64,000 nucleotides of DNA from an uncultured Roseobacter sp. (GTDB taxonomy: Bacteria > Pseudomonadota > Alphaproteobacteria > Rhodobacterales > Rhodobacteraceae): positions 310,001 to 374,000 of the forward strand of contig NZ_CANLQB010000005.1 in the NCBI RefSeq assembly GCF_947493125.1. The letters run 5' to 3'. Positions 1 to 64,000 of the stretch are shown one piece after another (the stretch's first letter is position 1; each line of letters opens with the position of its first letter). Both the position numbers and the translations under genes were made by a program. The notes under the pieces are model-generated. The model saw only the letters and a list, made by a program, of their open reading frames with translations, ran no database searches and was not told where the DNA came from.

Positions 1-1
1 G

Positions 2-1279
2 GATGATGCCAAGACGCGGGCCGCGGTTGAGGCGACGCTCGCCGACATCGAGGCGCGTGGCGATGCGGCCGTGCGGGAGCTCAGCGAAAAGTTCGACAAC
101 TACTCACCGGCCTCCTTCCGGCTCAGCGAGGAGGAGATCGACGACCTCATCGCCCAGCTTTCTCCGCGCGAACTCGAAGATATCAAATTCGCGCAGGAGC
201 AGGTGCAGAACTTCGCGCAGGCGCAACGGGATTCGATGCTGGATATCGAGGTGGAGACGATGCCCGGCGTGATCCTTGGGCACAAGAACATTCCCGTCCA
301 GTCCGTTGGGTGCTACGTGCCCGGCGGTAAGTTCCCCATGGTGGCCTCGGCGCATATGTCCGTGGCCACGGCGAGCGTCGCAAAGGTGCCGCGCATCATC
401 GCCTGCACCCCGCCGTTTCAGGGCAAGCCGAATGCCGGCGTGATCGCCGCGATGCACTTGGGCGGCGCGCATGAGATCTATGTGATGGGTGGTATTCAGG
501 CCGTGGGTGCGATGGCACTGGGGACGGAGACCATTGATCCGGTGCATATGATCGTGGGTCCGGGCAATGCCTTTGTGGCGGAGGCCAAACGGCAGCTTTT
601 CGGGCGCGTGGGGATTGATCTTTTCGCCGGTCCCACCGAGACGATGGTGATCGCCGACGAGACGGTCGATGCGGAAATGTGCGCGACGGACCTTCTGGGC
701 CAGGCCGAGCACGGGTACAACTCGCCCGCAGTACTGTTGACGAACTCGCGCAAGCTCGCGGAGGAAACGGTCTCCGAGATCGACCGCATCCTGCAAATCC
801 TGCCGACGGCAGAGACCGCGCGCGTGAGTTGGGAGGAGTATGGCGAGGTCATTCTCTGCGACAGCTACGACGAGATGCTGCAGGTCGCCGATGATGTAGC
901 CAGCGAGCATGTGCAGGTGATGACCGACCGCGACGACTGGTTCCTCGAGCATATGACCTGCTACGGCGCGCTGTTCCTTGGGCCCCGCACGAACGTGGCG
1001 AATGGCGACAAGGTGATCGGCACCAACCATACGCTGCCGACGAAGAAGGCGGGGCGCTATACGGGCGGGCTCTGGGTCGGCAAGTTCCTGAAAACCCACA
1101 GCTATCAGAAGGTGACCACGGATGCGGCGGCGGCGGAAATCGGCGCCTACGGCTCGCGTCTCTGCATGTTGGAGGGATTCGTGGGCCACGCCGAGCAATG
1201 CAACCTGCGGGTCCGTCGCTACGGTGGCATCAACGTGCCTTACGGTGAAGGCGCGCCGGCAACAGAGGCTGCGGAATGA
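2..1279 (+). CDS. Histidinol-dehydrogenase-family NAD-dependent dehydrogenase (5' end cut by window)
   Basis: The open frame runs to the left edge, so only a few N-terminal residues are missing from a protein of about 430 aa. The metal site of the HisD family is intact: GQAEHG (Gln and His ligands), ASEHVQ, GTNHTLP with its preceding Asp, and EGFVGHAEQ near the C-terminus. Family members oxidise an alcohol through an aldehyde to an acid with two NAD+. No other histidine biosynthesis gene is nearby and the following genes are catabolic, so a catabolic paralogue such as a sulfopropanediol 3-dehydrogenase (HpsN) type enzyme is more likely than true HisD. The substrate cannot be read from the sequence. 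Confidence 0.85.
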
Positions 1280-1286
1280 GCGGAGA

Positions 1287-1334
1287 GGCGGGGGCGCCGG
1301 GCGGGGCGCAAGCGCCCCGCCCGGCGCCCCCGCC
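1287..1334. repeat. Perfect 22-bp inverted repeat with CAAG loop
   Basis: Left arm 1287-1308, loop CAAG 1309-1312, right arm 1313-1334; the arms are perfectly complementary and almost pure G/C. It lies 7 bp after the stop of the HisD-like gene and before the SnoaL-like gene. There is no T tract, so a classical intrinsic terminator is unlikely, though it could stabilise or pause the transcript. A sister element with the same CAAG loop lies at 6793-6838 inside a reading frame. Confidence 0.85.
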
Positions 1335-1366
1335 GCCAGCCCTACACGGTTCAACCAGAAGACGCC

Positions 1367-2413
1367 ATGGATTTACACTCTGAACACAAAGACCTCATCG
1401 CCCCGCTGCGCGCGGCGATGTATGATCTTGATATCGCACGGGTTCGCGCGGTCTTGCACGACATCTGTACGCCGGATGTCACCTTTCGCCTCGCCTTTCC
1501 CTTCGAGACCACCACCGGCGTCGATGCTTATCTAGATGCGGCTTACGTACCGCTTGTCCAGGCTATCCCCGATCTGGAGCGCCGCGATCATATCGTGATG
1601 GCGGGGCCCACGCCGGATGGCGCAGATTGGGTCGGTTGCGGCGGTTTCTACACCGGAACCTTCCGCGCCCCCTGGCTCGACATCCCGCCGACCGGGCATC
1701 TGCTTCATATGCGGTTTCACGAGTTCTACCGCGTCGAGAACGGCAAGATCGTCGAGATGCAGGCGCTCTGGGACCTGCCGGAGGTCATGATGCAGTCAGG
1801 CGCCTGGCCGATGACCCCATCCCTGGGGCGGGAGTGGCACATTCCGGGCCCTGCCACCTGCGACGGTCTTGTGCCGGGCCCTCATGACGCTGCGCAGGGT
1901 GCGGCCACCTGCCAGCATATCATCGACATGCTGGCGCATCTCAAGCGCCACCCGGCGCAGGGCGGCCCCGAGGTCATGGAGATGCCCAGGTTCTGGCATC
2001 CGCGCATGACGTGGTACGGCCCCTCCGGCATCGGCACCGGGCGCGGCATCGAGGGCTTCCGCAAGTGGCACCAGATCCCCTTCCTCAACGGCATGCCCGA
2101 CCGCGGGCAGTACCTCGACGAGGTGGAGTATCACTTCTTCGGCGACCGCAACTATGCCGCCGTCACGGGCTGGCCCGACATGGTGCAATCGATCACCGAT
2201 GGCGGCTGGCTTGGCATCGCGCCCACGGGACAGAAGATCGAGATGCGCAGCCTTGACTTCTGGCGCGTGGAAAACGGCCTGATCCGCGAAAACTGGGTGA
2301 TGGTGGATCTTTTGCACATGTACGATCAGATCGGCGTCGATGTCTTCGCGCGCATGCGCGAGTTCAACAAAGCGCGGCAGGGCTTCGACCCCGAGACAGG
2401 TGTCGCCCTATGA
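1367..2413 (+). CDS. Two-domain SnoaL/NTF2-like protein
   Basis: 348 aa, about twice the length of a single SnoaL/NTF2-like domain. Each half ends in the strand pattern typical of this fold: FYRVENGKIVEMQALWD near residue 125 and FWRVENGLIRENWVMVD near residue 305. Members of this fold are small-molecule isomerases, cyclases, dehydratases or hydrolases with a cone-shaped pocket. No signal peptide is visible, so it should be cytoplasmic. The stop overlaps the next gene by 4 bp (ATGA), indicating translational coupling with the SDR. The start has only a weak ribosome binding site. The reaction is unknown; context suggests a step in the catabolic pathway. Confidence 0.75.
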   Translation: MDLHSEHKDLIAPLRAAMYDLDIARVRAVLHDICTPDVTFRLAFPFETTTGVDAYLDAAYVPLVQAIPDLERRDHIVMAGPTPDGADWVGCGGFYTGTFRAPWLDIPPTGHLLHMRFHEFYRVENGKIVEMQALWDLPEVMMQSGAWPMTPSLGREWHIPGPATCDGLVPGPHDAAQGAATCQHIIDMLAHLKRHPAQGGPEVMEMPRFWHPRMTWYGPSGIGTGRGIEGFRKWHQIPFLNGMPDRGQYLDEVEYHFFGDRNYAAVTGWPDMVQSITDGGWLGIAPTGQKIEMRSLDFWRVENGLIRENWVMVDLLHMYDQIGVDVFARMREFNKARQGFDPETGVAL

Positions 2414-3171
2414 GTGATCTGCCCCGCACGCCGTCCTTCGATCTGACGGGCAAACGCGCGCTCGTCACCGGCGCCTCCTCGGGCATTGGTCTGGGCTGTG
2501 CCGTGGCGCTGGCCGAGGCGGGTGCCCATGTGGTCTGTGCCGCCAGGCGGGCCGAGGTGCTGCAGGAGGCGGTCGATGCGATGGCAGCGCAGGGCTGGTC
2601 GGTGGAGGCGCTGCCGCTGGATCAGAGCGATGTGACAGCGCTGGCCGGGGCCTTCGAGCACCCCTTCGACATCGTGGTCAACTCCGCCGGTCTCGCGCGC
2701 CATGCTCCCGCCACCGAAACCACCCCCGAAGACTATGATGCAGTGATGGATCTCAACCTGCGCGGCGCCTACTTCCTTTCGGCTCATGCGGCCAAGACGT
2801 TGATAGAACACGGAAAATCCGGCTCCATCATCCATATCTCCAGCCAGATGGGCCATGTGGGCGGGGTCGACCGCGCTGTCTACTGCGCCTCGAAACACGG
2901 GCTCGAAGGGATGGTCAAGGCCATGGCCATCGAATGGGGCAAGGCAAACGTCCGCATCAACACCATCTGCCCCACCTTCATCCGTACGCCGCTGACGACG
3001 CAAACCTTCGACACCCCCGACCGTCTCGCCTGGATCATGGAAAAGATCAAGCTGCCCCGCGTCGGCGAGGTGGAGGACATCATGGGCGCCGTGCTGTTCC
3101 TCGCCTCCGACGCCTCGGCCATGGTCACCGGCACCTCTATGCTGATCGACGGCGGATGGACGGCAGGCTGA
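2410..3171 (+). CDS. Short-chain dehydrogenase/reductase (SDR)
   Basis: 253 aa, normal for a classical SDR. The cofactor motif TGASSGIG lies at residues 20-27, NSAG near 91-94, and the catalytic residues are Ser145 with Tyr158-x3-Lys162 (YCASK). It should be a soluble NAD(P)(H)-dependent alcohol/ketone oxidoreductase. The closing segment TGTSMLIDGGWTAG is typical. Its start overlaps the SnoaL-like gene by 4 bp and its stop overlaps the LacI start (TGATG), so the three are read as one unit. Substrate unknown; by context it handles a hydroxylated intermediate of the same pathway as the HisD-like dehydrogenase. Confidence 0.88.
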   Translation: MSDLPRTPSFDLTGKRALVTGASSGIGLGCAVALAEAGAHVVCAARRAEVLQEAVDAMAAQGWSVEALPLDQSDVTALAGAFEHPFDIVVNSAGLARHAPATETTPEDYDAVMDLNLRGAYFLSAHAAKTLIEHGKSGSIIHISSQMGHVGGVDRAVYCASKHGLEGMVKAMAIEWGKANVRINTICPTFIRTPLTTQTFDTPDRLAWIMEKIKLPRVGEVEDIMGAVLFLASDASAMVTGTSMLIDGGWTAG

Positions 3172-4187
3172 TGTCCAAGGTGACCTCTCTCGATGTGGCC
3201 GAAAAGGCCGGGGTCAGCCGCTCGGCGGTCAGCCGGGTGTTCACGCCCGGCGCCTCCGTCAGCAAGGGCACGGCGGAGAAGGTGCGCCGCGCCGCCGCCG
3301 CGCTTGGCTATCGCCCGAATGTGCTCGCGCGCTCGCTGATCACCGGGCGCAGCCGCATCATCGGCCTCGTCGTCGCCTATCTGGAAAACCAGTTCTACCC
3401 CGAAGCCATCGAGCGTCTGTCGAAGGCGCTGCAGGCCGAAGGCTACCACGTGCTGGTCTTCATGGCCTCGAACGACCACGCGGCCACGCAGACGGTCATC
3501 GACGAACTGCTCGACTACCAGGTGGACGCGATCATCGCCGCCTCCGTGGGCCTCTCGAATGATCTCACGCAACGCTGCGAGGGCCTGGGCATCCCGATCG
3601 TGCTCTTCAACCGGCACCAGTATGACGACCGGCTGACCTCCATCGCCTCGGACAATGAGGCGGGCGGGCGCAAGCTGGCCGAGTTCCTGATCGCAGGCGG
3701 GCACGAGCGCATCGCCCATATCGCCGGATGGGAAGGTGCATCGACCCAGATCGACCGCGAACGCGGCTTCCGCGCTGGTCTGGAGGCGGCGGGCATGGCG
3801 CTCTATGCAAGGGGCCTTGGCAATTTCGACTTCGAGACCGCGCAAGCCGCCGCGCGTGAGATGTTTGGCACGGACAACCAACCCGATGCCGTCTTTGTCG
3901 CCAACGACCACATGGCCTTTGCCGTGATGGACGTGCTGCGCTACGAGCTCGGGCTGCAGGTGCCGCAGGATGTCTCGGTTGTGGGCTATGACGATGTGAC
4001 CTTGTCGCATTGGCCGAGCTATGATCTGACCACCGTGCGCCAGCCTGCGGGGCGCATGGTCGCCGCTACGGTCGACGCCCTCCTGGCGCGGCTCAGCAAC
4101 GCCGACACCGCCCCGCGCCGCATCACGCTCGACGGCCCGCTCATCATCCGCGGCTCCGCCCGCACACCCGAAGGACCCACCCCATGA
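3171..4187 (+). CDS. LacI-family transcriptional regulator
   Basis: 338 aa. The N-terminal helix-turn-helix (SLDVAEKAGVSRSAVSRVF, about residues 6-24) and hinge (YRPNVLARSL) are followed by a periplasmic-binding-protein-like effector domain with IGLVV and DAVFVANDHMA. The ATG at 3171 is chosen because it overlaps the SDR stop (TGATG) and begins right before the HTH. Sitting inside the operon rather than divergent from it, it probably autoregulates the cluster. The ligand would be the pathway substrate or an intermediate; these regulators usually bind sugars or sugar-like compounds. The stop overlaps the next gene by 4 bp. Confidence 0.92.
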   Translation: MSKVTSLDVAEKAGVSRSAVSRVFTPGASVSKGTAEKVRRAAAALGYRPNVLARSLITGRSRIIGLVVAYLENQFYPEAIERLSKALQAEGYHVLVFMASNDHAATQTVIDELLDYQVDAIIAASVGLSNDLTQRCEGLGIPIVLFNRHQYDDRLTSIASDNEAGGRKLAEFLIAGGHERIAHIAGWEGASTQIDRERGFRAGLEAAGMALYARGLGNFDFETAQAAAREMFGTDNQPDAVFVANDHMAFAVMDVLRYELGLQVPQDVSVVGYDDVTLSHWPSYDLTTVRQPAGRMVAATVDALLARLSNADTAPRRITLDGPLIIRGSARTPEGPTP

Positions 4188-5158
4188 AAGGCTTCGATCC
4201 GAAGTTTCGCGATTTCCCCGATTACATCATCGGGATCACCAAGGAGATCTGGGAGGACCGCGGCATCGCGACCCTGCACCAGTATTACTCCGATGACATC
4301 GTCGTGCGCTCGCCCGCCTCGGTTGTGCTGGGCAACGCCAATGTGATCGGGGCGACGATGGCGACGCTCGCCGAGTTTCCCGACCGTACGCTCTTTGGTG
4401 AGGATGTGATCTGGTCCGGCACGCCGGAGGAGGGGATGCTTTCCTCGCACAGGCTGCTCAGCACCGCCACCCACGCGCATGATGGCGTCTATGGCACCGC
4501 GACGGGCAAGAAGCTGACCTACCGGATCCTCGCCGACTGTCACGCGATCAACAACCAGATCAACGACGAATGGCTGATCCGCGATCAGGGCGCCATCGTG
4601 CGCCAATTGGGTGTGGAGCCGAAAGCCTATGCCGCTGATCTGATCGCTGCGGAAGGTGGCCCCGAGGCCTGCGTGCCGCCGCTCACGCCTGCTACGGATC
4701 AGCCCGGACCGTATAAGGGCCGCGGCAATGACAATGAATGGGGTGCGAAATACGCGGACATCCTCAGCCGCATCATGGGCGCGGATATGGCGGCGATCCC
4801 GGCAGAATACGACCGGGCCTGTCACGTCGAGTACCCCGGCGGGATGACCGGTCACAGCCACGGCGACGTGGACCAGTTCTGGATGGGCCTGCGCGCGTCC
4901 TTCCCCGATGCCACCTTCCAGATCGACCACCAGATTGGCCGCGACGATCCGCTAATGCCGCCCCGCGCCGCGCTGCGCTGGTCGCTGCATGGGCGACACT
5001 CCGGCTGGGGCCGCTTTGGCGCGCCGACGGGGGCGGAGGTCTATTTACTCGGCATTAGCCACGCGGAATTCGGCCCTTGGGGTCTGCGCCGCGAATATGT
5101 CATCTTTGACGAAACCACGATCTGGAAACAGATTCTGCTGCAGACCGGAGAGCTCTGA
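4184..5158 (+). CDS. Second two-domain SnoaL/NTF2-like protein
   Basis: 324 aa with two SnoaL-like halves, the first about residues 10-145 and the second about 180-320 (RASFPDATFQIDHQIG). It is clearly diverged from the protein at 1367-2413 but of the same architecture. No signal peptide. It is coupled to the LacI gene by ATGA. A SnoaL-like enzyme on each side of an SDR/regulator pair suggests two related isomerase, dehydratase or hydrolase steps, or a heteromeric enzyme; neither can be decided from sequence. A 138-bp gap without a convincing gene follows. Confidence 0.72.
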   Translation: MKGFDPKFRDFPDYIIGITKEIWEDRGIATLHQYYSDDIVVRSPASVVLGNANVIGATMATLAEFPDRTLFGEDVIWSGTPEEGMLSSHRLLSTATHAHDGVYGTATGKKLTYRILADCHAINNQINDEWLIRDQGAIVRQLGVEPKAYAADLIAAEGGPEACVPPLTPATDQPGPYKGRGNDNEWGAKYADILSRIMGADMAAIPAEYDRACHVEYPGGMTGHSHGDVDQFWMGLRASFPDATFQIDHQIGRDDPLMPPRAALRWSLHGRHSGWGRFGAPTGAEVYLLGISHAEFGPWGLRREYVIFDETTIWKQILLQTGEL

Positions 5159-5296
5159 TGCCCCTTGCACTGGGCGAACCTCTACGACGGTACCACATCT
5201 GGCGGGCGTCCCTGCGCGCGCGCCGTCTGAACCTGCGTCCGCCGGGGCAGGGGTGATCACGCACCTCATGCCCCACGTCAGACAAGGACCAGACCT

Positions 5297-6262
5297 ATGA
5301 CCCCCCAAGAGATGGAAACCCGCATCGTCCGCTACGGCGACCTGATGCCCTGCAAAACCGCCTTTATCGACGCCCACACGCCGGGATCGGACCAGAAGGA
5401 AAACTTCACGATCATCGGCGGCGGCGTCTCGGAAAGCCCCGACCAGCACGTGCATATCTCGATCCCGCACGGCTTCAACATCGGTGCTGCGGGCCAGCCT
5501 CCCAAATGCCGCAACTCCCTGCACAGCCACCGCACGGCGGAGGTCTTCTTCGTGCTCAAGGGCCGCTGGCGCTTCTTCTGGGGCCGCTGGGGCGACGCGG
5601 GCGAGGTGGTGCTGGAGGAGGGCGACATCTTCAACATCCCCACCGGTATCTTTCGCGGGTTTGAGAACATCGGCCATGACTACGGGATGATCATGGCGAT
5701 CCTCGGCGGGGACGACGCGGGCGGCGGCGTGATCTGGGCGCCGCAGGTGATCGAGGACGCGGCGGATCACGGGCTGGTGCTCTCCGAGAAGGGCAAGCTC
5801 TATGACACCAAGAAAGGTGAGGCCCTGCCCGAGGGCGTGAAGCCCATGCCGCTGCTCACCGAGGAGGAGTTGCGCGCCTTCCCAGAGCCCACCACGGCAG
5901 AGGTCATCCCCGGCTATGTGGCGCGCTACTGGGATATGGTGGCGCTGGCCGACCGCACGCCCGCCAAGGTGATCGGCGCGGACGCGATGCTGCGTGACAA
6001 ACCGGGCTTCGAGGTGGCGCTGCTCACCCGCGGCTCGGCCACCGATGCGATGCACAGCCATGACAAACCCTCGGTCCTGATGCCCGTCACCGGCCACTGG
6101 CGCGTCACCTGGGACGGCGGCAGCACCACGCTCGCACCGGGGGACACCATGTCCGTGCCCGAACAGCTGATGCACAGCGCCGTGCCCTCGATGACCGGCG
6201 CGGCCGCGCTCTATCACATCGTCGGCACCGACGATCCCGCGGGCCCCACGTGGGTCGCCTGA
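5297..6262 (+). CDS. Bicupin protein (possible metal-dependent dioxygenase or isomerase)
   Basis: 321 aa with two cupin barrels. The first carries a metal-binding set H76-x-H78-x3-E82 (SLHSHRTAE) followed by GDIFNIPTG; the second has AMHSHDKPS and, about 60 residues on, MHSAVP, so both barrels keep putative metal ligands. Bicupins include gentisate-type ring-cleavage dioxygenases and sugar-acid isomerases. A good ribosome binding site (AAGGA, 8 bp before ATG) supports this start. It overlaps the next gene by 13 bp. Whether it cleaves a ring is inference from the neighbouring PcaB/PcaD-like enzymes on the other strand. Confidence 0.75.
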   Translation: MTPQEMETRIVRYGDLMPCKTAFIDAHTPGSDQKENFTIIGGGVSESPDQHVHISIPHGFNIGAAGQPPKCRNSLHSHRTAEVFFVLKGRWRFFWGRWGDAGEVVLEEGDIFNIPTGIFRGFENIGHDYGMIMAILGGDDAGGGVIWAPQVIEDAADHGLVLSEKGKLYDTKKGEALPEGVKPMPLLTEEELRAFPEPTTAEVIPGYVARYWDMVALADRTPAKVIGADAMLRDKPGFEVALLTRGSATDAMHSHDKPSVLMPVTGHWRVTWDGGSTTLAPGDTMSVPEQLMHSAVPSMTGAAALYHIVGTDDPAGPTWVA

Positions 6263-7266
6263 TCGCAGCCCTCCTGATCTGGCTGCTGCCGCTCTCGGCA
6301 GCGGCCCAACAGGTCTGGACCCCCGGCAGTTACGACAACGGCGATTTCTTCTTCGGCACCGCCACACTCCCCGACTTCTCCGTCGCCCTTTCCTGTGGCG
6401 AGCGCTCCCCCATGCGCCCCGACTGGCGCGGCCCGCAGGATATGCACGCCACTGTGACTGCGCCCGGCGTGATCCAGATGCGCTTCTCCAAACAGGTGCT
6501 GGGCCCCCCGCGCGATGAGCTCGGCACCGAGACCCGCGATGTGAAAATCCTGGCCGGCGGTGTGACCTATCAGCTGCCGCCTGTCGGCTTCAACTATTTC
6601 GACGATGCCTGGACCGTGCCCCTGTCTGCCGCCGATCCATTCTTCGCGGCCCTCGGGCAAGCCAACGGGTTCCAGGTCGACAGCCTGCTGGGTCGGGTGA
6701 ACATCCCGACCACCGGGCTGCACAGCGCCTGGATCCAGCTGATCGCCTTCTGCGAAAGCAAATTCCGTGACATCGGTTTGGGCTGGGCGCCAAGCCCGCC
6801 GGGGGCTGCGGGGCAAGCCCCGCAGCCCCCGGCGGGCTCCCTGGCTGCACCGCCTGCGCCACAACCTGCAAACGACGCGATGGTGGAGGTCGCCTACACC
6901 CATGTCGCCCAGGTCTGTGGGCGCCAGCCCGTCACGCTCGGCCCTGGCCACCTGCTCATCGGCAACATCGACGGCGACGGGCGCAACGACGTGGTGATCT
7001 GGTGGGACGCCATCGACTGCGGCCCGCCTCTTTCCCGCCCGGTCTGCGGCGCCTCACAATGCCTCGTCGAGACTTTCCTAACCGCCGCCTGGACCGGCAC
7101 GCCCGAGCCGTTCTACGCCGCCTCGGCTGCAATCGTCCGCGGCTCCAACGGGCTCGACCTGCTGCAGACCACCGGGCGCCTTGCGGTCTGCAACGATCCC
7201 GCCGCCCCGCCTGACTGCACCTTTTACCACGGCTGGTTCAATGGCAGCTTCCAGCGGCTGAACTGA
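6250..7266 (+). CDS. Secreted hypothetical protein with a palindrome-derived linker
   Basis: 338 aa starting at GTG, giving an N-terminal signal peptide (RLIAALLIWLLPLSAAAQ) and export to the periplasm or outside. The middle and C-terminal parts are not recognised, except NIDGDGRNDVVIW, which resembles a calcium-binding FG-GAP/VCBS-type turn. Between them is a Pro/Ala/Gly-rich linker (PPGAAGQAPQPPAG) that is exactly the translation of the perfect palindrome at 6793-6838. A secreted protein is out of place among cytosolic catabolic enzymes; an extracellular binding or sensing role is possible but unsupported. Confidence 0.7.
   Translation: MGRLIAALLIWLLPLSAAAQQVWTPGSYDNGDFFFGTATLPDFSVALSCGERSPMRPDWRGPQDMHATVTAPGVIQMRFSKQVLGPPRDELGTETRDVKILAGGVTYQLPPVGFNYFDDAWTVPLSAADPFFAALGQANGFQVDSLLGRVNIPTTGLHSAWIQLIAFCESKFRDIGLGWAPSPPGAAGQAPQPPAGSLAAPPAPQPANDAMVEVAYTHVAQVCGRQPVTLGPGHLLIGNIDGDGRNDVVIWWDAIDCGPPLSRPVCGASQCLVETFLTAAWTGTPEPFYAASAAIVRGSNGLDLLQTTGRLAVCNDPAAPPDCTFYHGWFNGSFQRLN
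6793..6838. repeat. Perfect 21-bp inverted repeat with CAAG loop inside a coding sequence
   Basis: Left arm 6793-6813, loop CAAG 6814-6817, right arm 6818-6838, no mismatches. It is read through in frame by the secreted-protein gene and encodes a low-complexity linker. The same design (21-22 bp arms, CAAG loop) occurs at 1287-1334, so this is a copy of a dispersed palindromic element rather than chance. Confidence 0.85.
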
Positions 7267-7379
7267 CGCATGTCGCATCCGTTCAAAATCATCACACACC
7301 GAAGACCGCGGCCGGGCGCAGCGACAGGCCGCAGCCTCTCCGGTCCGTCAAAACCCGGCAGGCTGAAGAAGGACCCCTC

Positions 7380-8507
7380 ATGCCCATTCTGACCACTCAC
7401 GCAGGCTCCCTGCCGCGCACCCAGACGGTCGTCGATTTCATCTTCGCCCGCGAGCATGGCACGCCGTACGACGCCGCCGAGTTCGATGCCGCGATGACCG
7501 AAGCGGTCTCCGCCACCGTTGCCAAACAGGTCGCCGCGGGTGTCGGCGTCGTCTCCGACGGCGAGACCTCCAAGATCTCCTACGCCACCTACGTCAAGGA
7601 CCGCTACACCGGCTTCTCCGGCGACAGCCCGCGCAACGCGCCCGCCGATCTCAAGAAATTCCCGACCTTCCTCAAGCGCCTCGCCGATGATGGCGGCACC
7701 CCGAAATACGCGCGGCCCATGTGCACCGGCGAGGTCAAATCCAAAGGGCAGGGCGAGCTGCAAAAGGACATCGCCAATCTCAAAGCCGCCATGGCCGAGC
7801 ACGGCGCCACCCGCGGCTTCATGAACGCGGCCTCTCCGGGCGTGATCTCGCTCTTTCTGCAGAACGACTTCTACCCGACCCGCGACGCCTATCTCGCCGC
7901 TCTTGCGGACGCCATGCGCGAGGAGTACCGCACCATCGTCGACGCGGGCCTCGATCTGCAGCTTGACTGCCCCGATCTCGCGCTGTCCCGCCACATGCTC
8001 TTCAATGACCTCTCGGACGAGGAGTTCCTCAAGATCGCGGGCGCCCATGTGGAGGCGCTGAACCATGCGCTGGACGGTATCCCGCAGGAGAAGGTGCGCG
8101 TGCATATCTGCTGGGGCAATTACGAAGGCCCGCATGTCTGCGACATTGGAATGGAGAAGGTCTTCGACACGCTGATGTCGGTCAAGGCCAGCTACTTGCT
8201 CTTTGAAACATCGAACCCCCGCCACGCGCATGAATGGGTGGTCTTCCGTGACCGCAAGGCCGACATCCCCGACGACAAGATCCTGGTTCCGGGCGTGGTC
8301 GATACGACGACGAATTTTGTCGAACACCCGGAACTCGTGGCCCAACGGCTTGACAGATTCATACAAATTGTCGGTCAGGATCGCGTTGTTGCCGGCTCGG
8401 ATTGTGGTTTTGGAACATTTGCCGGCTTTGGGGCGATTGACCCCGATATCGCCTATGCCAAGCTCGAAGCGCTGCGCGACGGCGCGCATCTGGCGGAGGC
8501 CCGGTGA
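7380..8507 (+). CDS. MetE C-terminal-domain-like zinc thiol/alkyl transferase family protein
   Basis: 375 aa, only the catalytic barrel of cobalamin-independent methionine synthase. The full zinc set is present: His242-x-Cys244 (VHICWG), Glu276 (LFETSN) and Cys342 (GSDCGFGTF). It lacks the N-terminal half of MetE. The family covers methionine synthases and also other zinc thiolate alkyl transferases such as epoxyalkane:coenzyme M transferase, so in this operon a demethylation or thiol-adduct step is as plausible as methionine synthesis. A strong ribosome binding site (GAAGAAGGA) supports the start. The stop overlaps the RraA gene (TGATG). Confidence 0.8.
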   Translation: MPILTTHAGSLPRTQTVVDFIFAREHGTPYDAAEFDAAMTEAVSATVAKQVAAGVGVVSDGETSKISYATYVKDRYTGFSGDSPRNAPADLKKFPTFLKRLADDGGTPKYARPMCTGEVKSKGQGELQKDIANLKAAMAEHGATRGFMNAASPGVISLFLQNDFYPTRDAYLAALADAMREEYRTIVDAGLDLQLDCPDLALSRHMLFNDLSDEEFLKIAGAHVEALNHALDGIPQEKVRVHICWGNYEGPHVCDIGMEKVFDTLMSVKASYLLFETSNPRHAHEWVVFRDRKADIPDDKILVPGVVDTTTNFVEHPELVAQRLDRFIQIVGQDRVVAGSDCGFGTFAGFGAIDPDIAYAKLEALRDGAHLAEAR

Positions 8508-9199
8508 TGGATGAGGCACTCCTGACCCTGCTGCGGCAAGTCGATACCCCGACCGTCTGCAACGCCATCGAGGTGGCGCAGGGCAAACGCGGCTTCAACG
8601 CCTTCACCCGTGGCACGATGCTCTGTTCCGCGCCCGGTGAGGCGATGGTCGGCTATGCGCGCACCGCCCGCATCCGCGCCGTCAGCCCGCCGGAGGAGCC
8701 GCCAGAGGTCATCAAGACGCGCCGCATGGCCTATTACAAATACATGGCCGAGGGACCGCGCCCCGGTGTCGCCGTGGTGCAGGATATGGACGGAGCCGAT
8801 GCCATCGGCGCCTATTGGGGTGAGGTGAATACCAACATCCACAAGTCCTTTGGCCTGTCGGGCGCGCTGACCAACGGTGTGATGCGCGACCTCGGCGACC
8901 TGCCGGAAGGCTTCCCGGTCGTCGCGGGCTCCATCGGCCCGAGCCACGGCTTTGTGCATGTGCTCGATTTCGATGAGACCGTGGAGATCTTCGGCATGCG
9001 CGTGGCCCCCGGCGCGCTGGTCCACGCAGACCGCCACGGCGCGGTGGTGATCCCCGAAGACGCCGTGCCCCGGCTGAGCGAAGCCATCGCCACGCTGATG
9101 CGGTCCGAGAAGATCGTCTTCGATGCGGTGAAGGGCAAGAGGCTCGACTTCGAGGAGTTCGAGGCGGTCTGGGCCGCCTTCGAGGCGGCGCGAACTTAG
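8507..9199 (+). CDS. RraA-family protein (oxo-acid aldolase/decarboxylase-like)
   Basis: 230 aa from ATG 8507; a GTG at 8504 would add one residue. The fold signature GVMRDLGDL, with the Arg-Asp pair, matches the class II pyruvate aldolase group that includes 4-hydroxy-4-methyl-2-oxoglutarate/4-carboxy-4-hydroxy-2-oxoadipate aldolases, which also act as oxaloacetate decarboxylases. Such enzymes commonly end aromatic ring-cleavage pathways by releasing pyruvate. It is the last gene of the plus-strand block and is translationally coupled to the MetE-like gene. Family members of this length are often misannotated as RNase E inhibitors; the catabolic role fits better here. Confidence 0.85.
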   Translation: MDEALLTLLRQVDTPTVCNAIEVAQGKRGFNAFTRGTMLCSAPGEAMVGYARTARIRAVSPPEEPPEVIKTRRMAYYKYMAEGPRPGVAVVQDMDGADAIGAYWGEVNTNIHKSFGLSGALTNGVMRDLGDLPEGFPVVAGSIGPSHGFVHVLDFDETVEIFGMRVAPGALVHADRHGAVVIPEDAVPRLSEAIATLMRSEKIVFDAVKGKRLDFEEFEAVWAAFEAART

Positions 9200-9236
9200 G
9201 TCATCTTGCTCTTTCGTGCTCGGGGCCCAAGCCCCT

Positions 9237-9363
9237 GGGGCATCACCCGACCTGGAGGGCGTTCACACCGAATGGGCTGCACCGTCCATGGCCAACGGGC
9301 TTACGCATGCTCAGTTTGCAAAGCTGGCAAAATCGCCCTCCATGGGGCGGGCGATGCCCGGCC
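9237..9363. repeat. ~127-bp inverted-repeat element, copy 1
   Basis: Terminal arms are imperfect inverted repeats: the left arm contains CATCACCCGACCTGGAGGGC and the right arm contains ATCGCCCTCCATGGGGCGGG followed by CGATGCCC. The same arms, in opposite orientation and at the same spacing, occur at 50453-50580. Both copies begin 37-38 bp past a plus-strand stop codon in a convergent gene junction. The rest of the 454-bp gap after rraA holds the iterons at 9514-9560 and the minus-strand terminator at 9571-9595; I see no gene in it. Confidence 0.75.
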
Positions 9364-9513
9364 TGTCAGCAGGGCGGGACGGCTGAACTGTAAACACCGT
9401 CTTGTCCAGCGTCCGGCCCGGTCCAGTTGAAGAGCGGAGACCGCCATAAGAGCGCTGGTCTAGGCAAGCGTTAAGAAAGCCGGCCCTTTCGGCGATATCA
9501 GCCCCAAAACCGA

Positions 9514-9560
9514 CACCCGCACCGACCAAATACCGACGTGATACCGACGCAATACCGACG
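9514..9560. repeat. Cluster of 11-bp CCGACG iterons, copy 1
   Basis: Three contiguous 11-bp units AAATACCGACG, TGATACCGACG and CAATACCGACG (9528-9560) are preceded by two shorter CCGAC words. The cluster starts after the sequence CCCCAAAAC (9502-9510). A matching cluster with the same CCCCAAAA lead-in sits at 63941-64000. The 11-bp phase puts each unit on the same helix face, as in arrays bound by a protein. Confidence 0.75.
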
Positions 9561-9570
9561 TGGGGTTTCC

Positions 9571-9595
9571 CAATAAAACAAGGGCGCTTCGCCCC
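9571..9595 (-). terminator. Intrinsic terminator of the minus-strand catabolic operon
   Basis: Read on the minus strand, a 5-bp GGGCG/CGCCC stem with an AAG loop (9582-9594) is followed by the T-rich tail TTGTTTTATT. It lies about 60 bp past the stop of the enolase-superfamily gene, the last gene of the minus operon. Confidence 0.6.
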
Positions 9596-9653
9596 TCGGT
9601 GCCTCCCCGGCATTTTGCCGTTGCGCGTACGCTGCGGTCAGGGTTTGGCAAGC

Positions 9654-10886
9654 TCAGTCCTTCGGCGCCGGTGCGCCCCCCTCAAAGGCGTTGCCCTGAA
9701 CGTAGTCGCAGGGGGGCTCCTGCATCTCCAGATGCAACCCATCGCCGGTGTAGGGGTGGGCGCGGGCGAGCTCTTCATCCACCTCGATGCCAAGGCCGGG
9801 TGTTTCGGGCGGTGTGATGAACCCCTCTTCGACGCGGAGGCTTGAGCGGATCAGCGCGTCGTGGAACGGGGTTTCGATGGTCTCCGCCATCAGCAGGTTC
9901 GGGATGCAGGCCGCCAGTTGGATATTGGCGGCCCACTCGATGGGGCCTGCGTAGAGATGCGGCGCCATCTGCGCATTGTAAGCCTCTGCCATCGCTGCAA
10001 TTTTCCGGCATTCCCAGATCCCGCCGGCGCGGCCCAGAGCGGGTTGCAGGATGGTCGCGGCCCCACTCCGCAGCACCGGCGCGAACTCCGCCCGCGTGGT
10101 CAGCCGCTCGCCGGTCGCCACAGGGATACGCACGGCGCGCGCGACCTTGGCCATCTCCTCGACCGCATCGGGGGGGATGGGCTCTTCGAACCAGAGCGGG
10201 TCGTAGGGTTCCAACGCGCGGCCCAGCCGGATCGCACCTGCCGTGCTGAATTGCCCGTGTGTGCCAAAGAGCAGATCGGCGCGGTTGCTCACCGCTTCGC
10301 GGATCGCCTTACAGAAGGCCACGGATTGCGCGATGTCGCGCATTCCAGGCATGTGGCCGCCGCGCATGGTGTAAGGGCCCGCGGGGTCAAACTTGACCGC
10401 CGTATAACCTCTTGAAATACAATCACTTGCGGCTTCAGCGGCCATGACTGGCGCAGTCCAGAAAGCGGTCATGTCGTGATGCGGGAGCGGGTAGAGATAG
10501 GTGTAGGCGCGGATGCGGTCGTTCATCTTGCCGCCGAGCAGCGCCCAGACCGGTCGGCCCCGCGCTTTGCCCAGGATATCCCAGCAGGCGATCTCCAACC
10601 CCGAGAACGCGCCCATCACCGTGAGGTCCGGGCGCTGGGTGAACCCTGAGGAATAGGCGCGACGAAACATCTTTTCGATGTTCTCCGGGCTTTCACCTTC
10701 CATGTGGCGCTGAAACACATCCGCGATCACGGCGCGCATGGCGTCCGGCCCGACGGAGGCGGCATAGCATTCACCCCAACCGGTGATTCCGTCATCGGTG
10801 GTGAGCTTCACGAGGATCCAATAGCGCCCGCCCCAGCCGGGTGCGGGCGGGGCGGTGATGATGATGTCCAGGTCCTTGAGTTTCAT
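9654..10886 (-). CDS. Mandelate racemase/muconate lactonizing enzyme family (enolase superfamily) protein
   Basis: 410 aa. The capping domain (about residues 1-120, GITGWGE) is followed by the barrel with AVKFDPAG, the ligand Glu in WFEEPIPPD, ATGERL and the C-terminal PHLYAGPIEW, an arrangement like sugar-acid dehydratases of the galactonate dehydratase type. At the end of barrel strand 3 the usual Asp-x-His appears as Gly-x-His (LLFGTHGQF), so one expected magnesium ligand is missing while the His is kept. Soluble; probably a dehydratase or racemase of a hydroxy acid. It is the last gene of the minus operon, with a terminator downstream. Substrate unknown. Confidence 0.85.
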   Translation of the reverse strand: MKLKDLDIIITAPPAPGWGGRYWILVKLTTDDGITGWGECYAASVGPDAMRAVIADVFQRHMEGESPENIEKMFRRAYSSGFTQRPDLTVMGAFSGLEIACWDILGKARGRPVWALLGGKMNDRIRAYTYLYPLPHHDMTAFWTAPVMAAEAASDCISRGYTAVKFDPAGPYTMRGGHMPGMRDIAQSVAFCKAIREAVSNRADLLFGTHGQFSTAGAIRLGRALEPYDPLWFEEPIPPDAVEEMAKVARAVRIPVATGERLTTRAEFAPVLRSGAATILQPALGRAGGIWECRKIAAMAEAYNAQMAPHLYAGPIEWAANIQLAACIPNLLMAETIETPFHDALIRSSLRVEEGFITPPETPGLGIEVDEELARAHPYTGDGLHLEMQEPPCDYVQGNAFEGGAPAPKD

Positions 10887-10904
10887 GGCATTTCTCCGCG
10901 AGGC

Positions 10905-10922
10905 GGTGGCCTAAAGCCCACC
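10905..10922. repeat. Short hairpin repeat, copy 1
   Basis: GGTGGCCTAAAGCCCACC, in the 43-bp gap between the alcohol dehydrogenase and the enolase-superfamily gene. Near-identical words occur at 23147-23165 (minus orientation) and 53476-53493, each followed by a variant of ACCTG. Confidence 0.6.
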
Positions 10923-10929
10923 GTACCTG

Positions 10930-12030
10930 TCAGTTGCTCGGCGTCTCGAAGACAATCACATTGCGCCGCGCGGAGCCGGATTTGGTATCCGCGATGGCCT
11001 CGTTGATCTGATCCAGCCGCCAGCGGCCCGAGATCAGCTCGTCCAGTTTCAGCCGCCCCTGTGCATAGAGATCGACCATCCAGGGGATGTCGCGCTGGAT
11101 CACCACATCGCCCATCTTGGAGCCCACCATGCCCTGGCCGACAGCGGCGAAGATCACCGGCTCATAGGTGGAGGTGGCACCGGAATGCGGCATGCCGACC
11201 ATGACGACCTTGCCGCCGTAGCCGAGATAGCGCGGCGCCTGGTCATAGGCGGGGATGGCGCCAACGGTCACGATGACCGCATCGGCGCCACGCCCGCCGA
11301 GCGCTTTGAAGCTGGCTTTCCATGGTGCGGGGTCGGTCGCCAGAACGCCATGGGTCGCGCCGAATTCCTTTGCTATTTCAAGCTTTTCGGCACTCATGTC
11401 CACCGCCACGATGCGGCGGGCGCCGGCGATCCGCGCACCCTGAATGGCGTTCAGGCCAACACCACCAGCGCCGATCACGACCACATCCTGCCCGGCACGT
11501 AGCCCCGCTGCATTGACCGCCGCGCCAACGCCCGTGATCACGCCACACGCGATGAGGCTGGCGGCGTCCTTCGGGATGGTCGCGTCAATCCGCACCACCT
11601 GGCTTTGGGCCACCACCACCTTCTCGGCGAAGGCGCCGCAGGCCATTGCCTGATGCAGCTTGGTGCCCTGCGTGGTCGTAATGGGGCCGCTGTCGCCGTC
11701 ATATGGCGTCTGGCACAGGGTGGGCTGGCCACCCGCGCAGTTGCCGCAGGTGCCACAGGCCCGGATCAGCGTCACGATCACGCTGTCGCCGACAGCCAGC
11801 CCCGCCACACCGGGCCCGACGGCACTCACCACGCCTGCGGCTTCATGCCCGTAAACTGCGGGCAGCGACCCGCCCCAGGCGCCTTCGGCATAGGAGATGT
11901 CAGAGTGACAGATGGCGACCGCGCTCAAGGTGACTTCGATCTCGCCCATCTCCGGTGCGCGCAGACGGATGTCTTCGATCCGGAGCGGAGCGCCGAACGC
12001 GTGGCATACGGCGGCTTTGATGGTCTGCAT
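10930..12030 (-). CDS. Zinc-dependent alcohol dehydrogenase
   Basis: 366 aa from the ATG at 12030, chosen because the family N-terminus (TIKAAVCHAFGAPL) begins there; a longer frame upstream has no family character. Catalytic zinc ligands are Cys in AICHSD, His in YGHEAAG and Cys in IACGVITG; structural zinc ligands are the four Cys of CGTCGNCAGGQPTLC. The NAD site is GAGGVG. This is the medium-chain, class III-like type. It sits between an MFS transporter and an enolase-superfamily enzyme in the minus operon and would oxidise an alcohol intermediate or reduce an aldehyde. Confidence 0.9.
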   Translation of the reverse strand: MQTIKAAVCHAFGAPLRIEDIRLRAPEMGEIEVTLSAVAICHSDISYAEGAWGGSLPAVYGHEAAGVVSAVGPGVAGLAVGDSVIVTLIRACGTCGNCAGGQPTLCQTPYDGDSGPITTTQGTKLHQAMACGAFAEKVVVAQSQVVRIDATIPKDAASLIACGVITGVGAAVNAAGLRAGQDVVVIGAGGVGLNAIQGARIAGARRIVAVDMSAEKLEIAKEFGATHGVLATDPAPWKASFKALGGRGADAVIVTVGAIPAYDQAPRYLGYGGKVVMVGMPHSGATSTYEPVIFAAVGQGMVGSKMGDVVIQRDIPWMVDLYAQGRLKLDELISGRWRLDQINEAIADTKSGSARRNVIVFETPSN

Positions 12031-12122
12031 GGGGCGGTGTCTTTCTGATCGGCGACGTTCCGGGCAGGGTGCCTGCATTGGCTGATGATGCGCAAGGCAC
12101 AAACCGACATGAAATGTCGCCG

Positions 12123-13340
12123 TTAGCGGATGTCGCTTGCCGTTGATCGGCGCGCGGGGGCCCGGAGAAAGACGGCCAGCCCGATGAGGATCAGCCCGGC
12201 CGACAGCAGGAAGGGCGCCCCGGGGAAATAGGCCGGAGCGTCGGCATCCGTGAAGGCTGCGAAGGTGCCTGTCATCATCAGCGGCGAGATGATCATGGCC
12301 AGCGCCATGATCGACGTGAGCGCGCCCTGAAGCTCGCCCTGCGCATCACGACCGACAGCCTTCGACATGATGCCTTGCAGCGCCGGAGTGATCACGGCGG
12401 CCAGGGCAGCGAGCGGTGTCAGGATCAGCGCAATGGTGCCGCTGGTGACCAAGGCGAGCGCAAGAAACGCCGCCGTATCAAAGAGATGGCCGTATATGAC
12501 CGTGCCGCGCTCTCCCAGAAGGCGCAGCACTGGGCGGATCAACCCGCCCTGCACCACGGCCATCATGATGCCGAACAGCGCCAGGCTCAGGCCAATGGTC
12601 GCGGGTTCCCAACCAAAGCGTTCCTTGACGAAATAGGACCAGATGGCGGGGTAGACCATGAAAGCAACCTGGTAGAGGAAGAAGACAACCAGCAGCGGTC
12701 CGATGCCCGGCAGACGCCCCAGCTGACGGAAGCTGCCCCAGGGGTTCGCGCGGGCCCATTGGAAGGGGCGGCGGATCTCATCGGTGATGGTTTCCTTCAG
12801 GACAATATAGCCAAAAAGGGCATTCAGTGCGGCGAGCCCTGCCGCGGCATAGAACGGCGCACGGGTGCCGAACGCGCCCAGCAAACCGCCCAGCAGCGGA
12901 CCCAGCACGAAGCCCAGGCCGAACGCGGCGCCCACGAGGCCGAAATTGGCGGCGCGATCTTCGGGCTTCGAGATATCGGCCATATAGGCATTGGCGGTCG
13001 ACTGAGTTGCGGCGGTCATCCCGCCCACGATCCGACCGATGAGCAGCAACACGATACTGCCTGCGACGGCCATCACGAGATAGTCCAGTGCCATCACGAC
13101 CAATGAGATGAGCAGGACGGGCCGTCTGCCGAAGCGATCCGAGAGCCCGCCGATCACCGGCCCGCACAGGAACTGCATCACGGCGAAGGCGGTCGACAGC
13201 ACCCCTCCCCAGAGCGCGGCAGTGCTGAGATCCGCGCCGCGCACCTCCTGGATCAGATCCGGCATGACCGGGATGATCAGCCCGATCCCCATGGAATCGA
13301 GCATGACCGTGATCAGGATGAAGAGGACGGCGGGGCGCAC
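12123..13340 (-). CDS. MFS transporter, TetA-like
   Basis: 405 aa with about twelve hydrophobic segments. Motif [15 protein letters not shown], lies after the second segment, and the tetracycline-resistance-type pattern is clear ([21 protein letters not shown] at the N-terminus). It starts at GTG, 3 bp after the PcaB-like stop. As the only transporter in the catabolic block it may import the substrate or export an intermediate; TetA-type carriers are usually proton-coupled exporters. Inner membrane. A drug-efflux role unrelated to the pathway is possible. Confidence 0.88.
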
Positions 13341-13343
13341 CGT

Positions 13344-14663
13344 TCAGAGCGCCCGCACCCGGGCGGCAAAGGCGCGCGCCTCCTCCGGGGCCTGGCCAAG
13401 CTGGGCGCGCGGGTCGAAGAGATCGGACGGCAACTCGGGGTGCTGCGACAGAGCAATCTCGGCAAGCGATGTGCCCGTTTCCGCCGCTTGCCGACACAGC
13501 GCCTTCGCCGTCCTCTGCGCCTCCGCCCGCGGCATCTGCGCCGCGAGGGCGAAGCTCAGCGCTTCCGCGTGCGCAAGGCCCTGACCGAGGGTGTCCGCCA
13601 TGCGGGCGGGTACGGGCTGCAGACCCTCCAGCACTGCGCAGGCTTTCTGCAAAGAGGCCGCGGTCGTGAGCGCTATCTGCGGCATCACCATCCATTCAGT
13701 GAACCAGGCCGCCCCGTCGCGCTGGTGCTGGTGTACTGCCGCTGCTTGCAGCCCGCTCATCAGTCCACCCATCTGGTGGGACAGGGCCACCAGCACCGAT
13801 GGCCCCACCGGGTTCTGCTTGTTGGGCATGGTGGAGGAGGCTCCGGAGGCGCCCAGCGTGACCTCGGCGACCTCCGTTGCGGCCAGCGCGATCAGGCTCT
13901 GGCCCATGGCTGCGAGCGCCGCAGTGACCTCTGCCATCCAGGACGAGATGCGCAGCACTGGTCCGCGATCGGTGTGCCAACTGCGGCCCGGATCCCGCAA
14001 TCCGAGCCCCTCGGCCAACGCCGCGCGGAGGGCGGGAGCCTGATCGCCCAGGGCCGCGCTGGTGCCAGCCGCACCGGAAAGCGACACCCACAGGCTGCGA
14101 CCGCGCAGATCGTCAAGTGCCGCGAGGGCATCAAGAAGCGGCGCGCCCCAGCTCGCGAGCACGGCGCCCCAGGTTGTTGGCGTCGCCTGCTGAGCATAGG
14201 TGCGCCCGGCCATGGGGACGTCGGCATGGGTGCCCGCCTGCTCGGCGAGAGCCGCAAGCACCGCCCTCAGATCGCTCTCCGCCAGCGCCAGACACTGCCG
14301 CAGTCGCAGCATCAGGCCCGTGTCGATGATGTCCTGCGAGGTCGCGCCCCAATGCATGTATTGCGCATGTTCGGGTGCGTTCATCTCGGCGCGAAACGCG
14401 GCAAGCAAGCCGGGCACGCTGACGCCGTTCTCGCCGGTGGAGGAGGCCAGCGCGCCCGGGTCGATCTGGATCTCCAGCGTCGCGCGATGGATGGCCGCCG
14501 CACTGATCTCGGGGATGATCCCGAGCGCACCTTGAGCCTTGGCAAGCGCACCTTCCACCAGCAGCATCGCACGCAGCGCGGCACTGTCCGAGAACAGACG
14601 CCCGGCCTCGCCCGTCGGGAAGAGCTGCGCGTGAAGCGGGCTGTCGAAGACGCTGGCGGCCAC
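13344..14663 (-). CDS. pcaB: 3-carboxy-cis,cis-muconate cycloisomerase-like lyase
   Basis: 439 aa, fumarase/aspartase superfamily. The signature loop GASSTMPNKQNPVGPS carries the catalytic serine, with GATSQDI upstream. PcaB isomerises 3-carboxymuconate to its lactone in the protocatechuate pathway. It is directly upstream of the MFS gene and 13 bp from a PcaD-like gene, so a lactone-forming and lactone-opening pair is likely. Protocatechuate dioxygenase genes and pcaC are absent from the window, so the substrate may differ from that of classical PcaB. Soluble tetramer by family. Confidence 0.82.
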   Translation of the reverse strand: MAASVFDSPLHAQLFPTGEAGRLFSDSAALRAMLLVEGALAKAQGALGIIPEISAAAIHRATLEIQIDPGALASSTGENGVSVPGLLAAFRAEMNAPEHAQYMHWGATSQDIIDTGLMLRLRQCLALAESDLRAVLAALAEQAGTHADVPMAGRTYAQQATPTTWGAVLASWGAPLLDALAALDDLRGRSLWVSLSGAAGTSAALGDQAPALRAALAEGLGLRDPGRSWHTDRGPVLRISSWMAEVTAALAAMGQSLIALAATEVAEVTLGASGASSTMPNKQNPVGPSVLVALSHQMGGLMSGLQAAAVHQHQRDGAAWFTEWMVMPQIALTTAASLQKACAVLEGLQPVPARMADTLGQGLAHAEALSFALAAQMPRAEAQRTAKALCRQAAETGTSLAEIALSQHPELPSDLFDPRAQLGQAPEEARAFAARVRAL

Positions 14664-14676
14664 GGATCAGGGCGCC

Positions 14677-15465
14677 CTAGACATGGCCGGTGTCGCGCAG
14701 AAATCGCGTCAGCAGCGCGGCATACTCCTGCGGCTGCTCGACGCAAGGCAGGTGACCCGCCTTGCGGATCACGTGGCACTGGCTGCCGGGGATCAGATCG
14801 GTCGTCTCGCGCACCAGATCGGGCGGCGTGGAGCCATCCTCGGCCCCCGCAATGCCCAGCGTGGGCAGGCGCAAACTGGCGGTAGTGGTGTAAAAGTCGG
14901 TGCCCGAAATCGCAGCGGAGCACCCCATGTAGCCCTGATCCTCCTGGCGCGTCAGCATATTGCGCCAGAGCTCGAGGTCGGGCGTCGCGCGGAAGTCGTC
15001 CGAGAACCAGCGCTCCATCACCGCATCGGCCAGCGCCTCGATGCCGCCTTGCCGCACCGTCTCGATGCGCTCGCTCCACATCTCGGGCGTGCCGATCTTG
15101 GCGGCGGTGTTCGAAAGCACCATCGCGCGGATCAAGTCCAGCCGTTTGACGGCAAGCCCCTGGGCGATCATCCCGCCGATGGACAGGCCAACAAAGACGC
15201 AGCCCTGCACGTCAAGGTGATCCAGCAGCGCTTCGGTGTCGGTGATCAGCGCACCCATCGTGTAGGGGGTGGGCGGGCAGGTCGACAGCCCGTGCCCGCG
15301 CTTGTCAAACTGGATCAGGCGCAGGCCTTCGGGCAGGAGCGGCAGGATCGGATCCCACAGCCGCATATCTGTGCCGAGCGAGTTGGCGAAAACGACCGGC
15401 GGGCCGTCCTCTGGCCCGTCCACCCGGTAGTGCAGCCGCAGATCGCCGAGATCGAGCATCTTCAT
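14677..15465 (-). CDS. pcaD: 3-oxoadipate enol-lactonase-like alpha/beta hydrolase
   Basis: 262 aa. Nucleophile elbow GLSIGG with Ser95, an acid in AGAEDGSTPPD and the catalytic His in KAGHLPCVEQP; the N-terminal strand pattern and NSLGTDMRLWD are typical of PcaD. PcaD hydrolyses 3-oxoadipate enol-lactone to 3-oxoadipate. It overlaps the PLP-enzyme gene by 4 bp and precedes the PcaB-like gene. The pairing supports lactone chemistry, though other lactones or esters cannot be excluded. Confidence 0.83.
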   Translation of the reverse strand: MKMLDLGDLRLHYRVDGPEDGPPVVFANSLGTDMRLWDPILPLLPEGLRLIQFDKRGHGLSTCPPTPYTMGALITDTEALLDHLDVQGCVFVGLSIGGMIAQGLAVKRLDLIRAMVLSNTAAKIGTPEMWSERIETVRQGGIEALADAVMERWFSDDFRATPDLELWRNMLTRQEDQGYMGCSAAISGTDFYTTTASLRLPTLGIAGAEDGSTPPDLVRETTDLIPGSQCHVIRKAGHLPCVEQPQEYAALLTRFLRDTGHV

Positions 15466-16466
15466 GCGGCATTTCCTTGTGTGCGGGGCGCTGTGGCGGG
15501 CAGGGCGAGGGCCTTGGCAAAGACATCCGCGTCGATATTCCCTCCCGAAATCGTGACGATCACATCGTCGCCCTCAATCTGGGCGCCGTGAAAAACGGCG
15601 GCGGCCAGCGCCACAGCGCCGCCCGGTTCGGCCACCAGCTTCAACCGGTTGAAGGCCAGGGCGACGGCCCGCAGCGCCTCTTCTTCGCTGACGGCAAAGC
15701 CAGGCCCGGCCAGTCGTTTGAGGATCGGGAAGGTCAGCACGCCCGGCTCCGGTGTCACGATCGCATCGCAGAGGCTGCCCGAAAGCCGCGTGTTGCGTTG
15801 GACCGTTCCCGCCTGCAGGGAGCGTGCCACATCATCGAAGTCCTCCGGTTCGGCCGTGCGCACGCGCAGACCAGGTGCCTCCGCCTCCAACGCCAGCGCG
15901 ATGCCGGAGGAGAACCCACCACCGCCGCAGCACACAATCACATCCGCCTGCGTGACACCGACCGCTGCGGCCTGAGCGGCAATCTCCAGACCGGTGGTGC
16001 CTTGCCCGGCGATCACCTGCGGCTCGTCATAGGGCTTGATCAGCGTGAGCCCCCGTGCCGCGACCATCTCTGCGCCGATGGCGTCCCGGTCCTCACCGGC
16101 CGCGCGGTCATAGAGTACGACCTCTGCGCCCAAAGCCCGCGTGTTGTCGATTTTCACTGCGGGCGCGTCGCGGGGCATGATGATCACCGCTGCAGCGCCA
16201 TGCGCCCGCGCGGCCAGTGCCACGCCCTGCGCATGGTTGCCGCTGGAAAAGGCGATGACGCCGCGGCCGCGCTCGGCCTGTGACAGCGCCGAGACCGCCG
16301 ACCAGGCGCCGCGGAACTTGAAGCTGCCGGTGTGCTGCAGGCATTCTGCCTTGATCCACACCCGGCGCCCGGCGATCTCGTCGAGAAACGGTGAGGAGAG
16401 CAGCGGCGTCCGACGCGCATGGCCATCCAGTCGTGCTGCAGCGGCTCTGATCATCTCGATGTTCAT
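15462..16466 (-). CDS. Threonine/serine dehydratase-family PLP enzyme
   Basis: 334 aa, fold type II PLP enzyme without the C-terminal ACT regulatory domain of biosynthetic IlvA. The PLP lysine lies in GSFKFRGAW (about residue 50), the Asn loop in SSGNHAQG and the phosphate loop in CCGGGGFSSG. Catabolic relatives deaminate threonine, serine or 3-hydroxyaspartate to oxo acids, or act as racemases. It overlaps the PcaD-like gene by 4 bp. Its place in the operon suggests that the pathway contains a nitrogen-bearing hydroxy amino acid, or that the enzyme has a related dehydration role. Confidence 0.85.
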   Translation of the reverse strand: MNIEMIRAAAARLDGHARRTPLLSSPFLDEIAGRRVWIKAECLQHTGSFKFRGAWSAVSALSQAERGRGVIAFSSGNHAQGVALAARAHGAAAVIIMPRDAPAVKIDNTRALGAEVVLYDRAAGEDRDAIGAEMVAARGLTLIKPYDEPQVIAGQGTTGLEIAAQAAAVGVTQADVIVCCGGGGFSSGIALALEAEAPGLRVRTAEPEDFDDVARSLQAGTVQRNTRLSGSLCDAIVTPEPGVLTFPILKRLAGPGFAVSEEEALRAVALAFNRLKLVAEPGGAVALAAAVFHGAQIEGDDVIVTISGGNIDADVFAKALALPATAPRTQGNAA

Positions 16467-16476
16467 AGGCGCCGTC

Positions 16477-17301
16477 TCACTTCAGGATCTCGATCCAGGT
16501 CTGCAGCGCGGCCACCGCCTCGGGCTCGTCGAGAAACGGAATGTGGCCCCGCCCGTGGACTGTGACGGCGATCATATCAGGCCGACGCCGCTGCATCTCC
16601 GCCAGCGTATCGCGGCTCAGCAGGTTCGATGCTTCGCCGCGGATGCAGGCCAGCGGGAGGTCTTCCAGCGCGTCGAAATAGGGCCAAAGGTCCGGGGCGG
16701 CCTGGGCGCCCACCGCCTCGACCGCATCGCGCAGCCGCGGGTCATAGGTGATCTGCAGACCCTTCGTAGTCTGCTCGAAGTGCTTCTCGGCTTCCTCCAT
16801 CCAACGCGAAAAGGGGACATCCGTGAAGCCTGTATAGGTTGTCTCCATCGCGCGGGCGGCATCGACCAGCGTCTTGGCGGCGGGCGCGCGCCCCAGATAT
16901 CCGGAGATGAACGCAAGCCCCTCGGGTTCTATCACCGGACCGATGTCATTCAACGCGACGCCCAGAAGGCGCGCCTTGGCGCCCATCGCAAGACCCATGG
17001 CGTTCAGCCCGCCACGCGACGTGCCAATGACGGCGACCTGGTCCAATTCAAGATGGTCCAGCAACTCGATCACATCCCGGCATTCCACCGGCAGTGCATA
17101 GTTCTTCCAGTCGGTGTCCCAGTCGGACTTTCCGCGCCCGCGGTAGTCCATCTTGATCAGCCGAACGCCGTTCAGATGTGGTGTGACATAGTCGAAGTCG
17201 CGCGTGGTCCGCGTCAGCCCGGCGAGGCACAGCACGGGCAGCCCGCCTCCCTCGTCCGTATAGTAGAGCGACAGCTTGTCGGAGGTGCGAAAAAAGCTCA
17301 T
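16477..17301 (-). CDS. Alpha/beta hydrolase
   Basis: 274 aa. Nucleophile elbow GTSRGG (about residue 98), oxyanion region LAGLTRTTRD and a C-terminal catalytic His in HGRGHIPFLDEPE. No signal peptide. It overlaps the dehalogenase gene by 4 bp and precedes the PLP-enzyme gene by 10 bp, so it is the second gene of the minus operon. Paired with a haloacid dehalogenase and a second hydrolase (PcaD-like), it probably hydrolyses an ester, lactone or C-C bond of an intermediate. Substrate unknown. Confidence 0.85.
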   Translation of the reverse strand: MSFFRTSDKLSLYYTDEGGGLPVLCLAGLTRTTRDFDYVTPHLNGVRLIKMDYRGRGKSDWDTDWKNYALPVECRDVIELLDHLELDQVAVIGTSRGGLNAMGLAMGAKARLLGVALNDIGPVIEPEGLAFISGYLGRAPAAKTLVDAARAMETTYTGFTDVPFSRWMEEAEKHFEQTTKGLQITYDPRLRDAVEAVGAQAAPDLWPYFDALEDLPLACIRGEASNLLSRDTLAEMQRRRPDMIAVTVHGRGHIPFLDEPEAVAALQTWIEILK

Positions 17302-17987
17302 GTCACGTCCGCCAGACCGGGTATGCCCGTCAGATCCGGCAGCACATTTGCGGGTTGGCCGGGCAGGCGGTCCACTGGATCAGCGCCGCGGTTCACCCAA
17401 ACGGTGGCAAACCCGTAGCGGGCCGCGCATGCCGCGTCCCAACCGTTGGACGAGACGAAGAGGATCTCGTCGGTGTTACAACCGAACCGTTTGGCCACCA
17501 GATCGTAGACCCGCGCGTCGGGCTTGAAGACGCCGACGCTTTCGACTGACAGCGTGTCATCCAGCAGCGCTTCGATACCGGCGGAGCTGACCGCGCCCTC
17601 CAGCATGTCGGGGGAGCCGTTGGACAGGATTGCCGTGCTCAGACCACCCTCCTTGAGCGCGCGCAGCATCTCGGGCACCTCCGGATAGCTCTGCAGCTGC
17701 CAATAGAGCGCCAGCAGCCGCTCGCGCAGCGCCGGGTCGCCATCAAGCCCGGTCTTCTCCAGCGCCCAATCGAGGCCGTCCTGCGTGACCTGCCAGAAAT
17801 CGCAGTGATCATCCGTGACTGCGCGCAGCCAGGTGTATTGCAACTGTTTCAGGCGCCAATGCTCCGCCAGGGCCGACCAGGTGCCCTGCAATTGCCTGAA
17901 ATCGGGCTCGGTCGCAGCCTGCCGCGCCGCCGCGGCCACATCGAACAGCGTGCCATACGCGTCAAAGACACAGGTCGTGATCGGCAT
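17298..17987 (-). CDS. Haloacid dehalogenase, type II (HAD superfamily)
   Basis: 229 aa from the ATG at 17987, supported by AGAGG upstream. HAD motif I FDAYGTLFD gives the nucleophile Asp8; motif II is LSNGSPDML, the motif III Lys lies in VFKPDARVY, and FVSSNGWDAACA is diagnostic for L-2-haloacid dehalogenases. These enzymes hydrolyse 2-haloacids to 2-hydroxy acids; close relatives act on phosphates. First gene of the minus operon, downstream of a palindromic operator-like site at 18012-18026. Confidence 0.86.
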   Translation of the reverse strand: MPITTCVFDAYGTLFDVAAAARQAATEPDFRQLQGTWSALAEHWRLKQLQYTWLRAVTDDHCDFWQVTQDGLDWALEKTGLDGDPALRERLLALYWQLQSYPEVPEMLRALKEGGLSTAILSNGSPDMLEGAVSSAGIEALLDDTLSVESVGVFKPDARVYDLVAKRFGCNTDEILFVSSNGWDAACAARYGFATVWVNRGADPVDRLPGQPANVLPDLTGIPGLADVT

Positions 17988-18011
17988 GGCGCACCTCTTT
18001 GCAGCAGTTCG

Positions 18012-18026
18012 GTGCCACAGTGTCAC
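18012..18026. promoter_or_regulatory. Operator-like 15-bp palindrome upstream of the minus operon
   Basis: GTGCCACAGTGTCAC matches its own reverse complement except at the centre and one symmetric pair, giving GTGnCACnGTGnCAC. It is 25 bp before the ATG of the dehalogenase and within the 183-bp divergent gap to the SlyD-like gene. The regulator is unknown; the LacI protein encoded at 3171-4187 is one candidate. Confidence 0.4.
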
Positions 18027-18170
18027 GCCACCGGCGAGGCGAAAAGGGCCAATCGCGCGGTTTTTCAGCTTTACTCAAATGGCTGCGCCGGGCAGGGTGC
18101 GGCAGTCCTTGGAGAACCTGCGCAGATACGCGGCCTCCCACACGCTTTTCCAAACAAGATCGGAGCTTTC

Positions 18171-18611
18171 ATGACCGAGGTGAAATCGGGCGATACAGTC
18201 GGCATCCATTATACCGGCACGCTGCTGAACGGGACAAAATTCGACAGCTCCGAGGGGCGGGACCCGCTGCAGTTTGTGGTCGGCTCCGGTCAGGTGATCC
18301 CCGGTCTGGATGCGGCCTTGCCGGGCATGGCGCTTGGCGAGAAGAAGACGGTGAAGGTGCCCTGCGCCGACGCCTATGGGCCGATCAATCCGCAGATGCG
18401 GCAGGCGGTGCCGCGCGAAGGCATCCCCGACGACGTGCCCCTCGACATCGGCACGCTGCTGAACGTCGAGACACCCGAAGGTCAGGCGATGCAGGTGATG
18501 ATCGTGGCCACGGATGAGGCGACGGTAACCATTGATGCCAATCACCCGCTCGCGGGGCAGGACCTTACGTTCGATATCGAGGTGATGTCGATTTCAGAGG
18601 CCCAGAGCTGA
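18171..18611 (+). CDS. FKBP-type peptidyl-prolyl cis-trans isomerase (SlyD-like)
   Basis: 146 aa beginning at ATG 18171 with GGAG upstream. FKBP core at both ends (GDTVGIHYTGTLLNGTKFDSS, GSGQVIPGLDAAL) with the chaperone insert-in-flap between (about residues 70-120), the layout of SlyD/FkpB. The His-rich metal-binding tail of enteric SlyD is absent. Cytoplasmic folding helper. It is transcribed divergently from the catabolic operon and is probably not part of it. Confidence 0.9.
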   Translation: MTEVKSGDTVGIHYTGTLLNGTKFDSSEGRDPLQFVVGSGQVIPGLDAALPGMALGEKKTVKVPCADAYGPINPQMRQAVPREGIPDDVPLDIGTLLNVETPEGQAMQVMIVATDEATVTIDANHPLAGQDLTFDIEVMSISEAQS

Positions 18612-18614
18612 CGC

Positions 18615-18947
18615 TCAGATGCCGTCGTCGGGTCGATTGATCGGTGTGCGGGATACGGGCAGCCCGGCGATCTTTGCATTGATCTCCGCAGCCTTCTGCA
18701 GAGCTGCATCCTGAAGCTCACGCGCTCTGTCGGTGGGGAACTCGCCCTCCATTGCCGCCGTCACAAAGGGCTGCAACTCGTCGAGACCGCCCTGCAGTTT
18801 GGGGTGCAATACCGGGTCGGACCACATCGCTGCAGCGAATGTAGCACCTGTCACCGGCATGAGCAGCCAGGCAAACAGGCGCGCCCGGGCGGCCCGGCGG
18901 ATGTAGCGGGCCTGACGCAGCGTGCGGGAATCGGCATGTGTAAACAT
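18615..18947 (-). CDS. Small membrane-anchored hypothetical protein
   Basis: 110 aa. A basic N-terminus (RQARYIRRAARAR) precedes one transmembrane segment (about residues 24-42), then a soluble tail with a helical stretch (LQDAALQKAAEINAKI). Orientation by the positive-inside rule places the tail in the periplasm. It converges on the SlyD-like gene with a 3-bp gap. I do not recognise the family. Confidence 0.65.
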   Translation of the reverse strand: MFTHADSRTLRQARYIRRAARARLFAWLLMPVTGATFAAAMWSDPVLHPKLQGGLDELQPFVTAAMEGEFPTDRARELQDAALQKAAEINAKIAGLPVSRTPINRPDDGI

Positions 18948-19005
18948 GCCACCGGTTTACCGAGGGATTATGGCATCAGTTGGGCGTGGGGCCCGCCGCG
19001 TGATC

Positions 19006-19797
19006 TCAGAGATTCTCGACCTGCGGCATGCCCAGCACGTGATATCCCCCATCGACGCGGATGATCTCGCCGGTGGTGCAGGCGCCCGCGTCGGAGGCCA
19101 GATAGACCGCCGTGCCGCCCACGGCTTCCAAGGTCGCGTTTGACCGGAGAGGGGCGTTCTGGTCGGTGAACTTGTAGGTGCGCCGTGCGCCCCCGATGGC
19201 TGCACCCGCGAGCGTCTTCATCGGCCCCGGCGAGATGGCGTTCACGCGGATACCTTCCGGCCCGAGATCATTCGCCAGATAGCGCGTGGCACTTTCCAGC
19301 GCTGCCTTGGCCACTCCCATCACGTTGTAGTTCGGCACAACCGTGTTGCTGCCCTGGTACGTCAGCGTCAACACCGTGCCGCCGTTCTCCACCATCAGCG
19401 GATGCGCGCGGCGGGTCACTTCAACGAGCGAGTAGGCACTGATGTCCATCGTGCGTTTGAAATTCTCGCGCGTGGTGTTGAGGAACCGCCCTGTCAACTC
19501 GGTCTTGTCCGAGAAGGCGATGGCGTGCACGAGAAAATCAATCGTCGGCCAGCGCGCGCCCAGCTGCTCGAACGCCGCATCGAGCGAGGCGTCATCGGTC
19601 ACATCTACGTCGACCATGAAGTCCGATCCGACGGACTCCGCCAGCGGTTTCAAACGGGTGCCAAACGCCTCGCCTTGGTAGGTGAACGCCAGCTCCGCGC
19701 CTGCCTCTGCCATCGCCTTTGCGATGCCCCAGGCGATGGAGCGTTCGTTGGCCACGCCCATGATGAGCCCGCGCTTTCCATTCAATAAACCAGACAT
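19006..19797 (-). CDS. fabI: Enoyl-ACP reductase (NADH)
   Basis: 263 aa. Divergent SDR with GVANERSIAWG cofactor loop and the FabI catalytic pair Tyr147 and Tyr157-x6-Lys164 (NYNVMGVAK). It performs the last step of each fatty-acid elongation cycle. It lies 9 bp after fabB in the order fabA-fabB-fabI, the usual alphaproteobacterial operon for unsaturated fatty acid synthesis. Target family of triclosan-type inhibitors. Confidence 0.95.
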   Translation of the reverse strand: MSGLLNGKRGLIMGVANERSIAWGIAKAMAEAGAELAFTYQGEAFGTRLKPLAESVGSDFMVDVDVTDDASLDAAFEQLGARWPTIDFLVHAIAFSDKTELTGRFLNTTRENFKRTMDISAYSLVEVTRRAHPLMVENGGTVLTLTYQGSNTVVPNYNVMGVAKAALESATRYLANDLGPEGIRVNAISPGPMKTLAGAAIGGARRTYKFTDQNAPLRSNATLEAVGGTAVYLASDAGACTTGEIIRVDGGYHVLGMPQVENL

Positions 19798-19806
19798 GAG
19801 CGCCCC

Positions 19807-21036
19807 TTACCCGAGATACTTTGACAGGATCATCGACCCGTTGGTGCCGCCAAAACCGAAGGAATTGGTCATGACGGAATCGAGCCCCGCGTTCTCGACC
19901 AGCTCCGTCGCGATTTCCGACGCCTGAAAGGCCGGGTCCAGCGTCTCGACGTTGATCGACGGCGCGATGAAGTCATCCTTCAGCATCAGCAGGCAATAGA
20001 TCGCCTCTTGTGCGCCCGCCGCCCCCTGGCTGTGGCCGGTCATCGACTTTGTGGAGCTGACGGGCGGTTGGGTTTTGCCCTCGAACGCCCGGCGCACCGC
20101 CTCCATCTCTGGCTGATCCCCTGCGGGGGTCGAGGTGCCATGGGCATTGATGTAGCTCACGCTGCGGCCCTCGGGCAGGGTGTCGAGCGCCAGTGCCATC
20201 GCCCGCTCGCCGCCCTCGCCGGACGGGGCCACCATATCGTGCCCGTCCGAGGTCGCGGCATAGCCGGTGACTTCCGCATAGATCGTGGCGCCTCGGGCCA
20301 GCGCATGCTCCAGCTCTTCCAGAACCACGATGCCGCCCCCACCCGAGATCACGAAGCCATCCCGGTTCTCATCGAACGCGCGCGAGGCCTTGTCGGGTGT
20401 GTCGTTATACTTCGAGGACATGGCACCCATGGCGTCAAATAGACACGACAGCGTCCAGTCCAGCTCCTCCCCGCCGCCCGCGAACATCACATCCTGCTTG
20501 CCCAGCATGATCTGCTCGGCGGCATTGCCGATGCAGTGCAGCGATGTGGAGCAGGCCGAGGTGATCGAATAATTGATGCCTTTGATCTTGAAGGCGGTCG
20601 ACAGGTTCGCGCTAACCGTGGACGACATGCACTTGGGCACGGCAAAGGGCCCGATCCGCTTGGTGGCCCCCGTGTTCTTCACCACCTCATGCGCCGTCAG
20701 CATTGCACTTGTCGACGGGCCGCCGGAGCCAGCCACCAGCCCGGTGCGCGGATTCGAGATGATATCTTCGCCCAGGCCCGCATCCGCGATGGCCTGCTCC
20801 ATGGCGATATAGGCATAGGCCGCCCCCGGCCCCATGAAGCGCAGCGTGCGCTTGTCGATATGCTCTGTCACGTCGAGCTTGAGCGTGCCCGCCACCTGGC
20901 TGCGAAACCCGTGCTCGGCCATCTCCGGGCTTGCGACGATCCCGCTGGTGCCGGATTTCAGCGAGGCCAGAACCTCTTCGGCGTTGTTCCCGATGGACGA
21001 GACGATGCCCAACCCTGTCACGACGACGCGGCGCAT
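19807..21036 (-). CDS. fabB: 3-oxoacyl-ACP synthase I
   Basis: 409 aa from ATG 21036, supported by AAGGAG 6 bp upstream; a start 15 bp further upstream lacks this. Catalytic Cys in [10 protein letters not shown], His in [11 protein letters not shown] and His in [11 protein letters not shown]. FabB extends short unsaturated acyl-ACP made by FabA. Second gene of the fabA-fabB-fabI operon. Confidence 0.95.
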
Positions 21037-21074
21037 GGCGCTCTCCTTCATAGTCTCAAATCGCCTGCCCGGTG

Positions 21075-21584
21075 TCAGCTTTCCGACAGCGCGACCTTCA
21101 TATCAGTGACCTGATAGATGGTTTCCCCATCCGCTTCCACCCGGCCATTGGCGACACCCATTGTCAAGCGCCGGGTCTGAACGGCTTTTGTGAAATCTAC
21201 GTAATAGGTCAGCATCTTGCGGTCGGGCCGCACCATGCCGGTGAGCTTCACTTCGCCCACACCCAGGGCATAGCCGCGCCCCTGCCAACCGCGCCAGCCG
21301 AGGTTGAACCCGGTGAGCTGCCAAAGCCCGTCAAGTCCCAGACAGCCGGGCATGATCGGATTGCCGGGGAAGTGACAATCGAAGAACCACAAATCAGGCG
21401 TGATATCGAACTCCGCGATCACATGGCCCTTGCCATGTTCGCCGCCATCTTCAGAGATGTCGGTGATCCGGTCCATCATCAGCATGGGCGGCTCGGGCAG
21501 CTGCGCATTCCCGACCCCGAAGAGCTCGCCGCGCGCGCATTTCAGCAGGTCATCCTTGTCAAAACTGGTGGGGTATTGGCCCAT
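21075..21584 (-). CDS. fabA: 3-hydroxydecanoyl-ACP dehydratase/isomerase
   Basis: 169 aa from ATG 21584, which matches the family length and has AGGAG 10 bp upstream. Active-site His71 in [12 protein letters not shown] and Asp85 in LGLDG. It introduces the cis double bond at the C10 stage. First gene of the fab operon, transcribed away from irr. Confidence 0.95.
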
Positions 21585-21734
21585 TCTGGCGCATCTCCTG
21601 CTCGGCATTCTTTTACGTCCAATCCCTCTAGCATCGCGTTTGCGGCCTTCGCAAGGGCGTCTGCGGTCGCCATGCGGGCCTGCGCGGCGCGGCTGCATGC
21701 GGCAATTGCGACGGATCAAATCGCTTGAATCCAA

Positions 21735-21763
21735 TTGAAAACCCCCCCTCATGCGCCTTATAT
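21735..21763 (+). promoter_or_regulatory. Candidate sigma-70 promoter for irr
   Basis: TTGAAA at 21735-21740 and TTATAT at 21758-21763 with a 17-bp spacer, 29 bp before the irr start. The same gap carries the divergent fabA start. Prediction from sequence only. Confidence 0.5.
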
Positions 21764-21791
21764 GACTAAGGAGAGGTAACAAGAGCGTGCC

Positions 21792-22211
21792 ATGACCCCT
21801 GCGCAACAAACCATAGGTTCAAGCTGGCTGGCGAAAGCGGGCCTGCGCCCCACGCGCCAGCGTGTCGCCCTCGCGACCCTGCTCATCGGGGATGGCAAGC
21901 ATCGGCATGTCACCGCGGAGAGCCTGTTCGACGCGGCCAAGAAACAAGGTGAAGCGGTCTCGCTGGCCACCGTCTACAACACGCTGCGCGCCTTCTGCGA
22001 CGTCGGCCTGATGCAGGAAGTGACGGTCGACGGCTCCAAGAGCTACTTCGACACCAATACGCATGACCACCCTCATTTCTTCTGGGAAGATGAAGACAAG
22101 CTCACCGATGCGCCCTCGGATGAGTTGGTCATCGCACAGCTGCCCGAAGCTCCGGAAGGCGCGGAAATCGCATCGGTCGATGTGGTGATCCGCCTGCGCC
22201 GCAAGCCCTAG
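21792..22211 (+). CDS. irr: Iron response regulator Irr (Fur family)
   Basis: 139 aa. Winged-helix DNA-binding domain ([15 protein letters not shown], then [13 protein letters not shown] as the recognition helix region) and a dimerisation domain with the Irr-type cluster HDHPHFF. It lacks the C-terminal Cys pairs of zinc-dependent Fur. Irr senses haem synthesis and controls iron genes in alphaproteobacteria. The irr/fabA divergent arrangement is seen in related bacteria. Confidence 0.9.
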
Positions 22212-22237
22212 GCGCCGCGGCCACTGCTCACAGCCAA

Positions 22238-23029
22238 ATGCCGCATCCGCTGATCTCTCAAGACGACATCGCGACCTATGCGCGGGACGGCGTCGCGGTC
22301 ATTCGTGGTCTTTTTGCCCCCCATATCGAGCGGCTCAAGGCCGGGGTCGCCCGCAACATGACGGAGCCGGGGCCCTATGCGGCGGAAAACCTGCACACAC
22401 ACGAGGCGGGGCGCTTCTTCGATGACTATTGCAACTGGCAGCGGATTTCCGAATTCGAGAGCGTGATCCGTGACGGTACCATTGCCGAGGCCGCAGCGGA
22501 TCTGATGCAGAGCAAGACCGTCCAACTCTTCCACGATCATGTGCTCGTGAAGGAGCCTGGCACGTCAAAGCCGACCCCCTGGCATCAGGACAGTCCCTAT
22601 TACTTCGTCGATGGGCACCAGATGATCAGCTTCTGGGTGCCGCTGGACGCGGTCTCGGAGGCGACCCTGCGTTGCGTGGCGGGCTCGCACCTTTGGCCGA
22701 AGCCGGTGCTGCCGACGCGGTGGCTGGCCGAGACAAGCTTCTACCCGAACAGCGACGACTACATCCCCGTGCCCGACCCGGACGCCGAGCGTATGGACAT
22801 CCGCGAGTTTCCGATGGAACCGGGCGACGCGGTTGCCTTCCACTACAGGGTGCTGCACGGCGCGCGCGGCAATACCTCGGACGCGCGACGCCGGGCCTTC
22901 TCCCTGCGGCTTCTGGGCGATGACGCACGATATGTGCAACGCCCGGGCCCTACCTCGCCTCCCTTTCCCGGCCATGGCATGACACCCGGAGACCGCCTGC
23001 GCACCGATTGGTTCCCCATTCTCCGCTGA
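22238..23029 (+). CDS. Phytanoyl-CoA dioxygenase (PhyH) family protein
   Basis: 263 aa, Fe(II)/2-oxoglutarate-dependent oxygenase fold. Iron ligands His116-x-Asp118 (PWHQDSPYY) and distal His207 (VLHGARGN), with a 2-oxoglutarate-binding Arg in RRRAFSLR. Members hydroxylate fatty acyl chains, ectoine or secondary metabolites. It starts 26 bp after irr and could be read with it. No ectoine genes are near. Substrate unknown. Confidence 0.88.
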   Translation: MPHPLISQDDIATYARDGVAVIRGLFAPHIERLKAGVARNMTEPGPYAAENLHTHEAGRFFDDYCNWQRISEFESVIRDGTIAEAAADLMQSKTVQLFHDHVLVKEPGTSKPTPWHQDSPYYFVDGHQMISFWVPLDAVSEATLRCVAGSHLWPKPVLPTRWLAETSFYPNSDDYIPVPDPDAERMDIREFPMEPGDAVAFHYRVLHGARGNTSDARRRAFSLRLLGDDARYVQRPGPTSPPFPGHGMTPGDRLRTDWFPILR

Positions 23030-23146
23030 GATTTCGTCAGGCATCTGAACCGTGATTGCGTGGATGCCAAAGACATCCGGGCAACCGTCGATCATCTGTC
23101 AGGCGGGGTAAAGACGACGTACCCAGATCGCGGAGCAGGCAGGTCA

Positions 23147-23165
23147 GGTGGGCTTTCAGGCCACC
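23147..23165. repeat. Short hairpin repeat, copy 2
   Basis: On the minus strand GGTGGCCTGAAAGCCCACC followed by TGACCTG, in the convergent gap between the PhyH gene and the gene at 23176. Related copies at 10905-10922 and 53476-53493; this copy also shares the flank GCAAA with the third. Confidence 0.6.
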
Positions 23166-23175
23166 TTTGCCAGCG

Positions 23176-24045
23176 TCAAAACCACTGCCCCGGTTCCATC
23201 AGTCCCAGATCCAGCAGCTGCCGTGAATGCCATTCGAATGGCGCTGAATTGTGCCACTTGAAGGTGTCGATCGCATAGGTGCTGCCCGGGTTCGACTTCA
23301 GCGCCTTGGCCGTCCGGAACGAGCAAATCGCGGCTGTGATGTTGTGATGCCACGGACAGGCGAAGGTGTTGTATTCCTCATCTGAAAACGTGTGATCGCT
23401 GCGCAACGTCAGGCCGGGCTTGGCACGGAACAAGGCGATCCGGTCGATCTTGCGCCGCTCATGCGGCACATGCTCCTCGAACCGCCAGCGCAGTCCGCCG
23501 TAGAAATCCAGCTGTCGGCCCTTCTGCGCGGCGTTCGCTGCCGGAGCCGTCCGCGCCAGAGCGTAGTAGCCTGACCGGTCCAGATGCGCCCGGTCGAGCG
23601 AGACCGCATCGGGGTAGGCGCTCAGATCATCGGCGTAGAGGTCGACGACATAGGTGAGCATCGCGTCGCGGCGTTCCTCGCTGTGAAATGCCAGCATCTC
23701 GCCCACAGTGCGGGTCTCGCAAAAGGGAAAGAACAGGTACTCCGCATTGTAGCAATAGTACATCCAGGTGCCCGCGCCCGCTGCCGCAACCGCCGTCACC
23801 GCAGCCTCCACCGCCCCGTCCGCCGTCGTGTCATAGGTGATCCGATGCACGCTTTCCTGCAGATCGTCGGGCAGAGTGAATGCAGCGGGCAGGAAGGCAA
23901 GCACCTGTGCGAAGCCCATCTGCTGGTGATGGCGCAGCGTCGTGGCTACCTCCACATCGTCTTCCACGAATATCATTGCAACCGGCCCCCGCCGCAGGAC
24001 CTCGGGCGCGGTTGTCAGAAAAGCGGTGAGTGTGTCGTACTGCAT
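23176..24045 (-). CDS. Conserved hypothetical protein, glycosyltransferase-like at most
   Basis: 289 aa from ATG 24045, with GGAG just upstream; another ATG lies 21 bp earlier. No signal peptide or membrane segment. Aromatic and Cys/His-rich blocks such as [19 protein letters not shown] and [13 protein letters not shown] look like conserved active-site or metal regions, and the C-terminus [19 protein letters not shown] is strikingly regular. The alternation of strand-helix units in the first 130 residues could be a GT-A type nucleotide-sugar fold, but I cannot name the family. Monocistronic. Confidence 0.7.
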
Positions 24046-24157
24046 CGGAGCTCCGATTGGCGGCATGCCGCAGAATCAGTTAAATCCGAGTTCATTGCAA
24101 GCCGCAGCCCCCGCTGGTAAGCAGCGCGCCAACACACTCCTGATCCGGATGAGATCG

Positions 24158-25489
24158 ATGACCGCGCCCAAGAAGCTCTTCGTGAAGACCTACGGCTGCC
24201 AGATGAATGTCTACGACAGCGAGCGTATGGCCGAAGTTCTGGGCGAGCAGGCGTATGAGCAGACCGATGTGCCCGAAGAGGCGGACATGATTCTGCTCAA
24301 CACCTGCCACATCCGCGAGAAGGCCGCGGAAAAGGTCTATTCCGAGCTGGGGCGCCTGAAGTCGCTGAAAGCGGCCAATCCCGATCTGAAAATCGGGGTT
24401 GCAGGCTGTGTCGCGCAGGCCGAAGGCGAAGAGATCATGCGCCGACAGCCCGCGGTCGATCTGGTGGTGGGGCCCCAATCCTATCACCGCCTGCCGCAGA
24501 TGGAGGCGCGGGTTCGCGCGGGCAAGACCGCGCTCGACACGGACTTCCCCGAAGAAGACAAATTCGACAAGCTGAAGTCCCGCCCGAAAGCGCGGCGCGC
24601 ACCCGCGGCCTTTCTCACCGTGCAGGAGGGCTGCGACAAGTTCTGCGCCTTCTGTGTGGTGCCGTACACCCGCGGCGCTGAAACCAGCCGCCCCGTCACC
24701 CGTGTGCTCGACGAGGCGCGCGATCTGGTGGACCGGGGGGTGCGCGAGATCACGCTGCTGGGCCAGAACGTGAACGCGTATCACGGGGCAGGGCCCGATG
24801 GTGTAGAACAGAGCCTCGCGCAGCTGATCTGGGCGCTCAACGATATCGACGGGCTCGAACGCATCCGCTTCACCACCTCGCACCCAAACGACATGACCGA
24901 CGACCTGATCGACGCACATGGCACCTGCGAGAAGCTGATGCCGTATCTGCATCTGCCGGTGCAGTCCGGCTCCGACAAGATCCTCAAGCGTATGAACCGC
25001 AGCCATACCGCCGAGAGTTACTTGCGGGTGATCGAGAAGATCCGCGCCGCGCGCCCGGATATCCTGATGTCCGGGGATTTCATCGTGGGCTTCCCCGAAG
25101 AGACAGAGGAGGATTTCCAGGCCACGCTCGATCTGATCGAGGCGGTGGGCTATGGCTATGCCTATTCCTTCAAATACTCCACACGGCCCGGCACACCCGC
25201 GGCGGAGCGCCCGCAGGTCGACCCGGAGGTGGCCGATGCGCGCCTGCAGCGGCTGCAGACCCTGATCACGCGCCAGCAACAGCAGATTCAGGAGGCGATG
25301 GTCGGGCGCAGCGCGCGGGTGCTTGTGGAGAAGCCGGGGCGCGAGCCGGGCCAGATGGTCGGCAAATCCGAGTATCTGCACGCGGTCCATATCGACAATT
25401 CCGATGCGGACATCGGCGATATCGTCCCGGTCAGAATCACCGCGGCCAAGCGCAATTCCCTCGCGGCGGTGCGAGCGGATCAGGGTTAA
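24158..25489 (+). CDS. miaB: tRNA-2-methylthio-N6-dimethylallyladenosine synthase
   Basis: 443 aa from the second of two in-frame ATGs (24149 and 24158). N-terminal UPF0004 domain with auxiliary cluster cysteines Cys14 (TYGCQMN), Cys50 (NTCHIREKA) and Cys84 (AGCVAQ); radical-SAM CxxxCxxC at Cys159, Cys163 and Cys166; C-terminal TRAM domain (about residues 375-440). It methylthiolates i6A37 of tRNAs reading UNN codons. Confidence 0.95.
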
Positions 25490-25563
25490 CTGTGTATGAC
25501 ACCACCAAAATAGGGCTTTTTCGGACACAGTGATGCCGAGAACTGGACAATATCGCCCTGTTC

Positions 25564-25592
25564 TTGCTTCAAGATCGGTCAGAATTTAGAAA
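25564..25592 (+). promoter_or_regulatory. Candidate promoter for the ompA-like gene
   Basis: TTGCTT at 25564-25569 and TAGAAA at 25587-25592 with a 17-bp spacer, 75 bp before the predicted start of the OmpA-like gene. Prediction only. Confidence 0.4.
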
Positions 25593-25666
25593 AACTGAGT
25601 TGAGTTTTTGATCTCCGCCGGAAAGACGTGTGGAGCGTGTGTGGGCGACCAGTGAAGGAAGAGACC

Positions 25667-26242
25667 GTGACAGTGAGTTTTTCAAAGACCGGTGGAGGCC
25701 TCGCAGCCGCTGTTCTGGGCGCGGCTTTTGCGCTGCAGGCCGGTGCCGTGGCGGCGCAGAGCGACTCGCAGCAGGGTCTCGACCGCGGCCAGTATGTGCC
25801 CAGCATCTGGGTCGATCCGGACGGGTGTGAGCACTGGGTGATGGACGACGGTGCGGAAGGGTTCATGACCCCGCACGTGACCCGCCAGGGGATCCCGGTC
25901 TGCCGCGAGGCCACGGTCTGCGCTCTGGTGCGCTCCGATCAGTTCTTCGCCACCGACAGCGCCAGCATCAGCGCCGAAGGGCGCGCCAGCCTGCGCGACT
26001 TCTTCCAGAGCACCGATGCGCTGGCGTTTATCATCACCGGGCACACCGACAGCGATGCCTCCGACGCCTACAACCAGCGTCTGTCTCTGGCGCGGGCGAA
26101 CACCGTGGCGGACATCGCGCGCGCGGAAGGGGCTGCGGTCTCCGAAGTGCGAGGGCTGGGCGAGCGCAACCCGATTGCGAGCAATGCGACCGCCGAAGGC
26201 AAGGCGCGCAACCGCCGTGTCGAAATCACCTGTATCAAGTAG
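25667..26242 (+). CDS. OmpA-family outer-membrane/peptidoglycan-binding protein
   Basis: 191 aa from GTG 25667 with AAGGA upstream, giving a proper signal peptide (LAAAVLGAAFALQAGAVAAQ). After a short Cys-containing module (IWVDPDGCEHWVMDDGAEG, about residues 45-75) comes an OmpA C-terminal domain with TGHTDSDASDAYNQRLS and a final RNRRVEI, which binds peptidoglycan. There is no beta-barrel, so it is a periplasmic or lipid-associated tether rather than a porin. The module recurs in the next gene's product. Confidence 0.87.
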   Translation: MTVSFSKTGGGLAAAVLGAAFALQAGAVAAQSDSQQGLDRGQYVPSIWVDPDGCEHWVMDDGAEGFMTPHVTRQGIPVCREATVCALVRSDQFFATDSASISAEGRASLRDFFQSTDALAFIITGHTDSDASDAYNQRLSLARANTVADIARAEGAAVSEVRGLGERNPIASNATAEGKARNRRVEITCIK

Positions 26243-26255
26243 CGAGGATCGATTT

Positions 26256-26564
26256 ATGACCCGTCTCACACTCGTCGGGCTGACCTGCGGCGCCCTGGTA
26301 CTCACGGCCTGCGGTGAGCTGAGCTCCGAGAAGGGCGTCGATCGCGGGCCCGACTCCAAGGATCTGCTGGATTTGCAGGCCGGTATCTGGGTCGATCCGA
26401 ACGGCTGCGACCACTGGATCATCGACGATGGGATCGAGGGCTACCTCTCCGCGCGTCTCGACCGCAACACCGGCAAGCCGGTCTGCTCCGGCATCGCGCC
26501 GCCCACCCAGACCGTGGGCAACTTCAAAGGCGGCGGAACCCAGATCATCGGCGACCCGTTCTAG
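26256..26564 (+). CDS. Small lipoprotein sharing a module with the OmpA-like protein
   Basis: 102 aa. Lipoprotein signal with lipobox LTAC at about residues 16-19. Residues 43-77 (IWVDPNGCDHWIIDDGIEG onward to PVC) repeat the module of the preceding OmpA-like protein, including its two Cys. The rest is short and low in structure. It begins 13 bp after the upstream stop, so the two are co-transcribed and their products probably act together in the envelope. No named family recognised. Confidence 0.8.
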   Translation: MTRLTLVGLTCGALVLTACGELSSEKGVDRGPDSKDLLDLQAGIWVDPNGCDHWIIDDGIEGYLSARLDRNTGKPVCSGIAPPTQTVGNFKGGGTQIIGDPF

Positions 26565-26716
26565 ACGCACGGCTCTCGGCTCCAGCGCGCGGTGTGAGCG
26601 GCACGATCCCGCCCACGCAGTTTTTGTTTCAAAGTTGTGAAAACCACGCGGTTGCGCTTGCACCTGCGCCATGGAATTGGCACCGTCACTCAAACCCTCA
26701 TCTCAAGGAACAGCGA

Positions 26717-27733
26717 TTGGCCGCCAGCGACCAAAGTCCGACAGACACCATGACCGCCGCACCCGGTGGCACTGTCGAGTTCCCCGACAATCGGTTGTTG
26801 ATCGATCTCTGCGGCGCCTATGACGCCAATCTTGCGCAGATCGAAAAGGCATTGGGCGTGCAGATCGTGCGCCGCGGCAATCAGTTGGCTGTCGTTGGCG
26901 AACCGGACGCGCAGACCGATGCGATGCGCGTTCTGCACGCGCTCTATGCCCGCATTGAAAGCGGGCGCGCGGTGGAACCCGGCGATGTCGACCGCGAGCT
27001 GCGCATGGGCCCCTTCGAGGAGGCCACCGGCGTGCAGGACGGCGACCAGATGGAAATGCCCATCGGCGACCGAATCGAAATCCAGACCCGCAAGAAACGG
27101 GTCGAGCCGCGCACCGATGCTCAGAAGGCCTATGTGCAATCCCTTTTCGAGAATGAGCTGGCCTTCGGCATCGGCCCGGCGGGGACCGGCAAGACCTATC
27201 TCGCCGTCGCCGTTGGCGTGTCGATGTTCATCTCCGGCCATGTGGACAAGATCATCCTGTCCCGCCCCGCGGTCGAGGCGGGCGAGCGGCTGGGCTTTCT
27301 GCCCGGTGACATGAAGGACAAGGTCGATCCTTACATGCAGCCGCTCTATGACGCGCTGGGAGATTTCCTGCCGGGCAAGCAACTGGCCAAGCTGATCGAA
27401 GAGAAACAGATCGAAATCGCGCCGCTCGCCTTCATGCGCGGGCGCACGCTGAGCAATGCCTTCGTGGTGCTGGACGAGGCGCAGAACGCTACTTCGATGC
27501 AGATGAAGATGTTCCTCACGCGTCTGGGCGAAGGCTCGCGCATGGTGATCACCGGCGACCGCACCCAGATCGACCTGCCGCGCGGCGTGTCTTCGGGCCT
27601 CGCGGACGCGGAGCGGCTGCTGAAGACCATCCCCAAGATCAGCTTCAACTACTTCACTTCGAAGGATGTGGTGCGCCACCCGCTGGTGGCCGCGATCATC
27701 GAGGCTTACGAAGCGGACACGCCGCCCGCCTGA
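26717..27733 (+). CDS. ybeZ: PhoH family ATPase (YbeZ)
   Basis: 338 aa if TTG 26717 is used, which has AAGGA 7 bp upstream; ATG 26750 is the alternative. Walker A GPAGTGKTYLA (about residue 155) and Walker B FVVLDEAQNAT. PhoH/YbeZ is an ATPase that partners the endoribonuclease YbeY in rRNA maturation. Its stop overlaps the ybeY start by one base (TGATG), consistent with the conserved operon. Confidence 0.92.
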   Translation: MAASDQSPTDTMTAAPGGTVEFPDNRLLIDLCGAYDANLAQIEKALGVQIVRRGNQLAVVGEPDAQTDAMRVLHALYARIESGRAVEPGDVDRELRMGPFEEATGVQDGDQMEMPIGDRIEIQTRKKRVEPRTDAQKAYVQSLFENELAFGIGPAGTGKTYLAVAVGVSMFISGHVDKIILSRPAVEAGERLGFLPGDMKDKVDPYMQPLYDALGDFLPGKQLAKLIEEKQIEIAPLAFMRGRTLSNAFVVLDEAQNATSMQMKMFLTRLGEGSRMVITGDRTQIDLPRGVSSGLADAERLLKTIPKISFNYFTSKDVVRHPLVAAIIEAYEADTPPA

Positions 27734-28230
27734 TGCTGGACCTTCTGATTGAAGCGGCCGACTGGAGTCGCATCCCGCTCGAACAGCTGGCCGAGAAGGC
27801 GACGCGCGCAACGCTTGAGCACCTCGGCCGTCCCGTCGAACAGTCGAGCATCTCACTCATGGCCTGCGACGATGACCGCATCGGGATCCTGAACGCCACG
27901 TTCCGCGAGAAGCCGACCCCGACCAATGTGCTCAGCTGGCCCTCCGATGAGCTGGGCGCGGGCGAAGACGGCAAGACCCCGCGCGACCCGATCCCGGATT
28001 TTGACGGCACCTATGAGCTTGGCGACATCGCCATTGCCTATGAAACCTGCGCCCGCGAGGCTGCGGAATTGGGCAAATCGCTTGAGGATCACGTGACACA
28101 TCTGATCGTTCACGGAATCTTGCATCTTTTGGGCTATGATCATGTCCGCGACCGCGATGCCGCGCTCATGCAGGCGCTCGAGGTTGAAATACTTGGCAAA
28201 CTGGGTCTTGATGACCCATATAGGATTTGA
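27733..28230 (+). CDS. ybeY: Endoribonuclease YbeY (rRNA maturation)
   Basis: 165 aa. The zinc motif H-G-x-L-H-L-x-G-Y-D-H (HGILHLLGYDH) is intact near residue 120. Single-strand-specific metallo-endonuclease needed for 16S rRNA 3'-end processing. Translationally coupled to phoH and followed after 36 bp by the CorC-like gene. Confidence 0.95.
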   Translation: MLDLLIEAADWSRIPLEQLAEKATRATLEHLGRPVEQSSISLMACDDDRIGILNATFREKPTPTNVLSWPSDELGAGEDGKTPRDPIPDFDGTYELGDIAIAYETCAREAAELGKSLEDHVTHLIVHGILHLLGYDHVRDRDAALMQALEVEILGKLGLDDPYRI

Positions 28231-28266
28231 TCGGCCGCGCGCCGAGCCACGCTTGAACAGGACCCA

Positions 28267-29166
28267 ATGGGCGACAACGACGGACAATCTGACGCGGCGC
28301 AACGCGCGCATGTCGGACAAGACACCCCCCCAGAACCGGAGGCTTCGAAGCAAGGCGGCTTTTTCAGCCGTGTGATCGAAGCGCTCAGTCCCGCCGATGG
28401 TGAGACGGACCCACCTGTCATCGAGGCGGCGCCGGCCCGGCCCCAAACCCATGGCATGATGAACCTGCGCCGCATGCGCGTGGAGGATGTCTCCATGCCG
28501 AAGGCGGATATCACCGCGATTCCAGCCACCGCCAGCCTCGAAGAAGTGGTCAGCATATTCAAGGACAGCGGCCTGACCCGTCTGCCTGTCTATGACGGCA
28601 CCTTGGATACGCCCATCGGGCTTCTGCACCTCAAAGACCTCGCGCTAACCCACGGGTTCAACGGTGACAGCCACGCCTTTGACATGCGCGCGATGCTGCG
28701 CCCGCTGCTGTTCGTGCCGCCGTCGATGACCATCGGCGTGCTGCTCACCAAGATGCAGGCCGAGCGCCGGCACATGGCGCTGGTGATCGACGAATATGGC
28801 GGTGTCGACGGGTTGGTCACCATCGAGGACCTGATCGAACAGGTGATTGGTGAGATCGAGGACGAACATGATGTCGACGAGGACAAGTTCTGGACGGAAG
28901 AGAAACCCGGATGCTACCTCGCCCTCGCCAAGACACCGCTTGAAGATTTCGAGGCCGAGATCGGACAGTCGCTCACCGATCATGACGAGGTCGATGAGGA
29001 GGAGATCGACACGCTCGGCGGTCTGGTCTTTATGCTCTCGGGCCGTGTGCCCGCGCGGGGCGAGGTTGTGGTGCACCCGGACGGTCCCGAGTTCGAAGTT
29101 CTCGATGCCGACCCACGCCGGATCAAGCGCCTGCGGGTGCGCACGCCAGCGTCCGGGCCGGGATGA
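28267..29166 (+). CDS. corC: CorC/hemolysin-type CBS-domain protein
   Basis: 299 aa. After a disordered charged N-terminus, a CBS pair (about residues 80-200; IPATASLEEVV, DEYGGVDGLVTIEDL) is followed by a CorC_HlyC transporter-associated domain (about 215-295). No membrane segments: it is the soluble CorC form linked to magnesium and cobalt homeostasis. It overlaps lnt by 4 bp in the conserved ybeY-corC-lnt order. Confidence 0.92.
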   Translation: MGDNDGQSDAAQRAHVGQDTPPEPEASKQGGFFSRVIEALSPADGETDPPVIEAAPARPQTHGMMNLRRMRVEDVSMPKADITAIPATASLEEVVSIFKDSGLTRLPVYDGTLDTPIGLLHLKDLALTHGFNGDSHAFDMRAMLRPLLFVPPSMTIGVLLTKMQAERRHMALVIDEYGGVDGLVTIEDLIEQVIGEIEDEHDVDEDKFWTEEKPGCYLALAKTPLEDFEAEIGQSLTDHDEVDEEEIDTLGGLVFMLSGRVPARGEVVVHPDGPEFEVLDADPRRIKRLRVRTPASGPG

Positions 29167-30698
29167 CCCGGGCCGTCCCCCGGCCCCGCAAGCCGTGGGG
29201 GTGGTATGCAGGATTGCCCCGGGCGGGCCGTGTTGCCATCGCCGCCGGTGCGGGGGCCTTGGGCGCGCTTGGGCAGGCGCCCGTCGACCAGCCAATTCTC
29301 CTGCTGCTTGGGCTGTCGCTGGTCTTTCTGATGTTCCGCCGCCAGAAACGGACACGCGACGCGGCGCTCGTCGGGTGGTCTTTCGGGGTCGGATATTTTG
29401 GCGTGGCGCTGATCTGGATCCTGCAGCCGTTTCAGATCGATCCGGAGCGGCACGCCTGGATGGCACCTTTTGCGCTGCTGCTGTTGAGCATGGGGCTTGC
29501 GCTCTTCTGGGGCGCGGCCTTCTGGGTCGCACGGCGCCTCTCGCCGAGGACCTGGCCGCTCATGCTGAGCTGGACCGCCGCCGAACTGCTCCGGGCCTAC
29601 GTCTTCACCGGCTTCCCCTGGGCCAGCCCGTCCCAAGCGCTGGTCAATGGCGCGGCGGGGCAGGCCTTGGCCTGGGTCGGGCCATACGGGCTCGTGCTCT
29701 GGCTGATGTCGCTGGCCTGGATCCTGTCGTTTCCGGCAATCTATCGGCGCAGGCATCTGATGCGCCTCGCGCAGGCAGCGGTGCTTGTCGGGGCCGCGCT
29801 GTCGTTCTACCTGCCACCCTCGGCGCCCACCGCACCGCTCTCACCGCATGTGGTGCGGCTGGTGCAGCCCAACGCTGAGCAACATCTCAAATGGCAGCCT
29901 GATTTTGCACGCATGTTCTTCGAGCGGCAGCTGGAGTTCACCGCTGCGCCGCCGCAAGCGGGCACGAGCACCCCGGATCTGACCATCTGGCCCGAAACAG
30001 CGATCGCTTGGGCCTATGAAGACGCGGGGCCGGCGCTCGACATGATCACCGCGGCGGCCGATGGCGCGCCGGTCGCGCTGGGATTGTTGCGCCGCACGGA
30101 TGCCGCGCTCTTCAACAGTATGGTTGTGCTGGGTCGTCCGGGGGCGGAGCCGCAAATCTACGACAAGCACCACCTCGTGCCTTTCGGCGAATACATCCCG
30201 TTCTCCAGTCTCGCGGACCGTCTTGGCCTCATCGGCCTGGCTCAGGTCTCGCCCGTCGGCTTTGGCGCGGGTCCGGGGCCGCGGACGCTCGACTTCGGCG
30301 CTCTGGGGCGCGGGTTGCCGTTGATCTGTTATGAGGCCGTCTTTCCCCATGAAGTGAACGCCGCACCGGAGCGTGCGGATTTCATTGTCCAGATCACCAA
30401 CGACGCGTGGTTCGGCCGCGATATCGGGCCGCAACAGCATCTCGCACAAGCACGCATGCGCGCCATCGAGCAGGGTCTGCCGCTGATGCGGGCTGCGAAC
30501 ACCGGCATCTCCGCGATGATCGACCCCCACGGACGCATCCTGCACAGCCTGCCGATGGGCGAAGCGGGGTTCGTGGATGCAACGCTGCCCCTGCCGCGCG
30601 CGCCGACGCTGTACAGCCGGTCAGGGGATCTGCCGCTTGTCCTGCTGCTCTGCGTCGGGCTGGTCGTGGCGCGTCTTCACCGTACGGTCCTCAAATAG
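29163..30698 (+). CDS. lnt: Apolipoprotein N-acyltransferase
   Basis: 511 aa. About eight membrane segments precede a nitrilase-type periplasmic domain with the catalytic triad Glu (WPETAIAW), Lys ([12 protein letters not shown]) and Cys ([11 protein letters not shown]). It adds the third acyl chain to lipoproteins in the inner membrane. Coupled to corC by a 4-bp overlap. The lipoprotein encoded at 26256 would be a client. Confidence 0.95.
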
Positions 30699-30739
30699 CG
30701 ATTGACGCTCTGCAACCGGCCACGTATGCAGCGCCGACA

Positions 30740-30790
30740 GTGTCACAACGGCTTCCTGGCGTGACGCGACGAGATCCAATGGAGCGTTTC
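30740..30790 (+). promoter_or_regulatory. SAM/SAH riboswitch
   Basis: The leader carries GTCACAACGGCTTCC then TGGCGTGAC (30742-30764), the ligand-binding hairpin of the SAM/SAH class, followed after a short linker by AATGGAGCG (30779-30787). GGAGC can pair with GCTTCC in the loop to form the pseudoknot, and this same GGAG is the metK ribosome binding site 6 bp before ATG. SAM binding should therefore hide the site and lower translation. The class is known upstream of metK in Rhodobacterales. Confidence 0.92.
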
Positions 30791-31972
30791 ATGTCACGAA
30801 AGAACTACGTTTTCACCTCCGAGTCCGTGTCGGAGGGGCATCCCGATAAAGTGTGCGATCGCATCTCCGATGCCGTGCTCGATGCCTTCCTGGAGGCCGA
30901 GCCCGAAGCGCGCGTCGCCGCAGAGACCTTCGCTACCACCAACCGCGTGGTGATCGGTGGCGAGGTCGGGCTGTCGGACCGGGATGCGCTCAAGGATCAC
31001 ATGGGCCGGATCGAGGAGATCGCCCGCGCCTGCATCAAGGATATTGGCTATGAGCAGGACAAGTTTCACCACGCCACATGTGAAGTGACGAACCTGTTGC
31101 ACCGGCAATCGGCCCATATCGCTCAAGGCGTGGATGCCCGTGACAACAAGGACGAAGGGGCAGGCGACCAGGGCATCATGTTCGGCTTCGCAACCGATGA
31201 GACGCCCGAGCTCATGCCCGCACCGATCCACTACGCCCATGCCGTGCTGCGGCGGCTGGCCGAGGTGCGCAAGGACGGCACAGAGCCCACCCTGCGCCCG
31301 GACGCTAAAAGCCAGCTCTCGGTGCGCTACGAAGACGGTAAGCCGGTCGGTGTGACCTCCATCGTGCTGTCGACGCAGCATGCAGATGAACGCCAGACCT
31401 CCGAGGATATTCGGGCTATCGTGGAGCCCTACATCCGCGAGGTGTTGCCCGATGGCTGGATCACCGCAGAGACCGAGTGGTGGGTCAACCCCACCGGCAC
31501 CTTCGTCATCGGCGGGCCAGATGGCGACGCCGGGCTGACCGGACGCAAGATCATCGTGGACACCTACGGTGGCGCCGCGCCGCACGGCGGTGGCGCGTTC
31601 TCAGGCAAGGATCCAACGAAAGTTGACCGCTCCGCCGCCTATGCCGCGCGCTATCTGGCGAAGAACGTGGTGGCCTCCGGCATGGCCCGCAAGTGCACGA
31701 TCCAGCTCAGCTATGCCATCGGGGTCAGCAAGCCGCTGTCGATCTACTGCGACACCTTCGGCACCGGAGAGGTGGATGACGCAGCCATCGAGACCGCAAT
31801 CGGCCGCGCCATGGATCTCACACCGCGCGGCATCCGCCAGCATCTGCAACTGAACCGTCCCATCTATGCCCGCACCGCCGCCTATGGGCACTTCGGACGC
31901 GCACCCGATGCCGATGGCGGCTTCAGCTGGGAAAAGACCGACCTGGTCGCGGCCCTGAAAGCCGGGGTCTGA
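30791..31972 (+). CDS. metK: S-adenosylmethionine synthetase
   Basis: 393 aa from ATG 30791; an in-frame ATG at 30779 lies inside the riboswitch and is unlikely. Signature pieces: [12 protein letters not shown] near the N-terminus, [10 protein letters not shown] and [16 protein letters not shown]. Makes SAM from methionine and ATP. Expression is expected to respond to SAM through the leader riboswitch. Confidence 0.97.
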
Positions 31973-32004
31973 CAGCAACTGGCGCCGAGGCACCAGCGCC
32001 CGGC

Positions 32005-32892
32005 TCAGGTCGACTTGCCAAAGAGGCTGGGGCGGGGTTTCTTGGCCCCAGCGCTCGGGCGGGCCACCGCTCCGGACGTGAGGCGGCGCGGCCCGGCCAC
32101 GTCGCCGCCGCCGGTTTCGGTCGTCGGCGCTGCCATGTCATTCACGATGACCGGAGCTTTGGAAGACCGGGCCACCGGCGTGCTGAACATGGTCTCGGGC
32201 GAGATATCGGTGCCTTCATATTGTTCGAGGTCGTCGAGAAACTCCCAGAGCCGCATGCAGGAATTCTCGATCCGGCCAAACCGCTCCTTGGCCTGCTCGG
32301 CGCTGAGATTGCGCGCCTCGCGCAGGTCCCGCAACTGCCGCATCAACCGGCTCAGCACCGGCTTGATCTCATTGGCGCATTCGGTGGAGAACCGCTCCAG
32401 CACCGCCTCGATCTGCTGGCGTTTGACGTCCTGCGTCTCCATGCCGATGGAGAGCGAAGACTTCTGCAACGCGTTGATCGTCGCGCGCTTGAACGAGGCA
32501 GGCGACAGATCGTCCTTGGTGATATAGTCGCTGCATCCGCGTTTGAGCGCCTCAATGGCGATCTCGCTCTGGCCGTCACCGGCAATCATGATGATGGCCG
32601 CCTGCCGGTTTTTCTCATCCAGACGGATCGCATCCAGCGCCATCAGCCCGTTGCCGTCGGGCAGGTTGTAGTCGATCAGGATCAGGTCGAACTTGTCGCG
32701 CTGCAGCATCGTGCCCATGGTCTCGAGCCGGTCTGCCTCGACGACGAGGGTTTCGATCTCCAACCCGGCTATGAGCCGCTTGATCCGCGTGCGGTCAAAG
32801 CGCTGGTCATCCACCACGAGAACGCTGATCAGCTTGGGCAGGGGTGTGGCCTCTGGCCGGATGCGGGCGTGTATCTTTCCAATCTCGGCCAT
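32005..32892 (-). CDS. Orphan response regulator with helical C-terminus
   Basis: 295 aa. Receiver domain at residues 20-140 with acidic pocket LVVDDQ, phospho-acceptor Asp in LILIDYNLPDGNG, and Lys in DYITKDD. Residues 150-225 form a helical segment, and the last 60 residues are Pro/Ser/Thr-rich. There is no DNA-binding or enzymatic output domain and no kinase gene adjacent. AGGAG precedes the start. It probably signals by protein contact. It converges on metK. Confidence 0.85.
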   Translation of the reverse strand: MAEIGKIHARIRPEATPLPKLISVLVVDDQRFDRTRIKRLIAGLEIETLVVEADRLETMGTMLQRDKFDLILIDYNLPDGNGLMALDAIRLDEKNRQAAIIMIAGDGQSEIAIEALKRGCSDYITKDDLSPASFKRATINALQKSSLSIGMETQDVKRQQIEAVLERFSTECANEIKPVLSRLMRQLRDLREARNLSAEQAKERFGRIENSCMRLWEFLDDLEQYEGTDISPETMFSTPVARSSKAPVIVNDMAAPTTETGGGDVAGPRRLTSGAVARPSAGAKKPRPSLFGKST

Positions 32893-33012
32893 GGTGATCT
32901 CTCCTCTTGAGCCAACGTGTGTCTAGCGCCTCGGCCTTAATTCTTGATGAAACGCAGCAGTTTGCGGTGCGCGGCGTTGCATGCCCGCTGTGTCCAGGCT
33001 AAAGCGCGCCGC

Positions 33013-33705
33013 ATGAAACGCCCGCGCAGAAATTTTTACGGCCGCCTCAAGGGCAAGGCGCTGAAGGCGTCGCAGAAGGGGTACCTTGACGAGGACCTCG
33101 AGGCGCTCTCGCCCGGCGCCGTGTCGTGGGAGGCCAACCCGGATCGAACCCCGCTCGATCTGACAGCCCTCTTCGACGGCAAACCCGTCTGGCTCGAGAT
33201 CGGGTTCGGCGGGGGTGAGCATCTGGTGCATCAGGCGGCGCGAAACCCAGACGTGGGTCTCATAGGGGCAGAGCCTTACATCAACGGTGTGGCGATGCTT
33301 CTGGGCAAGATCCGCCAGGCCGGGGTGACGAACCTCGCGGTGCATCCGGGCGATGTGCGCGACCTCTTCGATGTGCTGCCCGACGCTTCGATTGACCGTG
33401 CCTTTCTGCTCTACCCCGACCCCTGGCCCAAGACGCGCCACCACCGGCGCCGCTTTGTCACGCCCGAGCATCTGGAGCCCTTGTCGCGTGTGCTGAAGCC
33501 AGCCGCTGTCTTTCGCGTGGCCACCGATATCGAAGACTACGTGCGCCAGACGCTGGAACAGGTGCCGCGCCACGGGTTCGACTGGCTGGCCGAGCGCCCC
33601 GCAGACTGGCAGCAGCCGTGGGACGACTGGCTCTCGACGCGTTACGAGCAGAAGGCGCTGCGCGAGGGCCGCAGGCCGCATTATCTGACGTTCCGCAAGC
33701 GCTAA
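33013..33705 (+). CDS. trmB: tRNA (guanine-N7-)-methyltransferase
   Basis: 230 aa from ATG 33013; the upstream extension is not family-like. SAM site WLEIGFGGGEHL, then the TrmB hallmark LLYPDPWPKTRHHRRR. Makes m7G46 in tRNA. Divergent from the response regulator gene. Confidence 0.94.
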   Translation: MKRPRRNFYGRLKGKALKASQKGYLDEDLEALSPGAVSWEANPDRTPLDLTALFDGKPVWLEIGFGGGEHLVHQAARNPDVGLIGAEPYINGVAMLLGKIRQAGVTNLAVHPGDVRDLFDVLPDASIDRAFLLYPDPWPKTRHHRRRFVTPEHLEPLSRVLKPAAVFRVATDIEDYVRQTLEQVPRHGFDWLAERPADWQQPWDDWLSTRYEQKALREGRRPHYLTFRKR

Positions 33706-33736
33706 CACCCCGTGCCGCTTGGGGCTGGACCCCGCC

Positions 33737-33761
33737 CGGCGCAGCCGCTAAGCCTGCGCCG
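33737..33761. terminator. Hairpin after trmB, possible terminator
   Basis: Perfect 8-bp arms CGGCGCAG (33737-33744) and CTGCGCCG (33754-33761), followed by ACTTTGC rather than a clean T tract. It lies 32 bp past trmB and 27 bp before aroA. Weak as an intrinsic terminator. Confidence 0.35.
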
Positions 33762-33787
33762 ACTTTGCACTGACCCCGAGAGCTTCC

Positions 33788-35140
33788 ATGTCCAGCCACG
33801 GCACGCCCCTCCCGATGACCTCCCGCCCCTGCGGGCCCCTGACCGGCGCGGCGCGGGTGCCCGGCGACAAGTCGATCTCGCACCGCTCCCTGATCCTCGG
33901 CGCGCTCTGCGTCGGCGAGACCCAGATCACCGGGCTGCTCGAAGGGCAGGACGTGCTCGATACCGCCAAGGCCATGCGCGCGTTCGGGGCCGAGGTGACC
34001 GATCATGGCGGCGGCAACTGGTCGGTCCATGGCGTGGGTGTCGGTGGTTTTGCCGAGCCTGATCAGGTGATCGACTGCGGCAACTCCGGCACCGGTGTGC
34101 GGCTGATCATGGGCGCCATGGCGACCTCGCCGATCACCGCGACCTTCACGGGAGACGCCTCGCTGAACGGGCGCCCCATGGCGCGGGTCACCGACCCGCT
34201 GGCGCTCTTCGGCACGCAGGCGGTGGGCCGCGCGGGAGGGCGGCTTCCGATGACATTGGTGGGTGCGGCTGATCCCATCCCGGTCGACTACACCGTACCG
34301 GTTCCGTCAGCGCAGGTGAAATCCGCCGTGTTGCTGGCCGGGCTGAACGCACCGGGCAAGACCGTGGTGATCGAAGCGGAAGCCACGCGTGACCACACCG
34401 AACGCATGCTCGCAGGTTTCGGCGCCGAGATCACCGTCGAGGAGACCGACGCAGGCCGGGTCATCACCCTGACCGGCCAGCCGGAACTGACCCCGCAAAA
34501 GATCGACGTCCCGCGCGATCCGTCCTCCGCGGCTTTCCCGGTCTGCGCTGCGCTGATCGTGCCGGGCTCGGACGTGCTGGTGTCGGGCATCGGCCTTAAC
34601 CCCACGCGCGCCGGGCTTTATACGACGCTGCGCGAGATGGGCGCGGACCTCACCTATGAGAACGAGCGCACCGAAGGCGGCGAGCCGGTTGCCGACCTGC
34701 GCGCGCGCTTCTCGCCCGATCTGAGGGGCATCGAGGTGCCACCGGAGCGTGCCGCCAGCATGATCGACGAATACCCGGTGCTTTCCGTTGTCGCGAGCTT
34801 CGCCGAAGGCCAGACCGTGATGCGTGGCGTGAAGGAGCTCCGCGTCAAGGAAAGCGACCGCATCGACGCCATGGCCGTCGGCCTGCGCGCCAACGGCGTG
34901 ACCGTTGATGAGGGCCCGGACTGGTGGAAAGTCACGGGCCTCGGCCATGGCAACGTGCCGGGCGGGGCGACTTGTGCCAGCCACCTCGACCACCGCATCG
35001 CCATGTCCTTCCTGATCCTCGGAATGGCCGCGCAAAAGCCGGTGAGCGTGGACGACGGGGGGCCCATCGCCACATCTTTCCCGATTTTCGAGCTGCTGAT
35101 GGGAGATCTCGGCGCACATCTGGTGCGCGCCAACGCATGA
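33788..35140 (+). CDS. aroA: 3-phosphoshikimate 1-carboxyvinyltransferase (EPSP synthase)
   Basis: 450 aa. Shikimate-3-phosphate-binding Lys in [10 protein letters not shown], the PEP loop GNSGTGVRL, and the C-terminal [12 protein letters not shown] and [11 protein letters not shown] motifs. Sixth step of the shikimate pathway. It overlaps cmk by 4 bp (ATGA), and rpsA lies 3.3 kb on; aroA-cmk-rpsA is a common linkage, here interrupted by the VPLPA-CTERM genes and another gene. Confidence 0.96.
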
Positions 35141-35751
35141 GCGCGCCCTTCACCATCGCCATCGACGGCCCCGCCGCCGCGGGCAAGGGCACCATCTCGC
35201 GGGCCGTGGCGGCACATTACGGATTTGAACATCTCGACACCGGGCTGCTCTACCGCGCGGTTGGCGCCAAACTCTTGCTGGGCATGGACCCCATCGCCGC
35301 CGCACAGACGTTGAGCGCAGATGATCTAGAGACTGATGGCCTGCGCAGCCCCGAAGTCGCCCAGGCTGCGAGCAAGGTGGCAGCCATCGCCGCGGTCCGC
35401 GCCGCCCTGCTCGACTTCCAGCGCAGCTTTGCCCGCCGGGCCGGGGGCGCTGTGCTCGACGGGCGCGACATCGGCACGGTCATTTGCCCCGAAGCGGAGG
35501 CCAAGCTCTTTGTCACCGCCAGCCCCGAGGTGCGCGCCGACCGCCGCTTTGCCGAACTCAGCGCGCAGGGCACGGCGATCAGCCGGGCGCAGGTGCTCGC
35601 CGATGTCAAGGAGCGCGATGCCCGCGACCGCAGCCGCGCCGAAGCGCCGCTGCTGCCCGCCAAGAACGCGGTGGAAATCGACACCTCCGAGATGAGCATC
35701 GAGGCCGCAATCGCCACTGCCATCGCCGCCATCGAGGCCCGCCGGCGCTGA
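35137..35751 (+). CDS. cmk: Cytidylate kinase
   Basis: 204 aa. P-loop [11 protein letters not shown] at residues 11-21, [10 protein letters not shown] and [12 protein letters not shown]. Phosphorylates CMP and dCMP. The start overlaps the aroA stop by 4 bp, so the pair is translationally coupled. Confidence 0.95.
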
Positions 35752-35840
35752 ATGTTGCAACACGCTCACCAAAGGGTGCTTGGCGTTTGAAGTCGTCCAG
35801 GGGTAGCCTGCTCCCGGAGTTTCGACGAAAGGGCATTCGC

Positions 35841-36386
35841 ATGGCACGATTTTTTCTGGCGCTGATATTGATCCTGTTTGGCACCCTGAGCGCCGCACAG
35901 GAGAGCGAGACCCCAACGCCGGAGAGCCCCACCGAAGCGCCGATGACCCTCGAACGGCTCGCCAGCATCATCCTCGTCATCGACGAAGAGGCGCAGCGGC
36001 GCGGGGCCACGATCCAGTTCACCGTCCAGGACATCCCCGTGATGGTCGTGGCGGACCCCCGCGCCGACCGGATGCGCGCCATGGTGCCCATCCGCTCCGC
36101 CGACAGCCTCGATGCGGGAGAACTGATGCGGCTGATGCAGGCCAATTTCGATTCCGCTCTGGATGCGCGCTATGCGGTGGCCCAGGGCCGTCTGTGGGGC
36201 GTCTTCATCCACCCGCTCTCACCTCTGGAGCAGGACCAGTTCCTCTCCGGCATCGCGCAAACGGTGAATGTGGCGCGCACCTACGGGCAGACCTACTCGG
36301 GTGGCGCACAGGTCTTCGGCGGGGGGGATTCCAACGGAATCTACCAGGACCTGCTGGACGAGCTGCGCAAGGGCCAGGCGCTCTGA
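35841..36386 (+). CDS. Secreted hypothetical protein, possible YbjN/CesT-like fold
   Basis: 181 aa from ATG 35841. Signal peptide ARFFLALILILFGTLSAAQ. After a Pro/Thr-rich linker, the mature part has an alpha/beta pattern (IPVMVVADPRADRMRAMVPI; LMRLMQANFDSALDARYAV; WGVFIHPLSPLEQDQFLSG) that resembles secretion-chaperone or YbjN-like folds; that likeness is tentative. Probably periplasmic. Alone between cmk and a non-coding leader. Confidence 0.7.
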   Translation: MARFFLALILILFGTLSAAQESETPTPESPTEAPMTLERLASIILVIDEEAQRRGATIQFTVQDIPVMVVADPRADRMRAMVPIRSADSLDAGELMRLMQANFDSALDARYAVAQGRLWGVFIHPLSPLEQDQFLSGIAQTVNVARTYGQTYSGGAQVFGGGDSNGIYQDLLDELRKGQAL

Positions 36387-36710
36387 ACGGCAAGCCATAA
36401 AAAACTGAATCAATCCGGCTTATACCACGCGATCTGCCTTTTATTGGTAAGGCGCGGTTAACCTTTGCATTGTGAGCGGGCGGCGCAGGGACCTTTGCGC
36501 TGTCGCTCACAGATCAGGACTTTTTAGGACCGCATCCCCAACCGGCCCTGAAACTGGACGACCCAACACACCCCGCGTGCGCCTTTTTCCTGTTTTTCGG
36601 CGGCACGACTGGGCGTTAGCCAGGCCATTAGCCTGCAGTGGATACTCTGGTGGTGAGGACGCGACAGGCCCCTGCGCTGTGCATCTTTATTGATCAGCAC
36701 GGGTACCGAA
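36387..36710. other. 324-bp non-coding leader with a two-tier stem-loop
   Basis: No gene seen. At 36471-36511, TGTGAGCG (36471-36478) pairs with CGCTCACA (36504-36511), and inside it GCGCA (36483-36487) pairs with TGCGC (36496-36500). The stretch is AT-richer than its surroundings and lies just upstream of the VPLPA-CTERM pair, so it may hold their promoter and a regulatory RNA structure or a small RNA. Confidence 0.5.
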
Positions 36711-37409
36711 ATGAAACATATCATCACCTCCGCCATTGTCTCCGCAGCGCTTTTGACCAGCGCCGCACCGCTGGCTGCCAAGTCCATCATGTTCAGCGGC
36801 GAGCTTGAACTTTACAACTATGGCGGTCTCGACCAACCCTTCGGCGCTCTGCCGAACTCCATCAACGTCTCCATCGAACTCGACGAAGATCAGCCGCCCA
36901 CTGCGGTGGAGGACGGCGGTGTCGCTCAACTGGCCATTTTCCAGACAGCCGTGCAGTCCTTCAGCTACGATGTCTTCGGCGCATTGGGCGGTCTGCTCGG
37001 CAGTTGGTCCGCCGACGATGTGCAGATCCAGATGCTCGACTACATCCTCGGCGACGGCATCCAGTTCTTCTCCACGAATATCAGTGGACCGGAGCCGCTG
37101 AACCGCATGCAATTGCTCTTCGAAGGGGCGCCCGGCGTGTGGTCGAACCTGATGCTCGATGAGGTGACCGAAGACGTGTTGCGCAACATGACCACCGCGT
37201 GGATGGACATCAACGTCATCATCGGCGAGGGAGCCTTCGGCGCGCGCTTTGCCGTCGACACCGACAGCATCACTGTCTCCGACCCGAGCGATCCCGCACC
37301 GTCGCCGGTGCCGCTGCCGGCGGGCCTGCCGCTCGTACTGGCCGGGCTCGGTGCCTTTGGGCTGGTCCGGCGCGGGCGGCGGTCTGGCGCTCGGGACGCC
37401 GGGGCATGA
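36711..37409 (+). CDS. VPLPA-CTERM sorting-domain protein 1
   Basis: 232 aa from ATG 36711. N-terminal signal peptide (HIITSAIVSAALLTSAAPLAA), a predicted beta-rich exported domain, and a C-terminal sorting tail: VPLPAG, a hydrophobic helix (LPLVLAGLGAFGLV) and a basic end RRGRR. Such tails are cut by an exosortase of the XrtD type, which is not in this window. It overlaps its paralogue by 4 bp. Cell-surface or matrix protein by family. Confidence 0.85.
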   Translation: MKHIITSAIVSAALLTSAAPLAAKSIMFSGELELYNYGGLDQPFGALPNSINVSIELDEDQPPTAVEDGGVAQLAIFQTAVQSFSYDVFGALGGLLGSWSADDVQIQMLDYILGDGIQFFSTNISGPEPLNRMQLLFEGAPGVWSNLMLDEVTEDVLRNMTTAWMDINVIIGEGAFGARFAVDTDSITVSDPSDPAPSPVPLPAGLPLVLAGLGAFGLVRRGRRSGARDAGA

Positions 37410-38128
37410 TCAATCGTCTGGCGCGCGGCACTGTCACGGCAGCCCTGCTGTTGGCGCTGGCAACGCCTCTGACCGCCAAAACCATCAGCTTCAGTGCCGC
37501 CTTGGAGTCCGCAAACTACGACGGCCAGCCAAACCCGTTTCCCGAACATCCGGTTCGGCTGGATATCGTGCTCGAGCTTGACGAGACGGTGGACCCGATA
37601 CTGCAGCAAAACCACCCCGAAGGAGGGTCGTCGACGAGCCACGGAAATGCGATCAACGCCCTGACCTACGAGGCCTTTGGAGTGGGTGGCGGCTCGCTGG
37701 GTCTTTGGTCCGTCGGCGCGCTCTACTTCGGGATTTCCGATCGGCCAGCAGAGAACACGGATCGAATCGCCATCTATTCCACCGATATCGGTGGACCTGC
37801 CCCGCTTGACACCTTTCTGTTGGTCTTTCGGGGGGGCAACAGCGTCTTCTCTGGGAGCGATCTCGGGGTTCTGACGCCAGCCACCTTCGGGGCCATGGCG
37901 CTGGGGAATGTGCAGCTTTTGTCCGATGTTACGAACGGGGGAATGAACCTCTTCTATCAGATCGATTTCAACAGCATCGACATCGCTGATGATCTGCCCA
38001 TCGGGCCCGGTCAACCCGCCGCTGTCCCGCTGCCGGCCGGGATGTCCCTGATGTTGGTGGGGCTGAGCGCCTTGGGTGTGGTCCGGAGCGCGCGTCGCGG
38101 CCGGCCCGCCCCGACGGGCCGGACATGA
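37406..38128 (+). CDS. VPLPA-CTERM sorting-domain protein 2
   Basis: 240 aa, paralogue of the preceding gene: signal peptide (TVTAALLLALATPLTA), a similar opening of the mature domain (TISFSAALESANYDGQP beside SIMFSGELELYNYGGLD), STDIGGPAPLD beside STNISGPEPLN, and the tail VPLPAGMSLMLVGLSALGVV followed by RSARRGR. Co-translated with copy 1 through ATGA. The last codons overlap a strong hairpin (38101-38122). Confidence 0.85.
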   Translation: MINRLARGTVTAALLLALATPLTAKTISFSAALESANYDGQPNPFPEHPVRLDIVLELDETVDPILQQNHPEGGSSTSHGNAINALTYEAFGVGGGSLGLWSVGALYFGISDRPAENTDRIAIYSTDIGGPAPLDTFLLVFRGGNSVFSGSDLGVLTPATFGAMALGNVQLLSDVTNGGMNLFYQIDFNSIDIADDLPIGPGQPAAVPLPAGMSLMLVGLSALGVVRSARRGRPAPTGRT

Positions 38129-38171
38129 TGGCGGGCTTTGAAAAATGGCAGGCGGCGCTTCTGGCGCCGCC
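38101..38171 (+). terminator. Two consecutive GC hairpins ending the VPLPA-CTERM pair
   Basis: CCGGCCCG/CGGGCCGG (38101-38122, loop of 6) includes the last codons of the second gene, and GGCGGCGC/GCGCCGCC (38151-38171, loop TTCTG) follows. No T tract follows either, so Rho-assisted termination or RNA protection is as likely as intrinsic termination. Confidence 0.4.
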
Positions 38172-38187
38172 GCACGGTCTTCTGCGC

Positions 38188-38216
38188 TTGCGCCCATGGG
38201 TCAACTTGGGTATAGA
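38188..38216 (+). promoter_or_regulatory. Candidate rpsA-leader promoter
   Basis: TTGCGC at 38188-38193 and TATAGA at 38211-38216 with a 17-bp spacer, giving a leader of roughly 185 nt before the rpsA start at 38405. Prediction only. Confidence 0.45.
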
Positions 38217-38262
38217 CGCGGCGTTGAAGCAGCGGTGACGGCTGTATGACACAAGGCGAGCG

Positions 38263-38293
38263 GGGTCGGTTCTCTACCGGCCCTTCGTTTTTT
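38263..38293 (+). terminator. Intrinsic terminator inside the rpsA leader
   Basis: A 7-bp stem, GGGTCGG (38263-38269) with CCGGCCC (38277-38283) including one G-U pair, is followed by TTCGTTTTTTG. It lies between the candidate promoter at 38188-38216 and rpsA at 38405, so it either attenuates rpsA or ends a small RNA of about 70 nt. Confidence 0.5.
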
Positions 38294-38404
38294 GTCTGGT
38301 TGCACCACACATGACCAACCCGCCGCATCAAAGGTGCGCATCATCAAAGACCGGCGGAGACAACCGCGCGGCCAGAAACAGAAACGTTAGGAAACCAACG
38401 CCAC

Positions 38405-40081
38405 ATGGCAAACACGATGGAAGAGTTTGAAGCACTCCTGAACGAAAGCTTCGAAATGGACACGCCCCAGGAAGGGTCCGTTGTCAAAGGCAAGGTGATC
38501 GCGATTGAAGCGGGCCAGGCCATTATCGACGTCGGCTACAAGATGGAAGGCCGGGTCGAGCTCAAAGAATTCGCAGATCCGGGCGAAGCGCCCAAGATCG
38601 ACGTGGGCGACGAGGTGGAAGTCTTCCTGCGCCAGGTCGAAAGCTCCCGTGGCGAAGCGGTTATCTCCCGGGAGATGGCGCGCCGCGAAGAAGCCTGGGA
38701 CCGTCTGGAAAAAGCCTATGCCGATGAAGAGCGCGTCGAAGGTGCGATTTTCGGCCGTGTCAAAGGTGGCTTCACCGTCGATCTCGGCGGTGCCGTGGCC
38801 TTCCTGCCCGGCTCGCAGGTCGACGTGCGCCCCGTGCGTGACGCGGGCCCTCTGATGGGTCTGAAACAGCCGTTCCAGATCCTGAAGATGGACCGTCGCC
38901 GCGGCAACATCGTTGTGTCGCGCCGTGCGATCCTCGAAGAGAGCCGTGCCGAACAGCGCGCCGAAGTGATCGGCAACCTCTCCGAAGGGCAGACCGTCGA
39001 CGGTGTGGTCAAGAACATCACCGAATACGGTGCGTTTGTGGATCTGGGCGGTGTCGATGGTCTCTTGCACGTCACCGATATGGCGTGGCGCCGGGTCAAC
39101 CACCCGTCCGAGATCCTCTCCATCGGTGAGACGATCAAGGTGCAGGTCATCAAGATCAACAAGGAAACCCACCGCATTAGCCTCGGCATGAAGCAGCTGC
39201 AGGAAGATCCCTGGGATCTGGTGGGCGCCAAGTACCCGCTCGATTCGGTGCACACGGGCCGCGTGACCAACATCACCGACTACGGTGCGTTTGTTGAGCT
39301 GGAAGCCGGTGTCGAGGGTCTCGTCCACGTCTCCGAGATGTCCTGGACCAAGAAGAACGTGCACCCCGGCAAGATCGTGTCGACCTCTCAGGAAGTGGAG
39401 GTCATGGTGCTGGAGATCGACAGCGCCAAGCGCCGCGTGTCTCTGGGTCTGAAACAGACCATGCGCAACCCCTGGGAAGTCTTTGCCGAGACGCACCCGG
39501 AGGGAACAGAGGTTGAAGGCGAGGTCAAGAACATCACCGAATTCGGTCTGTTCGTCGGTCTCGACGGCGACATCGACGGCATGGTCCACCTCTCCGATCT
39601 CAGCTGGGACCAGCGCGGCGAGGAAGCCATTCAGGAGTACCGCAAGGGCGACGTGGTTCAGGCGGTCGTCTCCGAAGTGGATGTGGAGAAAGAGCGCATC
39701 TCGCTCTCGATCAAGGCCGTCGGTGGCGACAAGTTCGCAGAAGCAGTGGGCGGCGTGAAGCGCGGCTCGATCGTGACCGTGACCGTGACAGCCATCGAAG
39801 ACGGTGGTGTCGAGGTGGAATACGAAGGCATGAAGTCCTTCATCCGCCGCTCCGACCTGTCACGCGACCGCGCCGAACAGCGCCCCGAGCGCTTCTCGGT
39901 GGGCGACAAGGTCGACGTGCGCGTCACCAATGTGGACAACAAGTCCCGCCGCCTGGGCGTCTCGATCAAGGCGCGTGAGATCGCGGAAGAGAAAGAGGCC
40001 GTGGAACAGTATGGCTCCTCCGACTCCGGTGCATCGCTGGGCGACATCCTAGGTGCCGCGCTCAACAAGGGCGACGACTAA
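38405..40081 (+). CDS. rpsA: 30S ribosomal protein S1
   Basis: 558 aa with six S1 RNA-binding repeats, for example KNITEYGAFVDLGGVDGLLH, TNITDYGAFVELEAGVEG and KNITEFGLFVGLDGDIDG. Binds mRNA leaders on the small subunit. Ends in an acidic linker and GDD. A strong terminator follows. Its long leader with an internal terminator suggests feedback control. Confidence 0.97.
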   Translation: MANTMEEFEALLNESFEMDTPQEGSVVKGKVIAIEAGQAIIDVGYKMEGRVELKEFADPGEAPKIDVGDEVEVFLRQVESSRGEAVISREMARREEAWDRLEKAYADEERVEGAIFGRVKGGFTVDLGGAVAFLPGSQVDVRPVRDAGPLMGLKQPFQILKMDRRRGNIVVSRRAILEESRAEQRAEVIGNLSEGQTVDGVVKNITEYGAFVDLGGVDGLLHVTDMAWRRVNHPSEILSIGETIKVQVIKINKETHRISLGMKQLQEDPWDLVGAKYPLDSVHTGRVTNITDYGAFVELEAGVEGLVHVSEMSWTKKNVHPGKIVSTSQEVEVMVLEIDSAKRRVSLGLKQTMRNPWEVFAETHPEGTEVEGEVKNITEFGLFVGLDGDIDGMVHLSDLSWDQRGEEAIQEYRKGDVVQAVVSEVDVEKERISLSIKAVGGDKFAEAVGGVKRGSIVTVTVTAIEDGGVEVEYEGMKSFIRRSDLSRDRAEQRPERFSVGDKVDVRVTNVDNKSRRLGVSIKAREIAEEKEAVEQYGSSDSGASLGDILGAALNKGDD

Positions 40082-40107
40082 GGCTCAGGCCTGATATGGA
40101 ATAGGGA

Positions 40108-40143
40108 AGGCCCCGCGGAGCGATCCGCGGGGCCTCTTCTATT
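40108..40143 (+). terminator. Intrinsic terminator of rpsA
   Basis: An 11-bp perfect stem, AGGCCCCGCGG (40108-40118) with CCGCGGGGCCT (40125-40135), loop AGCGAT, followed by CTTCTATT. It lies 27 bp past the rpsA stop and just before the convergent FAD oxidoreductase gene, which it may also serve. Confidence 0.8.
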
Positions 40144-40154
40144 GGGCAGTCCGG

Positions 40155-41798
40155 TTACTCCGCGGCTGTTTGCGTCGCGGTGCCGGTCCCGATCCCCTGT
40201 TCCCTGAGAAACGCACTGATCTGCCGCCGCGCCACCTCGGAGGGCGCCAGCGTCTCACCCGCATCCTGGAAGCTCATGCGCAGCACGGTCGCGATGTCCT
40301 GACCGCGCTCCTCACGCGGGCGCCAATCGGCATCCAGATGGTCGGCCAGATGCACCTCGCCCACCTGCACCCCATCGCGGATATGCCGGATCACCGGATG
40401 GATGAAGGCATCGGGCGTGTCGCCGAACACATTGTGCTGCCGCTTCACATGCATCGAATCGCCGCCGAAATCGCCGTATTCGAGCGTGATCCTCAGATGG
40501 TCGCGCCCCACGGCATCCGTCTCCTGTACCCAGGCCACCGGCACATCGTGCAGGCTGCGCCCCGGCTGCGCGCCCGCCAGCTCGATTACATCGCAGAGGA
40601 ACCCGGGCTGCAGGAACACGCCCGAACAGGTGCTGATCCGGTCGATGATCGCCGTGGTCAGCGCGTCGGCCTCCAGTGGCGTCTGCGTGCTGGGGTAGGG
40701 CGTGGCCTGCACCCGGCCCGCAACGAACTCGGCCAGGCATTTCACGTTGTGGCGAAACCCATGCACGAAGCCCGACATCGTCTTGCGATAGTCGCGCGAC
40801 TGCATGATCGTGCCGGCAAAGAACAGCCCTTCGGTGCTCTCGCTCTCCCACTCCGCCGTCATCGCCGGGAACTTGTCGAAGTGCCGCAGGGTGGGGCGGA
40901 TGTCTTCGGCAAAGATATCCGCATCAAACCGGAACCCGGTGCAGGCAATCACCCGGTCATAGGTCAGCACGATCTCATGCCCGTCCGCCGCGCGCATCTC
41001 TGCGGTGACGGTATAGACGCCATTCTCATGCTCGATCTTCGTGGCCTTCGCATCGATCACCGCGTTCTGTGATTTCAGCTGATAGGTGTCGAGGAAGTTG
41101 TTGTTCACCGCGCGCAGGTGCCCCACGAAATGGGTCTGCCAGGCAAAGCGCACCGGGTTCGGGCTCATCACATGGATCGAGGCGGCATGTTCCACCAGCG
41201 AATCCGCCGTCTCGAAGGCCGAGTTGCCCTTGCCGAGGATCAGCACGCGCTGGTTCTCGAAGGGCTCGGGCGCGGGGTCGAAATCAAAATAGTTGTCGAC
41301 CAGATCAAACCCCTCGATGCCCGGATCCCACGGCTGCGACACGCCGGTGGCCACGATCACGTTGCGCGCGTGATGCACCGTGCCATCGGCACAGCGCAGC
41401 GCGAAGACGTCCTCGGTCTTGGAAACCTCCACCACGTCACTGTTGCACTGAATGTGCTCTTTCATCTGGGCTGCGAAGGTCTCCGCATAGGCCACGAAAT
41501 CATCCGCCGCCGGGAAGTACTTGCGGCTCCAGTCCTTGAAGAGCAGCCCTTCGTCGTTCAGCAGCGAATTCCAGTCATGCCGCAGCCGCGTCTCGGCGTT
41601 GGACAGTCCGGTATGCACCTTGTTGATCGAGATGAACTGCCGATGGCGCGGAAAGGTGCGGAAAAAACTGCACACCTCCGGGCCGCGCTCGAGAATGACG
41701 AAGTCGAGCCCCTTCTTCTGAAAATAGTATCCGGCCTGAAGCCCGGCCGGACCGGACCCGATCACGCACACATCGCGTGTCACATCTTGCAGCGTCAT
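40155..41798 (-). CDS. FAD-dependent oxidoreductase (flavin monooxygenase-like)
   Basis: 547 aa from ATG 41798, placed 10 bp after AGGGG; ATG 41807 would leave too little room for that site. FAD site VIGSGPAGLQAGYYF at the N-terminus and a second Rossmann motif LGKGNSAFETAD near residue 195, with VIVATG and ACTGFRFD. The order resembles FMO and FOXRED2-like oxidoreductases. The C-terminal 120 residues are extra to the core. No partner gene. Substrate unknown. Confidence 0.85.
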   Translation of the reverse strand: MTLQDVTRDVCVIGSGPAGLQAGYYFQKKGLDFVILERGPEVCSFFRTFPRHRQFISINKVHTGLSNAETRLRHDWNSLLNDEGLLFKDWSRKYFPAADDFVAYAETFAAQMKEHIQCNSDVVEVSKTEDVFALRCADGTVHHARNVIVATGVSQPWDPGIEGFDLVDNYFDFDPAPEPFENQRVLILGKGNSAFETADSLVEHAASIHVMSPNPVRFAWQTHFVGHLRAVNNNFLDTYQLKSQNAVIDAKATKIEHENGVYTVTAEMRAADGHEIVLTYDRVIACTGFRFDADIFAEDIRPTLRHFDKFPAMTAEWESESTEGLFFAGTIMQSRDYRKTMSGFVHGFRHNVKCLAEFVAGRVQATPYPSTQTPLEADALTTAIIDRISTCSGVFLQPGFLCDVIELAGAQPGRSLHDVPVAWVQETDAVGRDHLRITLEYGDFGGDSMHVKRQHNVFGDTPDAFIHPVIRHIRDGVQVGEVHLADHLDADWRPREERGQDIATVLRMSFQDAGETLAPSEVARRQISAFLREQGIGTGTATQTAAE

Positions 41799-42256
41799 GA
41801 ATGGCATTCCCCTGAGTTGGCACTATTGTCTTGAGGCCCGTTGGTCTTATTGGAATTGATGGGCTCCCCTCGGGTCAGATAACCAGATTTGGGCATTTCA
41901 CGCAACGCGCGAGCGGCCCCCAAAGCGCTCGCCGTATCGTTTAGTTGGCCGATGCCCAGACGGCGCGCAGCGGCCCGCCCGCGATGGCCGCGGCGCGCGT
42001 CTATATGAGGATCTCCGGAGGCCACCGCAGAGGGCTCCGAATCAGCGCCCGTCGCTGCGTTGCGGCATTACCGCGACGGTCCGCAGCAATCACGGGCCGC
42101 GCAGGTCCGACGGAAAAAATGTGCCGAAATACAGCGTCTTCCACGGTAAAAAAGCCGATTGCCGCCCACGGGCTCACTTTCCGAAAGGCGGGTTTGTTTC
42201 TATAGTTGCGCAAACAGGTGCCTCCAAGGGACCGACACACAACAAGGGATGCTGCC
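41799..42256. other. 458-bp gap between the FAD oxidoreductase and ihfB
   Basis: No convincing gene on either strand. It holds a 7-bp inverted repeat GCGAGCG/CGCTCGC (41909-41932) nearer the oxidoreductase and a candidate ihfB promoter, TTTCCG (42178-42183) with TATAGT (42201-42206), spacer 17. Both flanking genes are transcribed out of it, so it is a shared regulatory region. Confidence 0.45.
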
Positions 42257-42541
42257 ATGATCCGTTCCGAGCTGATCCAGAAGATCGCAGACGAAAACCC
42301 CCATCTCTATCAGCGCGACGTCGAGCGGATTGTGAACACCATTTTCGAGGAAGTGACCGGGGCTATGGCACGCGGCGACCGGGTCGAACTTCGCGGCTTC
42401 GGCGCCTTCTCCGTCAAGAAGCGTGATGCCCGCGTGGGCCGCAACCCGCGCACCGGCGAAACCGTGCATGTGGAAGAAAAACACGTGCCCTTCTTCAAGA
42501 CGGGCAAGCTGCTGCGTGACCGGCTGAACGGGAAATCCTGA
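42257..42541 (+). CDS. ihfB: Integration host factor subunit beta
   Basis: 94 aa, the family length. [14 protein letters not shown] start, GRNPRTGE in the DNA-contacting arm with the Pro that kinks DNA, and [11 protein letters not shown] end. Nucleoid-bending heterodimer with IhfA, which is not in the window. AAGGGA precedes the start. Overlaps the next gene by 1 bp. Confidence 0.95.
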
Positions 42542-42891
42542 TGCGCTACATCCGCTACGCCTGCATCGCCGTCTTCGGGATCGCGCTGATTGCGGTCGCC
42601 ATTGCGAACCGCGGCCTGGTGTCGCTGCAGCTGATCCCCTCGGAGGTCGCGGGCTGGTTCTCCGTGAACCCGCAGATTGAGTTGCCGCTCTTCATCGTGA
42701 TCTTCGGCGGCATCGTCGTGGGCCTCTTGGTGGGCTTCGTCTGGGAATGGGTGCGCGAGCACGGCCAACGCGCCGAAGCCGCCCGCCAGGCGCGCGAGAT
42801 GCGCCGGCTCGAGCGTGAGATTGCCCGCCTCAAGGACGAGAAAAATGCAGGCAAGGATGAGGTTCTGGCCCTGCTCGACGAGGCGAGCTAA
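42541..42891 (+). CDS. LapA-domain membrane protein (DUF1049)
   Basis: 116 aa. Two membrane segments (about residues 5-23 and 45-66) and a charged cytosolic coiled tail (AARQAREMRRLEREIARLKDE). LapA/YciS-type proteins assist lipopolysaccharide assembly. It follows ihfB with a one-base overlap, as in many proteobacteria, and precedes trpF. Confidence 0.88.
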   Translation: MRYIRYACIAVFGIALIAVAIANRGLVSLQLIPSEVAGWFSVNPQIELPLFIVIFGGIVVGLLVGFVWEWVREHGQRAEAARQAREMRRLEREIARLKDEKNAGKDEVLALLDEAS

Positions 42892-42937
42892 GCACCTGCC
42901 GCTTGTGTCTTCGGACCGCCCGTGATCAAACCCGGCC

Positions 42938-43582
42938 ATGGCTGACAAGATTTCCGTCAAGATTTGCGGGCTGCGCACCGCTGATGAGGTCACCGCCGTG
43001 GCCAAGGCCGGTGCGACCTATTGCGGCTTCACCTTTTTCGAGAAGTCCCCACGCTGCGTCACACTGGATGACGCGCGCGACCTCGCGCTTGGCGCGCCTG
43101 TCGGTTTGGCGAAGGTCGCCCTGACCGTGAACGCTGACGATGCCTTCCTCGACGCGCTGACATCGCAGGTGCCGCTGGACATGCTGCAACTGCATGGCAG
43201 CGAGCCGCCCGCGCGCGTCGCTCAGATCAAGGCGCGCTACGGGCTGCCGGTGATGAAGGCGGTGGGCGTGGCCGATGCCTCCGACTTGCCAAAGCTCGAG
43301 AGCTACTTCCCCGTGGCCGACCAGATCCTCGTGGATGCGAAACCGCCCAACGGCGGTGCGCTTCCGGGCGGCAATGGCCTCACCTTCGACTGGCGCCTGA
43401 TCGCGGGCCGCCGCTGGCCGGTGCCGTGGATGCTCGCCGGTGGGCTCACCCCGGATAACGTTGCAGAGGCGATCGCCATCACCGGCACGAAACAGGTGGA
43501 TGTGGCCTCCGGCGTCGAAAGCGCGCCGGGGGTGAAAGACCTCGACCTCGTACGCGGTTTCGTCACCGCCGCACAGGCATGA
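42938..43582 (+). CDS. trpF: Phosphoribosylanthranilate isomerase
   Basis: 214 aa TIM barrel. The catalytic Cys lies in [11 protein letters not shown] and the general acid Asp in [11 protein letters not shown]; the phosphate site is [11 protein letters not shown]. Third step from anthranilate to tryptophan. It overlaps the GNAT gene by 4 bp; trpB follows. Confidence 0.95.
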
Positions 43583-44028
43583 CCGTCACCTTCCGCCCCG
43601 CCACCCGCGACGAGGTGGCCGATGTGCTGGCTCTTCTCCAGGACGACAAGCTCGGTGCCACCCGTGAAGGGCTCGATCTGGCCGACTACCAAACCGCCTT
43701 CGACAGCATGACCGATGAGGCGGCCAACCACCTCATCGTGGGTGTGCGCGAGGGCCGGGTGATCGCCACCTACCAGATCACCTTCATCTCGGGGCTCTCT
43801 CTGCGCGCCGCGCGCCGTGCCCAGATCGAAAGCGTGCGCGTGGCGTCCGATCTGCGCGGGCAGGGGATCGGTCAGCAGATGATCGCGGACGCCATCGCCC
43901 GCGCCAAAACCGCCGGGTGTAGCCTGATCCAGCTCACCATGAACAAAAGTCGCACCGACACCGCCCGGTTCTACGAGAGCCTCGGCTTTACCCCTTCGCA
44001 CATCGGGTATAAACGCAACCTGATCTGA
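43579..44028 (+). CDS. GNAT-family N-acetyltransferase
   Basis: 149 aa single GNAT domain. The acetyl-CoA loop is [15 protein letters not shown] (about residues 93-107), and RFYESLGF at the C-terminus is typical. It is wedged between trpF (ATGA overlap) and trpB (14-bp gap), so it is expressed with tryptophan synthesis. Acceptor substrate unknown. Confidence 0.9.
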
Positions 44029-44042
44029 CAGGAGTGCGCGGG

Positions 44043-45275
44043 ATGGCAAACGATCTTTTCAATTCCTTCATGACCGGCCCGGATGAAAACGGCCGGTTTG
44101 GCGACTTTGGCGGGCGGTTTGTCTCCGAAACCCTCATGCCGCTGATCCTCGAGCTGGAAGCGCAATACGAGAAGGCCAAGACCGACGACAGCTTCTGGGC
44201 CGAGATGAACCACCTCTGGACCCATTATGTGGGCCGCCCCAGCCCGCTCTATCTCGCCGAGCGCCTGACCGACCATCTGGGCGGTGCCAAAGTCTATATG
44301 AAGCGCGACGAGCTGAACCATACCGGCGCGCATAAGATCAACAACGTGCTCGGCCAGATCATCCTCGCCCGCCGTATGGGCAAGACCCGGATCATTGCCG
44401 AGACCGGCGCAGGCCAGCATGGGGTCGCCACGGCCACTGTCTGCGCCAAGTTCGGGCTGAAATGCGTGGTCTACATGGGCGCGCATGACGTCGAACGCCA
44501 GGCCCCCAACGTCTTCCGCATGCGCCTTCTGGGCGCCGAAGTGGTGCCCGTGACCTCCGGGCGCGGTACGCTGAAAGACGCGATGAACGACGCGCTCCGC
44601 GACTGGGTCACGAATGTGCGCGACACCTTCTACTGTATCGGCACGGTCGCAGGCCCGCACCCGTACCCGGCGATGGTGCGTGATTTCCAGAGCATCATCG
44701 GCAAGGAAGTGCGCGAACAGATGGTGGCCGCCGAAGGCCGGTTCCCTGACACCGTGATTGCCGCGATTGGCGGTGGCTCCAATGCCATGGGCCTCTTCTA
44801 CCCGTTCCTCGACGACAAGGAGGTCGCCATCATCGGTGTCGAGGCGGGCGGCAAGGGCGTGAACGAGAAGATGGAACACTGCGCCTCGCTGACCGGCGGG
44901 CGCCCGGGTGTGCTGCATGGCAACCGCACATACCTGCTCCAAGACGACGACGGCCAGATCCTCGAAGGCTTCTCGATCTCCGCAGGCCTCGACTATCCCG
45001 GCATCGGGCCGGAACACGCCTGGCTGCACGACATTGGCCGTGCCGAATATGTGGCGATCACCGACACAGAAGCGCTGGAAGCCTTCCAGCTGTGCTGCGA
45101 GCTTGAAGGCATCATCCCCGCACTGGAACCCTCCCACGCGCTGGCCCATGTGATGAAGATCGCGCCCAAGCTGCCGAAGGACCACATACTTTGCATGAAC
45201 ATGTGCGGCCGCGGCGACAAGGACATCTTCACCGTCGCCAGGGCCCTCGGCTTCGAGATGGGCGAATTCGCCTGA
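44043..45275 (+). CDS. trpB: Tryptophan synthase beta chain
   Basis: 410 aa from ATG 44043 with AGGAG upstream. The PLP Lys lies in [12 protein letters not shown] and the phosphate loop is [19 protein letters not shown] binds the indole/serine side. Joins indole and serine. The alpha chain gene trpA is about 9 kb away on the opposite strand. Confidence 0.97.
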
Positions 45276-45330
45276 CCCACGCTTGATTTCACCCCCGACC
45301 TTGTTAGCCTTCGCAGCGGGAGGGTTGGGG

Positions 45331-46164
45331 ATGAAACGGTTTCTTGCGGCGGTTCTGCTGCTCATCAGCTCTGCGGTATCGACGGCGGCCCAAAGCCCCG
45401 ACGAGCTCATCCGCTGGGTGTATACCTCGCTCGCCTCCGCCAACCCGTGGGCGCAGCAAGGGCTCCAGTACCTGTCGGCCCCTGCGCAACGGACGCATTA
45501 CTTCACCCGTCGCATGGTTGCCTTCTACGAGGCAAACGAAAGCTACGGGGATGATCTGGCGCGGGCCTGCGTCGATTTCGGCTTTGCCGTGCCGGGCAAT
45601 GATTACGACGCCGCCGAGATCTCCCGCACCCTGCAGGTCAGCGCCCGGACAACGCCCGAGCGCATCACCGTCGAGGCCCGCTTCTCGAGCTTCGGAAGCC
45701 CGGCGCAGGTCACCTATGAGTTCGCCCAGGAAGACGGCTTCTGGAAGATCGACGACATCGCGGGCGAGGGGTTTCGTGTCTCGCAGATCCCCTGCAGCCC
45801 GAAGACCGCATCGGCAGCAGCCGCCTCGGCCGACGCCTTCTGTTACCGGCGGGGGGACGACACGCTCCGCCTCGATCTGACGCCGGGCGCGCCGCCGCAA
45901 TTGCAGGTCTCAAGCTGGCAGGCCAATGGTCACAGCTGCTCGGGGCGCATGTCCGGGCAGGAGGTGGCGGGCGGTTGGGACTTCCCACGCGCGGATGGCT
46001 GTCGGCTGCAGCTACGGGTGACGCCCGAAGGTGGGCTGCAACTGGCCGATCCGGACTGGCTCTGCAAGCCCGGCATGTGCGGCCAGCGCGCGGTTCTCGA
46101 CGGGCTGAACTTTCCCCGCAGCAGCCAGATCGACTGTGCCTCCTGGGTGGCCGAGGATTACTAG
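45331..46164 (+). CDS. Secreted hypothetical protein (DUF3828-like N-terminal half)
   Basis: 277 aa from ATG 45331 preceded by GGGAGG. Signal peptide KRFLAAVLLLISSAVSTAAQ. The first mature half (about residues 22-150; LIRWVYTSLASANPW to FWKIDDIAGEGF) looks like a DUF3828/NTF2-like periplasmic domain. The second half is Cys-rich (about six Cys) and probably disulfide-bonded. The stop overlaps the convergent DUF2237 gene by 4 bp. Confidence 0.7.
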   Translation: MKRFLAAVLLLISSAVSTAAQSPDELIRWVYTSLASANPWAQQGLQYLSAPAQRTHYFTRRMVAFYEANESYGDDLARACVDFGFAVPGNDYDAAEISRTLQVSARTTPERITVEARFSSFGSPAQVTYEFAQEDGFWKIDDIAGEGFRVSQIPCSPKTASAAAASADAFCYRRGDDTLRLDLTPGAPPQLQVSSWQANGHSCSGRMSGQEVAGGWDFPRADGCRLQLRVTPEGGLQLADPDWLCKPGMCGQRAVLDGLNFPRSSQIDCASWVAEDY

Positions 46165-46544
46165 GCGCCTGATGCGTTCAGCGCATGCGCCTCAAGGACC
46201 TCCAGCGGCACGATGTCGAGCGCGCGCTTGTGGGTCGCGGCCAGATGCACTTGCGGCGCGCAGCCTTCGTCATGCGCCTGCAGGAAGCGCCCCGCACAGA
46301 GGCACCAGCGGTCGCCTGCCTTGAGACCCTGAAACCCGAACTCCGGCCGCGGTGTGCTGAGGTCGTTGCCCACGTATTTCGAATAGGCGAGGAACTCCGC
46401 CGTCATCACCGCGCAGACGGTGTGGCTGCCCTGATCGGCGGCGCAGGTGTTGCATTGGCCATCGCGGAAAAAGCCCGTGACCGGATCGGTCCCGCAGACC
46501 GCAAGGGCCTCGCCCAGAACGTTGACGCTCTTGTCTTCCTCCAC
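46161..46544 (-). CDS. DUF2237 family protein
   Basis: 127 aa from GTG 46544 with GGAGG upstream. The family pattern is clear: NVLGEALAVCGTDPVTGFFRDG, VCAVMTAEFLAYSKYVGNDLSTP, and GDRWCLCAGRFLQA. Several conserved Cys suggest metal binding or redox. Soluble. Function not known for the family. Confidence 0.85.
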   Translation of the reverse strand: MEEDKSVNVLGEALAVCGTDPVTGFFRDGQCNTCAADQGSHTVCAVMTAEFLAYSKYVGNDLSTPRPEFGFQGLKAGDRWCLCAGRFLQAHDEGCAPQVHLAATHKRALDIVPLEVLEAHALNASGA

Positions 46545-46611
46545 GTCCGCCTCCGCTATCTCATCTCATTCTAAAACATAGGACGACCGGCGCTCAGGGC
46601 CAGATCACGGC

Positions 46612-47652
46612 CTAGCTTGGCCCCTGCCAGCGGATCCAGCGCCCGTGAAAATCGGCACGCCCCAGTGTCAACGTCACATCACCCGGCCAGAGCCGCAAGG
46701 TCAGCGCCGCGCCGACACCGCCGGTCCGGTCGCCGTCGCTCTCCATGGCCAGCCACGCCAGCGGGCGCTCATCGGTCGCCCGCGCCCCCGCCGTCTCGAT
46801 CAAGTCGGTGCCTCGTGCCTGAACCTCCTGAGGGAAGTACTGCCAGGCCACCGAGTGCTGGACGAGATGCAGATGCCCCTCCGGCGCGCCGGCCAGACGG
46901 TCCGCCAGCCACTCCACTGCATCGCCGCGATGGATCGGCGCGTTCATGACCGCCGCCGCCGCCCGGGTCAGCTCCATACGCTCCGGCTGGTCGGGCCAGA
47001 GATAGGCGGTCAGGCGCAGCAGATCCTGCGGCTGGCCCGGATCGAGCGGGTTGAGATCGGCGCCCGCGCGCGCGGCCACTCTCGGCAGGCGGCGCGGCGG
47101 CATCGGCCCCTCCCATGCCGGCGTCAGCATCAGCACCGGGTCGTCCGCGGCGATGGACCCGCCGGGCAGGGCCAGCGCATAGCGGTCCCACATCAGGTTC
47201 AGTCCGCCGCTGGCCCCAAGCTCGGACAGGATAACCGGCAGGTCGACGTGTTCGGCCGCCACCGCCGCTCCGGCCATCAGCGCGGCGGAGCGTCGCACCT
47301 CGTTGGTCTGCGGCGGGCTTTCGATCCAGTCGAGCAGAAAGGCTTCATGATCGGCAAACGCCGCTTGCACCCCCGCGAGAAGATCGGGATCGCTTGTCTT
47401 CTGAGGCGGATAGAGCGTCTCAAGCTCCGGGGCCCGACCGCTCAGCACCAGGGCATGCAGCCCGCCCGCCACGCGCAGGGGCAGCGAATGGCCCGCGGGG
47501 CCCACATCGCCCTCGAACTGCGCAAGCCGCTTGGCCAGAGCGCTCTCCTCCGACCAGTGGTCGGCCAATACCCCCAGCAGCTGCCCCATGAACGGAGAGC
47601 CCATGGCGACACAGCTGATCGATTGGTGGCGGAACGCCTCCGCCAAGGTCAT
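46612..47652 (-). CDS. DUF2332 family protein
   Basis: 346 aa. SCVAMGSPFMGQLLGVLA at the start and LSELGASGGLNLMWDRY in the middle are typical of DUF2332, whose fold hints at a Rossmann methyltransferase-like domain (ELGASGGLN as the glycine loop). Soluble. The start overlaps the pth stop by 4 bp, so it is co-transcribed with pth and rplY. Confidence 0.85.
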   Translation of the reverse strand: MTLAEAFRHQSISCVAMGSPFMGQLLGVLADHWSEESALAKRLAQFEGDVGPAGHSLPLRVAGGLHALVLSGRAPELETLYPPQKTSDPDLLAGVQAAFADHEAFLLDWIESPPQTNEVRRSAALMAGAAVAAEHVDLPVILSELGASGGLNLMWDRYALALPGGSIAADDPVLMLTPAWEGPMPPRRLPRVAARAGADLNPLDPGQPQDLLRLTAYLWPDQPERMELTRAAAAVMNAPIHRGDAVEWLADRLAGAPEGHLHLVQHSVAWQYFPQEVQARGTDLIETAGARATDERPLAWLAMESDGDRTGGVGAALTLRLWPGDVTLTLGRADFHGRWIRWQGPS

Positions 47653-48326
47653 CGGAATTTCTCCATCAGCCGTTGCAAGGGCGACCGGGTGTCAGGCTCC
47701 GGCTCCGGGGCTGGCGCTGCAGGTGTCTGCGGCGCCTTCTGTCCGGTGCCCGAGCGTGGCGGATTGACCCGCAAGGCCACCGCATTCAGGAACTTCGCCG
47801 CATCTCCCCCCGCGAGATGGGGTGCCGCGTCGCTGACCCCGCGCAAGACATCGTCGAGCCACGCCTCCTCCGCCTTCGGGAAATCGCGCAACACATAGCC
47901 CGGCACCGCGTCCTTGTGCCCGGGGTGGCCGACGCCCAGCCGCACCCGCGCATACTCCGGTCCGATATGCGCATGCAGCGAGCGCAGCCCGTTGTGGCCC
48001 GCATGGCCACCTCCCACCTTATGCTTCACCTTGCCGGGGGCGAGGTCGATCTCGTCATGCAGCACCACCACATCCGCCGGCTCCAGCTTGTAGAAGCGCA
48101 TGGCCGCCTGCACCGACTGGCCGGAGTTGTTCATGAAGGTCTCGGGCTTCAGAAGCACCGCGCGATCAGAGCCGAAGCGCCCCTCGCTCAGGCTGCCCTG
48201 ATGCTTGCCCTTCCAGGGCCCGAATCCGTGATCCGCTGCGATCCGGTCCAGCGCCATGAACCCGATGTTATGCCGGTTCTTCGCATATTTCGCGCCGGGA
48301 TTGCCCAACCCCACGATCAGTTTCAT
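47649..48326 (-). CDS. pth: Peptidyl-tRNA hydrolase
   Basis: 225 aa from ATG 48326 with AAGGAG upstream. Catalytic His in KNRHNIGFM, Asn in FMNNSGQSV, Asp in LHDEIDL, and GGGHAGHNGLRS. Releases tRNA from dropped-off peptidyl-tRNA. The C-terminal 35 residues form a Pro/Ala-rich tail longer than usual. Follows rplY, a common pairing. Confidence 0.95.
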   Translation of the reverse strand: MKLIVGLGNPGAKYAKNRHNIGFMALDRIAADHGFGPWKGKHQGSLSEGRFGSDRAVLLKPETFMNNSGQSVQAAMRFYKLEPADVVVLHDEIDLAPGKVKHKVGGGHAGHNGLRSLHAHIGPEYARVRLGVGHPGHKDAVPGYVLRDFPKAEEAWLDDVLRGVSDAAPHLAGGDAAKFLNAVALRVNPPRSGTGQKAPQTPAAPAPEPEPDTRSPLQRLMEKFR

Positions 48327-48372
48327 GGCCCCGCTCCTTGATATTGCACCGCAGCATATCAAAGCTCGGTCT

Positions 48373-48406
48373 CAAACGAAATACGGGGCCGCGATGGGCC
48401 CCGTAT
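48373..48406 (-). terminator. Intrinsic terminator between rplY and pth
   Basis: On the minus strand a 10-bp perfect stem, ATACGGGGCC with GGCCCCGTAT (48381-48406, loop of 6), is followed by TTCGTTTGAG. It lies 26 bp past the rplY stop; read-through would still allow pth expression. Confidence 0.6.
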
Positions 48407-48431
48407 CCAGCGGTCCGTGACCTCTGTGGTC

Positions 48432-49103
48432 TCAGCTTTCCTCGCCGTCGGGCGGGCCCATCTCGGTGGTCGGGACCTCGTCGACGTCGACGTCATCGGC
48501 GGACTCGTCCTCGTCATCGCTCTGCGAGGCAAGACCCGACGGTGCCGAGATCTGTGCAATCACGAAGTCACGGTCGATTGTCGGCTTCGCGCCCTGCGGC
48601 AGGGTGACCGACGAAATCGTCAGGTTGTCGCCGATCTCCATCTCGGAGATGTCGATGGTGATGTGATCGGGGATATCGCCTGCGGTCACGATCAGCTCGA
48701 CCTCGGGACGGATCAGCGTCAGAACGCCGCCCTTCTTCAGGCCGGGCGAGACGTCCTCGCCTTCCACCTCCACGGCGATGAAGAGGTTGATCTTGGTGGT
48801 CCGCTTCAGCCGCATGAAGTCGATATGTGTCGGCAGGTCCTTGACCACATGGCGCTGCACATCACGGCAGATCACGCGCACGTCCTCGTGCCCGTCCACC
48901 TTCATGTTGAAGAGGGTCGACTTGAACCGCCCTTCCTTCAGCTTCTTGAACAGCACATTGAACGGAATGTTGATCGGCAGCGGGTCGGTGTCACCGCCAA
49001 ATACGATCCCAGGAACCATGCCGTCGCGGCGTGCCTGACGAGCGGCGCCCTTGCCTGTCCCCATCCGTTCCTGAGCCACAAGATCCGGAATTTCTCCAGC
49101 CAT
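48432..49103 (-). CDS. rplY: 50S ribosomal protein L25 (Ctc type)
   Basis: 223 aa, the long two-domain L25/CTC form. N-terminal 5S rRNA-binding domain ([20 protein letters not shown]) and a C-terminal beta domain ([18 protein letters not shown]). An acidic tail closes the protein. Its leader carries an 8-bp inverted repeat (49127-49155). Confidence 0.95.
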
Positions 49104-49126
49104 CTTAAGTCTCCAATATGTTTAGG

Positions 49127-49155
49127 GCGAGGTTCCTCCAAGGCTGTAACCTCGC
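49127..49155 (-). promoter_or_regulatory. Leader hairpin upstream of rplY
   Basis: In the rplY leader (minus strand), GCGAGGTT and AACCTCGC form an 8-bp perfect stem with a 13-nt loop, about 24 nt before the ATG at 49103. It could be a protein-binding leader structure; no T tract follows. Confidence 0.35.
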
Positions 49156-49252
49156 GTGAAGCCGCGCGTATAGACCGGTTTGGCGGACATGAAAAGAGGT
49201 TTTTCGCGGACGCGCTCTTGCACGTCCGAGCGGCCCGTGTCACCGCTGCCAC

Positions 49253-50416
49253 ATGTCGCTTCTCGCCGATCTCTGGCTCTCTCGCAAATCGCTGGCAGGC
49301 TTCGTCATCGTGGGCGCGGCCTGGTCCAGCTATTTTGCCCAGATGCCGGTGATCAAGGCGGCCATCGGGGCCTCCGACGGGGTCTATGGCGCGGTCATGC
49401 TGTTGGCCTCGCTGGGGGCGCTCGCAGCCATGTGGCTGGCTCCGCTGGCGCACCGGCTGGCGGGCCGCTGGGCCTTGCCGCTCGGCGCCATGCTGATGTG
49501 CCTGGGCATGTTGGGCGCGGGGCTCTCGGCGGAGATCGTTGCCTTCGGCGTGGCCATGACGCTGGCCTCGGTGGGAGCCGGGGTCACCGATGTGCTGGCC
49601 AATGTGCGCGTCTCGGATATCGAGGCGCGCAGCGGGCGGCACCTGATGAACCTCAACCACGCGATGTTTTCCTTCACCTACGCGGGCTGCGCGCTGTCCA
49701 CGGGGATCATGCGCGAGGCGGGCTGGTCGCCCGCGCAGGTCTTCACCGTACTCGTCGGCCTTGCTGTCGTCTCGGGCTGGATCATGCTGGAGGCCCGCAC
49801 GCGCGACTTGCCGGAGGAGGACACCAGTCCGGACGCGCCGCTGCCGCATCTGCTGGTCTGGGGCGTGGGGGCGCTTGTCTTGGTCGCCTTCCTGACGGAG
49901 GCCGCGTCAGAGGGCTGGTCGGCCCTGCATCTGGAGCGCACGCTGGGCGGCGGCCCGGCCGAAGGCGCGCTGGGGCCTGCGCTTCTCGGTCTGTCGATGG
50001 GCATCGGGCGGCTTTCAGGGCATTTCCTGTCCGACCGGTTGCCCACCTTGCCCTTCATCACCGTGGCGTCGGTCGTCGCGGCGGGCGGGTTGCTCCTCGT
50101 GGGGGCAGCACCGACGCTGATGATGGCCTATGTCGGTTTTGCGCTCACCGGCCTGGGCATTTCGGTGGTGGCCCCGCTGGCACTGGCGCTCATCGGGCGA
50201 ATTGTCCCGCCGAAAGCCCGCCTCGCCGCGATCAGCCGCGCCTCTGCCCTCGGGTATGCGGCGTTCTTCATCAGCCCGCCGCTGATGGGCTTCACCTCCG
50301 AGCTTTTCGGCCTGCGCGCGGGCTTCTGGGTGGTGGCCGCGCTGCTCATGATCTGTATCGCCGTGCTGGTCCCGGTTTTGGCTGCCCGCATCACGGCGCG
50401 TCCCCAAACGTTTTAG
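49253..50416 (+). CDS. MFS transporter
   Basis: 387 aa with about twelve hydrophobic segments. The N-terminal half shows VIVGAAWSSYFAQMPVIK and MNLNHAMFSFTYAGCAL, like the YbjJ/sugar-efflux type of MFS proteins. Motif A is degenerate. Inner membrane. Substrate unknown. It is divergent from rplY and is followed by the repeat element at 50453-50580. Confidence 0.85.
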   Translation: MSLLADLWLSRKSLAGFVIVGAAWSSYFAQMPVIKAAIGASDGVYGAVMLLASLGALAAMWLAPLAHRLAGRWALPLGAMLMCLGMLGAGLSAEIVAFGVAMTLASVGAGVTDVLANVRVSDIEARSGRHLMNLNHAMFSFTYAGCALSTGIMREAGWSPAQVFTVLVGLAVVSGWIMLEARTRDLPEEDTSPDAPLPHLLVWGVGALVLVAFLTEAASEGWSALHLERTLGGGPAEGALGPALLGLSMGIGRLSGHFLSDRLPTLPFITVASVVAAGGLLLVGAAPTLMMAYVGFALTGLGISVVAPLALALIGRIVPPKARLAAISRASALGYAAFFISPPLMGFTSELFGLRAGFWVVAALLMICIAVLVPVLAARITARPQTF

Positions 50417-50452
50417 AGCCCGACATCTCAAAACCATGCCGCCCAGCTGATA

Positions 50453-50580
50453 GGCCGGGCATCGCCTGGCTTCCCCCCGGAGGGCGATTTGAGGCGTTTC
50501 AAGACGTCTGACGTCTATCGGCTTGGTCACGGTCCACGCCACAGGCGCGTTTCAAACGCCCTCCAGGTCGGGCGATGCCC
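50453..50580. repeat. ~128-bp inverted-repeat element, copy 2
   Basis: The left arm carries GGCCGGGCATCGCC and GGAGGGCGATTT; the right arm carries AAACGCCCTCCAGGTCGGGC then GATGCCC. Taken on the minus strand it aligns end to end with copy 1 at 9237-9363. It starts 37 bp after the MFS stop and ends 28 bp before the lldD stop, again a convergent junction. Confidence 0.75.
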
Positions 50581-50607
50581 TCATCGCAGATTCGGCCGCC
50601 GGACTGC

Positions 50608-51774
50608 TCACGCCTGCCACCGCCCCTCAAAGTCTTCCGGAATGAGCAGGTTATGCCGTCCCAGATCGCCCACCTTGGTCTCGCCACAGAGCGCCATGGT
50701 CGTGTCCAGCTCCTTGTGGATCACCTCCAGCGCCTGCGTGACCCCCTGCTGGCCCATCGCGCCCAGCCCATAGATGAAGGCGCGCCCGATATAGGTGCCC
50801 TTGGCTCCCAACGCCAAGGCCTTCAGCATGTCCTGGCCGGAGCGGATGCCGCCGTCCATATGCACCTCGACCTGGTCTCCCACCGCATCCAGAATGGAAG
50901 GCAGCACCCGGATCGAACTCAGCGCCCCATCCAGTTGCCTGCCGCCGTGGTTGCTGACGATGATCGCATCGGCGCCGACCTTCAGCGCCATCTTCGCATC
51001 CTCTGCATCGAGGATCCCCTTCAGGATCACCTTGCCACCCCAATGCTCCTTGATCTTGGCGATCTTGTCCCAGTCGAGCGAGGGGTCGAACTGTTCCGCC
51101 GTCCAAGTGCTCAAAGATGACGTGTCCGAAATCCCCTGCACATGCCCGACGATATTGCCGAACTCGCGGCGCTTGGCCGTCAGCATCTCGATGCCCCAGG
51201 CCCATTTCGTCATCAGGTTGGCGATGCTCTTCGGCGTCAGCTTGGGCGGAGCGGAGAGCCCGTTCTTGATGTCCTTGTGCCGCTGCCCGAGGATCTGCAG
51301 GTCCAGCGTGATCACCAGCGCCGAACATTTCGCATCCTTCGCCCGCTGGATCAGCCGGTTCACATAGTCCGTGTCGCGCATCGTGTAGAGTTGGAACCAG
51401 AACGGCTTCGACGTGAACCCCGCCACATCCTCGATCGAGTTGATCGACATGGTCGAGAGCGTGAAGGGCACCCCGAATTTCTCTGCCGCCCGCGCCGCCT
51501 TCATCTCGCCGTCGGCGTGCTGCATACCGGTGAGGCCCACAGGGGCGAGCGCCACGGGCATGGCCACTTCTTCGCCGATCATCTCGCTTTCGGTGCTGCG
51601 CCCTGTCATGTCGACCGCCACACGCTGGCGCAAGCGGATCTTCTCGAAATCGGAGGTGTTCTCGCGGAAGGTCTGCTCGGTCCAGCTGCCCGATTCCGCG
51701 TAGTCAAAGAACATCCGGGGCACGCGGCGTTCGTGCAGGCGCTTGAGGTCCTGAATATTGGTGATGGTCGGCAT
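50608..51774 (-). CDS. lldD: FMN-dependent L-lactate dehydrogenase
   Basis: 388 aa from ATG 51774, preceded by GGGGGA; an ATG 21 bp upstream is less likely. Two-electron alpha-hydroxy-acid oxidase family: ALAPVGLTGMQHADGE, and the active-site block VSNHGGRQLDGALSS with the catalytic His. Oxidises L-lactate to pyruvate and feeds the respiratory chain. A GntR-type inverted repeat lies just upstream. The long family also has glycolate and mandelate oxidising members. Confidence 0.9.
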   Translation of the reverse strand: MPTITNIQDLKRLHERRVPRMFFDYAESGSWTEQTFRENTSDFEKIRLRQRVAVDMTGRSTESEMIGEEVAMPVALAPVGLTGMQHADGEMKAARAAEKFGVPFTLSTMSINSIEDVAGFTSKPFWFQLYTMRDTDYVNRLIQRAKDAKCSALVITLDLQILGQRHKDIKNGLSAPPKLTPKSIANLMTKWAWGIEMLTAKRREFGNIVGHVQGISDTSSLSTWTAEQFDPSLDWDKIAKIKEHWGGKVILKGILDAEDAKMALKVGADAIIVSNHGGRQLDGALSSIRVLPSILDAVGDQVEVHMDGGIRSGQDMLKALALGAKGTYIGRAFIYGLGAMGQQGVTQALEVIHKELDTTMALCGETKVGDLGRHNLLIPEDFEGRWQA

Positions 51775-51786
51775 GTGATCCCCCGT

Positions 51787-51809
51787 ATTGGTCAAGTTTA
51801 ATTACCAAT
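51787..51809. promoter_or_regulatory. GntR-type inverted repeat upstream of lldD
   Basis: ATTGGT (51787-51792) and ACCAAT (51804-51809), 11-bp spacer, 13 bp upstream of the lldD ATG. The TTGGT/ACCAA half-sites resemble LldR/PdhR-class operators, but the spacing is wider than usual. Confidence 0.35.
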
Positions 51810-51842
51810 TCGCCTCAGCAAAATCAATCCGCGAATGGCATC

Positions 51843-51887
51843 TTGATCGGTACGATATCGTACTATATAGAAAGTACGAAATTGCAC
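51843..51887 (+). promoter_or_regulatory. Promoter with two palindromic operators before the nitroreductase gene
   Basis: TTGATC (51843-51848) and TATAGA (51866-51871), spacer 17. Between them is a perfect 14-bp palindrome, GTACGATATCGTAC (51850-51863); 24 bp on is a related imperfect site, GTACGAAATTGCAC (51874-51887). The first site would block polymerase directly. The MarR protein encoded at 53006-53464 is the likely ligand. Confidence 0.6.
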
Positions 51888-51906
51888 GATATTGATGGAG
51901 ACCGCC

Positions 51907-53013
51907 ATGACACTGCCCCGCCGCAAAGCCCTCACCCTGATCGGAGGCGGCACCGTGCTGGCCGCGACGGCCTCGGCCGCTGGCTTCCTGACCACCCGCA
52001 CCCCGCACAGTGCGCTCGCCCCCTGGGAGGCGGCGGGCGGGTATGACGATCCGCGCCTCAACGCGCTCAGCTTTGCGCTGCTCGCCCCCAACCCGCACAA
52101 TCTGCAGCCCTGGCAGGTGGGTTTGGACGGCCCCGACACGGTGCTGATCTACCGCGACCCTGCGCGGCGCCTGCCGGAAACCGACCCCCACGACCGGCAG
52201 ATCACCATCGGCCTCGGCTGCTTCATCGAACAGCTGGTTCTGGCAACGGGGGCAGGGGGCCACGCCGTCGATCTCACACTCTATCCCGACGGTGAGGCTG
52301 GCCCCGTCGCACGCGCGGTCTTCACCGAAGGCGGCACGCCCGACCCGCTCAGCGCCCAGATCCTGAACCGCCGCTCCTGCAAGGAGCCCTTCGAGCCCAC
52401 GCCGCTCACCGCCGCCCACGCCAATGAGCTCGAGCTTTTCGCCGACATCCACACCGCCGCGCCCGTGGTCGAGGCGCTCAAAACCCTCACCTGGGCTGCC
52501 TGGGAGGTGGAGGCGATGACGCCACGCACGATGATGGAATCAGTGGACCTGATGCGCTTCGGCAAGGCCGAGATCGAGGCCAACCCCGACGGCATCGACC
52601 TCGGCGGCCCGATGCTGGAAACCCTCATGCTCGCGGGCCTGCTCTCCCGCGCCGCGCAATCCGACCCCGAGAGCCAGAGCTTCCAGCAAGGCGTCGAGAT
52701 CTACCGCGAGATGCTGCACGCCACCCCGGCCTATGCAGCACTCGTGAGCCCCACCAATATGCGCAAAGACCAGATCGAGGCGGGCCGCCGCTGGCTGCGG
52801 CTGAACCTCAAATGCACAGCCCTCGGCGTAGCCTTGCACCCGGTCAGCCAGTGCCTGCAGGAATACCCCGAGATGGCGCCGCATTACGCCACCGCCCACA
52901 AACGCCTCGCCCGCCCGGGCCAGACCGTTCAAATGCTCGGGCGTTTGGGCTACGGTCCAGAGGTGCCGCGCACGCCGCGCTGGCCGCTGGAGACCAAACT
53001 GCTGAATGCCTGA
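51907..53013 (+). CDS. Tat-exported nitroreductase-family protein (Acg-like)
   Basis: 368 aa from ATG 51907 with GGAG 6 bp upstream. A twin-arginine signal (LPRRKALTLIGGG) predicts export of a folded flavoprotein. The FMN-binding signature is PNPHNLQPWQV (about residue 62) with RRLPETDPHDRQ. Acg-type members are larger than usual nitroreductases and some only bind FMN. Its stop overlaps the MarR gene by 8 bp. Substrate unknown. Confidence 0.85.
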   Translation: MTLPRRKALTLIGGGTVLAATASAAGFLTTRTPHSALAPWEAAGGYDDPRLNALSFALLAPNPHNLQPWQVGLDGPDTVLIYRDPARRLPETDPHDRQITIGLGCFIEQLVLATGAGGHAVDLTLYPDGEAGPVARAVFTEGGTPDPLSAQILNRRSCKEPFEPTPLTAAHANELELFADIHTAAPVVEALKTLTWAAWEVEAMTPRTMMESVDLMRFGKAEIEANPDGIDLGGPMLETLMLAGLLSRAAQSDPESQSFQQGVEIYREMLHATPAYAALVSPTNMRKDQIEAGRRWLRLNLKCTALGVALHPVSQCLQEYPEMAPHYATAHKRLARPGQTVQMLGRLGYGPEVPRTPRWPLETKLLNA

Positions 53014-53464
53014 CACCACCGCTGCCACCTATTTCGAGGTCTTCAACGAGATCGCAATCATCGAACAGCTCAGCCGCACGCTCCTGGAGGCGCGCCTGCC
53101 CGCGGGGCTGATCGCGCCGCATTTCACCGTGCTCAACCACCTGATCCGGGTCGGCGACGGGCGCGCGCTGATCGACATGGCGCGGGCCTTCCAGGTGCCC
53201 AAGACCTCGATGACCCACACGGTGAAGGTGCTGGTGACCCATGGCCTTGTCGAGGTGCGCCCCAACCCCGAAGACGGGCGCTCCAAGCTGGTCTGGCTTA
53301 CCGAGGCGGGCCGGGCGGTGCGCCATCAGGCCATCGCCGATCTGGCACCCGACTTCGCGCGCCTGGCCGAGGGCTTCGACACCGCGCGCCTGCTCGAAGC
53401 GCTGCCAGTGTTGCGCGACTTGCGCGTCTATCTCGATGAAGACCGCAATGCGCAGGGGGGCTGA
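53006..53464 (+). CDS. MarR-family transcriptional regulator
   Basis: 152 aa. Winged-helix core at about residues 35-105 (MARAFQVPKTSMTHTVKVLV as helix-turn-helix; RPNPEDGRSKLVWLTEAG as the wing). Co-translated with the nitroreductase, so probably a repressor of that operon through the GTAC palindromes at 51850 and 51874, released by a small-molecule or redox signal. Confidence 0.92.
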   Translation: MPDTTAATYFEVFNEIAIIEQLSRTLLEARLPAGLIAPHFTVLNHLIRVGDGRALIDMARAFQVPKTSMTHTVKVLVTHGLVEVRPNPEDGRSKLVWLTEAGRAVRHQAIADLAPDFARLAEGFDTARLLEALPVLRDLRVYLDEDRNAQGG

Positions 53465-53475
53465 CACCGGGCAAA

Positions 53476-53493
53476 GGTGGCCTGAAGCCCACC
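53476..53493. repeat. Short hairpin repeat, copy 3
   Basis: GGTGGCCTGAAGCCCACC with flanks GCAAA and TCACCTG, in the convergent gap between the MarR gene and trpA. Matches copies at 10905-10922 and 23147-23165. Confidence 0.6.
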
Positions 53494-53558
53494 TCACCTG
53501 TCTGGGCCATCCGGATTGATCTTGCGGGTGGGTAGGCGCCTCCCGGACCGGAGTGGTC

Positions 53559-54350
53559 CTAGGCGCTATGCGCCCCGTCCGAGAGCGTCTTCACAAAGGC
53601 CAGTACATCCGCCACCGGCTCGCCCGCGCCGATTTTGCTCACGATGGCGGAGCCGACCACGACGCCATCCGCCACGTCTGCAATGGCGCGGGATTTTGCG
53701 GGGGTATTCACCCCGAAGCCAACCACCAGCGGCAGATCGGTCGCCGATTTGATGCGCGCAACCTCGGGGCCCACGTCACCCGCCTGCGCCTCGGCCGCCC
53801 CGGTGATCCCCGTGATCGAGACGTAATAGACGAAGCCCGAGGTGTTCTGCAGCACCCGGGGCAGGCGCTTGTCATCTGTCGTCGGCGTGGCCAGCCGGAT
53901 GAAGTTCAGCCCCGCCGCCTGCGCCGGGATACAGAGTTCGCTGTCCTCTTCGGGGGGCAGGTCGACGACGATCAGCCCGTCGATGCCCGCTTCTTTGGCC
54001 TCCACCAGGAAGCGCTCCACGCCCCGGCTGTAAATGGGGTTGTAATAGCCCATCAGCACAATCGGCGTGGTCTGGTCGTCCTTGCGGAAGGTGCGGGCCA
54101 GGTCCAGCGTGCGCGCCAGCGTCATGCCGCTCTCCAGCGCGCGCTGCCCGGCCAGCTGGATCGTCGGGCCATCGGCCATCGGGTCGGTGAAGGGCAGGCC
54201 AAGCTCGATCACATCGACGCCTGCGCCGGGCAGCCCGCGCACCACCTCCAGCGAGGTGTCGAAATCAGGGTCGCCCGCCATCACATAAGCCACGAAGGCT
54301 TTCTTCCCGGCCTGCGCCAGCTCTGCAAATTTCGCGTCAATGCGGCTCAT
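53559..54350 (-). CDS. trpA: Tryptophan synthase alpha chain
   Basis: 263 aa from ATG 54350. The catalytic Glu lies in [16 protein letters not shown] and the Asp in [21 protein letters not shown] binds phosphate. Splits indole-glycerol phosphate for TrpB. It is separated from trpF-trpB by about 9 kb and points the other way, so the alpha and beta chains are not made from one transcript here. Confidence 0.96.
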
Positions 54351-54482
54351 TCCCGGCCCCTTTTCGTCGTTCGGACCCGCAATGCCGAAAAGAGCGGCGG
54401 AAATCAATGCTCCAAAAGCCGCGCCAACAAGGGGGAAAGAAATTTTTGGCTTCCCTCTGAACCCCGGTGCGTGCCACCCTAT

Positions 54483-54695
54483 ATGCAGCTTATGAACTAT
54501 CTTCTCGCCATTCTCCTGCCGCCGCTGTCGATCCTGCTGACAGGCCGCCCGATCATCGCCATCCTGGTGTTTCTCATCTGGATCCCGGCCCTGATCTTCT
54601 CGGGCGGGCTGACGCACCCGATGTTCATCCTGCTCGCGTGGTTCCTGATCTTCCACGCGCGCGAAGACCGCCGCCAGCGCGGGGACTTGTCTTGA
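54483..54695 (+). CDS. YqaE/Pmp3-like small membrane protein
   Basis: 70 aa (61 or 67 if an internal ATG such as 54492 is used). Two membrane segments separated by a short turn: [14 protein letters not shown] and a second from about residue 43, with a basic C-terminal tail. The LPPLSILL opening is typical of the Pmp3/YqaE family, which affects membrane potential and stress tolerance. Confidence 0.7.
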
Positions 54696-54742
54696 CCCCG
54701 GAGAGGCCCTAGGACAGCGCCAATTCAGGAAAGGACGCTGAC

Positions 54743-55840
54743 ATGGGTTTCAAGATGGGCATCGTGGGTCTGCCGAATGTGGGCAAATCCACCCTTTTCA
54801 ACGCGCTGACCCGGACCGCGGCCGCACAGGCGGCGAACTTCCCATTCTGCACCATCGAGCCCAATGTGGGTGAGGTCGCCGTGCCGGACGCGCGGCTCGA
54901 CACGCTCGCAGGCATTGCGCAGTCCAAGCAGATCATCCCCACCCGCATGACCTTCGTGGACATCGCGGGGCTGGTGAAGGGCGCGTCGAAGGGCGAGGGC
55001 CTGGGCAACCAGTTCCTCGCCAATATCCGTGAGGTGGATGCCATCGCCCATGTGCTGCGTTGTTTCGAGGACGGCGATGTGACCCATGTGGAGGGGCGCG
55101 TGGACCCGGTCGCGGATGCCGAGACCATCGAGACCGAGTTGATGCTCGCCGACATCGAAAGCATCGAGAAGCGGCTGCAGAATATCGTGCGCAAGGTGCG
55201 CGGCGGCGACAAGGAGGCGGTCCAGCAAGAACGGCTGATGAAAGCGGCTCTGGCGGCGCTGGAAGAGGGCAAACCGGCCCGTGTGGTCGAGGTCGATGAC
55301 GAGGATGCCAAGGCCTGGACCATGCTGCAGCTTCTGACCACGAAGCCCGTGCTCTACGTCTGCAACGTGGGCGAGGCCGAGGCGGCGGAGGGCAATGACC
55401 ACTCCGCAAAGGTGGCCGAGATGGCCGCGGCGCAGGGCAACGCGCACGTGATCATCTCCGCACAGATCGAGGAGGAGATCAGCCAGCTCGAAGATGATGA
55501 AGCGGCGATGTTCCTGGAGGAAATGGGTCTCGCCGAGGCCGGGCTCGACCGGCTCATTCGCGCAGGCTATGACCTGCTGCATCTGGAGACCTATTTCACC
55601 GTCGGCCCCAAGGAGGCGCGGGCCTGGACGATCCGCACGGGAACCTCTGCGCCCAAGGCCGCGGGCGTGATCCATGGGGATTTCGAGAAGGGTTTCATCC
55701 GCGCCGAGACCATCGCCTACAATGATTTCGTCAGCTTGGGCGGGGAGCAGGCGGCGAAAGAAGCCGGCAAGATGCGCGCCGAAGGCAAGTCCTACGTCGT
55801 CAAGGACGGCGACGTGCTGCACTTCCTCTTCAACACCTGA
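54743..55840 (+). CDS. ychF: Redox-regulated ATPase YchF (OBG family)
   Basis: 365 aa. G1 motif [14 protein letters not shown] at residues 8-21, [20 protein letters not shown] as switch II, and a C-terminal TGS-like domain (about residues 280-365; [22 protein letters not shown]). Binds ATP in preference to GTP and associates with ribosomes. AAAGGA precedes the start. Confidence 0.96.
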
Positions 55841-55898
55841 GCGGGCGAACGGGGAGGGCCGGCCCAAGGCCCAGCCCACCGGCGTCCTCACCAGAGGA

Positions 55899-56306
55899 TC
55901 AATCGCCCGCTTTTGTCAGCCGGTCGGCCTTCTTGCGCACCAACACCGAGCGCAGGTCGTGCATTGCCAGCAGCAGCGTGTCGGTGATCTCTTCCAGCTG
56001 CTCCGGCGTGGCCTTTGACTGTGCCCATTGGGCGGTCAGGTTCATGTGGTCGACCGCGCGGTGGATGTCGTCCATGTCGCGCGCGGCCAGCAGCGCGCGC
56101 CGCTCTGCCATCCACTCCTCGATGACCTTCATATCCGCCTCCGACAGCACGCGGTCGCCTTGCGGCTTGATCTCGCCGTTGCGGATGTTCAGCACCGCGA
56201 TCTGGTCCATCTCGATCCGGCGCTGGCGGTTCTCGGTGTCCACGCGAAAGACCGCCGCGCCGTTTTCACGGACACGAAAATAGTACTCGGGCAGTACGGC
56301 GGTCAT
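55899..56306 (-). CDS. Conserved hypothetical protein
   Basis: 135 aa, soluble. N-terminal beta strands (EYYFRVRENGAAVFRVDTEN) followed by helices (LSEADMKVIEEWMAERRALL; ATPEQLEEITDTLLLAMHDLRSVL). It begins 3 bp after the aspartate aminotransferase stop, so they are co-transcribed. Family not recognised. Confidence 0.75.
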   Translation of the reverse strand: MTAVLPEYYFRVRENGAAVFRVDTENRQRRIEMDQIAVLNIRNGEIKPQGDRVLSEADMKVIEEWMAERRALLAARDMDDIHRAVDHMNLTAQWAQSKATPEQLEEITDTLLLAMHDLRSVLVRKKADRLTKAGD

Positions 56307-56309
56307 CGG

Positions 56310-57578
<1,269 letters not shown>

Positions 57579-57600
57579 TCATCGCAAAGGAGATCACAGC

Positions 57601-58008
57601 ATGCACGATACGACAGACTGGTACGGCCCCGACACCGCAACTTTCGGAGATCGCGTTGCCGCAGCCCGTGAGACCGCCGAGATGACGCAGTCCCAGCTGG
57701 CCCGCCGCCTCGGCGTGCGCGTGTCAACCCTGCGCGCCTGGGAAAACGATCTCAGCGAACCGCGTGCCAACCGTCTGTCAATGATGGCGGGGCTGCTGAA
57801 CGTCTCGATGATGTGGCTCATCAACGGACAGGGCGAAGGGCTCGATGCGCCGATGGAAGAGGCCGCGCTGCCGCCCTCGGCCCATGACATCCTCAACGAA
57901 ATGCGCGACCTGCGCATCGACATGATGGCGCGGGCGGAACAGATGGCCCGGCTTGAGAAGAAACTGCGCATGGCACTGAAAGAAGACCTGCATGAGCGAG
58001 CCGCGTGA
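57601..58008 (+). CDS. XRE-family transcriptional regulator
   Basis: 135 aa from ATG 57601 with AAAGGAG upstream. HTH_3 domain at about residues 18-75 (MTQSQLARRLGVRVSTLRAWE), then a helical C-terminus (about 95-132) likely for dimerisation. Its end overlaps sdhE by 17 bp. Target unknown; the coupling hints at respiratory or central-metabolism control. Confidence 0.9.
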   Translation: MHDTTDWYGPDTATFGDRVAAARETAEMTQSQLARRLGVRVSTLRAWENDLSEPRANRLSMMAGLLNVSMMWLINGQGEGLDAPMEEAALPPSAHDILNEMRDLRIDMMARAEQMARLEKKLRMALKEDLHERAA

Positions 58009-58258
58009 GACCTGCATCAAGCGGCTGAAGATGCGCTCCATGCGGCGCGGGATCAAGGAAATGGACGTGATCCTGCAGCCCTTTGCCGAGGCCAATCTCG
58101 ACGCGATGGAGGCCTCGGAGCTGGCGCTCTATGACGCCTTGCTGAGCGAGAACGATCACGACCTCTATCAATGGGTCAGCGCCCAGGTCGCGCCGCCTGA
58201 GCGCTATGCCGGGCTGATCGCCAGGATTATCGGCGGGCTGCCGCGCGTCGGGGCCTGA
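57992..58258 (+). CDS. sdhE: FAD assembly factor SdhE (succinate dehydrogenase assembly)
   Basis: 88 aa, DUF339 family. Key motif RGIKEMD near residue 20 and YDALLSENDHDLYQWV. Promotes flavinylation of SdhA. No sdh genes are nearby, which is normal for alphaproteobacteria. Overlaps the XRE gene. Confidence 0.92.
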   Translation: MSEPRETCIKRLKMRSMRRGIKEMDVILQPFAEANLDAMEASELALYDALLSENDHDLYQWVSAQVAPPERYAGLIARIIGGLPRVGA

Positions 58259-58352
58259 TCGGGCACCGCACGGCGGGTTTGCCTGTTTTTAACGAATTAT
58301 TGGCGTTTCTTGGGCAAATTCCGACCAAATTGGAACGAGTCGGAGCGCGCAG

Positions 58353-58865
58353 ATGAGCATTCAAGATCAAATCCCGTCGGAGACGCCGTCCATGAGCCGC
58401 ACACAGGGGTTCATGGTCAGCTACCTTGAGGCGTTGTCACTGGTGGAGCGGCTGCACCGCCTTTTGCTCGATGTCATCAAGGATGAATTCGAGCGGGTCG
58501 GGGTGCTGGAGATCAATGCCGTGCAGGCGTTGCTGCTCTTCAACATCGGCGACAATGAGGTAACGGCGGGCGAATTGAAAAGCCGCGGCTATTATCAGGG
58601 CAGCAACGTCAGCTACAATCTCAAAAAGCTCGTGGATGCAGGCTACATGCACCACCAGCGCTGCGAGATCGACCGCCGCTCGGTGCGGGTCAAGCTCACG
58701 GACAAGGGTCAGAAGATCCGCCATGTGGTGTCCGACCTGTTCTCGCGCCACGCGGATGGTCTGGAAAACAAGGGTGTGCTGGGCCCGGACGGGATCGACG
58801 ATATCACCCGTTCCCTCAAGCGGATGGAGCGCTACTGGTCCGACCAGATCCGCTATATCTACTGA
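58353..58865 (+). CDS. ldtR: LdtR-type MarR regulator
   Basis: 170 aa with GGAGCG upstream. MarR winged helix: EINAVQALLLFNIGDNEVTAGELKS, SNVSYNLKKLVDAGY as the recognition helix, and RRSVRVKLTDKGQ as the wing. LdtR controls L,D-transpeptidase and osmotic or envelope stress genes in Liberibacter and relatives. The end overlaps the convergent DUF1194 gene by 7 bp. Confidence 0.88.
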   Translation: MSIQDQIPSETPSMSRTQGFMVSYLEALSLVERLHRLLLDVIKDEFERVGVLEINAVQALLLFNIGDNEVTAGELKSRGYYQGSNVSYNLKKLVDAGYMHHQRCEIDRRSVRVKLTDKGQKIRHVVSDLFSRHADGLENKGVLGPDGIDDITRSLKRMERYWSDQIRYIY

Positions 58866-59581
58866 AGTTCGCTGATCGCCAGCCCGTCGAGCTCCCGTTT
58901 GAGCTTGGCGGTCATGGCGGCGGCATAGTCCTCGAAACCAAGGGCCGTTTGCACAAAGGCATCCGGCCCTGTGATCACTTCGGTCCGGAAGTAGGACGAC
59001 AGCTCTCCGATCTCCACGTGACGCTGGTCTCCGATGGCGGGGGCATCGGCACCGATGACCAGGGCATTGATGGTGATGCCACGCGCGCCAATGGCGTCTT
59101 TCACATCGCGGGGACGGGGCCCGAGGTTTGATCGACCATCCCCCGAGATATCCAGCGTGCGTGTCCAGCAGCCCTTTTGCTCATCGAGATAGCGCGCCCC
59201 GGTCTCCATCGCGATCCCCAGCGCCGTGCCCGGCGTGGCATCGCGCCGCTCCGTTTCGGCCAGCGCCATACTGATGTCCGCCAGCCGCTCCGGGCCGTCG
59301 ATCCTGGTCCAGGGCACCAGCACCGCCTGATCCGCCGGGCCGCTCCACTCATAGACCAGCAGAGCCACGGGCGCGCTTGGCGTCGAGAGCAGCAGCCGCG
59401 TCACCTCCGGGGCGTTCAAGGCCGTGATCAGCCCGTCGATCTGCAACCGGTATTCCCGCAGATCGACCGACCCGGAGACATCGAGCCCCAACGCCAATGC
59501 CTGACGGCAGCCCGCCACGGCCTCGCCGGCGCCCCCGCACAGCAGCGCGCCCAGAAGGCATAGGGCGCGCAGCGGTGTCAT
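58859..59581 (-). CDS. DUF1194 (VWA-like) exported protein, copy 1
   Basis: 240 aa. Signal peptide (LRALCLLGALLCGGAGEAVAG). Von Willebrand A-like fold with MIDAS motif LGLDVSGSVD (DxSxS) and LDISGDGRSN as the second metal-binding loop. Periplasmic. Paralogue of the upstream gene, to which it is coupled by ATGA. Family function unknown; VWA domains bind partner proteins. Confidence 0.88.
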   Translation of the reverse strand: MTPLRALCLLGALLCGGAGEAVAGCRQALALGLDVSGSVDLREYRLQIDGLITALNAPEVTRLLLSTPSAPVALLVYEWSGPADQAVLVPWTRIDGPERLADISMALAETERRDATPGTALGIAMETGARYLDEQKGCWTRTLDISGDGRSNLGPRPRDVKDAIGARGITINALVIGADAPAIGDQRHVEIGELSSYFRTEVITGPDAFVQTALGFEDYAAAMTAKLKRELDGLAISELQ

Positions 59582-60288
59582 CCCTTCGGCTCGGTGTCAG
59601 CCGGCGCGGGCAGGGCGCCGATCACCGGCAGCGCAAGCTCGCGTTCCAGCTTGCGGCGCATGGCGCGCTCGTAATCCTCGAACCCCTGCGCCACCTCCAG
59701 AAAGGCGCCCGGCCCGTGCAGCACCTGCGCCTGATAAAATGCGATGAGCCCCGTCTCCGCCTCGTAATCCGCCCCGTTCACCACCAGCCCGTTGACCGTG
59801 ACCCCGTCAAACGGAAACTCCTCATAGGCCAGCATCGGGCCGAAGCCTTCGTTGTTCTGCCCATCCCCGGCCATGTCCAACGTCTGATAGAGACAGCCCG
59901 GCGCCCGTTGCAGCAGCCGCGATCCGTATCCGAGCGCATAGCCCATCGCCGTGGGAAAGTCGTTGTGGCTGCGAATGCTGCGCGCCAGCCTCTCGGCGAC
60001 CAACAGCAAGCGCTCCCGGCTGTCGATCAGCGTCCAATCCAGCAACAGCTCCTGATTGTACCGCCCCGACCACTCATAAACCGCCAGCGCCACCGGATCG
60101 TCTCCGGCAAAGAAGGCCGCCTCCACCTCCGGCGCCGTCAGCGCCGCGACCAGCCCGCCCCGCTGCAACGCATCCTCTGCCGCATCGACCGAGCTCGACA
60201 CATCAAGCGCCAGCACCAGCGCCAGACGGCACTCCGCCAGCGCCGGACCCGCCAGCATCGCGCCCGCGCAAAGGGCCGCGCGGATCAC
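59578..60288 (-). CDS. DUF1194 (VWA-like) exported protein, copy 2
   Basis: 236 aa from GTG 60288, which gives a signal peptide (VIRAALCAGAMLAGPALAE) and overlaps the glyoxalase stop by 4 bp; a frame extending to 60453 is antisense-like and was not used. MIDAS LALDVSSSVD and LDMAGDGQNN. Aligns along its length with copy 1, so it is a tandem duplication. Confidence 0.86.
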   Translation of the reverse strand: MIRAALCAGAMLAGPALAECRLALVLALDVSSSVDAAEDALQRGGLVAALTAPEVEAAFFAGDDPVALAVYEWSGRYNQELLLDWTLIDSRERLLLVAERLARSIRSHNDFPTAMGYALGYGSRLLQRAPGCLYQTLDMAGDGQNNEGFGPMLAYEEFPFDGVTVNGLVVNGADYEAETGLIAFYQAQVLHGPGAFLEVAQGFEDYERAMRRKLERELALPVIGALPAPADTEPKG

Positions 60289-60713
60289 CAGTGCCCTGTG
60301 TTGTCCATGCTCGCCCAGGGCTCCGCCGGGGCCAGGCTGTCGCCCTCCTGCAGCAGCTCGATCGAGATGTTGTCGGGCGAGCGCACGAAGGCCATATGCC
60401 CATCCCGCGGCGGCCGGTTGATCGTCACGCCATTGTCCATCAGATGCTGGCACACCTCGTAGATGTTGCCCACGCGATACGCCAGATGCCCGAAATGCCG
60501 GCTGTCGCTCGGCAGCCCCTCATCCCCGTCCCAGTTGTACGTCAGCTCCACCGGACATTCCTCCTGCCCCGGAGGCGCCATGAAGACCAGCGTGAAGCGC
60601 CCGCCCTCGCTGTCCATCCGCCGCGTCTCCTTCAGCCCCAACAGCTCATAAAACGCAATCGACTTTTCCAGATCCTTCACCCGGACCATCGTGTGCAGAT
60701 ACGTCAGGCTCAT
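60285..60713 (-). CDS. gloA: Lactoylglutathione lyase (glyoxalase I)
   Basis: 142 aa. Two beta-alpha-beta-beta-beta repeats; metal ligands His (YLHTMVRVKD), Glu (PVELTYNWD), His (FGHLAYRV) and Glu (ISIELLQEGD). Detoxifies methylglyoxal with glutathione. GGAGGGG precedes the start. First gene of a three-gene unit with the two DUF1194 proteins. Confidence 0.93.
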   Translation of the reverse strand: MSLTYLHTMVRVKDLEKSIAFYELLGLKETRRMDSEGGRFTLVFMAPPGQEECPVELTYNWDGDEGLPSDSRHFGHLAYRVGNIYEVCQHLMDNGVTINRPPRDGHMAFVRSPDNISIELLQEGDSLAPAEPWASMDNTGHW

Positions 60714-60895
60714 GCCGCCCCTCCATCATTCCATTGATTTGACGCAACACTAGCACGCCCGCCCCGGGATGCCAGTCACATCGCGCTGATCTCTCCGCGC
60801 GAAACCCATCTCCAAAATACACCATATAGCTGTTCCGCGACGCCCCGTGCCCAGATATAGTCATACGCGACTCATGCCCTCGAAAGGATGCCCCC

Positions 60896-61810
60896 ATGCC
60901 GCTCACCGCCGAGCACCAAGCCGAAATCGACGCCCAACGCCAAGAGACCGCACCCACCCTGCGCGCCACCGCCCCCGGCATGGAACAGCACCTCTACACC
61001 GCCCAGCCCGTGCTGGACCACGGCTTTGTCCGCGTCATCGACTACATGGGCGACGACGCCGCCATCTGCCAGGCCGCCCGCGTCTCCTACGGCCGCGGTA
61101 CCAAATCCGTGCAGAACGACGAGGGGCTCATCCGCTACCTCATGCGCCACTGGCACTCCACGCCCTTCGAGATGTGCGAGATCAAGCTGCACGTGAAACT
61201 GCCCGTCTTCGTCGCCCGCCAGTGGATCCGCCACCGCACCGCCAATGTGAACGAATACTCCGCCCGCTACTCGATCCTCGACCGCGAGTTCTATATCCCC
61301 GCGCCCGATGATCTCGCCGCCCAATCGGTCGTCAACAACCAAGGCCGGGGCGACGCGCTCACCGGCGAAGAGGCCCAACGCGTCCTCCTCTACCTGCAAC
61401 AGGACGCCATGCGCTGCTATGACCACTACGAGGAGATGATCTCACAGGACGGCCAACAGGGTCTCGCGCGCGAACTTGCCCGCATGAACCTGCCCGCCAA
61501 TGTCTACACTCAATGGTACTGGAAGGTGGACCTGCACAACCTCTTCCACTTCCTGCGCCTGCGCGCTGACGCCCACGCGCAATACGAAATCCGCGTCTAC
61601 GCCGAGGCCATCTGCGCCATGGTCAAAGACTGGGTCCCCGCCGCCTACGGTGCCTTCGAGGACTACCGCCTGGGCGGAGCGACCCTCTCAGGCCGCGCGC
61701 TCGAGTGCATCAAGAAGATGCTCGCCGGAGAGGAAGTGACGCAGGAGACCTCCGGCATGAGCAAGGGCGAGTGGCGGGAGTTTCAGGGGGTTTTGAACGA
61801 CCCGGCGTAA
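60896..61810 (+). CDS. thyX: FAD-dependent thymidylate synthase
   Basis: 304 aa with AAAGGA upstream. ThyX motif RHRx7S is intact ([11 protein letters not shown]), with [18 protein letters not shown] near the C-terminus. Makes dTMP with FADH2 and methylene-THF. No ThyA in the window. The stop codon lies in the loop of a small hairpin (61801-61816). Confidence 0.96.
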
Positions 61811-61841
61811 GCCGGGATGAAACGCTCCGGGGGAGCGTTTC
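61801..61841 (+). repeat. Two adjacent hairpins at the thyX stop
   Basis: CCCGGC/GCCGGG with loop GTAA (61801-61816) contains the thyX stop TAA, followed by GAAACGCTCC/GGAGCGTTTC with loop GGG (61819-61841), then AAATGAAAA. This may act as a terminator without a strict T tract, and it marks the left edge of the AT-rich insert. Confidence 0.5.
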
Positions 61842-61888
61842 AAATGAAAAACGGGCGCGCCGGGAGCCGTGGCTCATTTGGAGACATG

Positions 61889-62536
61889 ATGAAACTTAAC
61901 GGGTATGAAGTCTTTTCGCGACAAACGACAGCGTCTTGGCGAATACTGGTCACATTGTCTTCAACGCTGATCGCGATCAAGTACTTTGACTACAATACTG
62001 AAGCTTGGCCAGTCCTGAATAGAGACGTAAAAACGGATGATTTTTCAACAATATCTTCTTTAGTAGTTCTGTTCTTACTCGTCTCGTATCTTGTGAATTG
62101 GTATGGTGACTACGTTGGCTTCACCAAGTGGTTTAAGATCAATTCAGTAGCGAAAAATTCGCTGGACGACATTGGAAAGGCGAAAAACCACGAAGCGCCA
62201 ATCGAAGGTGTCTTGAGACGATTGGACGCGCTATCGCGAAGCAATGAGGTCGCGGCTGACAGAGTTCTGGATATTGAAGCAATATCGCTTGAAGACCTTA
62301 AGGCAGTCCAAGGTGATAGAAACGTGGCCAAAGATCTTGAGACGCTTAGATCGACGGTCGCAAGCAACAGCCAAACGCTAGGGCTTCTCGCCTCAAGTTG
62401 TTCTGACTTAGAAGGTTTGCTCTCGGACTTAGAAGTAAACTTTTCTGCGATTTCGCTGTTATCAAAGCTCCTGCTCTACGGCTGGTACTTGCTTGTTCCT
62501 GTCGTTTTTGCATTGTCCGCCTTATTGATAAGTTAG
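61889..62536 (+). CDS. Orphan AT-rich membrane protein, probably acquired
   Basis: 215 aa from ATG 61889 (GGAG 5 bp upstream; ATG 61886 also possible). Two membrane segments near residues 17-35 and 55-72, a helical cytosolic middle rich in Leu/Asp/Glu (about 85-185), and a C-terminal membrane segment. Codon use and base content differ from every neighbour: the 60 bases 62041-62100 contain only 19 G/C. No family recognised. Flanked by hairpins and tandem repeats, consistent with horizontal transfer. Confidence 0.7.
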   Translation: MKLNGYEVFSRQTTASWRILVTLSSTLIAIKYFDYNTEAWPVLNRDVKTDDFSTISSLVVLFLLVSYLVNWYGDYVGFTKWFKINSVAKNSLDDIGKAKNHEAPIEGVLRRLDALSRSNEVAADRVLDIEAISLEDLKAVQGDRNVAKDLETLRSTVASNSQTLGLLASSCSDLEGLLSDLEVNFSAISLLSKLLLYGWYLLVPVVFALSALLIS

Positions 62537-63227
62537 TGAGAGCTTTCACTATGCCCAATCTGCGATTGGACAGCGCCCGAACCGCCCACACGGGGCGGGC
62601 GCTTCGCTTGTTTCCCGCCCCTCGGTTCGGGCGCCGCGTCGCACAAACCACTTCACCACTTTCAAAGCGCCTCTCTCCCGGGGCTCCGCCCGTTGTCGCC
62701 TCAATTGATCCCCCGGATCAATTGCCGGGCTGCGCCCGGACCGGCGCCAACCCCACCACGGGGCGGGCGCTTCGCTTGTATCCCGCCCCTCGGTTCGGGC
62801 GCGGCACTCCGCACACACTGCATCGCCTATTTCAAAAGCGCCAGTCCCGGGGCTCCGCCCGTTGCCACCTCACTTGACCCCCCGGATCAATTGCCGGGCT
62901 TTGCCCGGACCGGTGGCAACCCCACCATGGGACGAGCGCTGCGCCTATTTCCGCCCCTCGGTTCGGGTATGGCCCTTTGTGCTCAGGGTATCGCCTCCGC
63001 CCAAGACGTATGGCTTGAAACATCGCGTCCGTGGACCGGGCGTCAGCGCTACAGGCCGCTTTTTGACCAGTCAAAGGCAGGCCGGGCTGGCGCCCCGCCT
63101 ACGCTTTTCTATCTGTGCCTTCGGCACGGCCAGTGGGACCCGCAGCGCCCCCAAGGCAACCTTAGCGGAATGTTAAGCGTCCTTTGCTAGCAACCGATTG
63201 ATTTTCCGACGTTCTGGACCCTGACAC
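62537..63227. repeat. Gene-free 691-bp stretch with ~168-bp tandem repeats
   Basis: Two full units and a decayed third begin at 62589, 62757 and 62926. Each unit opens with a variant of CACGGGGCGGGCGCTTCGCT, continues with CCGCCCCTCGGTTCGGG and later carries GGGGCTCCGCCCGTTG, GGATCAATTGCCGGGC and GCCCGGACCGG. Units contain nested hairpins; CAATTGATCC/GGATCAATTG (62702-62724, loop CCC) is perfect in the first unit. The remainder, to 63227, is unstructured to my eye. Confidence 0.75.
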
Positions 63228-63509
63228 ATGCAGCACTGGCGCAAAAATCGCGCGCCGACACGGTATTCGGCCAATCTTCTGGTGGGGGGCGCCTCTCACC
63301 GGATCACGGTCGTGAACGTGCACGAAGATGGGGCCGGCATCGAAGGGGGGCCGCCGCTGGCCGTGGGGGCCGCTGTCACCCTGCAAGTGATGCATCACCG
63401 GGTCGCCTCGAAAATCGCCTGGGCCCGGGGCGGGGCGGCCGGTCTTAGGTTCCAGACGCCCATCGCCGCGCAACTGCTCAGCACCCTACGCCGTCTCGTG
63501 CGCCGCTGA
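63228..63509 (+). CDS. PilZ-domain protein
   Basis: 93 aa single PilZ-like domain: an N-terminal basic stretch (WRKNRAPTRYSANLLV) where c-di-GMP would dock, VVNVHEDGAGIEG, and VASKIAWARGGAAGLRF at the end. The RxxxR motif is degenerate (RKNRAPTR), so ligand binding is uncertain. Soluble. Confidence 0.7.
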   Translation: MQHWRKNRAPTRYSANLLVGGASHRITVVNVHEDGAGIEGGPPLAVGAAVTLQVMHHRVASKIAWARGGAAGLRFQTPIAAQLLSTLRRLVRR

Positions 63510-63577
63510 TCCCGGTTCATCGAATTCGCTGCCGGAAAAGGTCTTGTCGCGGCGACCGGCTGGTCTAGCCTGACCAC

Positions 63578-63904
63578 ATGACCGATCCGCGCATCGCTCT
63601 TCTCAACCGACTTGCGGCCCTCGACGTCGAGGATGCCGCCGGGCGCGATGGCCAGAAGACCGTCACGCTCGACCAACAGGCTGTCGGGCGGCTCTCGCGC
63701 ATGGATGCGCTCCAGAACCAGGCCATGGCGCAGGCGCAGGGCCGGCGGCGCCAGGCGGAGCGTCAGCGCATCCGCGCAGCCCTCCAGCGGCTCGACGAAG
63801 GAGACTACGGCCATTGCACCGACTGCGGCGAGGAGATCGCCTCCGCGCGCCTCACCTCTGACCCCGCCACCCCGCGCTGTCTCGACTGCACGCGCGGCGG
63901 ATGA
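63578..63904 (+). CDS. TraR/DksA-type zinc-finger protein
   Basis: 108 aa. Helical coiled N-terminal half (RRRQAERQRIRAALQRLDEG) and a C4 zinc finger CTDCGEEIA followed by CLDC (about residues 80-105). Short relatives of DksA bind RNA polymerase in its secondary channel and modulate initiation. Truncated relative to true DksA (about 150 aa). Confidence 0.88.
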   Translation: MTDPRIALLNRLAALDVEDAAGRDGQKTVTLDQQAVGRLSRMDALQNQAMAQAQGRRRQAERQRIRAALQRLDEGDYGHCTDCGEEIASARLTSDPATPRCLDCTRGG

Positions 63905-63940
63905 TGCGTTAACCCATTGCACACGAACGGGCGGTTTCAC

Positions 63941-64000
63941 CCCCAAAATCCGTCTGAAACCGATCCGCGCACCGACGCAATACCGACGTAATACCGACGC
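63941..64000. repeat. Cluster of 11-bp CCGACG iterons, copy 2 (continues past window)
   Basis: CCCCAAAATCCG lead-in, then GCGCACCGACG, CAATACCGACG and TAATACCGACG (63967-63999) in exact 11-bp phase. Matches the cluster at 9514-9560. It runs to the window edge, so its full size is unknown. Confidence 0.7.

Follow-up and report, generated by a model that had tools for sequence, protein, structure and literature searches.

Two convergent runs of genes open the window, a 64,000-nucleotide stretch of the genome of an uncultured Roseobacter sp., and were read in the initial annotation as a single pathway of seventeen genes, possibly lactone or ring-cleavage chemistry ending in an RraA-type aldolase. 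Whether the two runs belong together, and what kind of compound the first of them may act upon, are the questions considered here.

Gene content and extent of the two blocks

All seventeen ORFs were found at approximately the positions first given to them, in two convergent, closely packed runs (block 1, window positions 1–9199, plus strand; block 2, 9654–17987, minus strand). The start/stop overlaps in both blocks are genuine, and the family names originally proposed hold up by matches to Pfam and curated profiles (Table 1). The ORF at 6250–7266 is likewise present, its product being without a family: a Pfam search returned zero matches. Its N-terminus appears signal-peptide-like on our own reading. 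Weak relatives of this protein (24–28% identity) are encoded directly before MetE in five loci, and the same slot holds a SAM methyltransferase in about a quarter of the loci compared (23/80).

The left edge drawn for the seventeen genes does not stand, as the HisD-like gene begins 50 bases outside the window and the set goes on upstream. An accessory catabolic locus of ∼15.7 kb (positions 303480–319199 of contig C5 of this genome), the first gene of which is divergent, has block 1 as its 3′ portion. Upstream of the window (locus L002) are genes for a single SnoaL protein, two permeases, a solute-binding protein and an ABC ATPase, together with a divergent double SnoaL gene, such that the full locus comprises genes for a CUT1-type ABC importer and four proteins of SnoaL fold, besides the HisD-like, SDR, LacI, bicupin, MetE-like and RraA genes. 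A single relative of known structure, the sugar ABC protein 5iai (59 bits), was found for the solute-binding protein. Between the blocks, a terminator consensus scan, which scores likeness of sequence only, detected two overlapping minus-strand sites (0.7 expected) that are positioned to end block 2.

Table 1. Features of the two blocks (window coordinates); counts out of 80 refer to loci with a MetE-like gene and counts out of 17 to block-2 loci.
Feature	Position	Strand	Evidence
HisD-like zinc dehydrogenase, GKFPM class	1..1279	+	Pfam Histidinol_dh 446 bits; start 50 bases before window
Double SnoaL-fold protein 1	1367..2413	+	two SnoaL stretches; structure model
SDR oxidoreductase, partner of HisD-like enzyme	2410..3171	+	profile match
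LacI-family regulator within operon	3171..4187	+	profile match; 72/80 loci
Double SnoaL-fold protein 2	4184..5158	+	two SnoaL stretches; 73/80 loci
Bicupin	5297..6262	+	cupin profile match; structure model
Family-less protein, slot before MetE	6250..7266	+	ORF; without Pfam match
MetE-like (core methionine synthase-like) protein	7380..8507	+	Meth_synt_2
RraA-type aldolase/decarboxylase-like protein	8504..9199	+	RraA-like 62.3 bits
Terminator-like hairpin	9579..9598	-	predicted; positioned to end block 2
Enolase-superfamily (sugar-acid dehydratase-like)	9654..10886	-	MR_MLE; nearest D-gluconate/D-galactonate dehydratases, below cut-offs
Zn alcohol dehydrogenase	10930..12030	-	profile match; 17/17 loci with enolase
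MFS protein, closest to Tet(A/B/C) efflux family	12123..13340	-	333.1 vs cut-off 475; 15/17 loci
PcaB-like 3-carboxymuconate cycloisomerase	13344..14663	-	Lyase_1; 305.5 vs cut-off 355.75; 10/17 loci
PcaD 3-oxoadipate enol-lactonase	14677..15465	-	329.9 vs equivalog cut-off 255.85; 16/17 loci
PLP threonine/3-hydroxyaspartate ammonia-lyase-like	15462..16466	-	PALP; below cut-offs; 13/17 loci
Alpha/beta hydrolase	16477..17301	-	profile match; 15/17 loci
HAD type II (haloacid dehalogenase family)	17298..17987	-	TIGR01428 195.3 vs cut-off 125.4; 14/17 loci

Distribution of block 1

HisD, SDR, LacI and bicupin genes are located upstream of the MetE-like gene, on one strand and in constant order, in 66 of 80 loci from Rhodobacterales and their kin; these 80 rank highest among at least 579 MetE-like candidates, lean to close relatives and include several cut by contig ends, and the remaining 14 lack at least one of the four genes (L008, L017, L035, L039, L040, L046, L051, L055, L059, L067, L070, L077, L078, and L079). 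In most relatives the set also has an alpha/beta hydrolase gene after MetE. Among 149 sampled Rhodobacteraceae genomes, the MetE-like gene was detected in 51 (E 1e-60) and the HisD-like gene in 65 (E 1e-190), frequencies suggesting that the habitats of these bacteria probably offer the compound commonly. All but one of the 51 also carry HisD, a co-occurrence with a Fisher p of about 7e-25 (uncorrected for relatedness), and in 42 of these 50 the two genes lie within 12 kb. Copies of block 1 are found on plasmids in some bacteria; matches to MetE were present in 84 plasmid records, from which 12 regions were examined, and matches to SnoaL and HisD in 27 and 222 records, respectively, from which seven regions were examined, one of them unannotated. 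Block 1 is common to many Rhodobacterales, plasmid-borne in some, and inherited independently of block 2. The idea of a coherent catabolic gene set is thus upheld for block 1 alone, on its fixed gene order and on the near-constant company of MetE and HisD.

The comparison was extended to 20 further regions, 15 of them selected since the genome had a HisD match and lacked a MetE match. Reduced sets combine HisD, SDR and a TRAP transporter with either RraA (L137, L158) or an HpcH-type aldolase (L136, L153), an arrangement consistent with an oxidation and then an aldol cleavage; SDR and HisD are neighbours in several of these sets as well. Otherwise full sets lacking MetE occur in Paracoccus alcaliphilus and at L142, L150, and L154 (genomes selected for MetE absence), so that methyl transfer is not required by every version. 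The set had been regarded as undescribed, and no description of the block-1 operon was found in the open-licence PMC literature searched; annotation wording varies, and a description elsewhere is possible. For six neighbouring Phaeobacter inhibens locus tags, the same literature yielded nothing beyond PMC12366255.

A pathway proposed for block 1

The explanation that we prefer overall, at about even odds (probability roughly 0.5), is an accessory locus independent of block 2 that encodes a pathway of uptake, oxidation, cleavage and methyl transfer. The ABC importer would take in a carbohydrate- or polyol-like, possibly methylated, compound, and LacI would sense this compound or an early product. 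The SnoaL-fold proteins might dehydrate, isomerise or hydrolyse the imported compound, and the bicupin, with the alpha/beta hydrolase in most relatives, might rearrange or open the product; these two steps are guesses, because SnoaL and cupin folds catalyse many different reactions. The HisD-like zinc enzyme would act on a terminal CH2OH whose neighbour is an OH or NH2 able to chelate zinc, taking it through a four-electron oxidation to the carboxylate. The SDR would oxidise a secondary alcohol, the RraA-type enzyme would free a pyruvate-like unit, and homocysteine would receive, through the MetE-like protein, a methyl group that comes from the substrate or from an intermediate.

The model of double SnoaL protein 1 (pLDDT 82) has two NTF2-like domains per chain, like the tandem SnoaL/NTF2-fold epoxide hydrolases MonBI/MonBII and Lsd19 (Foldseek E from 3e-11), but the domains are arranged differently (whole-chain TM about 0.3) and identity is 13–15%. 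The bicupin model is weak (pLDDT 74) and lies nearest to the quercetin dioxygenase YxaG and oxalate decarboxylase, a fold-level hint; in the bicupin alignment H76, H78, and E82 are invariant and R120 occupies the usual position of the third His. Against Pfam RraA-like, the RraA-like protein scores 62.3 (cut-off 24.5), and against the ligK/PcmE model 21 bits (cut-off 304.5). Its WGE and GVMRD segments are conserved in 60 rows, the WGE...GxxRD segment being what we take to be the motif of RraA-type (HMG/CHA) aldolases, and an RraA-type aldolase as the final step is plausible.

In the MetE-like protein all seven zinc- and homocysteine-site residues, as mapped on a Rhodococcus MetE (Zn H641/C643/E665/C726; homocysteine S433/E484/D599), are kept in 91 of 91 sequences. 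The protein resembles the core methionine synthases MesA–MesD (PMC7857596) in having the catalytic MetE domain and no folate-binding half, and in the residues of its zinc site (H, C, E, C) and homocysteine site (S, E, D). It differs from them in its placement in a catabolic operon and in falling far under methionine-synthase cut-offs: six curated models are matched, all below cut-off (best 85.8 vs 406), and the solved MesD 3rpd is matched at 26.4 bits. A match to DUF1852 was absent from the operon proteins scanned.

A rather unlikely reading, though one deserving of serious weight, makes this protein an ordinary synthase of the core methionine type, simply riding in the operon of a pathway that lacks methyl transfer. 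The retained zinc and homocysteine residues agree with such a role, as do the occurrence of the gene set without the MetE-like gene and of the gene without the set (L039, L040, L070, and L077; also in other phyla, among other neighbours). In a Phaeobacter inhibens study, the residual growth of a bmt mutant without methionine led the authors to suggest a second methionine synthase, for which the apparent orthologue was named as a candidate (PMC12366255). The orthology rests on six published primers, three of which fit Phaeobacter italicus L071 with 4/21 (bicupin), 2/19 (just behind MetE) and 2/20 (RraA) mismatches, the other three giving no fit (6–8 mismatches). Against an ordinary synthase stand the low scores on the curated models, the very strong linkage of the gene to the operon in Rhodobacterales, and Halobellus, where five ester cyclases adjoin the MetE-like gene; among three haloarchaeal MetE-like regions examined, SnoaL neighbours are present in one and absent from two. 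DMSP is not favoured as the methyl source, given that deletion of the P. inhibens orthologue left the shortening of the lag phase by DMSP in place (PMC12366255). Methyl transfer within the proposed pathway would also suggest, in a form open to testing, from what source some MetE-type enzymes that do without folate obtain their methyl group.

The HisD-like enzyme has HpsN as its closest solved relative (8v35 and 8wwe, 344–361 bits). The zinc and catalytic residues Q248, H251, E318, H319, D352, and H411 (E318 and H319 being catalytic), which are common to HisD too, are kept in 75 of 75 rows. Also retained is Lys353, a sulfonate-contacting residue of HpsN, the (R)-DHPS 3-dehydrogenase (PMC11382572). 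The same paper gives G-R-Y-A/S-H, with the sulfonate-binding His126, as the mark of HpsN, and G-S-A-P-L as the HisD motif. The window enzyme differs in having GKFPM, which is found in 72 of the 75 rows; the others are the HisD of this genome (GLASY), its HpsN (GRYSH), and one paralogue (GRYPL). With the genome's own HisD and HpsN left out, 72 of the 73 remaining rows have Met at the His126 position; the other row, a paralogue of 45% identity, has Leu. In 24 further loci, GKFPM is present in 23 orthologues, and L156 (75% identical) has GNYPL, where the His is likewise absent. The class is set by motif and not by the HisD tree, in which 4 of 15 inner branches are starred and two outgroup branches are very long; G-S-A-P-L is no clean test of HisD, as the genome's own HisD aligns as GLASY.

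As the histidinol dehydrogenase of histidine biosynthesis the window gene was rejected, a better match to the hisD model lying on C3 (527.6 vs 431.5 bits; the two proteins are 37% identical); the generic hisD cut-off (243.8) is exceeded by all three genes, the genome's own HpsN among them. It was also rejected as HpsN of a DHPS operon, a separate HpsN gene being present on C11 (732.6 bits to 8wwe; 45% identical to the window protein) and the His126 mark being missing. To read block 1 as an operon for a DHPS-type sulfonate, its HisD-like enzyme being a variant HpsN, would draw on the kinship with HpsN and the retained Lys353, but is improbable in view of the Met at the His126 position and the separate HpsN, and no sulfolactate lyase gene was seen in the annotated plasmid copies examined.

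A bolder version of the preferred reading, which we think rather unlikely, is that block 1 specifies an as yet undescribed pathway of marine bacteria for degrading a sugar- or polyol-like metabolite that bears a methyl group, this group passing directly to homocysteine via the folate-free MetE-like enzyme. The GKFPM enzymes would then be a third functional HisD class, acting on neither histidinol nor DHPS, the tandem SnoaL-fold proteins would have a new catabolic role, and the SnoaL–MetE pairing would have kin in a haloarchaeon. The operon provides a concrete route to the compound, as the LacI regulator, the solute-binding protein and the distinct-class HisD-like enzyme are all assayable.

Block 2 and its relation to block 1

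Block 2 is a widespread chromosomal region, linked to fabI/FKBP, that contains two beta-ketoadipate pathway genes, pcaD and pcaB, among others. Its enolase gene was detected in 109 of the 149 genomes (E 1e-100), and 17 loci hand-picked from enolase matches of 78–85% identity keep their own gene order, usually near fabI/FKBP, block 1 not being alongside. The protein first described as an MFS carrier does belong to that family; being nearest to an efflux family and below its cut-off, it gives no clear sign of serving in uptake. The suggestion of lactone or ring-cleavage chemistry holds for block 2, through pcaB and pcaD, and not as one chemistry spanning both blocks. Setting block 2 apart means that the pca genes no longer mislead the search for a substrate.

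Both markers (enolase and MetE-like) are present in 45 of the 149 genomes, within 15 kb of each other in three and apart in 42, and the single-pathway reading is therefore unsupported and was rejected on neighbourhood evidence (four loci of the 84-locus set used on this question came from deliberately chosen plasmids). Homologues in relatives are indeed scattered for the pair of blocks, and not for block 1 alone. That block 1 yields a lactone or ring-cleavage intermediate which block 2 finishes is very improbable, since block 2 occurs in most sampled genomes of the family and the function of its PcaD and PcaB is established, even though nine of the 80 MetE loci (from Roseobacter, Sulfitobacter and a single Rhodobacteraceae MAG) have the blocks side by side, the alpha/beta hydrolase after MetE is absent from 9/9 adjacent loci vs 15/71 others (p 6e-6; related genomes, events non-independent), and enolase is found in 45/51 MetE genomes vs 64/98 others (p 0.003; p 0.08 with stricter orthologues).

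The block-2 PcaD is the one good match to this enzyme in the genome, the next best place being 36% identical over 110 aa, and pcaH/pcaG-type genes are located elsewhere (two Dioxygenase_C matches on C4). A study of roseobacter beta-ketoadipate (pca) genes reports a genetically proven PcaB that is 36% identical to its P. putida counterpart (PMC12442348), so the cut-off of 355.75, which the block-2 PcaB approaches, may be too strict here; PcaD lies above its equivalog cut-off. The study also describes a separate pcaB locus in R. nubinhibens (PMC12442348), resembling the separation of block 2 from the genes on C4. The likeness concerns block 2 alone, and the arrangement differs in that pcaD here lies beside pcaB, away from pcaC-H-G.

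Extent and distribution of block 1

All open reading frames of the initial annotation were found, arranged as two convergent, packed runs termed block 1 and block 2; its family names were upheld by profile searches, and details of its observations required correction. The genome is 4.83 Mb in size. The HisD-like gene begins 50 bases upstream of the window, so block 1 runs past the window edge, and the genes ahead of HisD encode one single SnoaL-fold protein, a pair of ABC permeases, an extracellular solute-binding protein and an ATPase of the MalK type. A divergent double SnoaL gene (two SnoaL stretches per protein) occupies the far end of the set. With the upstream genes counted in, the SnoaL-type proteins of the full set number four, three of them double and one single. 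At E 1e-10 or better, a sugar ABC protein (4e-15) is the one solved relative of the solute-binding protein, which is encoded at L002 14716-15975. Among the matches listed, the four closest relatives of the MetE-like protein (91-94% identity) are Roseobacter by title.

Eighty loci were collected with the MetE-like protein as query (the best 80 of at least 579 candidates), and in 66 of them a single strand carries HisD, SDR, LacI, bicupin and MetE in this order. Genes present on the MetE strand include the second double SnoaL (73 loci), SDR, LacI and bicupin (72 each), HisD (70), the first double SnoaL (68), RraA (60), and an alpha/beta hydrolase and the single SnoaL (56 each); permeases 2 and 1 were counted in 55 and 50 loci, figures depressed by the loci ending ∼10 kb out. 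The hydrolase immediately follows MetE in 55 of the 80 loci and is absent from that position in the window locus, as judged from its reading frames. Of 149 sampled genomes of the family, 51 gave a MetE-like match (E 1e-60) and 65 a HisD match (E 1e-190); 50 of the 51 carry both, no more than 12 kb apart in 42. Complete or near-complete copies are plasmid-borne in Octadecabacter, Marinovum, Ruegeria and Paracoccus, the last being the set without MetE. Block 1 is a real and widely distributed set of accessory catabolic genes, of which no description was found in the open-licence PMC papers searched.

The slot directly before the MetE-like gene is filled in the window by a gene for a protein of no known family, relatives of which (24-28% identity) take the same place in loci L017, L022, L037, L039 and L113; 23 of the 80 loci carry a SAM methyltransferase on the MetE strand. 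The position is thus fixed and the gene in it fast-changing. A further double SnoaL gene of the same genome lies on contig C4 among regulatory-looking genes, with no HisD or importer noticed adjoining.

Locations of features in the genome (G000; C, contig) and in comparison loci (L)
Feature	Location	Strand	Remark
Window	C5:310001-374000		
Block 1	window 1-9199	+	HisD-like to RraA
Block 2	window 9654-17987	-	HAD to enolase
Bicupin	window 5297-6262	+	
No-known-family protein	window 6250-7266	+	slot directly before MetE-like; signal-peptide-like start
MetE-like	window 7380-8507	+	
Further double SnoaL	C4:276408-277334		
pcaC, pcaH, pcaG look-alikes	L121 4613-7490 (C4:336612-339489)		behind IS30-type transposase
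SnoaL/ABC importer set	L138 12817-21984		Vibrio pelagius plasmid
Block 2 adjoining block 1	L003-L007, L012, L022, L037, L062		nine loci

Separation of blocks 1 and 2

The two blocks had been proposed to form a single pathway, a view that neighbourhood comparison does not sustain. The block 2 marker, an enolase-superfamily gene, was matched at E 1e-100 in 109 of the 149 genomes (92 after matches below 70% identity were dropped); both it and the MetE-like marker occur in 45 genomes, and they lie within 15 kb of each other in three of these. Seventeen enolase loci without block 1 adjoining, hand-picked and hand-tallied from the locus table (one is cut by a contig end), contain ADH (17), PcaD (16), MFS (15), alpha/beta hydrolase (15), HAD (14), PLP enzyme (13) and PcaB (10), with FabI or FKBP within reach in 14. 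The blocks are independent, and block 2 is a conserved chromosomal region of an ordinary kind whose position next to block 1 is coincidental. All nine loci in which they adjoin are without the alpha/beta hydrolase behind MetE, as are 15 of the other 71; its shared loss in the nine is probably one ancestral event.

Two Dioxygenase_C genes of the pcaH/pcaG type are located on contig C4 beside an apparent pcaC, and no second good PcaD was found in the genome. In locus L108, pcaD, homologues of the three C4 genes, pcaB, ADH and enolase follow one another. Given this grouping and the C4 placement of pcaH/pcaG and pcaC, the pca set of the genome seems to be split, with pcaD and pcaB in the window. 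In Roseovarius nubinhibens, too, pcaB is reported to lie apart from the pca cluster, the gene having been confirmed by base editing (PMC12442348). The C4 genes, distant from the window pcaD and pcaB, stand behind a transposase that, like pcaC, was identified by eye.

Candidate chemistry of block 1

We infer the chemistry of block 1 from enzyme families and from exchanges between neighbourhoods. The closest solved relatives of the HisD-like enzyme are HpsN enzymes ((R)-DHPS 3-dehydrogenases), the mark of which is given as GRY(A/S)H, with His126 recognizing the sulfonate (PMC11382572). At this position GKFPM is present in 72 rows (MetE loci and window), the sole other row from outside the genome's own paralogues being GRYPL, a paralogue at 45% identity; 24 further loci gave GKFPM in 23 orthologues and GNYPL in L156 (75% identical). 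All 75 rows retain the zinc and catalytic residues; Lys353 is kept in 74, the genome's own HisD lacking it. The own HpsN is a distinct gene on contig C11 (732.6 bits to the solved HpsN 8wwe; motif GRYSH), and a better hisD match is found on C3 (527.6 bits). The HisD-like enzyme may represent a third class, which would oxidize a terminal CH2OH adjacent to a zinc-chelating group as far as the carboxylate.

The MetE-like protein scores far under the curated methionine-synthase cut-offs. Price et al. (PMC7857596) list four residues that bind zinc and three that contact homocysteine, and all of these are kept in 91 of 91 MetE-like sequences, from Rhodobacterales to haloarchaea, which supports homocysteine as the likely acceptor. 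Of six published primers for PGA1_c27430 ("Mes-like", P. inhibens), three map in Phaeobacter italicus, one each to the bicupin, to a site just behind MetE and to RraA, and the other three do not map; on the strength of the former, PGA1_c27430 is probably the orthologue of the MetE-like gene. Its deletion left DMSP lag shortening in place, and the authors also propose a second methionine synthase as a possible role (PMC12366255).

The double SnoaL model (15 sequences, pLDDT 82) contains two NTF2-like domains; over the whole chain it is best matched by MonBI/MonBII and Lsd19, which are tandem epoxide hydrolases (TM about 0.3), and single domains match polyketide cyclases better. The bicupin, for which the model is weaker, has a predicted fold like quercetin dioxygenase and oxalate decarboxylase, with H76, H78 and E82 invariant and an invariant Arg at the expected third-His site.

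In reduced sets, HisD and SDR are accompanied by a TRAP transporter and RraA (L137; also L158, where an HpcH-type gene lies farther along) or an aldolase of the HpcH type (L136, L153). This exchange of aldolase types suggests that the pathway ends in aldol cleavage; neither type lies close by in other HisD loci, for example L146, L149 and L151.

SnoaL sets with an ABC importer and without HisD adjoin a four-subunit sarcosine oxidase and purU in Vibrio pelagius, where the SnoaL genes are double, and in Phaeobacter piscinae (L140) stand beside an SBP56 protein, of the methanethiol-oxidase type. Five ester cyclases stand ahead of the MetE-like gene in Halobellus limi, an archaeon; two other haloarchaeal MetE-like regions have no adjoining ester cyclases. 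These neighbours, as single cases, hint at methylated substrates. A methionine synthase and DUF1852 pair lies further along the Vibrio locus, and SBP56 also adjoins the SnoaL/ABC set of Marinovum (L084), where DMSP genes are next door. A minimal set, made up of SDR, MetE and alpha/beta hydrolase and lacking HisD, LacI and bicupin, occurs in L039, L040 and L077, MetE being preceded by the protein of no known family in L039 and by a SAM methyltransferase in L040.
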